Assembly (NCBI GenBank): GCA_017983615.1
Contig: JAGOBB010000020.1
Location: 1 to 38,804 of the forward strand
Reading direction: 5' to 3'
Source: Azonexus sp.
GTDB taxonomy: Bacteria > Pseudomonadota > Gammaproteobacteria > Burkholderiales > Rhodocyclaceae
DNA: 38,804 bases
The notes below the pieces were generated by a model. That model did no database searches, was not told the DNA's origin, and saw only the letters and a list, made by a program, of their open reading frames with translations. The first letter of the stretch is position 1. Each line of letters opens with the position of its first letter. This document shows, piece after piece, positions 1 through 38,804 of the stretch. The position numbers were made by a program, and so were the translations under genes.

Positions 1-30
1 GCTGGTGTCGATTGCTTTGTAGCGGGCCAT
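1..30 (-). CDS. IS transposase, N-terminal fragment (runs off left edge)
   Basis: On the minus strand an ATG at 30-28 opens MARYKAIDTS and continues off the window. A strong Shine-Dalgarno GGGAGG lies at 40-35, 4 bases before the ATG. The opening closely resembles the start of IS1182-type transposases (MARYKxIDTSPRFL...), which I recall as a family hallmark. Only ten codons are visible, so the assignment rests on that motif and on the context: it borders an integron cassette in a low-GC patch. No terminal inverted repeat of the element could be identified between 31 and 125. Confidence 0.5.
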   Translation of the reverse strand, partial: MARYKAIDTS

Positions 31-125
31 GGCGCCTCCCTGAATTCAACTTCAGCTTGGAGTCTTGTTATTCCATATGGTTCACGGCACGATGCTGGCA
101 TGAATATACTTTTTCTACAGCGTCG

Positions 126-718
126 TTCGGCGTCATAGGAAACAAACGTGGTTATAAATTCATCGCAGTTCTGGGGCACAGACTCGGATCACAACCCTCC
201 GATCACAGACGAAATATTGACGGAGGCAGAAGGAATTCTTGGTGTCAATTTTCCAGAGGAACTAGTTGCCTTGTGGCGAGTGCAAAACGGTGGCTACACC
301 CAGGGGTTCGTATACCCGACGCACCGAAAAACCACTTGGGCTGAAGATCATGTATCTTTTCACGAGTTGTTTGGCATCGGATCAACAGCGTCTCCGTCAG
401 GTATTCACAACATCCTCAATAGCGAATACATGATCAAAGAATGGGGGTTGCCATCAAATCAGGTTTTGCTTGCTGGCGATGGCCATTGGTGGATTTCCCT
501 AGACTATCGAAATAGCCGTATTCCATGCGTCACTTGGCTTGATGTCGCGGCTGGTCAAGACATCGAACTATCCCCCTCTTTTGGTGAGTTCCTATCAAAG
601 CTGTTACCAGATAGCGCCGTTGATGAAGAAACATGCCGGCTAGCTCAATGACGCCGAACAAACCGCTCCAGCCGACCGTCAAAAAGCTGCGCTTTGTGCC
701 GTCGGTTGAGCTTGCACG
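126..718 (+). mobile_element. Integron gene cassette carrying a SUKH-domain gene
   Basis: Cassette boundaries follow from integron rules. The left junction is G/TTCGGC at 125-131 and the right junction is G/TTAGGC at 718-724. The R'' box of the attC (GCCGAAC, 653-659) is the exact reverse complement of the left-junction GTTCGGC and not of the right-junction GTTAGGC. This is what is expected when a circular cassette with TTCGGC at its own 5' end is inserted. The single gene starts 22 bases into the cassette and ends just before the attC, as is normal for cassettes. No integrase gene or attI site is in the window; the transposon at the left edge may have removed them. Confidence 0.72.
148..651 (+). 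CDS. SMI1/KNR4 (SUKH) family protein, probable immunity-type protein
   Basis: The product is 167 residues. It starts at GTG 148, preceded by AGGA at 137-140. Residues about 20-45 (ITDEILTEAEGILGVNFPEE, then LVALWRVQNGG) match the N-terminal signature of the SUKH superfamily, and the later WISLDYR and PCVTWLD segments fit the family's beta-strand core. SUKH proteins commonly neutralise polymorphic or contact-dependent toxins and are frequent integron cargo; no cognate toxin is visible here. Base composition is clearly lower in GC than the core genes downstream. It is the sole gene of the integron cassette, so it may be expressed from outside or from a cassette promoter that I cannot define. 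The family call is confident; the immunity role is inferred. Confidence 0.8.
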   Translation: MVINSSQFWGTDSDHNPPITDEILTEAEGILGVNFPEELVALWRVQNGGYTQGFVYPTHRKTTWAEDHVSFHELFGIGSTASPSGIHNILNSEYMIKEWGLPSNQVLLAGDGHWWISLDYRNSRIPCVTWLDVAAGQDIELSPSFGEFLSKLLPDSAVDEETCRLAQ

Positions 719-724
719 TTAGGC
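653..724 (+). other. attC recombination site (59-base element)
   Basis: This 72-bp imperfect palindrome begins with R'' GCCGAAC (653-659), then L'' CAGCCGAC (669-676), a central variable region, L' GTCGGTTG (701-708), and ends with R' GTTAGGC (718-724). L'' and L' pair with one mismatch and the two R boxes have the RYYYAAC/GTTRRRY form. The stop codon of the SUKH gene lies immediately before it. The crossover point is between G718 and T719. Confidence 0.82.
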
Positions 725-792
725 CGCAGAACAGAACTGTGCGCAAGCGCCCTCCACACTTCAGCAACCAGGCAACCGAGGCAAAGCGTGCT

Positions 793-1215
793 ATGGAGCC
801 GCTTTGCTCCAAGTTCGAACTGTCATTAGCCAAGTCGGAGGAGGACGCTTGGGGCCTAACCCTGGTGTACCAGAACTCAACTACTGGTCTGCAATTGGAG
901 TACTCACCGGGCGAACAAGATGGTTGGCGCGCGGTAATCGGGATGCTAGTAGCCGGATCGTTCCCAAAGCATCCGATTCACATCACGGAAAACACTGCCT
1001 TGAAACGTTTCGACGTTCGCGATCTCGCCACCGAACGGATTCAATATCTACCGGAGTACCAGGACATCACTTCAAAGGCATCCCTAAATATCGGCGAGAT
1101 CACTGACATTGTGAGTCGATCAGCGGCCGATCTCTTCGGTGGTGATTTCTCAGTCTTCTCCGCGTTGCAGTTGCGCGTGCTTGCTCGCCTCTATCCAGCG
1201 AATAATAGGGTTTAG
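793..1215 (+). CDS. Conserved hypothetical protein of a second integron cassette
   Basis: The product is 140 residues from ATG 793. The frame is open from 694, but the ATG at 694 lies inside the attC, so 793 (preceded by GAGG near 777-780) is preferred. The sequence contains a motif-like core, LVYQNSTTGLQLEYS then GWRAVIGMLV, with no signal peptide or membrane segment. I do not recognise the family. The position directly after an attC crossover point (719) and the low GC content mark it as cassette cargo. Its own attC should carry GCCTAAC complementary to the TTAGGC at 719-724; none is present between 1216 and 1302, so the 3' end of this cassette is lost or decayed. Small immunity or antitoxin-like proteins are common in this setting, but there is no direct evidence for that role. 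Confidence 0.6.
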   Translation: MEPLCSKFELSLAKSEEDAWGLTLVYQNSTTGLQLEYSPGEQDGWRAVIGMLVAGSFPKHPIHITENTALKRFDVRDLATERIQYLPEYQDITSKASLNIGEITDIVSRSAADLFGGDFSVFSALQLRVLARLYPANNRV

Positions 1216-1302
1216 CTCAACCTCCAATTGTTTTTCATTCCAACCTTGTCCTGAGCGCCAGCATCACTTATTTTTAGTGACGAATAGCAGGAGGAAAATC
1301 TT

Positions 1303-1971
1303 ATGAGCCTCTTCAGACGCTTACCTGGCCACATGCCTCACGTTCGCCATTTGATCACCCTGCCAAGCCGCATGCTCGGATTGCTGTTTGCCTGCGTGAT
1401 CGCCGCTTGTGCGACAACGCCACCCGAGGAGGCGATCAGCCGGATGACGGGTTTCGAGCTGGAAGTTCTCGACAAGCTCAAGACGCTGCGCAAGGGAATG
1501 ACCCCGCAGCAGGTGGTGGCCATCATGGGGTCGAACGATGACGGAAGCCTGTTCGAGGAGGCCGCCCGGTACTGGGTGTTGTCTACGCGACCGATCGTCG
1601 TGGTTTTGCCACAGCCGGCGAGATTCGACTTGCTCGAATCGTGCATCGTCCAGAACAGCGGCAAGGTGGCCTTCGGCGTCGGCATTCTCAAGAGCAACGG
1701 AAAGATCTTCGGCATCATCAGGGATGAGAAAAAGCAAATCCCGACGGGAACATACCGCTGCGTACTGGATTCACCGAGCGCATTTAAGCGTTGGTACAGC
1801 AGGCTTACCGCTGAACTTCCCGCCGGCGCACGCCTTGAAACGCCGGTCGATCCGAAGGAACGGGATGCGGTTGCCAAGCTGGTGTTCGCCAAGGGGCAGC
1901 TGTCCAAGGTTTATCTGATTCATCCTGCGCCATCGGAGCGCGGTGCGTTCTATTACGCAGTCATGGAGTAG
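1303..1971 (+). CDS. Putative lipoprotein, function unknown
   Basis: The product is 222 residues from ATG 1303, with a very strong Shine-Dalgarno AGGAGG at 1290-1295. The N-terminus is unusually long before the hydrophobic stretch MLGLLFACVIAAC, which ends in a lipobox (IAAC), so Cys36 is the likely lipidated residue. An internal start at Met24 would give a more standard signal peptide but lacks an equally good ribosome site. Residues about 55-75 (LDKLKTLRKGMTPQQVVAIMG) resemble the SmpA/BamE-type small-lipoprotein motif (GMTxxxVxxxMG), which suggests an outer-membrane-facing periplasmic domain. The function is not assignable. It appears monocistronic; a copy of the dispersed repeat follows the stop codon by 26 bases. 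Confidence 0.6.
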   Translation: MSLFRRLPGHMPHVRHLITLPSRMLGLLFACVIAACATTPPEEAISRMTGFELEVLDKLKTLRKGMTPQQVVAIMGSNDDGSLFEEAARYWVLSTRPIVVVLPQPARFDLLESCIVQNSGKVAFGVGILKSNGKIFGIIRDEKKQIPTGTYRCVLDSPSAFKRWYSRLTAELPAGARLETPVDPKERDAVAKLVFAKGQLSKVYLIHPAPSERGAFYYAVME

Positions 1972-1997
1972 CGAGCGCATGTTCGCCGATCCGGGCC

Positions 1998-2039
1998 ATT
2001 TTTTGATTTTGGGCATTTTTTCCGGCCGACCGTAGCATT
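1998..2039 (-). repeat. Dispersed short repeat, copy 1 (intergenic)
   Basis: On the minus strand the copy reads AATGCTACGGTCGGCC, then an A-run and GCCCAAAATCAAAAAA. This almost matches copy 2 at 28032-28071 base for base. It lies between the lipoprotein stop at 1971 and the terminator of the minus-strand small lipoprotein gene. Repeat content aside, nothing else is seen in 1972-2132. Confidence 0.8.
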
Positions 2040-2132
2040 CCGGTTGCGGACGGTTCAGCCACTACGCTCGGGCGTATTGGCTCGCCGGCATCGCTGTCTG
2101 GCCTCGCTTGAGCACGGCGGAATTTTCAGCAC

Positions 2133-2162
2133 CAAAAAACGCCGCCCTGAAAGGCGGCGTCG
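2133..2162 (-). terminator. Rho-independent terminator of the 82-residue lipoprotein gene
   Basis: On the minus strand, ACGCCGCC and GGCGGCGT form a GC-rich stem around the loop TTTCA, followed by TTTTTTGG. It lies about 20 bases after the minus-strand stop at 2181. Confidence 0.85.
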
Positions 2163-2180
2163 CGTGACGGTAGCGCAGGC

Positions 2181-2429
2181 TTAGTGCTTGGCGCCCATCC
2201 ACTGGGCATTCTTGCCATCGCTGGTCTTTTCGCAGACGACATTGACGCCGGAGATCGCAGCCTTGGTGCCGACATCCATGAACTGGCCGGCGTCGCCGTT
2301 CCAGCATTGCGGGGCTTTGGCGGCCGGCGCTGCCGTAGCGGCAGCCGGTGCAGGGGCGGGGGTCGGAGCCTGGCTGGCGCAGGCGGTCAGGCCGAGGGCG
2401 ATGGCGGATGTGGCGAGGAAGGTACGCAT
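2181..2429 (-). CDS. Small alanine/proline-rich lipoprotein
   Basis: The product is 82 residues and begins MRTFLATSAIALGLTAC, a lipoprotein signal with lipobox LTAC (Cys17). An Ala/Pro linker (residues about 18-40, APTPAPAPAAATAAP) leads into a short C-terminal domain with two cysteines (PQCWNGD and VVCEKT) that could pair in the periplasm. AGGAG on the minus strand 6 bases before the ATG supports the start. It is a single gene with its own terminator. The family is not recognised; it is probably a surface or periplasm-tethered protein of unknown role. Confidence 0.72.
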   Translation of the reverse strand: MRTFLATSAIALGLTACASQAPTPAPAPAAATAAPAAKAPQCWNGDAGQFMDVGTKAAISGVNVVCEKTSDGKNAQWMGAKH

Positions 2430-2652
2430 GGAATTCTCCTGAATGGGTTTGTGACAGCAACGGGAGGATTCTCTTACGCCGATGTTTCAGTTTCGTTGCA
2501 GTCTGCCAATCGCATCGTTCTGGAACTGTTTTCGAACACGACGCCCTAAGACATGTGCAAGGTATAGAATCCGCCAGCGCCAGCCAATTTTCGGCTCGTC
2601 AGACCGGCGCCACCCGCCACATCACACGATTTCTCAGAAGGGAGATCAAGGT

Positions 2653-3099
2653 ATGCCAGCAGTCAGGCAAGAAGCCGTCGAAAGAATGCGGCGGGACCAC
2701 GCGCACATGCTGGAACTGATCCAGCGCATCGTTGCGCATTGCGACCAGCGCGAGCGGATAGTCAGCTGCAATGATTGCAACTCCGGTCAGAAACTGGTCT
2801 GCCACGGCAATATCGAACAATTGATCCGGACCTTCGTCGAAATGACCTTGAAGCACAATCTGGTCGAATCGATGTTCATGGAAGAGATCGCCCCGAGTGC
2901 GCACCGCGTTGCCCACAATCAGGCGCACATGGACATTGCCCGGCAATTGAAGGAGATACGGGTGGTGTTTTTCGCGGACGGCAACGGCATTCAGGCTATC
3001 GAAGGCATCGACCGGGTCCGGCAAACCCTGATGGAGCATTTCAGGGACCACGACCAGCAGCTGGAAGCTTACCTCGCTGCCACGGCCGAAACCGGGTGA
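2653..3099 (+). CDS. Hemerythrin-like metal-binding protein
   Basis: The product is 148 residues. ATG 2653 is chosen over the upstream open frame because a GGGAG ribosome site lies before it. The di-iron ligand pattern of bacteriohemerythrins can be traced: His16/His18, His68-x3-Glu72, His88-x3-His92 and His129-x4-Asp134. An extra cysteine pair (CNDC, residues 39-42) and Cys50 are not part of the standard fold. Such proteins bind O2 or NO, or sense oxygen in microaerobic bacteria. There is no membrane segment, so it acts in the cytoplasm. It stands alone between a lipoprotein and a HlyIII gene. Confidence 0.8.
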   Translation: MPAVRQEAVERMRRDHAHMLELIQRIVAHCDQRERIVSCNDCNSGQKLVCHGNIEQLIRTFVEMTLKHNLVESMFMEEIAPSAHRVAHNQAHMDIARQLKEIRVVFFADGNGIQAIEGIDRVRQTLMEHFRDHDQQLEAYLAATAETG

Positions 3100-3146
3100 T
3101 GCCGGCCGGCCATCGGGCACCCCATCGGTAGCCCCAGAGCCCAGCG

Positions 3147-3764
3147 ATGTACCCCGGAGAACGCTTCAATGCCTGGACGCACCTGATCGGTGCCCTGGCC
3201 GCGCTGACCGGGGCCATCTGGCTGATCGTCGCCGCCGCTGCAAGCGGCGACCTGCTCAAGACTGCCAGCGTAACGGTCTATGGCCTGACGCTGGTCATGC
3301 TCTACAGCATCTCGACCCTCTATCACAGCGTCCGCGGCCGGCTGAAGCGGGTGTTGCGCAAGCTCGACCACCTGTCGATCTACCTGCTGATCGCCGGCAG
3401 CTACACGCCCTTCTGCCTGATCAGCCTGCGCGGCACCTGGGGCTGGTCGCTGTTCGGCATCGTCTGGACGCTGGCGGCGATTGGCATGGCGCAGGAAATC
3501 AAGCCGCGCTCGGAAGCCCGCGTGCTGTCGCTGGTCATCTACGCGGTGATGGGCTGGATCGTGCTGATCGCCATCAAGCCGCTGATCGCCAGCATCGGCC
3601 TGGCCGGCTTTCTGTGGCTGGCCGCGGGCGGGCTGTTCTACACAGTCGGCATCGTCTTTTTCACCTTTGACGAGCGTTACCGGCACTGGCACGGCATCTG
3701 GCACCTGTTCGTGATCGCCGGCAGCCTGTCGCATTTCATCGCCATCCTGTTCTACGTCGTCTGA
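3147..3764 (+). CDS. HlyIII/PAQR-family integral membrane protein (TrhA-like)
   Basis: The product is 205 residues with about seven hydrophobic segments. The family metal-site motifs are visible: Ser56-x3-His60 (STLYH), an Asp in KLDHLSIY, and the C-terminal HGIWHLFV. Length and topology are typical for bacterial hemolysin III homologues, which are membrane-homeostasis proteins and not true haemolysins. It starts 47 bases after the hemerythrin-like gene, so the two could be co-transcribed. Confidence 0.85.
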   Translation: MYPGERFNAWTHLIGALAALTGAIWLIVAAAASGDLLKTASVTVYGLTLVMLYSISTLYHSVRGRLKRVLRKLDHLSIYLLIAGSYTPFCLISLRGTWGWSLFGIVWTLAAIGMAQEIKPRSEARVLSLVIYAVMGWIVLIAIKPLIASIGLAGFLWLAAGGLFYTVGIVFFTFDERYRHWHGIWHLFVIAGSLSHFIAILFYVV

Positions 3765-3806
3765 TTCGGCGAAAATGCCGGCTGGCTATTTCCGACAAAA
3801 GCAGAC

Positions 3807-4427
3807 ATGCGGTATCAGGGACGGATCACGAACTGGAAGGACGAGCAGGGCTACGGCTTCGTCACGCCCAACGGCGGTGGCGAGCCGGTTTTTCTGCACA
3901 TCAAGGCCTTTTCCGGACGACAGCCCCGGCCGGTCGGCGATGAAATCGTCACCTACGAGCTGAGCACGGACGCCCGCGGCCGTCCGCGCGCCACCGCCGT
4001 CCAGTTCGTCCGCGGCACTGGGCGAAAGCCGCCCGTCGCCAGCAACGCGCCCAGCCGCTGGCCCCTGGCGCTGGTCGCGCTGGTTTTTACCCTTTTGGCA
4101 GGGGCGACCGTAGCAAATCGGCTGCCCATCACTGTGGTCGCCCTCTACGCCTGCGCCAGCCTGATCGCCTTCATCACCTACGCCCTCGACAAAGCGGCCG
4201 CCCGCGCCGGGCGCTGGCGTACCCAGGAAAGCACACTGCACCTGCTGGCGCTGATCGGCGGCTGGCCAGGCGCGCTGCTGGCCCAGCGGCAGTTTCGCCA
4301 CAAGACGGCGAAGGCGTCCTTCCTGGTTATCTTCTGGGCCACCGTCCTGTTCAACTGCGGCGCTCTCGGCTGGCTGCTGACGGCGAACGGCAGCCTGGCC
4401 CTGCGCGCAGCCCTTGGCGCCGGCTGA
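3807..4427 (+). CDS. Cold-shock domain / DUF1294 fusion membrane protein
   Basis: The product is 206 residues. Residues 1-67 form a cold-shock-type OB fold: GRITNWKDEQGYGFVTP contains the RNP1-like motif, and VFLHIKAF is the RNP2-like segment. After a short linker come about four hydrophobic helices of the DUF1294 module, with the family signature YALDKAAARAGRWRTQE and later GGWPGAL and RQFRHKT. This fusion architecture is known in proteobacteria, but its role is unresolved; it presumably couples nucleic-acid binding to the membrane. The first membrane helix (VALVFTLLAGATVANRL) is partly encoded by a copy of the dispersed repeat at 4081-4118. It converges with nifF; the stops are adjacent (4427/4428). 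Confidence 0.85.
   Translation: MRYQGRITNWKDEQGYGFVTPNGGGEPVFLHIKAFSGRQPRPVGDEIVTYELSTDARGRPRATAVQFVRGTGRKPPVASNAPSRWPLALVALVFTLLAGATVANRLPITVVALYACASLIAFITYALDKAAARAGRWRTQESTLHLLALIGGWPGALLAQRQFRHKTAKASFLVIFWATVLFNCGALGWLLTANGSLALRAALGAG
4081..4118 (-). repeat. Dispersed short repeat, copy 3 (inside CSD/DUF1294 gene)
   Basis: The minus strand reads TTTGCTACGGTCGCCCC, then CCAAAAGGGTAAAAACC: one mismatch in the 13-base core, with the spacing of GC block and A-rich tail retained. Translated on the plus strand it gives VFTLLAGATVAN, the first predicted membrane helix of the host protein. It is the most diverged of the clear copies. Confidence 0.6.
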
Positions 4428-4988
4428 TCAGGCTTCGGCGGTCAGTTTTTCCTGCAGCAGCGGCACCACCTGCGCCAGCCAGGCGTCGATCCGCTCGTCG
4501 GTGAACATCCCCTGCGTGCGCTGGTCGATGATCAGGCCGATGAAACGGCCATCGACTTCGGCCGCCGAGTGTTCATAGGTGTAGCCGTCGATCGGCCAGT
4601 CGCCGACGATCTCGGCACCCCAGCCCCTGAATTTCTCGACCAGCGCGAGAAGCGAGCTGCAGAAGCGGTCGGCGTAGCGTTCCTGGGCGCCAAGACCGAA
4701 GAAAGCGATGCGCTTGCCGCTGAAGTCCGGATTGACCGGCATCTGGGCGAGAAATTCCGCCCAGTTCGGCTCGAAGCAGCCGGAAACGCCGTTGCCCGGG
4801 ATTTCGCCAACGCCGTAGCTCGGCGTGCCGAGGATCAGTGCGTCGTACTTGAGCATCTCGTCCGGCGTGATGCGATTGACGTTGATGGGCTTGTCGCAGA
4901 CCTCGTCGCCCAGCTTTTTCTGCATTTTCTTGGCGATCAGGCGGGTAGTGCCGGTTTCGGTGCCGAAAAACAGGCCGATCTTGTTCAT
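4428..4988 (-). CDS. nifF: Long-chain flavodoxin, nif type
   Basis: The product is 186 residues. The N-terminal FMN phosphate loop GTETGTTRLIAK is at residues 9-20, and LILGTPSYGVGE and FFGLGAQERYAD form the two flavin-flanking loops, with the long-chain insertion present. The segment INVNRIT resembles the matching part of Azotobacter NifF. NifF donates electrons to dinitrogenase reductase, and the neighbours (nafY-like gene, sigma-54 promoters) favour this role over a general FldA. GGAGTGATTC precedes the ATG. I could not find a convincing sigma-54 promoter reading into this gene. Confidence 0.82.
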   Translation of the reverse strand: MNKIGLFFGTETGTTRLIAKKMQKKLGDEVCDKPINVNRITPDEMLKYDALILGTPSYGVGEIPGNGVSGCFEPNWAEFLAQMPVNPDFSGKRIAFFGLGAQERYADRFCSSLLALVEKFRGWGAEIVGDWPIDGYTYEHSAAEVDGRFIGLIIDQRTQGMFTDERIDAWLAQVVPLLQEKLTAEA

Positions 4989-5010
4989 GAATCACTCCTT
5001 GAAAGCGGGG

Positions 5011-5026
5011 TGGCACGCCAGTTGCA
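5011..5026 (+). promoter_or_regulatory. Sigma-54 (RpoN) promoter upstream of the 86-residue gene
   Basis: TGGCACG-N4-TTGCA is a full match to the -24/-12 consensus, with the invariant GG and GC ten bases apart. Predicted transcription start is near 5037, giving a leader of about 70 bases to the ATG at 5106. A TGT-N10-ACA NifA site was not found in the 150 bp upstream. A one-mismatch version (CGT-N10-ACA) lies downstream at 5052-5067. Confidence 0.78.
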
Positions 5027-5105
5027 CGCCCCTGAATAAACCAGCGGCCGGCGTCGACTTTGCGACACGGCCGAAGAAACCACCCCAACCCCAACGGAGT
5101 CCGCC

Positions 5106-5366
5106 ATGCCTGCCACCACCCTCGACTGCAAGGGCCAGACCGTCGCCCCGGGCGACTCGGTCCGCGTTCTCGGCATCACCCCCGACCCGGATCTCGACGA
5201 GGACGATCTCGACATGTTCATGGACATGGTCGGCGCGGTCTGCGAGGTCGAGCGCATCGACGCCGACGGCGCCGCCTGGGTGGCGGTGTGGTGGAACGGC
5301 TGCGAGGGCACGCTGATGACCCTGGTCGGGCTGGAACCGCGGCAGATGGAGAAGATGGCCGGCTGA
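5106..5366 (+). CDS. Small conserved protein under sigma-54 control, function unknown
   Basis: The product is an 86-residue acidic protein from ATG 5106, with GGAG at 5096-5099. It contains APGDSVRVLGI, an acidic run DPDLDEDDLDMFMDM, then CEVERIDADGAAWVAVWW: alternating strands that look like a small SH3-like barrel with an acidic insertion. A weak resemblance to the SH3-like start of NifZ (APGDxVRV) was noted but is not enough to name it. It sits in the nifF-nafY interval, transcribed opposite to both, and is preceded by the best sigma-54 promoter of the window. A role in nitrogenase maturation or nitrogen control is an inference from position. Confidence 0.75.
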   Translation: MPATTLDCKGQTVAPGDSVRVLGITPDPDLDEDDLDMFMDMVGAVCEVERIDADGAAWVAVWWNGCEGTLMTLVGLEPRQMEKMAG

Positions 5367-5367
5367 C

Positions 5368-6105
5368 TCACTCGTCGACCTCGGCGGCGCTGTAGTTTTT
5401 CAGCCGCTTCTCGGCCGCGACGCCAAGTATCTTCAGCAGCCAGGGCGGCGGCGATTCGACCATGGCCACCTGGAAGGGCTTCAGGATGTCGAGTGCCGGC
5501 CCGCCGTCGGGAATCTTGATCGGATAGATGTCGGCGCGGATCACCTTGGCCGCCGCCGGACCGCCAATCGACACCACGTAGCAGACGTGACAATCGCCGA
5601 TCAGCCGGGCGCGCCACAGGTTCTTGTCGTCCGAAAACTCGGCATCCATGGTGTCGCGGATATCGACCAGCCGGATTTCGCTCGGTGACACCTGATAGAC
5701 CAGAAAGCGCAGGCAGGAGCCGAAATGGCCGGACAGCGTGTCGCCCTTGTCGGACGCGATGGCGACGCGCACCGAGCCGGGCATCTCGCCATCTTCGTAG
5801 GACTCGATCTTGGGCAGCGAATCGTCGCCCTGCGTTTCGCCCCACAGGATGCGCACGGCCAGCTTCATCGCCTCCAGGCCGATGCCGATATCCTCGCCAT
5901 CCTCCTCGCCGTCGGCGCTGGCGAAGCCGGTCTTCAGCATCGTGACGGTCACCTGGCGCAGCTTTTCCTCGTCGATTTCCTCGCCGAGACGGCGCTGCAA
6001 CAACTCGATCAGTGCCGGCAGGCTGGCATTGGGCATGGCGCGGGCGGCCAGCGCAATGCGCAGCGCCGCCTCGCGCGTGACCGGCGGTTTCCTGGATTCG
6101 TCCAT
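5368..6105 (-). CDS. nafY: NafY/NifX-family nitrogenase cofactor carrier
   Basis: The product is 245 residues in two parts. Residues about 8-90 form a helical domain like the N-terminus of Azotobacter NafY, which contacts apo-dinitrogenase. Residues about 110-235 form a NifX/NifB-C-like domain: VRVAIASDKGDTLSGHFGSC, then VYQVSPSEIRLVDIRD and later ILKPFQVAMVE. His127 in SGHFGSC is the probable counterpart of the FeMo-cofactor ligand of NafY. The family holds FeMo-co during insertion into the MoFe protein. It has its own sigma-54 promoter and a NifA site. The stop codon is one base away from the convergent 86-residue gene. NifY is the alternative name for this type; the distinction cannot be made from one gene. 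Confidence 0.82.
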   Translation of the reverse strand: MDESRKPPVTREAALRIALAARAMPNASLPALIELLQRRLGEEIDEEKLRQVTVTMLKTGFASADGEEDGEDIGIGLEAMKLAVRILWGETQGDDSLPKIESYEDGEMPGSVRVAIASDKGDTLSGHFGSCLRFLVYQVSPSEIRLVDIRDTMDAEFSDDKNLWRARLIGDCHVCYVVSIGGPAAAKVIRADIYPIKIPDGGPALDILKPFQVAMVESPPPWLLKILGVAAEKRLKNYSAAEVDE

Positions 6106-6188
6106 GGTTTTCTCCGTTGTTGGGGTTGGGGGGGTTATGCTTTATCGGTGGCCAGCCCCGCAAATGGCGACGCCGGCCACCTTCCCCT

Positions 6189-6204
6189 TGCAGAGATGGT
6201 GCCA
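6189..6204 (-). promoter_or_regulatory. Sigma-54 promoter of the nafY-like gene
   Basis: On the minus strand TGGCACC-N4-CTGCA keeps the invariant GG-N10-GC and differs from consensus at the C after TGGCAC and at the first T of TTGCA. Predicted start is near 6177, about 70 bases before the nafY ATG. CGCAAAGTCG immediately upstream (6210-6219) recurs on the other strand at 5055-5064. Confidence 0.7.
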
Positions 6205-6289
6205 GCCGACGCAAAGTCGCTAACTGCCTGATTTCACGCGGGCATGGCCCTTGCTGAATCCAGCCCAACCCCAGGAAAAATACCCCATC

Positions 6290-7984
6290 GTGTCGGATAC
6301 CTCACAAAACGCCGCCGTCCTCCTCGCCTACCACGCGCGCACCAAGCACCGCTTCGAAGCGTATGCCGAAGGCCCAGGCCAGCTCGACTGGGACGCCCAG
6401 CCGGCGGCCTTCCGCCACTACCCCGGCGCCCCGGTGCTCGAATTGCCGCTGGCGGCAAGCCGTTTCGAACAATGCTACGGTCGCCTGCAAAAAAAGCCCG
6501 AAATTGAAATCCCCCCCGACCTCGACAGCCTCGGCGCCCTGCTCGAACTGAGCTTCGGCCTATCGGCCTGGAAAACCTGGGGGCCGAACCGCTGGGCGCT
6601 GCGCAACAACCCGTCCTCGGGCAACCTGCACCCGGTCGAGGCCTACGTGCTGAGCGCCGGCCTGCCCGGCATCCCTGACGGCCTGCACCACTACGACCCG
6701 GAACAGCACGTCCTCGAAGGCCGCGCCCTGCGCCAGGCCGACGGCAGCCGGTGGCTGGCCATCGGCCTGAGCAGCGTCATGTGGCGCGAAGCCTGGAAAT
6801 ACGGCGAACGCGCCTTCCGCTACTGCCAGCTCGATGTCGGCCACGCCATCGCGACGCTGTCCTACGCCGCCGCGCTGCTCGGCTGGCAAGTCGAAGCGCT
6901 GGCCGTACCGAGCGAGACACTAGCGCAGTGCCTCGGCCTCGACCGGCCCGACGACTTTCCGCCGTCGCGCTATGCCTTCACTGAGATCGAAGAGCCGGAA
7001 ATCCTGCTCGCCATCAGCGCCCCCGGCCTCGGCGAAGTGCCAGCCGAACTCGCTGGCTGGCTGGCTGCGGCCCACTGGCAGGGACAACCAACCCGCATCG
7101 ACCCCTCGCCCGGCTACCGCTGGCCGGCCATCGACCAGGCGGCCGCGGCCAGCCGAAGGCCACCCCCAAACGCCGGAATGCTATCCCCCAAGGGGACTTC
7201 CTTCGGGGCGCGGTCGCCGGCAAAAAAAGCCCCATTTCCAAATTTTCCAGCGTTGCCAACACACGCGACGATGGCCGGCGCCATGCAGATCATCCGCCAG
7301 CGCCGCAGCGGCCAGCGTTTCGACCCAAAATGCACGCTCGACAAGGCTGCCTTCTACCGGATGCTCGACGCCACCCTGCCCCGCCCGCTGGCCCCGTTCT
7401 CCGCTCAGGAAGCCGACCCGGCCATCCACCTGCTGCTCTTCGTGCTTCGCGTCGACGGCCTGCCCCCCGGCCTCTACCTGCTGCCGCGCACGCCGGCTGC
7501 CGCGGCCACCCTGCCCGGAGAACTGGGCAAAAGCGACGACCGGTTCGCCAGCCGCTGCCCGGTTGCCAACGTCGATCCCGACTGCCCGCCCCACCTCAAC
7601 CTGACCCTTCTCGCCGCCCTCGGCCTGCCGGAAGTCCAGCGCCTGGCCCGCGCCCTCTCCTGTCACCAGGACATCGCGGCGACCAGCGCCTTCTCGCTCG
7701 GCATGCTCGGCGATTTCTCGACCATCGCCGATGACGGCTATGGCTACCGCGAGCTGCTGCGCGAAGCAGGCCTGATCGGCCAGGTGCTCTACCTCGAAGC
7801 CGAAGCCGCTGGCATCCGCGGCACCGGCATCGGCTGCTTCTTCGACGACCCGGTACACCAGGCCTTCGGCGTCGAGGGCAGCCGTTGGCAAAGCGTCTAT
7901 CACTTCACCATCGGCACACCGGTCACCGACCTCCGCATCGAAACCGGCCCGCCCTATCCCCAGCGCAATCAGGAAAACCCATGA
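6290..7984 (+). CDS. Tandem SagB/ThcOx-type nitroreductase-like dehydrogenase
   Basis: GTG 6290 gives 564 residues; the frame extends to a TTG at 6251 but without a ribosome site (AGGA at 6273-6276 precedes the GTG, rather far at 13 bases). The first half shows the SagB-family segment WALRNNPSSGNLHPVEAYVL, then HHYDPEQHVLE and AFRYCQLDVGHA. The second half repeats the fold: MQIIRQRRSGQRFD, LPPGLYLLPR, FSLGMLGD and GIGCFFDDPVHQAFG. These are FMN-dependent oxidoreductases that oxidise azoline rings or reduce unknown substrates; no RiPP precursor or cyclodehydratase is nearby. Two copies of the dispersed repeat are translated in frame, one near residue 62 and one, with a nested hairpin, in the linker between the two halves. 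The stop overlaps the next ATG (ATGA). Confidence 0.78.
   Translation: MSDTSQNAAVLLAYHARTKHRFEAYAEGPGQLDWDAQPAAFRHYPGAPVLELPLAASRFEQCYGRLQKKPEIEIPPDLDSLGALLELSFGLSAWKTWGPNRWALRNNPSSGNLHPVEAYVLSAGLPGIPDGLHHYDPEQHVLEGRALRQADGSRWLAIGLSSVMWREAWKYGERAFRYCQLDVGHAIATLSYAAALLGWQVEALAVPSETLAQCLGLDRPDDFPPSRYAFTEIEEPEILLAISAPGLGEVPAELAGWLAAAHWQGQPTRIDPSPGYRWPAIDQAAAASRRPPPNAGMLSPKGTSFGARSPAKKAPFPNFPALPTHATMAGAMQIIRQRRSGQRFDPKCTLDKAAFYRMLDATLPRPLAPFSAQEADPAIHLLLFVLRVDGLPPGLYLLPRTPAAAATLPGELGKSDDRFASRCPVANVDPDCPPHLNLTLLAALGLPEVQRLARALSCHQDIAATSAFSLGMLGDFSTIADDGYGYRELLREAGLIGQVLYLEAEAAGIRGTGIGCFFDDPVHQAFGVEGSRWQSVYHFTIGTPVTDLRIETGPPYPQRNQENP
6291..6306 (-). promoter_or_regulatory. NifA upstream activator site (TGT-N10-ACA)
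   Basis: TGT at 6291-6293 and ACA at 6304-6306 are exactly ten bases apart, the NifA-binding consensus. It lies about 120 bases upstream of the predicted nafY transcription start, the usual position. The site overlaps the first codons of the sagB-like gene, so regulatory and coding sequence are shared here. The short motif occurs by chance, so the support is its position. Confidence 0.6.
6471..6511 (+). repeat. Dispersed short repeat, copy 4 (inside sagB-like gene)
   Basis: It reads AATGCTACGGTCGCCTGC, then an A-run and GCCCGAAATTGAAAT on the plus strand, with the full 13-base core. It is translated as QCYGRLQKKPEIEI, between the N-terminal lead and the first conserved segment of the nitroreductase fold, with no break in frame. 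Confidence 0.75.
7177..7245 (+). repeat. Dispersed short repeat, copy 7, split by a nested 27-nt hairpin
   Basis: AATGCTA (7177-7183) and CGGTCGCCGGC plus A-run, GCCCC (from 7211) are the two halves of the repeat. Between them 27 bases (7184-7210) form a hairpin: CCCCAAGG pairs with CCTTCGGGG across one bulge. 27 is a multiple of three and the host frame stays open. The encoded stretch (NAGMLSPKGTSFGARSPAKK) is low-complexity linker between the two nitroreductase halves. Confidence 0.6.
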
Positions 7985-8421
7985 CCCCGACCCTCGCCGC
8001 CTTCCTCGAACAACACGGCTTCCCGACCGACAATCTCTCCGCCCCTCAAGCCGACGGCCGTTTCACGCCGCTGATGCGCGCCGCCAAGGAAGGCCGTCTC
8101 GACGTCGTTAAGGAACTGCTGGCGCTGGGCGTCGATATCGCCGTGGCCAACGCCGACGGCTGCAACGCCCTGTGGCTGGCCTGCTACAACGGCAGCCACG
8201 AAATCATCGAAATCCTGATCGCCGCCGGCATCGACATCGACCTGCAAAACGGCAACGGCGCCAGCGCGCTGATGTACGTGTCGTCGAACAGCAAGCCCGA
8301 CCTGGTCAAGCTGCTGCTCGAAAAAGGCGCCAACCCGAAACTGAAGAATTTCGACGATTTCTCGGCGCTCGACCTGGCCGCGTCGGTGGAATGCCTGAAG
8401 CTCTTGAAGAAGGCCGCCTAG
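7981..8421 (+). CDS. Ankyrin-repeat protein
   Basis: The product is 146 residues from ATG 7981, overlapping the sagB-like stop by ATGA, so translation is probably coupled. Four ankyrin units can be traced from residue about 26: FTPLMRAAKEGRLDVVKELL, CNALWLACYNGSHEIIEILI, ASALMYVSSNSKPDLVKLLL and FSALDLAASVECLKLL. No signal peptide or enzymatic domain. It is presumably a protein-binding partner of the nitroreductase. The stop codon is shared with convergent crcB: CTAG at 8418-8421 reads as a stop on both strands. Confidence 0.85.
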   Translation: MTPTLAAFLEQHGFPTDNLSAPQADGRFTPLMRAAKEGRLDVVKELLALGVDIAVANADGCNALWLACYNGSHEIIEILIAAGIDIDLQNGNGASALMYVSSNSKPDLVKLLLEKGANPKLKNFDDFSALDLAASVECLKLLKKAA

Positions 8422-8825
8422 GCCCAGATCTTCGTCGCCCCGACCGTCAGCAGGCCAAGGTAGGTCGCTGTCAGCGAGCCGATCAGATGCACGGAAGCGA
8501 GGCCGAGGGCCAGCGGCAACTGCCCGGCCAGCATGCGTTCGACGACTTCGGCCGAGAAGGTCGAGAAGGTGGTCAGACCGCCGAGAAAACCGGTGATTGC
8601 GAACAGTTTCCAGGCCATCGGGAAATGCGTGTTCATGTGGAAAACGCCGACCGCGATGCCGACCAGATAGCCACCGATCACATTGGCCGCCAGCGTACCG
8701 AGCGGCAGGGCGAGAAACAGCGGGTTCAGGGCTACCCCGAGCAACCAACGCGACCAGGCGCCGAGAGCCGCCCCCAGGCCGACGGCGAGGAAATTCAGGG
8801 CGGAGAGGTTGTGCAGGGCCGACAT
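8418..8825 (-). CDS. crcB: Fluoride channel CrcB/FluC
   Basis: The product is 135 residues with four hydrophobic helices. The family signatures are GAALGAWSRWLLG (residues about 18-30), TLAANVIGGYLVG, and GFLGGLTTFSTFS with the phenylalanine-box and Ser/Thr track residues. CrcB forms a dual-topology dimer that exports fluoride. The region upstream on the minus strand (8826-8893) was examined for a fluoride riboswitch; none was recognised. It is divergent from glnS across about 68 bases. Confidence 0.92.
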   Translation of the reverse strand: MSALHNLSALNFLAVGLGAALGAWSRWLLGVALNPLFLALPLGTLAANVIGGYLVGIAVGVFHMNTHFPMAWKLFAITGFLGGLTTFSTFSAEVVERMLAGQLPLALGLASVHLIGSLTATYLGLLTVGATKIWA

Positions 8826-8893
8826 CCGGTGAATTTTATCGGATTCATGATGCCAACCGGTAAAATAGCGCGATTACGCAATGAGGTTTTACC

Positions 8894-10693
8894 GTGAGCA
8901 GCCCCAACAAGCCTGAAGCCGCCCCCGCAGCCAATTTCATCCGCAATATCGTCGAAGCCGACCTGGCCGCCGGCAAGCACGCCCAGCGCCGCTGGGCCGG
9001 CCGTCCCGGTACCGCCGCCGACCACGCCACGGCACCGCTCGACCCGGCGAAAATCCGCACCCGCTTCCCGCCCGAGCCGAACGGCTACCTGCACTTCGGC
9101 CACGCCAAGTCCATCCTGCTCAACTTCGGCCTCGCCGAACAATATGGCGGCCGCTGTCACCTGCGCTTCGACGACACCAATCCGGAGAAGGAAGAGCAGG
9201 AATATGTCGACGCCATCGTCGATTCGGTTAAATGGCTCGGCTGTTCGTGGGAGAAAGTCGGCGAAACCAATCTCTACCAGGCCTCCAACTATTTCGACTG
9301 GATGGCCCAGTTTGCCGAATGCCTGATCTCGGCCGGCCACGCCTACGTTGACAGCCAGTCGGCCGACGAAATGCGCGCCAACCGCGGCACGCTGACCCAG
9401 CCGGGCAAGGATTCGCCGTTCCGTAGCCGCAGCGTCGCCGAGAACATGGACCTGTTCAGGCGCATGCAGGCCGGCGAATTCGCCGACGGCACGCACATCC
9501 TGCGCGCCAAGATCGACATGGCGGCGCCCAACATCAACCTGCGCGACCCGGCCATCTACCGCATCCGCCATGCCACGCACCACAACACCGGCGACAAGTG
9601 GTGCGTCTATCCGATGTACACCTTCGCCCATCCGATCGAAGACGCGCTGGAGAACATCACCCACTCGATCTGCACGCTGGAATTCGAGGATCAGCGCCCG
9701 TTCTACGACTGGCTGCTCGAACGACTGGCCGAAGGCGGCCTGTTGCAGCGTCCGCTGCCGCAACAGATCGAATTCTCGCGCCTCAACCTGACTTACGTCG
9801 TGCTGTCCAAGCGCAAGCTGATCCAGCTGGTCGAGGAAAAGCATGTCGACGGCTGGGATGACCCGCGCATGCCAACCCTGGTCGGCGCCCGCCGTCGTGG
9901 CTACTCGGCCGAAGGCTTCCGCCTGTTCGCCGATCGCATCGGCGTGTCCAAGAACGACTCGCTGATCGACTACGTGCTGTTCGAAGACGCCATGCGCGAG
10001 GTGATGAACGAATCCGACCAGCGCCGCGTCGCCGTGCTCGATCCGCTCAAGCTGATCATCGACAACTATCCGGAAGGCCAGTTCGAGGACTGCTCGGTCA
10101 CCAATCACCCGCTGCACCCTGAGCTGGGCACACGCACCATGCCCTTCGGCCGCGAACTGTGGATCGAAGGCGAGGACTTCCAGGAAGTGCCGGAAAAGGG
10201 CTTCCGCCGCCTCTTCCCGGGCAACAAGGCGCGCCTGAAGTACGGCTACATTGTCGAATGCACCGGCTGCGACAAGGACGCGAACGGGAAAATTACCGCC
10301 GTGCATTGCACCTACCTGCCCGACACCAAGTCCGGCACGCCGGGCGCCGACAGCATCAAGGTCAAGGGCAACCTGCACTGGGTCTCGGCGGCGCACGCCT
10401 ACCCGGCCGAAGTCCGGCTCTATGACCGCCTGTTCAAGGTCCCGGCCCCGGGCGCCCGCCGTGAGGGCGACGCCCCTGAGCTGGAGCGCGACTTCCTCGA
10501 CGACCTGAATCCCGAGTCCCGTCGGACGCTTACCGCTCAGCTCGAAGCCAGCCTGCGCGATGCCCTGCCTGAAGAACGCTTCCAATTCGAGCGCCACGGC
10601 TACTTCGTCGCCGACCGCGTCGATTCCAAGCCGGGCGCTCCAGTATTCAACCGGGCGGTCACGCTCAAGGACTCTTGGAGCAAGGGCGCCTGA
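8894..10693 (+). CDS. glnS: Glutaminyl-tRNA synthetase
   Basis: The product is 599 residues from GTG 8894, with GAGG at 8883-8886. Class I features: the HIGH-type motif in PNGYLHFGHAKS (residues about 62-73), the GlnRS/GluRS-common RFDDTNPEKE, and the KMSKS counterpart VLSKRKL. The C-terminal anticodon-binding beta-barrels end in GYFVADRVDS. It charges tRNA-Gln with glutamine in the cytoplasm. Length is slightly above the E. coli protein, with a short Ala/Pro-rich extension before FIRNIVEAD. It heads a tight cluster with the following three genes. Confidence 0.96.
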   Translation: MSSPNKPEAAPAANFIRNIVEADLAAGKHAQRRWAGRPGTAADHATAPLDPAKIRTRFPPEPNGYLHFGHAKSILLNFGLAEQYGGRCHLRFDDTNPEKEEQEYVDAIVDSVKWLGCSWEKVGETNLYQASNYFDWMAQFAECLISAGHAYVDSQSADEMRANRGTLTQPGKDSPFRSRSVAENMDLFRRMQAGEFADGTHILRAKIDMAAPNINLRDPAIYRIRHATHHNTGDKWCVYPMYTFAHPIEDALENITHSICTLEFEDQRPFYDWLLERLAEGGLLQRPLPQQIEFSRLNLTYVVLSKRKLIQLVEEKHVDGWDDPRMPTLVGARRRGYSAEGFRLFADRIGVSKNDSLIDYVLFEDAMREVMNESDQRRVAVLDPLKLIIDNYPEGQFEDCSVTNHPLHPELGTRTMPFGRELWIEGEDFQEVPEKGFRRLFPGNKARLKYGYIVECTGCDKDANGKITAVHCTYLPDTKSGTPGADSIKVKGNLHWVSAAHAYPAEVRLYDRLFKVPAPGARREGDAPELERDFLDDLNPESRRTLTAQLEASLRDALPEERFQFERHGYFVADRVDSKPGAPVFNRAVTLKDSWSKGA

Positions 10694-10694
10694 G

Positions 10695-10895
10695 ATGGCC
10701 GGCAGCTGGGGTTGTCCGCACGAAATCGGCGATCGCTGCACGAAGGTGAACAACCTTCCGTGCAATCCCGGCATGAAGGGCTGCGAACTCGCTGGCCGCT
10801 TCCGTTTTGCCGACGAGAGCAAGAACGAGCGCTACTGGGAAAAGAAGGCCCGGGCGCAAGCGGCGGCCAAGAACGCTCCTACCGGGGACGCATGA
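10695..10895 (+). CDS. Conserved 66-residue cysteine-containing protein
   Basis: It starts one base after the glnS stop codon and ends overlapping the next ATG (ATGA). The sequence begins MAGSWGCPHEIGDRCTKVNN and continues PCNPGMKGCELAGRF: four cysteines (positions 7, 15, 23, 29) spaced like a small metal-binding or Fe-S module, followed by a basic helical tail. Similar small proteins are, to my recollection, widespread in Betaproteobacteria but uncharacterised. Tight coupling between glnS and a DNA methyltransferase gene argues that it is real. Confidence 0.75.
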   Translation: MAGSWGCPHEIGDRCTKVNNLPCNPGMKGCELAGRFRFADESKNERYWEKKARAQAAAKNAPTGDA

Positions 10896-12061
10896 CCCGC
10901 GACGTCGCCCAACTCGGCCAGGTGTTCACGCCGCCTAATGTGGTGGACTTCATGCTGGATCTTTGCCAGAACAAGGGCCGGACGCTGGAGCCTTCGGCCG
11001 GCGACGGAGCCTTCTTCAGCACCCTGCGCGAGCGCGGCGCTGATTGTGTCGGCATCGAGATCGACCGGCGGGTCTGCCCGACGGGAGCGAAACTCGGCGA
11101 TTTCTTCGATTACCCGCTGAGCGAACAATTCGACACCATCATCGGCAACCCGCCCTACGTCCGCCTGCAGGATGTTACGGTCGGCACCAAAAAAAGGCTG
11201 AAATCGGACCTGTTCGACGGACGCAGCAACCTTTTTCTGTTCTTCATCGAAAAGTGCATCCGCCACCTGAAAGCGGGCGGCGAACTGGTTTTCATCGTGC
11301 CGCGCGAGTTCATCAAGCTGACCGCCGCCAAGAAACTGAACGCCTGGCTGGCCGAGCAGGGCAGCATCACGCATTTCTACGAAACCGGCGACGTCCGCGT
11401 CTTCGGCGACCACACACCGAACTGCGCCATTTTCCGCTTCGAGAAGGGGCGCCAGGACCGGCGCATGGCCGATGGGCGGACCTTTACCGAGGTCGATGGC
11501 CAGCTGATGTTCCTGCGCGACGATTACCGCGTACGCCTGGCCGACGTTTTCGAGGTCAAGGTTGGTGCCGTTTCCGGCGCCGACCAGATCTACACGCACC
11601 CCAAGGGCAACATGGAATTCGTCTATTCGAAGACTGTGGACACCGGCGAAACGCGGCGCATGCTGTACGGTATCAAGCACCCGCACCTCGACAAGCACAA
11701 GGCCGAACTGCTTGCCCGCCGCGTCCGTCCCTTCGACGAAAGCAACTGGTGGCAGTGGGGTCGCGCTTTTCCAATCAGCGAGCATCCGCGCATCTACGTC
11801 AATGGCCGGACGCGCAAGCCGGCGCCGTTCTTCCTGCACGACTGCAAGAGCTTCGACGGCTCCGTCCTGGCGCTATTTCCCAAGAACCGGCACATCGCGC
11901 GACGCGACCTGATCGAATGCACGATGATGCTCAATCATGAAGTCGACTGGCAGCAACTCGGCTTCGTCTGCGACGGGCGCTTCATCTTCACCCAGCGCAG
12001 CCTGCAGACCTGCCTGCTGCCGGACAAGTTTTCCCGCTATCTCCCGAAAGACTCCGCATGA
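10892..12061 (+). CDS. Orphan N6-adenine DNA methyltransferase
   Basis: The product is 389 residues from ATG 10892, overlapping the previous stop by 4 bases. S-adenosylmethionine motif I is [10 protein letters not shown] (residues about 32-41) and the adenine-specific catalytic motif is NPPY at residues 86-89 ([12 protein letters not shown]). The C-terminal part ([25 protein letters not shown]) is the target-recognition region. The layout fits Eco57I/TaqI-type gamma-class enzymes, but no endonuclease domain or partner restriction gene is present. It is embedded between housekeeping genes and coupled to pyrF, suggesting a resident epigenetic or protective role. Target sequence cannot be predicted. 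Confidence 0.85.
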
Positions 12062-12870
12062 CCTTTATCAACCAACTGAACGCTGCCTGGCAGAAGAACA
12101 ATTCCCTGCTCTGCGTCGGCCTCGATCCCGATCCGGCCAAGTTCCCGGCGCACCTGAAGGGCCGCGACGATGCCATCTTCGAATTCTGCGCCGCCATCGT
12201 CGACGCCACGGCCGACCTCGTCTGCTCGTTCAAGCCGCAGATCGCCTACTTTGCCGCCCGCCGCGCCGAAGACCAGCTAGAAGCATTGATCGCCCGCATC
12301 CACGCCAAGCACCCCGGCATCCCGGTCATTCTCGACGCCAAGCGCGGCGACATCGGCTCGACGGCCGAGCAATACGCCGTCGAAGCCTTCGGGCGCTTCA
12401 AGGCCGACGCCGTGACGGTCAATCCCTACATGGGCCGCGACTCGGTCGATCCCTACCTGGCTTACCCGGACAAGGGCGTCATCCTGCTCTGCCGGACTTC
12501 CAACCCCGGCGGCTCCGACCTGCAGTTTCTCGATGTCGGCGGCGAGAAACTTTATGAGCGCGTCGCCCGGCTGGCCGCCGGCGAGTGGAACACCTCCGGC
12601 CAGATCAGCCTGGTCGTCGGCGCCACCTTCCCGGCCGAGATCGCCCGCGTCCGCGAAATCGTCGGCGACGTGCCCCTGCTGGTGCCCGGCATCGGCGCCC
12701 AGGGCGGCGACATCGAGGCGACGGTCAAGGCCGGCCGGACGGCCAACGGAACCGGCTTGATGATCAACTCGTCACGTGCCATTCTCTACGCTGGCAAGGA
12801 TCAAAATTTCGCCGCCGCGGCGCGCCAGGCAGCCCTCGAAACCCGCGACGCCATCAATCTCTACCGTTGA
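12058..12870 (+). CDS. pyrF: Orotidine 5'-phosphate decarboxylase, type 2
   Basis: The product is 270 residues from ATG 12058, overlapping the methyltransferase stop by ATGA. The N-terminal [12 protein letters not shown] and the catalytic [18 protein letters not shown] (residues about 91-108) are the Lys-Asp charge relay of the type 2 subfamily; [10 protein letters not shown] is the phosphate-binding loop. It converts OMP to UMP in pyrimidine synthesis. The TGA stop (12868-12870) is also the left copy of a possible 3-bp target duplication of the adjoining MITE-like element. Confidence 0.95.
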
Positions 12871-13029
12871 GAGTCTGTAAAATATTTGTTCACGCCCGCT
12901 CCCCGCGCCCAGACGAACCCGCTCGGCGTTGCAAATGCTCGCCATAGCCCAGACTATGGCGAGCATTTGCGCCTTGATCGTACACGCCTGGACACGTTGC
13001 TCGGGCGCGCCCAAATAATTCACAGACTC
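12871..13029. mobile_element. MITE-like full-length hairpin element, 159 bp
   Basis: The ends are perfect inverted repeats GAGTCTGT (12871-12878) and ACAGACTC (13022-13029). Comparing the left arm with the reverse complement of the right arm shows they align along almost their whole length, with a near-perfect 16-base central stem (CAAATGCTCGCCATAG facing its complement) around a loop of about six bases. TGA flanks both ends (12868-12870 and 13030-13032), consistent with a 3-bp target duplication. The element is non-coding. It abuts the pyrF stop, and the right flank TGAGG gives the downstream gene its ribosome site. Confidence 0.7.
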
Positions 13030-13041
13030 TGAGGAACCACC

Positions 13042-13899
13042 ATGCGCATGGACGATTACCGCGAAAGTGACAACATCGAGGACCGCCGGGGCGGTGGTGG
13101 CGGCATCGGCCGCGGTGGCGTCGGCATAGGTGGCATCGTGCTGGCACTGGTCATCAGCTACTTCACCGGCATCAATCCGATGACCCTGCTCGGTTTCATC
13201 GAGCAAACACCGCTCGCCCGTCAGGAGGCACCGGCTGCCCAGCGCCCACCGGCCAACGACGAAACGGCCATCTTCGTCTCCAAGGTGCTGGCCTCGACCG
13301 AGGACGTGTGGACCACCGCCTTCCAGCAGAACGGCCGCCAGTACGAGACCCCCAAGCTGGTGCTGTTTACCGGCGCCACGCCGACTGCCTGCGGCACCGG
13401 CCAGACGGCGATGGGGCCGTTCTATTGCCCGGGCGACCACAAGGTTTACATCGACCTCGCCTTCTATCGCGAGCTGAAGGAACGCTTCAAGGCCCCCGGC
13501 GAATTCGCCCAGGCCTACGTCGTCGCCCACGAAGTCGGCCACCACGTCCAGAACCTGCTCGGCATCGCCGACAAGGTGCATGAAGCCCGCCAGCGCGCCG
13601 GCAAGGCCGAAGGCAATGCGCTGTCGGTGCGTATGGAACTGCAGGCCGACTGCTTGGCCGGCGTCTGGGGCAAGCGTACCGATACGATGAAGAGCGTCCT
13701 CGAACCCGGCGATCTGGAAGCCGCGCTGACTGCTGCCTCAGCGATCGGCGACGATCGTCTGCAGCAGCAGGCGCAGGGTCGCATCGTGCCGGAGAGCTTC
13801 ACGCACGGCAGCTCGGAACAGCGCGTCCGCTGGTTTCGCCGTGGTTTCGAAACCGGCGACATGAACCAGTGCAACACCTTCAAGGCCGAGCGCCTGTAA
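13042..13899 (+). CDS. YpfJ-type neutral zinc metallopeptidase
   Basis: The product is 285 residues. The zinc motif is HEVGHH near residue 163 (VVAHEVGHHVQNLLG), with the downstream third-ligand region in LQADCLAGVWG. The N-terminus is Gly/Arg-rich (DRRGGGGGIGRGG), then one membrane helix (IGGIVLALVISYFTG), placing the catalytic domain outside the cytoplasm. Conserved FYCPGDHKVYIDLAFYREL is the family signature. The ribosome site GAGG (13031-13034) starts at the edge of the MITE-like element. The physiological substrate of this family is unknown. Confidence 0.88.
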   Translation: MRMDDYRESDNIEDRRGGGGGIGRGGVGIGGIVLALVISYFTGINPMTLLGFIEQTPLARQEAPAAQRPPANDETAIFVSKVLASTEDVWTTAFQQNGRQYETPKLVLFTGATPTACGTGQTAMGPFYCPGDHKVYIDLAFYRELKERFKAPGEFAQAYVVAHEVGHHVQNLLGIADKVHEARQRAGKAEGNALSVRMELQADCLAGVWGKRTDTMKSVLEPGDLEAALTAASAIGDDRLQQQAQGRIVPESFTHGSSEQRVRWFRRGFETGDMNQCNTFKAERL

Positions 13900-13906
13900 G
13901 CCCCCG

Positions 13907-14446
13907 TTGACCGACGCCTCGTCCCCCGCCAGAAAGGCGCCACGCTGGCGCCGCTGGGCGCTTGAAGCGCTCGTCTTCGTCGCTCTGGTCGCCGCCTTTC
14001 AGGCCTGGCAAACGCGCAATGCACCGCGCGGCCCGGCGCCAAACTTTGCCGGACAACTGGTCGACGGCAGCCAGTTTGACCTGGCCGACTGGCGCGCCAG
14101 TCATCCGGGCAAGGCCGGGCTGATCTATTTCTGGGCCGGGTGGTGCGGCATCTGCAAAACGACAGCCGGCACGGTCAGCAGCATCGGTGCGGACTGGCCG
14201 GTGATCACGGTAGCCATGCAGTCCGGCGACGCCGACAAGGTCGCCGAGACCATGCGCCAGCAGGGATATACCTGGGCGACACTGCCCGACCCGATGGCCG
14301 CGGTCTTCCTGCAATACGGCACCCGCGTCGTTCCTGCCTTCATCATCGTTGATCCGGCCGGCAATGTCCGCGCCGTCAGCATCGGCTACACCAGCGAAAT
14401 CGGGCTGCGCCTGCGCTTGTGGTGGGCCAGCCTGTCCGCCAATTGA
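13907..14446 (+). CDS. Membrane-anchored thioredoxin-like disulfide oxidoreductase
   Basis: The product is 179 residues. The only usable start is TTG 13907, eight bases after the metallopeptidase stop, so reinitiation is likely. An N-terminal basic stretch and one helix (WALEALVFVALVAAFQAW) anchor it in the inner membrane, with a periplasmic thioredoxin fold: active site WAGWCGIC (Cys80, Cys83) and a cis-proline segment RVVPAFIIVD. It resembles the TlpA/ScsD group that reduces or shuffles periplasmic disulfides. The stop overlaps the presumed TTG start of the next gene (TTGA). Confidence 0.82.
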   Translation: MTDASSPARKAPRWRRWALEALVFVALVAAFQAWQTRNAPRGPAPNFAGQLVDGSQFDLADWRASHPGKAGLIYFWAGWCGICKTTAGTVSSIGADWPVITVAMQSGDADKVAETMRQQGYTWATLPDPMAAVFLQYGTRVVPAFIIVDPAGNVRAVSIGYTSEIGLRLRLWWASLSAN

Positions 14447-15258
14447 CGCATCGCACCCTGCTCCTCGCCCTGCTGCTCGGTTACGCCGCAGGCGCCTTCG
14501 CCCTGCCCCGGCACTCGCCAGTGCCCGGCGGCGTTGCCGTCGTCGACCTCGGCCCGGCCGGCCAGACCACACCCAGCGCCCGCTGGGGCGAGCAACCGGT
14601 CGCCGTCATCCGGGAAAACGGGCGCTGGTTCGCCCTGTTCGGCATTCCGCTCGACACCCTGCCGGGCGAGTTGGAAATTGCCGTTTTTTTCGGGCCGACC
14701 GTAGCATTGCGGCAAATTCCGGTGCACATCAAGAACTACCCGGAACAACGCCTCACCATCAAGGACAAGCGCAAGGTCGAACCGAGTCCGGAAGACCTGG
14801 CCCGCATCGAGCGCGAAAAAGAAACCACCGAGGCGATCAAGCGTCGCTTCAGCGCGCCCATTCCGGATACCGCCTTCGCGCTGCCGGCCAGCGGCCCGCT
14901 GTCATCACGCTTCGGCCTGCGCCGCATCTTCAACGGCCAGCCGCGCAATCCGCACGCCGGGCTTGATGTCGCCGCTGGCACCGGCACGCCGGTCAAGGCG
15001 CCGGCCGATGGCGTCGTCGCCAACACCGGCGACTATTTCTTCAACGGCAACACGGTGTTCGTCGACCACGGTCAGGGGCTGATCACCGCCTACATGCACC
15101 TGTCCCGCATCGATGTTCGTGCCGGACAAACGGTCAAAAAAGGCGAGTCGCTCGGCGCCATCGGCGCCACCGGCCGGGCAACCGGCCCGCACCTGCACTG
15201 GGCCGTGATCCTGAACAACACGCCGGTCGATCCCGAACTTTTTCTCGCCCGGCCGTAA
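14443..15258 (+). CDS. M23-family (LytM) peptidoglycan endopeptidase
   Basis: The start is uncertain: TTG 14443 gives a TTGA overlap with the previous stop, while GTG 14419 would add eight residues; both leave a signal peptide (LLLALLLGYAAGAFA). The C-terminal LytM domain (residues about 150-270) has the zinc ligands HAGLD and the HLHW motif, with GxG-rich strands between. A repeat copy at 14674-14708 is translated as EIAVFFGPTVA in the N-terminal domain. Expected to cleave peptide crosslinks in the periplasm or act as an amidase activator; the zinc ligands are intact, so activity is plausible. It is grouped with a metallopeptidase and a disulfide enzyme in one envelope operon. Confidence 0.85.
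   Translation: MTHRTLLLALLLGYAAGAFALPRHSPVPGGVAVVDLGPAGQTTPSARWGEQPVAVIRENGRWFALFGIPLDTLPGELEIAVFFGPTVALRQIPVHIKNYPEQRLTIKDKRKVEPSPEDLARIEREKETTEAIKRRFSAPIPDTAFALPASGPLSSRFGLRRIFNGQPRNPHAGLDVAAGTGTPVKAPADGVVANTGDYFFNGNTVFVDHGQGLITAYMHLSRIDVRAGQTVKKGESLGAIGATGRATGPHLHWAVILNNTPVDPELFLARP
14674..14708 (-). repeat. Dispersed short repeat, copy 5 (inside M23 peptidase gene)
   Basis: The minus strand reads AATGCTACGGTCGGCCCG, then A7, CGGCAATTTC. The 13-base core is exact. Translated on the plus strand it gives EIAVFFGPTVAL, the same reading frame of the element as in copy 3 (GATVA). Confidence 0.75.
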
Positions 15259-15261
15259 ACG

Positions 15262-15290
15262 GAAAGAGGCAGCCGCAGCTGCCTCTTCGT
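15262..15290. terminator. Hairpin between convergent genes
   Basis: AGAGGCAGC and GCTGCCTCT form a nine-base stem just past the M23 stop. On the minus strand it is followed by TTCC, on the plus strand by TCGTC. The weak T-runs make it a modest terminator, probably used in both directions between the M23 gene and the 41-residue gene. Confidence 0.6.
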
Positions 15291-15306
15291 CAGACCAGAC
15301 GTCCGA

Positions 15307-15432
15307 TCAAACCTTGGGCTTGGCCGGCGTGCTCATCTGCTTTTCATCCTTCGCCTTGTCGCCGCAGGCCAGGGCCGAAACACTGGACAAGGCGAACACG
15401 GCGGCCAGCACGGCAGAAATCAGTTTGCTCAT
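15307..15432 (-). CDS. 41-residue secreted peptide
   Basis: On the minus strand the ATG at 15432 is preceded by AGGAG with a 6-base spacer. It encodes MSKLISAVLAAVFALSSVSA followed by LACGDKAKDEK and a short charged tail ending PKV. The first 22 residues form a clear signal peptide with an Ala-x-Ala site (ALA/C); the mature piece would be about 19 residues with a single cysteine at its start. Lipidation at that cysteine is possible, although the lipobox is non-ideal. The ribosome site, signal peptide and facing hairpin support a real gene. Function unknown. Confidence 0.65.
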   Translation of the reverse strand: MSKLISAVLAAVFALSSVSALACGDKAKDEKQMSTPAKPKV

Positions 15433-15461
15433 CGGAAACTCCTTCGAATTAAGGCCAAGGT

Positions 15462-15815
15462 TTGATCAATTTAGCCGGACATGGTTCATTACGCAACGTG
15501 CACCAACAAACCATCCACCTCCACGCCGCGGCGCCCGCCAAACCGCCTGAAGGCCAGCCCTGCAACGGCTGCGGCGTCTGCTGTGCGCTCGAAACCTGCC
15601 CAGCCGCCCGCCTGCGCTTCCTGCAGGTCAAAGGGCCGTGCCCGGCGCTGGAATGGGCTGCCAACGACAAGCGCTACGTCTGCGGCCTGCTGACCCACCC
15701 CGCTCACTACCTGAAGTGCCTGCCAAACCGCGGCGAGCCGATGGCCAGCCGCCTGTTCGCCCGCTGGATTTCGGCCGGCCGGGGCTGTGACTGCAGCGCC
15801 GACGTTCAGCCCTGA
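15462..15815 (+). CDS. YkgJ-family cysteine-cluster protein
   Basis: The start is uncertain: TTG 15462 has AAGG seven bases upstream; GTG 15498 would remove 12 residues and lacks a ribosome site. The product has a conserved cysteine block CNGCGVCCALETCP (CxxCxxCC pattern) and further cysteines CPALEW, YVCGLL, LKCLP and CDCS, typical of YkgJ-like zinc or Fe-S binding proteins of unknown function. No membrane segment. Its 3' end overlaps that of convergent ridA by 10 bases. Confidence 0.75.
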   Translation: MINLAGHGSLRNVHQQTIHLHAAAPAKPPEGQPCNGCGVCCALETCPAARLRFLQVKGPCPALEWAANDKRYVCGLLTHPAHYLKCLPNRGEPMASRLFARWISAGRGCDCSADVQP

Positions 15816-16159
15816 GCGACAGCGGCCGTCACCGCCATTTCGACACGAAAGCCCGGATTGGCCAGCCGCGCCTGCACGCAGGCCCGGGTCGGCGCCTGGC
15901 CGGCGGGCACCCAGGCGTCCCAAACGGCATTCATCGCGTCGTAGTCAACCATGTCGGCCAGATAGATGGTGACCATCAACAACTGCGAGCGATCGCTGCC
16001 CGCCTGTTCGAGCAGGCGATCAATCCCGGCCAGCAGGTTTTCGGTTTGGGCGGCAGCATCGCCTTCCAGGTTGGACGGCACCTCGACAAGGTATGCCGTG
16101 CCGTTATGGACGACGCTGTCGGAATAGCGGCGTGTCGTGCCGTGACGTTGAATCTGCAT
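15806..16159 (-). CDS. RidA/YjgF-family protein
   Basis: The product is 117 residues from ATG 16159, with GGGG upstream; an extension to TTG 16171 is less likely. The family features are seen: NGTAYLVEVPS near the N-terminus, the central QTENLLAGIDRLLEQAGSD, VTIYLADM, and the C-terminal PTRACVQARLANPGFRVEM, including the arginine that binds the substrate carboxylate in true RidA enzymes. RidA hydrolyses reactive enamine/imine intermediates; many paralogues have other roles, and this one diverges from the archetype at the N-terminus, so the exact substrate is open. Confidence 0.85.
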   Translation of the reverse strand: MQIQRHGTTRRYSDSVVHNGTAYLVEVPSNLEGDAAAQTENLLAGIDRLLEQAGSDRSQLLMVTIYLADMVDYDAMNAVWDAWVPAGQAPTRACVQARLANPGFRVEMAVTAAVAQG

Positions 16160-16178
16160 GGATGGCCCCAAAAAGCGT

Positions 16179-16207
16179 GAAGCCCATGTTTTTCAGGCAT
16201 GGGCTTC
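16179..16207 (-). terminator. Terminator-like hairpin downstream of the signalling operon
   Basis: GAAGCCCATG and CATGGGCTTC form a perfect ten-base stem with loop TTTTTCAGG. On the minus strand it is followed after four bases by TTTTTGGGG. It could end the minus-strand operon whose last stop is at 16423. The 16208-16422 interval otherwise shows no gene that I can support. Confidence 0.5.
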
Positions 16208-16422
16208 GGTTACTGCAACCTTGGCACGCTCGGCCAAGGCATTCGGCTATTCGCCGTTACGGGTTGCTACACGGTAATCTCAAGAAATACTTCCTGTGAC
16301 AACTGCCATAGAATCCCCAGCAGCGCAGCGGGTACTGCCATTTCATGTCTGACTTGCTGCAAATCCGACACAATTTCAGCTTAGCACTCTGGGCGAAAAA
16401 AGCCAGAGAGTTTTTCGCGCAA

Positions 16423-16839
16423 CTAACGCCTGAAAATCACGTTTGCCCCCAGCGGGATTTTCGATGCAGGAACATACCCGACGGCCCCCGGCGTCGCGCC
16501 GATGTAGCTGAGCATTTCCTCAATCGAGCCAAACTCCTGCGGCGGCGCCCCCTTGCCGACATAGCGGCGGACCAGCCAGTAGCCGACATATTGCTCCTCG
16601 GTCTGCCCCAGCACCGCATCGAGAAACTGCTTCCTGACCGGGTCGCCCGGGGGCAGATTCAAGGGCATCGCCGCTTGCTGGCTGATCGAGACGATACGAC
16701 CGGTGTACAAGCGCTGCAGGGTCACCTGGTCGGTCTTGGGCATGGCCGGATGAGCGATCACGGCAATACCGCCATCCGCCATGGCTGGCCAGCCCACACC
16801 CCACAAGAGGCCGATCAGGAGGAGAAAGAGGACTCTCAC
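16423..16839 (-). CDS. Periplasmic PstS-like substrate-binding domain protein
   Basis: The product is 138 residues with signal peptide MRVLFLLLIGLLWGVGWPAMA. The mature part is a short single-lobe version of the phosphate-type binding fold: IAVIAHPAMPKTDQVTLQRLYTG, SISQQAAMPLNLPPGDPVRKQFLDAVLG and GAVGYVPASK. The family's GxxGY segment is present. Such short PBP-like proteins often sit beside porins and sensor kinases. It follows the porin by nine bases as the last gene of the kinase operon. The ligand cannot be inferred; full PstS is more than twice as long. Confidence 0.75.
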   Translation of the reverse strand: MRVLFLLLIGLLWGVGWPAMADGGIAVIAHPAMPKTDQVTLQRLYTGRIVSISQQAAMPLNLPPGDPVRKQFLDAVLGQTEEQYVGYWLVRRYVGKGAPPQEFGSIEEMLSYIGATPGAVGYVPASKIPLGANVIFRR

Positions 16840-16848
16840 CGTTCGGTC

Positions 16849-18081
16849 TCAGAACGAAAAACTGTAGGACAGCGAGAAGACGTTGAGGCGCTTGTCCGCG
16901 CTGTCGCCGCCGGACGGTGCATCAATGAAGCTGGAAACGACGCCGGTACGCGTCTGCGCCCATTCGGCCTTGAGCAGGCTGCGCGTCGTGACCCGGTACG
17001 AAGTCCCTATCGCCCAGGTCCATTGGTCGTAAGGCGAGACGATGTCGGCATTCAGTTTCTGATAGTTGCTGAGCGGCTGCCCGAAATTGCCCGCATTCGC
17101 CTCGATCGCCCGATACAGATCCAGCGACGATCCGGATGACCGGGTCTTGGCGAACGACACATAGGGCGTCCAGCCCCCGAACTGGCGCGAAACGGCCAGA
17201 TACGCCCCCCAGCGCGAGAATCCAGAACTGGCGCCGGAGAAACGCATGTGCGCCAGTTCGGAAGTCACGCGTACACTTGCTGGCAGCACGAAGCTCGCTC
17301 CCAGGCTCTGGACGGGGATCCGCAAGCCGTTTTCACGCACGCCATTTTGTACGTCGTAGTACCCGGGCACTGGCACGAAGGGGATGTCGCTGGTTATCCC
17401 GCCATCACGGTAGGCCTTGGCTTCGTGGATGCCCACACGGAACATGTTTTCCAGACCGCGAAAACTGACGACCAGGCCCGTGCTCCGCACATCGGAGTCG
17501 ATGAACCAGCTCCCCGGCGCAGCCACGGTGTCGGTGACTTCACGGCCGTAGTAACGCGTCTTGTTGCCGGCTCGCCCCGTATAGGCCTCGACGGTCCATT
17601 CCATGTCGTTCGCCAGCCAGGATTTGCTGACACTCAGACCGACGAAATCGGTCGTCGGAATGATCGAATAGACCTCGATCGGCAGGCGCACGAAGTCATA
17701 GGTCACGCCGACATCGTGGTTTTCCGTATTCAGCATCATTGGAACCCGGAGCTTACCGAGGCGGATCAACACATCGTCCATCGGTCGCCAGGACACGAAG
17801 GCCCACGACAAGGTAGCAGCCACCCCAGAATCGTGATGGTCCGACGCGGCGATCTTTCCCTGGATTGCTGCCCCCCACTGCTGGTTGAAGCGCAAGTCCA
17901 GCTGGCCGCCGATCACACTGTCGCGCAACACGGTGCCGCCATCATCTATCCAGCGCTGATACCTGTACGCCTTGTCGGACTGCGCGTATCCGAGCGTACC
18001 AAAACCCGACCAGTCCATTTCGATAGCATTTGCGGCCAGAGGAATAAGCAGTCCCAGTGCTGAAAGATATTTTCGATTCAT
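16849..18081 (-). CDS. Outer-membrane porin-type protein
   Basis: The product is 410 residues from ATG 18081 (MNRKYLSALGLLIPLAANA, signal peptide), not the longer frame, which starts inside the preceding gene. The mature protein is rich in alternating aromatic and polar strands (DWSGFGTLGYAQ, RLGKLRVPMMLNTENHDVG) and ends in the beta-barrel closing pattern LSYSFSF with a terminal Phe. The strand around RLGKLRVP and the terminal Phe fit a porin of the Pfam porin-4 or phosphate-selective OprP/O-like types. It sits between an HD-GYP regulator and a PstS-like protein, suggesting uptake or sensing of a shared solute. Confidence 0.78.
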   Translation of the reverse strand: MNRKYLSALGLLIPLAANAIEMDWSGFGTLGYAQSDKAYRYQRWIDDGGTVLRDSVIGGQLDLRFNQQWGAAIQGKIAASDHHDSGVAATLSWAFVSWRPMDDVLIRLGKLRVPMMLNTENHDVGVTYDFVRLPIEVYSIIPTTDFVGLSVSKSWLANDMEWTVEAYTGRAGNKTRYYGREVTDTVAAPGSWFIDSDVRSTGLVVSFRGLENMFRVGIHEAKAYRDGGITSDIPFVPVPGYYDVQNGVRENGLRIPVQSLGASFVLPASVRVTSELAHMRFSGASSGFSRWGAYLAVSRQFGGWTPYVSFAKTRSSGSSLDLYRAIEANAGNFGQPLSNYQKLNADIVSPYDQWTWAIGTSYRVTTRSLLKAEWAQTRTGVVSSFIDAPSGGDSADKRLNVFSLSYSFSF

Positions 18082-18088
18082 GGTCTTG

Positions 18089-19198
18089 TCAGGAGATCGA
18101 AGGGTTGGAGGCATCGTCAGCCAACTGAACGGAGATCCGGCTGAACGTTGATTCCAGGGCAAGAAACGCCTCTATGGCCGCCGGATCGAACTGGCGACCG
18201 ACCTGCTCGCAAACCATCCGGACTGCATCCTCGTGGCTGAAAGCCACCTTGTATGGCCGGCGCGAGCGCAAGGCATCATAAACATCCGCCACGGCCATCA
18301 GGCGGGCCGCCAGGGGAATCGCCTCGCCGGCCAGCCCATCCGGATAACCTGTGCCATCCCAGCGTTCATGATGGCTTCGGGCAATCTGGCTCGCATAGCG
18401 GAGCATCATGTTGTCATCGCCGAGTTCGTGCCTTGAACGCAGCAACATGCTCTCACCCTTGACGCTGTGCGTCTTCATGATCTCGAACTCTTCCGGTGTA
18501 TGTCGCCCCGGCTTGAGCAGGATGTGGTCGGGGATGGCGATCTTGCCGATATCGTGCAGGGGCGCAGCCTTGGCGATGTGCTCGATCTGTTCGCCACTGA
18601 GAACTGCCTGGTCACGTTCGTGCCGGCTTAGATACTCGGCCAGCAGGCGCACGTAATCCTGCGTCCGGCGAATATGGTTGCCGGTGCATTCATCACGGAA
18701 CTCAGCCAGCGAAACCATGACCCTGATCGAGGCCTCCTGCAGGTGAAGCACCTCGTTGACGCGGCGTTCCACCTCGGCCTCCAGCCAGGCGCTCTTGTCT
18801 TCCAGGAAGGTCTGCCATGTCCTGATCTGCAGATGCGTCCTTACCCGAGCCAGGACGACCGATGGTGCAATGGGCTTGTGAATGAAATCCACCGCCCCCA
18901 AGGCCAGTCCCAGTTCCTCGTCTTCCGCTGCGACCTTGGCAGTCAGGAAAATGATCGGGATACCGGCCGTGAACGGATCTGCCTTCAGTCGCCGACAAAC
19001 CTCGTAGCCGTCCATTTCCGGCATCATGATGTCGAGCAGGATCAGGTCCGGTGGTGAATTCGCCGCCAATTCCAGGCCCTTGGCCGGATCGTTGGCCAGC
19101 TTGACCCGGTAGTGCTCGCGGAGAAGCTGGTTGAGCAGGCTGAGATTGGCCGGCGTATCGTCGATGACCAGAATGCTGGCCCTGCCGTCAGTATTCAC
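18089..19198 (-). CDS. Response regulator with HD-GYP c-di-GMP phosphodiesterase domain
   Basis: The product is 369 residues from GTG 19198, overlapping the kinase stop by GTGA. The receiver domain (residues 8-125) has phospho-acceptor Asp56 in [13 protein letters not shown] and the conserved Lys in DFIHKPI. A coiled linker follows, then the HD-GYP domain: [10 protein letters not shown], the H-x-E segment, and [14 protein letters not shown] with the GYP motif intact, so c-di-GMP hydrolysis is expected. It is very probably the output of the neighbouring hybrid kinase. Confidence 0.92.
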
Positions 19199-22100
19199 TG
19201 CGTTCCCCCTCGCTGCGGCGCCTCGTCCAGGATAGCCAGTGTCTGATCCAGATCCCAGTTGCCCAGCGCATGATCGATTGCGGCAATCTGTCGCGGCGAA
19301 AATCTGCCGGCCAGGCGAGCCTTGTTCAAACGCCAGAACTCCTCGGCTTCACCATCGCCTTCGCTCAACAGCCGACGCAACAATACCAGCACATCGGCAA
19401 TCGGCAATCCCTCATCGTCCGAACTAACCTCCGACGGCCCATCCGGCATCTCGGCCAGCCAGCCCAGGATCGGCTGCAAACGGGCGTCGACCTCGGCAAT
19501 TTCACCATAGGGCTCGACAATTCCACCCTTGATCGCATTTTCAAGTTCGATCAACGCCAGTTGCAAATCGGTCATCGCAAAAGTACCCGCCAGGCCCTTG
19601 AGCGTATGTACCTGGCGCTCTGCGGCTTCCATCTCGCCGCGCACCAACCTTTCCTCAAGAATACCTGACCATCCCCTACAATCGTCGGCGAAGCGCCGCA
19701 GGGCGCCAACCAGGAAAGGAAGCCGGCCGCTGAAGCGGCGCAGCAGCACGGTCGACTCGATATTTGGCACGCGCTCCAGAAATACCTCGAACGGGATATC
19801 CGGCTTGTCCGGCACTACTTCTTCGGCGGGCGGCAAGTCCACTCCCGGCCTTGCCACCCAATACGGCTGCAACATCCCCAGCAGCTCGTCAGGCTCAAAG
19901 GGTTTGGCAATATAGCCATTGACGCCCCGGGCCATGGAGTCGGTCATGCCATGGCCAGCAACATGGGCAGTCATCGCAATCACGGGCAGGCGCTCGAAAT
20001 GCTCCTTGCCACGTATCCGCCGCGTAGCTTCCCGGCCATCCATAACAGGCATTTCGAGATCCATCAGAACTACGGCGTAGTGTTCAGGGTGGTACGCGTC
20101 GAGCCACTCCAGGGCGACCTGGCCGTTCTCCGCAATATCCACGTTGGCGCCCCAGCCCCTGAGTATTTCGCCAGCCACCTGTTGATTGACCTCGTTGTCC
20201 TCGACCAGCAGGATGGACATACCAAGCAGGCAGTCCGGCCGAGGTACTGCATATTCCGCCACCTCGGCCTCGTCGCTCCCCGCCGAAACACCGCAAATCC
20301 GGCGCAAGGCGTTCGGCAACAGTGGTTTCTGGATCACCTCGGTAATCCCCGGATGATTCACCTCATGCCGCAGCATTGTCGCGTCGGCGGCCGAAACGAC
20401 GATGGTCTTTGATGGCAACGAGCTACCTGTCAATCGCAAGGCATCGAGAATTTCGCAGCCGGACATCTCCGGCATCACCCAATCGAGGACAAGCAGATCG
20501 TAGCCAGCCCCGCTGGCTGCAGCCAGTCGTCCGACGGCATCGAGTCCGCCCGGCGACTGGTCGACCTCGCGGCAGCCCATGGCCACCAGCATCGCGGCCA
20601 TGCTGTGGCGCGCCGCCGGGTAATCGTCGACCACCAGGGCACGCATGCAGGACAGGTCTGCTTCCGCCCCGGATTCGACGACGTCCGATGCGACAGGCAG
20701 CCGAACGGAAAAATGGAATTCGCTGCCGCGGCCAGGCTCGCTCTCGACTTCCAGCACCCCGCCCATGGCGGAAACCAGGCGCCTCGAAATTGCCAGCCCC
20801 AGCCCGGTGCCCCCGTATTTTCGGGTCGTCGAGCCATCGGCCTGCGCGAATTCCTGGAACATCCGCCCGACCTGCTCGGCGTTCATGCCAATCCCGGTAT
20901 CTTCGACATGGCAGGCGATCGAAATTGAATCGGCATGCCGCTCAATTTCGCGGATGGCCAGGCGCACATGGCCGGCCTCGGTGAACTTGACCGCGTTGGA
21001 CAACAAATTGATCAGGACTTGCCCCAGGCGCAGCGGATCACCAACCAGACGACGAAGCGCCCGTTGCGGCCGATAGTCGAGAATCAGCTCGATCCCCTTG
21101 CCTTCGGCCTTTTGCTGGACCATGAACAGGGCATTCTGTATGACGGCTTCGAGATCGAAAGGCACGGACTCCAGCGCGACCTTGCCCGCTTCGATCTTCG
21201 AAAAATCCAGCACATCGTTGAGGATGCCGAGCAGCGACCGGGCTGCCGCATGAATCTTCGAGACATAGCCATGCTGGCGCGGCGGCAGGCCGGACTTCAG
21301 CGCCAGGTAGGCCATCCCGAGGATGGCGTTCATCGGCGTCCGGATTTCGTGGCTCATGTTGGCCAGAAAAATCGATTTCGCTTCGGCTGCCACCTCGGCC
21401 TTGGCACGAGCCTGGCGCAGTGCCCGTTGGACCAGTTCGCGCTGGGCAATATCTGCCTCGATGGCCGCAGCCATGCTGTCAATGGTTCTGGCCAGAGATT
21501 GCACCTCTTCGACGCCATGCAGATCGCCAACCCGTTCGCTGAACGACTTTTCGGCCAGTGCCCGCGCGGTTCGGTGCAGTGCCGTCAACGGTGCGAGCAA
21601 GTGCCGCTTCAGATAAAAATAGCTGAATATCAGCACGACACCGGCCCCGAGCAGGAGGAGCATGGAGGCAACGATCCACGTCTGCAGCGACTCGCCGGCA
21701 GCAACCAGGTCCCGCTTCGTCCGCTGATCAACCTGGCCTGCCAGTTCATCGACCGCGACCGCCAGATCGGCGCGCAGCTTCAGATAGCGCGGCTCATGGA
21801 GCAGCGCAGTGGCATATTCGTGCTGAGGCGTAGCCTCGGAAACAAATTCGCGCTTGACCGGGTCGTAGAGGCCCTGCGTGGCAGCGAAAGCAACCTGTTC
21901 GATCTCCTTCATCCACTCGGTAATCTGGTAGAGACGCTTGAGCACGGCCTGCTCACCGACATCGAAGCCGAGCCGGCTGGTCCTTTCGTACAACGCCACC
22001 CCTTTGCTCTCGGCCAGCGGCACGTGGGCCTGACCGCCCCCGATGACCTGCTCCCAATAGGTCGCCGGCACGCCATCCGGAGCACGCTTGGTGCCCTCGC

Positions 22101-22353
22101 GGATAGCCAGGATGTCGTAGTAGTAAATCAGATAGCGCGGGTTGGCCGTGCCGACATAGGAACCGACCAGCCGGCCGAGCAGATCGACTTCGTGGCGAAC
22201 TTCATTGATCAGTGCCAGGGAGTTTTGCCGGTGACGCGCCGCCGCATTGGCGTCGTTATAGGCCGACAGGGCGCCAAATGTCGCACCGCCGATTGTCAGC
22301 AGCATCCCGGCCAGCGCCAGCAATACGGATAAGAACGCTTTCCGCAGGTTCAT
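19195..22353 (-). CDS. Hybrid sensor histidine kinase with two receivers and HPt
   Basis: The product is 1052 residues from ATG 22353 ([12 protein letters not shown]); the upstream open frame has no supported start. It has an N-terminal membrane helix, a periplasmic sensor region (about 45-215) and a second helix ([22 protein letters not shown]). Then come HAMP, HisKA with H-box [10 protein letters not shown] (His near 335), HATPase with [12 protein letters not shown], receiver 1 (Asp near 622 in [12 protein letters not shown]), receiver 2 (Asp near 763 in [13 protein letters not shown]) and a C-terminal HPt (HTLKGLAGT, His near 916). This is a BarA/EvgS-like phosphorelay. It is the first gene of a four-gene minus-strand operon, and its signal is probably periplasmic, perhaps via the PstS-like protein. 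Confidence 0.93.
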
Positions 22354-22561
22354 TCCGCTACCGCCCACCGCCCGTCGCCGCCTACAGATATGGCGGCCAT
22401 CTTCGGCGACGAGCATTCCTCCGATTGGAAACGTTATGAATTTCGGATGATATGCCATCCCGCATATTTCTGCGCATGACCATCGATCTATTTCACGCGC
22501 CAATTGGACAAAAACCCCCAATCGTTCAGAATAGGGTTCTTCGCCCCCCACCCTTAGGTCC

Positions 22562-23149
22562 ATGGACAATCTGATCAAGGACACTGCAACGCTGGAGCTC
22601 TTCTGCTGGCTGGAGCCAGGCGCCGAGTTGCCGGGCTGGGACATCCTGAAGGGCAGCCCGTTTGGCGCCACGCTGGCTTCGCCCGAGGGGGGCGCCCCGA
22701 CGCCCGGCGACCAGTTGCTGTCGGTGCAGAACTACTTTGCCGAATACCACCTGGAATATTTCCGGCAGCGCCGTTACAACCATTTTCCCAGCCGCCTGCA
22801 CGCGATGCTGCAATTCGCGACGCGCACCGATGCGATGACTTTCCGCAGCAAGCACCCGCAGCGCGTGTTCGGCAAAAACCTGGTTTGCGCCAAGACCAAG
22901 GGAGCCTATATCTGCTCCTTCCACGATGCCAGCTGGCTGGACTACCTGCGCCTGCCGCACAGCCTGTCGCTCAGCGCACTCGACGAGGTGGCCGAGCATT
23001 ACTGGTCTGGCCGCACCGTCGAGGAAATCGGCCTGACCTTCATGAACGAGCCCTGGCCGGAACCACCGGTCATCGAGGCGCTCTACCAGGGGGCGCTGGA
23101 GCCCGTCTGGGGCCACGAGCAGTCGGGCTGGCTGCCCGGTTTTCGTTAG
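22562..23149 (+). CDS. Conserved hypothetical protein, first gene of the efflux operon
   Basis: The product is 195 residues from ATG 22562. There is no signal peptide and the composition is soluble. A segment [28 protein letters not shown] recalls the DUF2441-type pattern (Arg-x-x-x-FPSR followed by a sheet and A-rich helix), but the match is not firm. It is nine bases upstream of the adaptor gene, so it is co-transcribed with it. No role in efflux can be inferred from the sequence. The 22354-22561 interval upstream is AT-richer than its surroundings and probably holds divergent promoters, but no clear elements could be fixed. Confidence 0.65.
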
Positions 23150-23158
23150 GAAATCATC

Positions 23159-24307
23159 ATGCGCCGCATTGCTGTCATCGTTGCCGTCATCGCCCTTCTC
23201 GGGCTGGCCCTGTTCTGGTTCTCGCGCCCCAATCCCCTGCCGGTCGTCGTCAAGGATGTCGCCACGGGCAAGGTCGAGGCAACGCTGGCCAACACCCGCG
23301 CCGGCACCGTCGAGGCCTGCCAGCGCACCAAGCTGTCCACAATCATCGGTGGCCGCATCGAATACCTTGGCGTCAAGGAAGGCGACAAGGTCAAGAAGGG
23401 GCAACTGCTGCTCAAGCTGTGGAACGACGACCAGCAGGCCAACGCCGCCTTGGCCCAGGCGCAGATCACGCTGAGCGCGAAGCGTGGCGAGGAAGCCTGC
23501 ATTGCCGCAGTCAATGCTGAAAAAGAGGCCAGACGGCAAGGCGAGCTGCGCGCCAAGGGCTTCGTCTCGACCAGCAAGGAAGAAGCCGCGCGCACCGAGG
23601 CAGAAGTCCGCCGCGCCGCCTGCAACACGTCCAAGGCCGACGTCGCCCAGGCCGAGGCCAGGTTCAAGGCGACCCGCGTCGAACAGGGCCGTGTCGCCCT
23701 CTACGCCCCTTTCGACGGCACGGTCGCCAAGATCGTCGGCGAACTGGGCGAATACTCGACCCCTTCGCCCCCCGGCGTGCCGACGCCACCTGCCATCGAC
23801 CTGATCGACGACTCCTGCCTCTACGTCAAGGCGCCGATGGACGAGGTCGATGCGCCCAAGATACAGATCGGGCAGCCGGTCCGCATCACGCTCGACGCCC
23901 TGCCCGGCAAGGTCTTGCCCGGCAAGGTGCGACGCGTCGCGCCCTATGTCTCGGCCGTGGAAAAACAGGCGCGCACGGTCGACATCGAGGTCGACTTCGA
24001 CAACCCGGCCGAGGCCGGCAAGCTGCTGGTCGGCTACAGCGCCGATGTCGAGATCATCCTGGCCGGCCGCGACAACGTATTGCGCATCCCGACCGCAGCC
24101 ATCCAGGAAGGCGGCAAGGTGCTGGTCTTCAATGCCGACAGCGGCAAGCTGGAACAGCGGCCGATCAAGGCCGGGCTGGCCAACTGGGAATACACGGAAG
24201 TGCTGGAAGGCTTGCAGGCCGGCGAGCGCATTGTCACTTCGCTCGACAAGGAAGGTATCAAGGCTGGCGCCAAGGTGACGCCGGACGACAAGACCAAGGC
24301 CAAGTAG
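23159..24307 (+). CDS. Periplasmic adaptor (HlyD/MacA-like) of ABC efflux system
   Basis: The product is 382 residues. It begins with an N-terminal anchor helix (MRRIAVIVAVIALLGLALFWF), a lipoyl-type half (GGRIEYLGVKEGDKVKKGQLLLKL) and a long helical hairpin (residues about 95-165, Ala/Gln/Glu-rich). The other lipoyl half (ALYAPFDGTVAKIVGELGEY) and the beta-barrel and membrane-proximal domains (TAAIQEGGKVLVFN) follow. It bridges the inner-membrane ABC transporter and an outer-membrane channel; no TolC homologue is in the window. GGAA is 8 bases before the ATG. The substrate is unknown. Confidence 0.88.
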   Translation: MRRIAVIVAVIALLGLALFWFSRPNPLPVVVKDVATGKVEATLANTRAGTVEACQRTKLSTIIGGRIEYLGVKEGDKVKKGQLLLKLWNDDQQANAALAQAQITLSAKRGEEACIAAVNAEKEARRQGELRAKGFVSTSKEEAARTEAEVRRAACNTSKADVAQAEARFKATRVEQGRVALYAPFDGTVAKIVGELGEYSTPSPPGVPTPPAIDLIDDSCLYVKAPMDEVDAPKIQIGQPVRITLDALPGKVLPGKVRRVAPYVSAVEKQARTVDIEVDFDNPAEAGKLLVGYSADVEIILAGRDNVLRIPTAAIQEGGKVLVFNADSGKLEQRPIKAGLANWEYTEVLEGLQAGERIVTSLDKEGIKAGAKVTPDDKTKAK

Positions 24308-24311
24308 GCGC

Positions 24312-25031
24312 ATGGCGCTGATCGAACTCTCCGGCATCGAGCGTCGCTTCCAGCTTGGCGACACCACGGTCAATGCACTGGCCGGGCTGAACCTGCAGAT
24401 CGCGGCCGGCGAATACGTCGCCGTGATGGGTCCCTCCGGCTCCGGCAAGTCGACGCTGCTCAACCTGCTCGGCCTGCTTGACCGGCCGAACGCCGGCACC
24501 TACAAGCTCGAAGGCCGCGATGTCACGACCCTGTCGCCCGATGAACAGGCTACCGTGCGCAGCACACGGATCGGTTTCGTCTTCCAGAGTTTCCACCTGG
24601 TACCGCGCCTGACGGCCGCCGAGAACATCGCGCTGCCGATGACCCTGGCCGGCATTCCGCCCGCCGAGCGCAACCTGCGCGTCACCCAGGCGCTCAAGGA
24701 TTTCGGCCTGGAAAACCGCGCCGACCACAAGCCGGATGAACTTTCCGGCGGCCAGCGCCAGCGCGTCGCCATCGCCCGGGCCACCATCATGCAGCCAGCG
24801 CTGATTCTGGCCGACGAGCCGACTGGCAATCTGGACCGCCACACCGGGGATGAAGTGGTGCACCTACTTGAAGCCCTCAATGCCACCGGCGTCACGCTGA
24901 TCGTGGTTACTCACGACCCGGCCCTCGGTGCTCGCGCCGGCCGCCAGCTGGTCATGGAAGACGGGCGCCTGAAATCGGACTCGGGCGTCGCCAATAAGTC
25001 GGTTTTTGCCGAAATTTCGGGCCGACCGTAG
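24312..25031 (+). CDS. ABC transporter ATPase (MacB/LolD type)
   Basis: The product is 239 residues. Walker A is GPSGSGKST (residues about 38-46), the signature is LSGGQRQRVAIARA, and Walker B is LILADEPTGNLD, with switch His in VVTHDPAL. This class energises FtsX-type permeases such as MacB, LolCDE or SalY. The C-terminus is unusual: the last 11 residues (about KSVFAEISGRP) and the stop codon TAG come from a copy of the dispersed repeat, so the natural end of the protein seems to have been replaced or extended. It is operonic with the two permease genes that follow. Confidence 0.92.
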   Translation: MALIELSGIERRFQLGDTTVNALAGLNLQIAAGEYVAVMGPSGSGKSTLLNLLGLLDRPNAGTYKLEGRDVTTLSPDEQATVRSTRIGFVFQSFHLVPRLTAAENIALPMTLAGIPPAERNLRVTQALKDFGLENRADHKPDELSGGQRQRVAIARATIMQPALILADEPTGNLDRHTGDEVVHLLEALNATGVTLIVVTHDPALGARAGRQLVMEDGRLKSDSGVANKSVFAEISGRP

Positions 25032-25035
25032 CATT
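24998..25035 (-). repeat. Dispersed short repeat, copy 6 (forms the 3' end of the ATPase gene)
   Basis: The minus strand reads AATGCTACGGTCGGCCCG, then AAATTTCGGCAAAAACCGAC. The core is exact. On the plus strand CCG-TAG of the core ends the ATPase frame, and the preceding codons give SVFAEISGRP. Confidence 0.75.
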
Positions 25036-25054
25036 TGCCGCGCAGCCCCCGCCC

Positions 25055-26263
25055 ATGCGCCTGACCGACACCCTCCGCTTCGCCCGCGACGCCGCCACCG
25101 GCACCCCGCTGCGCACGCTGCTCTCGGTGCTCGCCATGTCGATCGGCGTTGCCGCTGTCGTCATCCTGACCGCTCTCGGCGATGGCGCCCGGCGCTATGT
25201 CGTCGGCCAGTTCTCGTCGCTCGGCACCAATCTGGTCATCGTGCTACCCGGTCGCTCTGGCACCGGCGGTTTCAATCCGGCCAACGCCATCACCACCACA
25301 CCGCGCGACCTGACCATCGACGATGCCGCCAGCCTGCGCCGCCTGCCCGGCGTCCGCCGCGTCGCGCCGCTCGCCGTCGGCACCTCGGAAATCGCCTTCG
25401 GTGGCCGCCTGCGCGAAGCCATGGTTGCCGGATCGACGGCGGAATTCATCCCGATCCGCAATTTCGAGCTGGCGCAAGGACAAGGCCTGCCCGAGGAGGA
25501 CTGGAATCGAGGCTCATCGGTCGCCGTCATCGGCGCCAAGATCCGTGAGGAAATGTTTGGCAGCCAGCCGGCCATCGGCCAGCTGGTGCGCGTCGGCGAC
25601 CGGCGGCTGCGCATCGTCGGCGTGCTGAAGTCCACCGGCCAGGGGCTGGGCATGAATACCGACGAACTGGTCATCGTCCCCGTCTCGCTGGCTCAGGCGA
25701 TGTTCAATTCGAACACGCTGTTCCGCGTCATGGTCGAGGCCAGCAACCGCGATGCCATCGCCGGCGCCAAGGAACGGACATTGGCCACACTGAAGCAGCG
25801 TCATCGCGGCGAGGAGGACGTCACGGTGATCACCCAGGATGCCGTGCTGGCCACCTTCGACCGCCTGCTCGGCACCCTGACCCTTGGCGTCGCCGGCATT
25901 GCCGCGATCAGCCTGGCGGTGGCCGGCATCCTGGTCATGAACGTCATGCTCGTCGCCGTCACCCAGCGCACCGGCGAAATCGGGCTGCTCAAGGCGCTCG
26001 GCGCCACGGCGCGGACCATCCGCCTGGCCTTCCTGGCCGAGGCGGCGATGCTTTCGGCCGTTGGCGCGCTGGTCGGCTACCTGCTCGGCCAACTCGGCGC
26101 CTTTGCGCTGCGCCAGTTCTTCCCGGTCTTTCCGGCCTACCCGCCGGACTGGGCGGTGATCGCCGGACTGTGCACCGCTCTGGTCACCGGCCTGCTGTTC
26201 GGGGTCATGCCGGCCCGCCGCGCCGCCCGGCTCGATCCGGTACAAGCCCTGATGAAGCACTGA
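25055..26263 (+). CDS. ABC permease, FtsX/MacB family (first of two)
   Basis: The product is 402 residues. It has an N-terminal membrane helix (LRTLLSVLAMSIGVAAVVILTALG), then a large periplasmic MacB_PCD-type domain (residues about 45-250; IVLPGRSGTGGFNPAN and DRRLRIVGVLKSTGQGLGMN). Three C-terminal helices follow, with the FtsX signature RTGEIGLLKALGATARTI and RRAARLDPVQALMKH at the end. It works as a heterodimer with the next protein, with a gap of one base between them. The export substrate is unknown. Confidence 0.9.
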   Translation: MRLTDTLRFARDAATGTPLRTLLSVLAMSIGVAAVVILTALGDGARRYVVGQFSSLGTNLVIVLPGRSGTGGFNPANAITTTPRDLTIDDAASLRRLPGVRRVAPLAVGTSEIAFGGRLREAMVAGSTAEFIPIRNFELAQGQGLPEEDWNRGSSVAVIGAKIREEMFGSQPAIGQLVRVGDRRLRIVGVLKSTGQGLGMNTDELVIVPVSLAQAMFNSNTLFRVMVEASNRDAIAGAKERTLATLKQRHRGEEDVTVITQDAVLATFDRLLGTLTLGVAGIAAISLAVAGILVMNVMLVAVTQRTGEIGLLKALGATARTIRLAFLAEAAMLSAVGALVGYLLGQLGAFALRQFFPVFPAYPPDWAVIAGLCTALVTGLLFGVMPARRAARLDPVQALMKH

Positions 26264-26264
26264 C

Positions 26265-27467
26265 ATGCTGGTCGCCGACTCACTCCAGCTCGCCACCCGC
26301 GCCATCACCGCCCAGCGCCTGCGCAGCTTCCTGACCCTGCTCGGCATCGCCGTCGGCATTGCGGCAGTAATCCTGCTCACCTCCATCGGCGAAGGCATTC
26401 ATCGCTTCGTACTCAGCGAATTCAGCCAGTTCGGCACCAACGTCGTCGGCGTCCACCCCGGCAAAACCAAGACCGGGGGCACTCCGCCCTCCGGCCTGCC
26501 GAGCAGCGCACGGCCACTGTCGCTCGACGACGCGCGCGCCCTGACCAGCCTGCCACACGTCGTCGGCATGACGCCGAGCATCTGGGGCAACGCCGAGGTC
26601 CGTGCCAACGGCCGCCTGCGCCGGACTTCGATCTATGGGGTCGGCCCGCAGATGCTCGAAGTCTTCAAGGGCAAGGTTCGCGCCGGGCAATTCCTGCCCC
26701 CGGACGACGCATACAGCGCCCGCGCCCTGGTCGTCCTCGGCCCCAAGCTCAAGGATGAACTGTTCGGCGCCGAGAACGCGCTCGGCGCAAAACTTCGTAT
26801 CGGTCCCGACCAGTTCCGCGTCATCGGCATCCTCGAACCCAAGGGCCAGTTCCTCGGAATCGACCTCGACGACACCGCCTTCATCCCGGCCGCCCGCGCC
26901 CTCGAAATCTTCAACCGCGACGGCCTCAACGAAATCAACCTGGCCGCCGAGGAGGGCGTGCCCTCGGCCATCGTCGCTGCCGCCGTCAAGGAGAGGATGA
27001 TCGTCCGCCACGGCAGCGAGGATTTCACCATCGTCACCCAGGAAGAAATGATGGCCACGCTGTCCAACATCCTCAACGTGCTGACCATGGCCGTCGGCGC
27101 GCTGGGCGGCATCTCGCTGCTGGTCGGCGGCGTCGGCATCGTCACCATCATGACCATCGCCGTTACCGAACGGACCGGCGAAATCGGCCTGCTGGTCGCC
27201 CTCGGCGCCCGCCGGCGAACCATCCTCGCCCTCTTCCTCGGTGAGGCCGTCGCCCTGTCGGCACTCGGTGGCATTTTCGGGCTGATCCTCGGCATCGGCC
27301 TGGCCCAGCTGATCCATTTCGCGCTGCCGGCGCTGCCGGTCCACACGCCACTCAGCTTCGTCCTGCTTGCCGAAGGCATCGCAATCGCCATCGGTCTGGC
27401 CGCCGGCGTCCTGCCGGCTCGCCGCGCAGCCCGCCTTGACCCGGTCGAAGCCCTCCGCGCCGAGTAA
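26265..27467 (+). CDS. ABC permease, FtsX/MacB family (second of two)
   Basis: The product is 400 residues with the same layout as its upstream neighbour: N-terminal helix (LRSFLTLLGIAVGIAAVILLTSIG), periplasmic domain, and three C-terminal helices with RTGEIGLLVALGARRRTI and ending RRAARLDPVEALRAE. The two permeases probably arose by duplication but have diverged in their periplasmic domains. It starts one base after the previous stop. With the adaptor and ATPase it completes a tripartite-pump core. Confidence 0.9.
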   Translation: MLVADSLQLATRAITAQRLRSFLTLLGIAVGIAAVILLTSIGEGIHRFVLSEFSQFGTNVVGVHPGKTKTGGTPPSGLPSSARPLSLDDARALTSLPHVVGMTPSIWGNAEVRANGRLRRTSIYGVGPQMLEVFKGKVRAGQFLPPDDAYSARALVVLGPKLKDELFGAENALGAKLRIGPDQFRVIGILEPKGQFLGIDLDDTAFIPAARALEIFNRDGLNEINLAAEEGVPSAIVAAAVKERMIVRHGSEDFTIVTQEEMMATLSNILNVLTMAVGALGGISLLVGGVGIVTIMTIAVTERTGEIGLLVALGARRRTILALFLGEAVALSALGGIFGLILGIGLAQLIHFALPALPVHTPLSFVLLAEGIAIAIGLAAGVLPARRAARLDPVEALRAE

Positions 27468-27482
27468 TCCAGCCGTAACCAC

Positions 27483-27498
27483 CATACGCTAACGTATG
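27483..27498. promoter_or_regulatory. Palindrome upstream of the MaoC hydratase gene, possible operator
   Basis: CATACG-CTAA-CGTATG is a perfect six-base inverted repeat in the short, AT-richer gap between the permease stop (27467) and the next ATG (27545). It could be a repressor operator; the cognate regulator is not in the window. An overlapping promoter is likely but not clear. Confidence 0.4.
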
Positions 27499-27544
27499 CT
27501 AGAGTTAGCTTTCAAATTTCAATAGACCCGCAAGGAGCCCCGCC

Positions 27545-27982
27545 ATGTCCTATCACATCGACCAGTTGCAGCCCGGCATGTCCGCCAGCGTCGCCAAGAC
27601 CGTCACCGAAGCCGACATCATCCTGTTCGCCGGCATTTCCACCGACACCAATCCGGCCCACCTCGACGAGGAATTCGCCAAGACCACGATGTTCGGCGGT
27701 CGCATCGCCCACGGCATGCTGTCGGCCGGCTTCATCTCCGCCGTTCTGGGCAACAAGCTGCCGGGCAACGGCAGTATCTACATTTCTCAGACGCTGAAAT
27801 TCAAGGCGCCAGTGCGTCCCGGCGACACCGTGACGGCCACGGCCACGGTCAAGGAAGTCAATGTCGCCAAGAACCGGGTGACGCTCGACACCATGTGCAC
27901 AGTCGCCGGCAAGACCGTCATCGAAGGCGAATGCGTGATGATGCCGCCAGTGCGCGCCGCAGCACCGACCGGCACGGCCTGA
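27545..27982 (+). CDS. phaJ: (R)-specific enoyl-CoA hydratase, MaoC/PhaJ family
   Basis: The product is 145 residues, a single hot-dog fold. The hydratase motif is intact: FAGISTDTNPAHLDEEFA, with the catalytic Asp and His (Asp-x4-His, about residues 33-38), followed by FGGRIAHGMLSAG. GGAG precedes the ATG. It hydrates trans-2-enoyl-CoA to the (R)-3-hydroxyacyl form, feeding polyhydroxyalkanoate synthesis or a side path of fatty-acid metabolism; PhaJ is the best-known name, but the polymer link is not shown here. It is monocistronic with a perfect hairpin after the stop. Confidence 0.85.
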   Translation: MSYHIDQLQPGMSASVAKTVTEADIILFAGISTDTNPAHLDEEFAKTTMFGGRIAHGMLSAGFISAVLGNKLPGNGSIYISQTLKFKAPVRPGDTVTATATVKEVNVAKNRVTLDTMCTVAGKTVIEGECVMMPPVRAAAPTGTA

Positions 27983-27999
27983 TTCCAGCCAGCCCCAAT

Positions 28000-28029
28000 G
28001 AATAACGCCGGCATTTGCCGGCGTTATTC
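28000..28029. terminator. Perfect 13-bp hairpin after phaJ-like gene
   Basis: GAATAACGCCGGC and GCCGGCGTTATTC pair perfectly around the loop ATTT. No T-run follows, so its strength as an intrinsic terminator is unsure. It separates the convergent phaJ-like and rluF-like genes and lies directly beside repeat copy 2. Confidence 0.6.
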
Positions 28030-28031
28030 AC

Positions 28032-28071
28032 AATGCTACGGTCGGCCCCAAAAAAGGGCCAAAATCAAAAA
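28032..28071 (+). repeat. Dispersed short repeat, copy 2 (best-preserved; 3' end of rluF-like gene)
   Basis: It reads AATGCTACGGTCG, then GGCCC-CAAAAAA-GGGCC (a perfect internal palindrome), then AAAATCAAAAA. It is nearly identical in layout to copy 1. The TCA at 28065-28067 within its tail is the stop codon (TGA) of the minus-strand pseudouridine synthase gene. Confidence 0.82.
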
Positions 28072-29243
28072 GCCTCGTCAGCGCGCAAAAAGCGCCACTG
28101 CCCGATTTCCAGATCGCCCAGCTTGACCCGGCCGATCCGCACCCGCTTCAGGCCGATGACCCGCAAGCCAACCAGTTCACACATGCGGCGAATCTGGCGC
28201 TTCTTGCCTTCCTTCAGGATGAAGTGCAATTGGTCCTCGTTCAACTGCTTGACCCGCGCCGGCTTCAGCGCCTGGCCGTCGAGTTCGAGACCGTGATTCA
28301 ACAAGGCCAGACCACCGTTGATCATCTCGCCTTCGACCCGAACCAGATACTCCTTCTCGACCTGACTGTCGTCACCGATCAGCTTCTTGGCCACCCGGCC
28401 ATCCTGCGTCAGCACCAGCAAGCCCGTCGAATCGATGTCCAGCCGCCCGGACGGCGCCAGATTGCGCAGCATCCACGGCTTGAACTCCGGGTCGCCCGAC
28501 TGAACAACCTGGTTTTCCGCCGTGACCAGCGTGATCGCCGGCGTAAAGCCCGGCTCCGGCTGGCCCGAAACATAGCCGATCGGCTTGTTCAACAGCACCG
28601 TTACCTGCTTGGCCTGATCGTGCTTGGCCTCTTTCGAAATCGCAATGTCGGCATTCGGGTCGATCCGCGTCCCGAGTTCGCTGACCCGCTCGCCATCGAC
28701 GAACACCCAGCCACGCTCGATCCACAGATCAGCCTCGCGGCGCGAACACATCCCGCGCTCGGACATCACTTTGGACAGACGCACGCCCTCGGGCGGCGGC
28801 CCTGTACGTTCGACCGGCGCCGACGCAGCCTTCCTGGCGACCGGCACCGGACTGGCCGGCGCTGGCTCTACCGCGACCGGCGTCGGCCGGGCGGGAGCCG
28901 TCTGCCTTTTCGCCACGGCGCCGCCGCGGATCGGTTTGCGTTTAAGCGGCCGTTCCGTCGCCACTGCCGACTTCCTGACGCCCAGGGTGCCTTCCGGCTT
29001 GACCCGCTCCTCTACCGGCACGACCGGAGCGGCCTCAACCGCCACCGGGGCCGGCTTCGGTTTCCGTTCGGCCCGCTTGCCTGCGTCACCCCACGGCGCG
29101 GCAGCCGGCTGCCTGGCCTTCGCAGGGGCCTCGCCACGCGGCGCGGCCGGCGCCTCGGGCTGGCGCCACTTGGCCCACGGATCGTCGCCGGCCGCCTCGA
29201 CAGGCGGCCGCTTCGGTTTGGAATCCCGGTCGGAACCGCTCAT
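28065..29243 (-). CDS. rluF: RluF-type 23S rRNA pseudouridine synthase with long N-terminal tail
   Basis: The product is 392 residues. The first 150 are Pro/Ala/Lys/Arg-rich and of low complexity. Then comes an S4 RNA-binding domain ([25 protein letters not shown], residues about 155-215) and an RsuA-family catalytic domain with the essential Asp in [14 protein letters not shown] and the [10 protein letters not shown] arginine motif. The arrangement and the FDIAIS-less S4 linker fit RluF better than RsuA, but RluB/RluE paralogues cannot be fully excluded. The basic tail is longer than in E. coli and could bind rRNA. The start ATG overlaps the FKBP stop by four bases. The stop codon lies in repeat copy 2. 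Confidence 0.82.
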
Positions 29244-29584
29244 CGGATGCCGAGGAGTTCAACCTCGAAAACCAGCGTCGCGTTCGGCGGGATAACGCCG
29301 CCAGCGCCCCGCGCGCCATAGCCGAGGTGCGGCGGAATGGTCAGCTTGCGCGTCCCGCCGATTTTCATGCCCTGGACGCCTTCATCCCAACCGCCGATAA
29401 CCTGACGCATGCCGAGTGAAAACTCGAAGGGATCATTGCGGTCCTTGCTCGAATCGAACTTGCTGCCGTTGGTCAGCCAGCCCGTGTAATGCACGCTGAC
29501 CTGCTGGCCAGCCTTGGCCTCGGCGCCTTCGCCGACGACGGTATCTTCATAGACCAGCCCGGAGGCGGTGGTGATTTCAGCCAT
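29240..29584 (-). CDS. FKBP-type peptidyl-prolyl isomerase
   Basis: The product is 114 residues from ATG 29584; AGGAACTC on the minus strand precedes it. It is a compact single FKBP domain without signal peptide: [43 protein letters not shown] and [20 protein letters not shown] hold the Tyr, Phe, Asp, Trp and Tyr residues of the active-site pocket. It accelerates proline isomerisation in the cytoplasm. It forms a two-gene unit with rluF and is divergent from rplU. Confidence 0.92.
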
Positions 29585-29637
29585 GAGGAACTCCTTTTTC
29601 AAAGGCAGGCAGTTTACCACACCCCCTCGACAAGACT

Positions 29638-29665
29638 TTGACTTGTCAGAGAATTTCCGTATAAT
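29638..29665 (+). promoter_or_regulatory. Sigma-70 promoter of rplU-rpmA
   Basis: -35 TTGACT (29638-29643) and -10 TATAAT (29660-29665) are 16 bases apart, the latter a perfect consensus. It lies 48 bases before the rplU ATG, in line with strong constitutive ribosomal protein expression. Confidence 0.85.
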
Positions 29666-29712
29666 GCGCGGTTCTTTGTAGCACCCTTTGTATTATTTTC
29701 GGAGTCCAACCC

Positions 29713-30024
29713 ATGTACGCGGTCATAAAAACCGGTGGCAAACAGTATCGTGTTTCCGCTGGCCAAAAACTTAAAGTAGAACAGATACCGGCAGACGTTG
29801 GCGCAGAAGTTACCCTTGACCAGATCCTCATGGTAGGCGAAGGCGAGTCGGTAAAGATCGGCGCCCCCTTCCTTGCTGGCGCCACCGTCAAGTGCACCGT
29901 GGTTTCCCACGGCCGTCACGACAAGGTCAAGATCTTCAAGATGCGTCGTCGTAAGCATTACCAGAAGCGTCAGGGCCATCGTCAGAACTACACCGAACTG
30001 CGCATCGACACGATCGCCGCTTAA
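29713..30024 (+). CDS. rplU: 50S ribosomal protein L21
   Basis: The product is 103 residues: [20 protein letters not shown] and [20 protein letters not shown] are L21 signatures. Ribosome site GGAG lies ahead of the ATG. It binds 23S rRNA near L20 in the large subunit. It is co-transcribed with rpmA, 22 bases downstream. Confidence 0.97.
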
Positions 30025-30046
30025 GTTCAGACAAGGAGCTCATTAA

Positions 30047-30310
30047 ATGGCACACAAAAAAGCAGGCGGTAGTTCACGTAACGGCCGCGACTCACAAGCC
30101 CAACGACTGGGCGTCAAGCGCTACGGCGGTCAATTCGTCCTGGCTGGCAACATCATCGTTCGCCAGCGCGGCACCGAATTCCACCCGGGCGAAAACGTCG
30201 GCTGCGGCAAGGATCACACCCTGTTCGCACTGAAGGACGGCGTAATCCAGTTCTCCGTCAAGGGCCTGAAGAAGCGTCGCGTCGTGACCATCGTTCCGGC
30301 CGCCGAATAA
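30047..30310 (+). CDS. rpmA: 50S ribosomal protein L27
   Basis: The product is 87 residues: [20 protein letters not shown] and [20 protein letters not shown] are L27 signatures; the N-terminal tail reaches the peptidyl-transferase centre. AAGGAG precedes the ATG. The transcript ends at a strong terminator 24 bases downstream. Confidence 0.97.
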
Positions 30311-30333
30311 TTCGGCCAGGCGGAATCAGAAAG

Positions 30334-30360
30334 AGCCCTATCCGCCGGATAGGGCTTTTT
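30334..30360 (+). terminator. Intrinsic terminator after rpmA
   Basis: AGCCCTATCC and GGATAGGGCT form a ten-base perfect stem with loop GCC, followed by TTTTAGTTT. It separates rplU-rpmA from obgE, although read-through is usual for this conserved order. Confidence 0.9.
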
Positions 30361-30405
30361 AGTTTATACGGCCGGTTTTTTCCGGCGACGGCATCGCAGA
30401 TGTGA

Positions 30406-32612
<2,207 letters not shown>

Positions 32613-32691
32613 ACAGCCGGCGACCGTGTCGCTTCGCCGGCCGCTGGGTTAACATCCCGCCTTGCCACAACACGACAAAGACACGTTCGCC

Positions 32692-35103
32692 ATGCAGCCC
32701 ACCTCCGCCGCCAACCAGCCCCCCATTCCGGCCCTGGTCCACCTGCTGCAAACCGGGCAGTTCGACCTGCTCGTCAAGCAAGCCCGCGATTGCACCAGCC
32801 GCTGGCCGAACGTCGCGCCAGTCTGGCATCTGATGGCCTTGGCCCACCTTTCAGCCGGCCGCCCCGGGGAGGCAGTGATGCCATTAACCAAAGCAGCTCG
32901 GCTGCTGCCTCAGGACACCGAAATCCAGGAACAGTTGGCCGTAGCGCTCATGCAATCTGGGCGCCATAAGGAAGCGCTACGCGCCTTCGAGCGCTGCCTG
33001 GCCTTGGCCCCCAATCATCTTGGCGCAATGATCAATGCCGCAAGCCTGGCGAACGAACTGGGCGCTCACGACATCGCCCTCAAATACTGCCAACAGGCGC
33101 TCAAACTGGCACCAAGCCAGCCTGAAGCGCTGTTCAACCAGGCCCGCGCCCAGGCGGGGATGGGCAAGGCCGAGGCAGCCATCAACACTTTCCGCACCGT
33201 TGCCGAGCTGACCCGGACTGCAACCGTCGCCCAGAACGACATTGGCCTGCGACTCTTCGAACTCGGCGCCATCGGCGACGCCGAAGCCTGTCTGCGCCGC
33301 GCCATCGCTCTGGCACCGGACAATGCATTGGCCCACGCCAATCTGGGCAAGGTCTTGGAGGTCCAGGGCAAGCTTGATCTGGCATTAACTTCGCTGCAGC
33401 AAGCAACCCGACTCAATACCCGACTTGCCGGCGCCTTTGCCAACATGGGCGGCCTTCTCAACGCCCTGCGGCAATTCCGGGCCGCTGAAGACGCTTGCCG
33501 GCGAGCCCTCGCACTTGAACCAAAACTGACCGGCGCCCTCACCAACCTGGCTAACGCTCTGTTTGGGCAGCAACGCCACGCCGAAGCCGAAACCTGTTAC
33601 CGCGAAGCGTTGACCGCCGAAAAAATGAATGGCGACGCCCTCAACAACCTGGGCAACCTTCTGCTCGACCAAAAGCGCTTCGCCGAGGCCGAAGCCTGCT
33701 ATCGCAAGATCCGCGACGATCATGGCTACGCCCTCGGGCAAGCCTTTCACTGCGCCTCCCATCTCTGCGACTGGCAGCACCGCACAGCCGATGCAGCAGC
33801 AATCCGGGAGCGCTTGCGACGCGACGATACCTACTTCGACCCTTTCGGACTGCTTATCCTGACCGGATACGACGCACCGGAGATACAACGGCGCAGTAGC
33901 TGGCTCGCCGCAAAGAATCACCTCGGGCCACTACTCGAGCAGCCGCCCATGGTTTCACCGGCACATCATCCCGTTCATGACCGCATGCGTATCGGCTATC
34001 TTTCTGCCGACCTCCATGACCACGCCACCATGCACCTGCTGGCCGGCGTTCTGCAGGCGCACGACCGCAGCCGCCACGCCATCCACATATATTCATACGG
34101 CCCCGACATCCAGGACAGCTATCGCAAGCTGGCCATGGAAAATTGCGAAGCCTTCCACGATCTGAGGACACTCAGCGATCACGCAGCCGCAAGACAGATC
34201 GCCGACGATGGCATCGACATCCTGGTCGACCTCAAGGGCTACACCCGTGACAGCCGTCTCGGCATCAGCGCCCTGAGACCGGCGCCGGTCATCGTCAGCT
34301 GGTTGGGCTACCCCGGCACGCTCGGCCACGAACGGCTGGCCGACTACATCATCGGCGATCCGATCGTTACCCCGCTTGATGCTCCTGAAGGCTATTCCGA
34401 AACGCTCGCCCTGATGCCGAACTGCTACCAGCCGAACGACCGGAACCGCCCGATTTCCGCGGCTCCGCCACGCGCCGCAGAAGGACTGCCGGAGGATGCT
34501 TTCATCTTCTGCAGCTTCAACCAGAGCTACAAGATCATTCCGGAGGTTTTCGAACTCTGGTGCAAACTGCTTTCGGCCGTGCCGGGCAGCGTGCTCTGGT
34601 TGCTGGAATCGCCCCAGGGGGCCATGGACAATCTGCGCCGGGAAGCACGAGTGCGCAATATTGACCCGCAACGGCTCATATTCGCCGGGCGCAAGCCGCT
34701 GGCCGAGCATCTCGGCCGCCTGCAACTCGCCGACCTGGCACTGGATACTTTTCCGTATGGATCGCACACCACCGGCAGCGATGCACTATGGGCCGGCGTC
34801 CCGCTGATCACCCGACCGGGCAATACGTTTGCCAGTCGAGTCGCGGCCAGCCTGCTAACGGCAGCTGGTTTGCCAGAACTGATTACCGATACCTGGGAGG
34901 CTTATTTTGCACTGGCGCTTGAACTGGCCAATGACGCAACCCGACGGCAGGACCTGTGCCAACACATGGCCAGCCAGCGACTGAGCAGCCCGCTATTCGA
35001 CACCCAGCGATTCACGACCGACCTGGAACAACTTTACGAGCGGATTTGGACTCAACACGCAACCGGCGAACGCGAGAGCATCACTTTCTCCGAAAAGCCC
35101 TGA
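32692..35103 (+). CDS. TPR-GT41 (O-GlcNAc transferase/SPINDLY-like) glycosyltransferase
   Basis: ATG 32692 gives 803 residues; an upstream TTG at 32662 would add ten. Residues about 10-400 are tandem TPR helices (for example DNALAHANLGKVLEVQGKLD and TGALTNLANALFGQQRHAEA). The C-terminal half is the OGT-C/SPY catalytic domain: MRIGYLSADLHDHATMHLLAG, DILVDLKGYT, VSWLGYPGTLG, FCSFNQSYKI, and the nucleotide-sugar segment LDTFPYGSHTTGSDALWAGVPLIT. In bacteria such proteins modify cytoplasmic proteins, adhesins or S-layer/pilus proteins; the acceptor is unknown. Base composition is slightly lower in GC than that of its neighbours. Apparently monocistronic. Confidence 0.88.
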   Translation: MQPTSAANQPPIPALVHLLQTGQFDLLVKQARDCTSRWPNVAPVWHLMALAHLSAGRPGEAVMPLTKAARLLPQDTEIQEQLAVALMQSGRHKEALRAFERCLALAPNHLGAMINAASLANELGAHDIALKYCQQALKLAPSQPEALFNQARAQAGMGKAEAAINTFRTVAELTRTATVAQNDIGLRLFELGAIGDAEACLRRAIALAPDNALAHANLGKVLEVQGKLDLALTSLQQATRLNTRLAGAFANMGGLLNALRQFRAAEDACRRALALEPKLTGALTNLANALFGQQRHAEAETCYREALTAEKMNGDALNNLGNLLLDQKRFAEAEACYRKIRDDHGYALGQAFHCASHLCDWQHRTADAAAIRERLRRDDTYFDPFGLLILTGYDAPEIQRRSSWLAAKNHLGPLLEQPPMVSPAHHPVHDRMRIGYLSADLHDHATMHLLAGVLQAHDRSRHAIHIYSYGPDIQDSYRKLAMENCEAFHDLRTLSDHAAARQIADDGIDILVDLKGYTRDSRLGISALRPAPVIVSWLGYPGTLGHERLADYIIGDPIVTPLDAPEGYSETLALMPNCYQPNDRNRPISAAPPRAAEGLPEDAFIFCSFNQSYKIIPEVFELWCKLLSAVPGSVLWLLESPQGAMDNLRREARVRNIDPQRLIFAGRKPLAEHLGRLQLADLALDTFPYGSHTTGSDALWAGVPLITRPGNTFASRVAASLLTAAGLPELITDTWEAYFALALELANDATRRQDLCQHMASQRLSSPLFDTQRFTTDLEQLYERIWTQHATGERESITFSEKP

Positions 35104-35150
35104 GAGCCCCAGGTCGCTAACATTTGACCAGAATAAAAAACCTGAACAAT

Positions 35151-35180
35151 AAAAAACGGGAGCCGAAGCTCCCGTTTTTG
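35151..35180. terminator. Bidirectional terminator between GT41 gene and porin
   Basis: AACGGGAGC and GCTCCCGTT pair around the loop CGAA, with an A-run before and a T-run (TTTTTG) after the stem, so it works on both strands. The porin stop (35205) lies just beyond it on the minus strand. Confidence 0.9.
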
Positions 35181-35204
35181 TTTCCAATTGACAGTTAAGT
35201 CAAA

Positions 35205-36248
35205 TTAGAAGGTGTGGGCGATACCGAAGTCAACACCGACGGTGCCGTAGCCGGCAGAACCGTACAGGGCGCCGCTGTTGGCAGCCCAGGTGATGGTGCG
35301 GGCAGCGCCGTCGTCGTTCTTGATCTGGCCGTAGTTGGCGTAGACGTAGGTGCGCTTGGACAGGGCGTAGTCAACACCCAGAGCCCACTTCAGGGAGTCG
35401 GCATCGTCATTGATCTTGTCCTTGACGCCACCGATGTTGGCCTTGACCGTGAACTTGCCGATCGGGGCCTTGGCGCCAATCATCCAAGCTTGCTGCTTCA
35501 GGCCAGCATCCTTGTTCTTGATCTGGTCGATCAAAGCAGAGATCTTGACAGCGCCGAAGTCATAAGAACCGGCGGCGGTAGCAACCCAGGTCTTGGAGAA
35601 GTTCCGACCCGGGAAGGTGTCTTCTTCGTAGGCCAGACGGGCGCTGATCGGGCCGTTGTCGTAGGTACCCATGATGGTGTGCGAAACGGTGTCACCGTTG
35701 TTGGCGGAGGTTTCCGGACCGGCGACGTTAGACGAGTAAGCCAGAACCAGGCCGAAACCGTTGAAGTTCGGCGAGTTGTAGGCGATGGCGTTGTCGGCAC
35801 GGTCATGCTGGATGGTCATTTGCGTGAAGTTGCCGATGGTGCCGCCAGCGAACGGATCGTAGGTGTTGAAGATGCCGTAGCGGACGATGTCCAGACGGCC
35901 AGCAACGACGGTACCGAAACCGCCGGCCAGGCCGACGTAGGAGTTACGGTTGGTCCAGGTGGCGGAGGAAGAGCGAGAGGTTTGGTCGAGGTCGATACCG
36001 AATTCGGATTGGAAGACAGCCTTCAGGCCGTTGCCCAGGTCTTCAACACCCTTGAAGCCGATACGGGAACCAGAACCGATACCGGAAGCGATTTCGTACT
36101 TGCCTTCGGTGTTGGCGACGCCGCCGGAATCACCGGTGCGGTAGGCAGCACCCAGGTCCATACGACCGTAGATGGTGACGTTGGATTGAGCGAAAGCAGC
36201 GGTGGAAGCCAGGCCAGCGATGGCCAGAGCAATAATCTTCTTTTGCAT
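35205..36248 (-). CDS. General-diffusion porin, Gram-negative (OmpC-like beta type)
   Basis: The product is 347 residues with signal peptide MQKKIIALAIAGLASTAAFA. The mature start SNVTIYGRMDLGAAY and ending VGVDFGIAHTF with terminal Phe are typical of beta-proteobacterial trimeric porins; KGVEDLGNGLKAVFQSE is a strong family segment and LAGGFGTVVAGRLD is the loop and barrel part. Synonymous codon use is biased toward a few codons, as in highly expressed genes. AAGGAGATT precedes the ATG. It probably is a major outer-membrane protein, with a 170-base leader region holding a hairpin. Confidence 0.93.
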   Translation of the reverse strand: MQKKIIALAIAGLASTAAFAQSNVTIYGRMDLGAAYRTGDSGGVANTEGKYEIASGIGSGSRIGFKGVEDLGNGLKAVFQSEFGIDLDQTSRSSSATWTNRNSYVGLAGGFGTVVAGRLDIVRYGIFNTYDPFAGGTIGNFTQMTIQHDRADNAIAYNSPNFNGFGLVLAYSSNVAGPETSANNGDTVSHTIMGTYDNGPISARLAYEEDTFPGRNFSKTWVATAAGSYDFGAVKISALIDQIKNKDAGLKQQAWMIGAKAPIGKFTVKANIGGVKDKINDDADSLKWALGVDYALSKRTYVYANYGQIKNDDGAARTITWAANSGALYGSAGYGTVGVDFGIAHTF

Positions 36249-36274
36249 CAGAAAATCTCCTTAGTGGTTAGTTT

Positions 36275-36300
36275 TTGGTACCGCCTTGCGTTGGCACCAA
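36275..36300 (-). promoter_or_regulatory. Hairpin in the porin 5' leader
   Basis: On the minus strand TTGGTGCC and GGTACCAA pair around a ten-base loop (one G-T wobble), 27 bases before the porin ATG. Such leader stems often stabilise porin mRNA or are sRNA targets. No promoter could be fixed unambiguously in 36301-36421. Confidence 0.4.
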
Positions 36301-36421
36301 GCTTTACCTCTCGGATCGAGAAGTTGGCATCGATTGTCGCAATAAGCAAAACGCCCTAGCAACCAGTGATTGCAGTCGCGGCAGCCATTTGTAATTTTTT
36401 GTTGTTTTAGCGCAACAACTT

Positions 36422-37210
36422 TCAGGCAAACAGCCGCGCCAGTTCCTCGCCGGGCTCGGGCGCCCGCATGAAGGCTTCGCCGACCAGGAAGGTATCGACC
36501 TTGTTGCTGCGCATCAGCGCCACATCTTCTGGCTTCACGATGCCGCTCTCGGTGACCACGATGCGGTCGGACGGAATGCGTGCCAGCAGGCCGAGGGTGG
36601 CGTCAAGGGTGACCTCGAAGGTGCGCAGGTTGCGGTTGTTGATGCCAAGCAAAGGGGTTTTAAGTTGCAAGGCCGCATCGAGCTCATCGCCGTTGTGGAC
36701 TTCGACTAGCACGGCCATGCCGTAGCCCATGGCCTGCGCCTCCAGGGCCTGCATTTCGGACAGGTTCAGGGCTGCAGCGATCAACAGGATGGCGTCGGCA
36801 CCCATGGCGCGGGCTTCGGCGACCTGGTAGGCATCGACCATGAAGTCCTTGCGCAGCACCGGCAGGGCGCAGGCGGCGCGGGCAGCCTGCAGGTATTCCG
36901 GGCAGCCCTGGAAATATTGGCGATCAGTCAGCACCGACAGACAGGCGGCGCCGTGCTGTTCGTAGCTGCGGGCGATATCGGCCGGGCGAAAGTCCGGGCG
37001 GATGACGCCCTTCGACGGGCTGGCCTTCTTGATTTCAGCGATGACCGCTGGCTTGCCTGCCGCGATCTTGCTGCGAATGGCACCGACAAAATCGCGCGGT
37101 GCCGACTGCGCAACGGCTTCGGCCTCGACGATGGCAAGGGACTTGGCGGCCAGCGCAGCGGCGACTTCTTCGCGTTTGGTGGCGATGATCTTGTTGAGAA
37201 TATCGCTCAT
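36422..37210 (-). CDS. trpC: Indole-3-glycerol phosphate synthase
   Basis: The product is 262 residues of TIM-barrel type. [17 protein letters not shown] (catalytic Lys), [39 protein letters not shown] and [13 protein letters not shown] are the family landmarks. It closes CdRP to indole-glycerol phosphate in tryptophan synthesis. It is monofunctional, without a fused TrpF. The ATG overlaps the trpD stop by four bases. Confidence 0.96.
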
Positions 37211-38235
37211 AGCCCGGCCAGTTTCTGCGTGGTCTGCACGAACTGCTCGACCTTGGCGCGCGCTGCGCCGCTGGCGATGGCCTCGCGCGCCAGGGCGATG
37301 CCATCGCCGATGCTGTTAGCGACATTGGCCACGTAAAGCGCGGCGCCGGCGTTCAGGCAGACGATCTCGCGCGCCGCGCCCGGCGCGTTGGCCAAGGCGG
37401 CGAGCAGCACCGCCTTCGACTCCTCCGCATTGCCGACGCGCAACTGGCGCAGCGACTGCATCTGCAGGCCAAAGTCCTCAGGATGTATCTCGTATTCGCG
37501 CACTTCGCCGTCCTTCAGTTCACCGACCAGGGTGGCCGCGCCGAGCGAAATTTCGTCGAGGTTGTCCTTGCCGTGCACGACCAGCACACGCTCGGCGCCG
37601 AGGCGCTGCATGACGCGCACCTGGATACCAACCAGGTCGGGGTGAAACACGCCCATCAGAGTATTCGGCGCGCTGGCCGGATTGGTCAGCGGGCCGAGGA
37701 TGTTGAACAGGGTACGGATACCCATTTCGCGGCGCACCGGGGCGACGTGCTTCATCGCACTGTGGTGGTTGGGTGCGAACATGAAACCGATACCGCACTC
37801 GGCAATGCTGGCCGCGACCTGCGCCGGGGACAGCATGATGTTGGCGCCGAGCGCCTCGAGCACGTCGGCGCTACCCGAACTCGATGAGACGCTACGCCCG
37901 CCGTGCTTGGCCACCTTGCCGCCGGCCGCGGCGACGACGAACATAGAGGCGGTCGAGATGTTGAAGGTATGTGCAGCATCGCCGCCGGTACCGACGATGT
38001 CGACGAAATGGCGGTCATGCGGAACGACCACCTTGGTCGACAGTTCGCGCATGACGGTGGCTGCAGCAGCGATCTCGCCGATGGTTTCTTTCTTGACGCG
38101 CAGGCCGGTGATGATGGCGGCGATCATGACCGGCGTGACTTCGCCGCCCATGATCTGGCGCATCAGCGAAACCATTTCGTCGTGAAAGATTTCGCGGTGT
38201 TCGATGACGCGCTGCAATGCGGCTTGCGGGGTCAT
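37207..38235 (-). CDS. trpD: Anthranilate phosphoribosyltransferase
   Basis: The product is 342 residues. The PRPP-binding glycine loop is [17 protein letters not shown], followed by [22 protein letters not shown] and the Mg-binding [10 protein letters not shown]. It transfers phosphoribose to anthranilate. ATGA overlaps on both sides (with trpG and trpC) show translational coupling of the trp segment. Confidence 0.96.
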
Positions 38236-38804
38236 TGCTTATGCTCCTCGAGGAAGTTCTTCAACAGGTCGTGACCGCGTTCGGTCAGGATCGATTCCGG
38301 GTGGAACTGGACGCCCTCGACGGCCAGGGTCTTGTGGCGGACGCCCATGATTTCGCCGTCGTCCGTCCAGGCGGTGATTTCCAGGCAGTCGGGCAGCGTT
38401 TCGCGCTCGATGGCCAGCGAGTGATACCGGGTGCAGGTCAGCGGATTGGGTAGGCCCTTGAAGACGCCGACGTCCTTGTGATGCACCGGCGAGACCTTGC
38501 CGTGCATCAGTTGCTTGGCATGGACCACCTTGCCGCCGAAGGCTTCGCCGATCGACTGGTGGCCGAGGCAGACGCCGAGCAGCGGGATCTTGCCGGAGAA
38601 TTCCTTGATGGCGGCCAGCGAAACGCCGGCCTGGGCGGGCGCACAAGGGCCGGGGGAGATGACCAGGTAATCGGGCTTCAGCGCGGCGATTTCGTCGATG
38701 GTGATCGCGTCGTTGCGGAAGACCTTGACCTCCTGACCGAGCTCTCCGAAATACTGGACCAGGTTGTAGGTAAAGCTGTCGTAATTGTCGATCATCAGCA
38801 GCAT
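38232..38804 (-). CDS. trpG: Anthranilate synthase glutamine amidotransferase component
   Basis: The product is 190 residues. The class I amidotransferase triad is present: Cys in [13 protein letters not shown] and His/Glu in [11 protein letters not shown]. The ATG begins exactly at the window edge (38804) and matches the usual TrpG start ([20 protein letters not shown]), so the gene is probably complete, though its ribosome site is outside. It supplies ammonia to TrpE; may also serve PabB. trpE is expected upstream, beyond the window. Confidence 0.95.

Follow-up and report, generated by a model that had tools for sequence, protein, structure and literature searches.

A dispersed 13-nt core with phased A/T tracts and lineage dialects in Azonexus, a candidate USS-type DNA uptake sequence

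The window, which is the whole stretch of 38,804 nt analysed here (Azonexus sp., contig JAGOBB010000020.1), holds a dispersed family of short repeats that occur in both orientations, within as well as between predicted genes, as an earlier sequence-only reading had described. The five exact 13-mers lie where that reading had placed them, and its split core at 7177 is genuine. Its core near 4118 on the minus strand, described as singly mismatched, in fact has two mismatches, and its tally of seven copies, which does describe a real family, overlooked a two-mismatch copy at 11171-11183. The copies in the window are:

1999..2039, minus strand: copy 1, exact core at 2027-2039, between convergent predicted genes
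4077..4117, minus strand: degenerate copy, core at 4105-4117 with two mismatches, inside the ORF at 3807-4427 (plus strand)
6471..6511, plus strand: exact copy, core at 6471-6483, inside a SagB-family gene
7177..7244, plus strand: split copy, core broken by 27 extra nt (7184-7210)
11171..11211, plus strand: two-mismatch copy, core at 11171-11183, inside a methyltransferase-related gene
14668..14708, minus strand: exact copy, core at 14696-14708, inside an M23-peptidase gene
24995..25035, minus strand: exact copy, core at 25023-25035, just upstream of a MacB/FtsX-type permease gene
28032..28072, plus strand: exact copy, core at 28032-28044, between convergent predicted genes

A strong stem-loop (27999-28030) adjoins the copy at 28032..28072. 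A known RNA element was considered and rejected, as neither the window nor any of four loci that hold or border a palindromic element carrying the motif has an Rfam match at the gathering score. The earlier impression that the repeat is not a described family agrees with the lack of an Rfam match in the window and with a partial survey of the literature, which contained nothing on the motif.

Seven matches with up to two mismatches occur in the window, compared to 0.80 expected, and none of 100 shuffles reached seven. Across the 2.92-Mb genome under study (G000), the 13-mer has 382 exact copies, while its reversed control has none, and the proposal, attached to the first description, that a chance-level count would dissolve the family can be set aside. 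The copies are divided almost equally between the strands (193 and 189) and are mixed along the contigs, apparently without the orientation bias along the chromosome that characterizes Chi or KOPS. The density of exact copies (one per 7.6 kb) is lower than that of the classical DUS and USS, which occur about once per kb (PMC1626085), and this sparsity counts against an uptake reading. Spacing, location, and anatomy were determined from 438.7 kb of the 2.92 Mb (15%), a sample with 64 exact and 17 one-mismatch cores, for which the reversed control returned zero in both classes; 12 of the 17 differ at the last base of the core. Perfect copies thus exceed singly mismatched ones, as they do for uptake sequences; cores with two mismatches are hardly above the reversed control (18 versus 14), which counts against that assignment. 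A scan of contigs for the motif recovered at least 66 stretches; among the matches listed, 22 belong to AG28 and 33 to Loclat_bin-15563, and the other 11 are single matches elsewhere, several of them in unrelated phyla.

The motif consists of a near-invariant core, AATGCTACGGTCG, followed by three A/T tracts approximately one helical turn apart (motif positions 19-24, 30-34, and 37-40 in the 438.7-kb sample), and the register of these tracts is identical in G002, G012, and other genomes. The tail had been correctly outlined as a GC block, an A-run, a second GC block, and an A-rich end, and it extends to about position 40. Two A/T-rich segments on the 3' side, about one turn apart, are the arrangement of the Pasteurellaceae type. 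The tail drifts, with A-runs replaced by T-runs, while the core stays near invariant, and a near-invariant core with a drifting tail is the pattern of a recognition site. When the sample was scanned with the tail profile only, which had been built from core-bearing copies, scores ≥15 produced 52, 10, and 7 matches with zero, one, and two core mismatches, respectively, and none with three to five, while a looser score of 12 added one match with three core mismatches and two with five. Neutral decay of an old repeat is disfavoured by the absence of cores with three to five mismatches at a tail score of 15 (three at a score of 12).

The sequence-only reading had likened the family to REP or RPE-type elements. 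A short repeat of the REP, RPE, or MITE-like kind, mobile or copied and inserting both within genes and between them, would be in keeping with the high copy number and perfect cores, which look like a young transposed family, and with one palindromic element of ~280 bp that carries a copy of the motif. REP/BIME and the Rickettsia palindromic elements, which are inserted or copied, are likewise dispersed, tens of nucleotides in length, and present in both orientations. An inserted or copied element should leave gaps of ~41 nt relative to sister genomes, but no clean empty site was found in the 48 flank-anchored comparisons of 22 sites with other genomes that remained after deduplication (63 rows minus duplicate records and paralogous rows from two copies of the palindromic element). 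As 25 of the 48 rows stem from two window sites, the rows are not independent. Length was kept within 3 nt in 42 of the 48, and in a single row, site 25035 compared to G030, the motif is missing and the length is reduced by 57 nt. The core is not shared in 36 pairs, 23 of which carry CGGTC[G/A] there, against ~0.12 expected per 71-nt stretch, and copies inside genes aligned without gaps (MAFFT) to orthologues without the core.

At 6471 in the window, where seven sister genomes were aligned, G029 has a ATGCTACGGTC core, five genomes (G021, G020, G063, G008, and G031) have a CGGTC[G/A] dialect, and G027 has neither form. At 7177, AATGCTA (7177-7183) and CGGTCG (7211-7216) flank 27 nt that are missing from five aligned sister genomes, of which G029 reads an unbroken AATGCTACGGTCA and G021, G008, G020, and G063 carry their own CGGTCGAC forms. 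The alignment at 11171 is gapless in all 18 sister genomes, with CGGTC[G/A]AC in 10, and at 14668..14708, where 17 sister genomes do not share the core, 10 of them have CGGTC[G/A] forms. The copy at 24995..25035 is common to G029, and the copy at 28032..28072 was not seen at the corresponding place in that genome.

The absence of clean empty sites indicates that the motif arises mainly by substitution, as uptake sequences do, and not through the presence and absence by insertion that marks REP, RPE, and MITE families. Nor is the location extragenic, as it is for REP, since predicted genes contain 35 of the 80 copies. A mobile repeat is contradicted by the gapless in-gene copies and the lack of clean empty sites, and is further opposed by orthologous positions that hold different dialects and by a core that is conserved even where the tail is degenerate, such that this origin is very improbable. 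The earlier interpretation as a whole is partly supported, its description of the family being sound and its REP/RPE assignment unsupported.

Copies are more evenly spaced than random, as is typical of uptake sequences. In the 438.7-kb sample, there was one gap of <1 kb between copies compared to 12.8 expected (0 of 5000 simulations gave so few), and the coefficient of variation of the spacing was 0.70 compared to 0.95 expected (P = 0.0016), while the longest gap was not unusual (P = 0.20). The longest motif-free gap spans 19.75 kb, and the six of its 14 predicted proteins that were scanned include trigger factor and Lon in addition to an integrase and a DUF3987 protein; in a second gap of 16.9 kb (C12), the four of 19 predicted proteins scanned all have core functions. 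Depletion of the motif in mobile DNA is only suggestive.

Based on gene calls from a crude codon model of our own, 45 of the 80 copies are not wholly within predicted genes, even though ~85.5% of the sequence is coding, an intergenic enrichment. Among intergenic spaces ≥40 nt, a copy is present in 15 of the 33 between convergent genes, 21 of the 130 between tandem genes, and 7 of the 49 between divergent genes, and this preference for convergent spaces is what would be expected if the motif were primarily a transcription terminator or another 3'-end element. Such a role is scarcely credible given the 35 copies inside predicted genes, the single rather than paired copies, and A/T tracts on only one side of the core. 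Inverted pairs closer than 150 bp, a paired-terminator trait that is frequent and not strictly defining, were absent among the 80 copies. DUS and USS are described as ‘often’ arranged in such pairs in one account (PMC12616744) and in only ~10% of cases in another (PMC1939737), and their lack here counts against the uptake reading.

Sister species carry dialects of the motif that share the inner core CGGTC[G/A]. The TGCGGTCGAC dialect reaches up to 1256 copies per genome (39 in G000) and the ACGGTCAACC dialect up to 581 (seven in G000), and the AATGCTACGGTCG, TGCGGTCGAC, and ACGGTCAACC groups have the organization of uptake sequences, in which lineage dialects share a common inner core. One genome, G095, has 337 tailed copies that fit neither counted dialect, and it is suspected to carry the AATGCTACGGTCG form. 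The single-contig genus genomes G073, G086, and G098 contain 503, 511, and 393 tailed copies, respectively. The dialects emerged from per-genome samples; a pooled k-mer search of orthologous regions from 17 genomes returned conserved coding words and no dialects. In 393 sampled genomes from the rest of the order, the tailed pattern never exceeds 11 occurrences per genome, a level similar to that of the reversed control, and it is absent from all seven genomes from six other genera of the family. Among the genomes sampled, the tailed form is restricted to the genus, the untailed dialect words having been counted inside the genus only. Based on our own thresholds (tail, 20; TGCGGTCGAC, 150; ACGGTCAACC, 100), 32 of the 76 genus genomes are without any counted form.

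The genome under study possesses a comEC frame of 867 aa, a ComEA-type HHH match, and a ComP_DUS-family pilin (C23:482-703), and the PDB sequence matches of its C23 pilin are general type IV pilins. The ComP_DUS-family pilin is present in 70 of the 76 genus genomes, including all 51 good ones, and 36 of 40 genomes have ComEC, in both cases whatever the motif count, while the ComEA-type TIGR00426 occurs in 75 of 76 genus genomes and also in nine of 14 control genomes. At least 10 of the 32 motif-lacking genomes have a comEC frame ≥770 aa, and the motif-rich G002 has a frame of only 520 aa. As the pilin and comEC are present regardless of the motif, competence genes do not predict it, which counts against the uptake reading, and the search for a receptor by gene presence (ComP_DUS-family pilin and ComEC) singled out no candidate.

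The repeat is best interpreted, with a probability of roughly 0.72, as a USS-type DNA uptake sequence with a 13-nt core (inner CGGTC) and three phased A/T tracts, an assignment that draws on abundance, anatomy, insertion-free origin, spacing, dialects, the confinement of the tailed form to the genus within the sampled genomes, and the presence of ComEC, ComEA-like, and ComP-like genes. The uptake function, receptor, and drive can be envisaged from these features. The uptake machine of the type IV pilus would include a surface protein, probably one of the minor pilins, that binds DNA at the core, the A/T tracts may help the stiff DNA to bend or open at the outer membrane, and incoming self DNA would pass through ComEC and then recombine. 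If uptake and recombination favoured motif-bearing fragments, the motif would accumulate through biased recombination and/or selection and spread along the chromosome at fairly even spacing, and a shift of receptor specificity in a lineage could rewrite the motif in place, producing dialects.

Alternatively, the motif could be the site of an abundant intracellular DNA-binding protein with a role in nucleoid organization, segregation, or repair that needs even sites, with dialects following the protein. The near-invariant core with degenerate phased tracts, the even spacing, the intergenic enrichment, the genus-limited occurrence of the tailed form in this sample, and a receptor search that named no protein all fit such a binder. 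The strand balance argues against polar, KOPS- or Chi-like use, intracellular regulators typically bind sites with a looser consensus (PMC1626085), and a motif that changes dialect and is nearly absent from many close relatives would be unusual for an essential organizer and is familiar from uptake sequences, making this explanation unlikely, if less so than a mobile repeat or a terminator.

With slightly less confidence than the uptake assignment itself, the motif probably represents a third, independently evolved uptake-sequence system, in a betaproteobacterial genus, with USS-like architecture, three or more dialects that substitute for each other at shared chromosomal sites, and patchy absence among close relatives. 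The Neisseriaceae and Pasteurellaceae were named in 2025 as the sole families known to have uptake sequences (PMC12616744), and a partial survey of the literature found no report of such a tag in this bacterial group. If true, a third case would show that the uptake-sequence strategy has evolved more often, and a genus with 76 species would offer a natural experiment on the evolution of self-DNA recognition. With its dialects, their turnover at orthologous positions, and both motif-bearing and motif-free species, the genus would permit a test of whether molecular drive or selection spreads uptake sequences, and would similarly allow tests of receptor-motif co-evolution and of which protein reads a USS-type motif.

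Among the closest likenesses are the Pasteurellaceae USS (Hin-USS, AAGTGCGGT; Apl-USS, ACAAGCGGT), which also have a short near-invariant core with 3' A/T segments, more perfect than mismatched copies, an origin by substitution, and lineage types with a common inner core (PMC1626085, PMC12616744). The A/T segments are spaced by about 11 nt here and by 12 in Hin-USS (PMC1626085). A visual comparison with the sequences given in PMC12616744 and PMC13020248, which do not include all eight DUS dialects, showed the core to be identical to none of Hin-USS, Apl-USS, or DUS. The motif differs from the Pasteurellaceae USS in its core (inner CGGTC), its third A/T tract, its lower density, and the several dialects within one genus, while the TGCGGTCGAC dialect shares GCGGT with the Pasteurellaceae USS, by chance or convergence. 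The Neisseriaceae are betaproteobacteria, as is this genus. Unlike the motif, their DUS are described without flanking A/T segments (PMC1626085) and have CTG as the inner core (PMC12616744), unrelated in sequence to the motif, and their close inverted pairs were not seen in the G000 sample. Like the motif, the DUS form lineage dialects with a common inner core, occur on both strands and in genes as well as intergenic spaces, and belong to a family in which some members have no obvious motif (PMC3630211, PMC12616744).

The motif, a 13-nt core (inner part CGGTC) followed by an A/T-tract tail, together about 41 nt, forms a real and large family. All five exact cores reported by the sequence-only reading are present in the window, at 2027, 6471, 14696, 25035 and 28032; its split core at 7177 also stands. 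The copy near 4118 that it had given one mismatch has two (core at 4105), and a further two-mismatch match lies at 11171. The seven window matches at ≤2 mismatches compare with 0.80 expected, a number reached in 0 of 100 shuffles. The genome-wide count proposed as a check against chance returned 382 exact copies in the source genome G000 (2.92 Mb, 34 contigs; 193 forward, 189 reverse) and 0 for the reversed control, the core written backwards. Among 60 genomes (G000 and 59 relatives), only G029 approaches this number (201 copies), with 0–4 in the remaining 58. The split core is the motif interrupted by 27 extra nucleotides, with G029 carrying AATGCTACGGTCA unbroken at the site and G021, G008, G020 and G063 each showing a CGGTCGAC form of its own at that position. 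The length of the interruption (7184–7210) is a multiple of three, and a similar block, GGGGAYTTCC..GGGGC, was found once in G029 (locus L143).

The anatomy of the motif was resolved in 438.7 kb of G000 (contig C2 whole, C4 1–160 kb, C12 1–60 kb and the window), which holds 64 exact and 17 one-mismatch cores, 12 of the latter differing at base 13, against 0 and 0 for the reversed core. Allowing two mismatches gave 18 matches, hardly more than the 14 obtained with the reversed core, so the family has no broad fringe of degenerate core variants. In aligned copies, A or G precedes the core, the core middle is invariant, and A/T tracts (mostly A, frequently T) occupy positions 19–24, 30–34 and 37–40 with GC-rich spacers between them. 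When the tail alone was scanned, using a profile trained on core-bearing copies, hits scoring ≥15 had 0 core mismatches at 52 places, 1 at 10 and 2 at 7; none had 3–5, two had 6 and others had 8–12. Lowering the score to 12 added one place with 3 and two with 5. As intermediate core mismatches are almost missing, the core is far more constrained than the tail, in contrast to a neutrally decaying repeat.

The 11-mer ATGCTACGGTC occurs 80 times in the same 438.7 kb; location (relative to predicted genes) and spacing were assessed on these copies. Although coding sequence makes up 85.5%, 45 copies lie between genes or only partly inside them; the 35 within genes (22 same strand, 13 opposite) are biased in reading frame, one phase holding 16/22 and 11/13, respectively. 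Gene spaces of ≥40 nt carry a copy in 15 of 33 convergent, 21 of 130 tandem and 7 of 49 divergent cases (convergent versus divergent, Fisher P = 0.0024). In the window, a strong stem-loop at 27999–28030 (14-bp stem in the predicted fold), a probable terminator, adjoins a motif copy between convergent genes. Spacing is more even than random (coefficient of variation, 0.70 versus 0.95; P = 0.0016), with no pair of the 80 copies within 150 bp and a single gap <1 kb where 12.8 were expected, a number as low as this arising in none of 5000 simulations; the longest gap is of unremarkable size (P = 0.20). Scanning 6 of the 14 predicted proteins of this 19.75-kb motif-free stretch (L129–L130, C2 147281–167032), perhaps a recently acquired island, identified a phage integrase and a DUF3987 protein alongside the products of tig (trigger factor) and lon; in a second gap (16.9 kb), the 4 proteins scanned out of 19 are DNA polymerase III alpha, Hsp70 and two aminotransferases. 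Separately, a candidate MITE-like or structured element of about 280 bp, intergenic and bounded by long terminal inverted repeats, with a single motif copy in the middle, occurs twice in the G000 sample (L127, C2 near 101.6 kb; L135, C4 near 97.5 kb) and in part in sister genomes (L052, L038 and L077), with no Rfam match for L127, L135, L052 or L038.

The sequence-only reading had likened the family to REP or RPE-type elements. MAFFT alignments are gap-free across the motif at the in-gene copies 6471 (7 sister genomes) and 14696 (18) and at the two-mismatch copy 11171 (18), where many sisters show either ordinary codons or a CGGTC[G/A] relative of the motif; local alignments have small gaps in some more distant rows. 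Sites 2027 and 28032, which are intergenic, align poorly to sisters, and no motif was seen in G029 by alignment at 28032. Anchoring on both flanks yielded 63 site-by-record pairs, reduced to 48 at 22 sites after removal of duplicates and of two sites in the repeated palindromic element; the pairs are not independent, two sites in the window contributing 25 of them (18 and 7). Lengths are equal within 3 nt in 42 of the 48, and the sister carries the same core in 12, CGGTC[G/A] in 23 (chance expectation, about 0.12 per 71-nt stretch) and neither in 13. Six pairs differ in length, being shorter by 12 or 10 nt, longer by 4, 88 or 125 nt and, in one case, shorter by 57 nt; this last is site 25035 against G030, which lacks the motif there. 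With gap-free in-gene copies and no clean empty site (within 8 nt of zero length) in the 48 pairs, a mobile repeat is nearly excluded, and the family arises mainly without insertion. At site 14696, all 10 sisters with CGGTC[G/A] but a different core carry some motif form genome-wide (author-set thresholds); of the 7 with neither form, five (G035, G025, G018, G027 and G016) lack the motif genome-wide, while G005 and G030 do carry it.

The family diversifies into dialects, related words that share CGGTC[G/A] and differ between species, as sampled from about 58 kb per genome.

Enriched words in samples of about 58 kb
G008 and G020: approximately TGTTGCGGTCGACC
G063: approximately GCAGCGGTCGAC
G030: approximately TGCTGCGGTC and CGCGGTCGACCG
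G031: approximately CACGGTCGAC
G002: approximately CCACGGTCAACCGG, followed by the complete tail in register with that of G000

Enrichment of CGGTCGAC was not seen in the G035 and G018 samples (4 each, versus 5 and 6 for the reversed word), and the k-mers of G034 and G024 were unremarkable in such samples, yet their whole-genome counts stood out. The tailed pattern CGGTCR-N5-W6-N5-W4, counted in 76 species of the genus, occurs ≥100 times in 16, 20–99 times in 22 and <20 times in 38 (reversed controls, 0–5 per genome). The untailed words, counted within the genus, reach in their respective top five genomes 1256, 895, 802, 735 and 720 copies for TGCGGTCGAC and 581, 580, 573, 570 and 565 for ACGGTCAACC, compared to 39 and 7 in G000. 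By author-set thresholds, 44 of the 76 species possess some motif form and 32 none. The tailed form is confined to the genus among the genomes sampled, with ≤11 matches each, comparable to the reversed control, in the 393 genomes outside the genus from an order sample of 399, and 0 in all 7 genomes from six other genera of the family. A 19-genome tree (glnS, a methyltransferase-related gene and pyrF), several nodes of which are weakly supported, places the high-count groups (G000 and G029; G002, G003 and G012; G034) among low-count species. The methyltransferase-related gene (10712–12061), between glnS and pyrF, has weak, below-cut-off similarity to BREX PglX and MAD2 methyltransferases; tblastn located it in each of the 18 sister genomes examined.

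The best reading, with a probability of roughly 0.7, is an uptake sequence like the USS of Pasteurellaceae and the DUS of Neisseriaceae, for which we infer a receptor step. In G000, the comEC frame spans 867 aa, and there are two ComEA-type HHH matches, one of them above cut-off (9 of 14 controls match this model as well). One G000 pilin exceeds the Pfam ComP_DUS cut-off (38 versus 27.3 bits); this family occurs in 70 of the 76 genus genomes and in none of the 14 controls. Of the 32 species lacking the motif, at least 10 have comEC frames ≥770 aa (40 genomes examined), and the frame of motif-rich G002 is 520 aa. As these genes also occur in species that lack the motif, the machinery is compatible with uptake but does not discriminate motif-bearing from motif-less species. 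A site bound within the cell is a serious, if rather improbable, rival. comEC is seemingly split, truncated or short in G018 and G035 (also without the motif), G002, G019 and G008 (rich in the TGCGGTCGAC dialect).

For the uptake reading, no report from Rhodocyclaceae or this lineage was found among the papers listed from the open-licence PMC literature, which is not proof of absence, and among the matches listed for the motif strings in published papers all are, by title, on unrelated subjects. Passages of the cited work state that discrimination of DNA by uptake sequence is known from two families only, with eight DUS dialects and two USS types (PMC12616744), that a scan of thousands of genomes placed uptake sequences in terminators of those two, Neisseriaceae and Pasteurellaceae (PMC13020248, the main text of which contains no word starting with 'rhodocycl'), and that some family members have no obvious DUS (PMC3630211). 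Most properties of the motif have a counterpart in such passages: USS are "not insertions", perfect copies outnumber mismatched ones, A/T segments are separated by roughly one turn of the helix and two lineage types have a common inner motif (PMC1626085), while DUS spacing is linked to recombination and DUS are not in recently acquired genes (PMC2397512). The in-gene share of 35/80 compares with 65% in H. influenzae and 35% in N. gonorrhoeae (PMC1939737). GCGGT, common to the TGCGGTCGAC dialect and USS, may reflect chance or convergence. The USS is closest to the G000 motif in architecture, whereas the DUS is closer in number of dialects.
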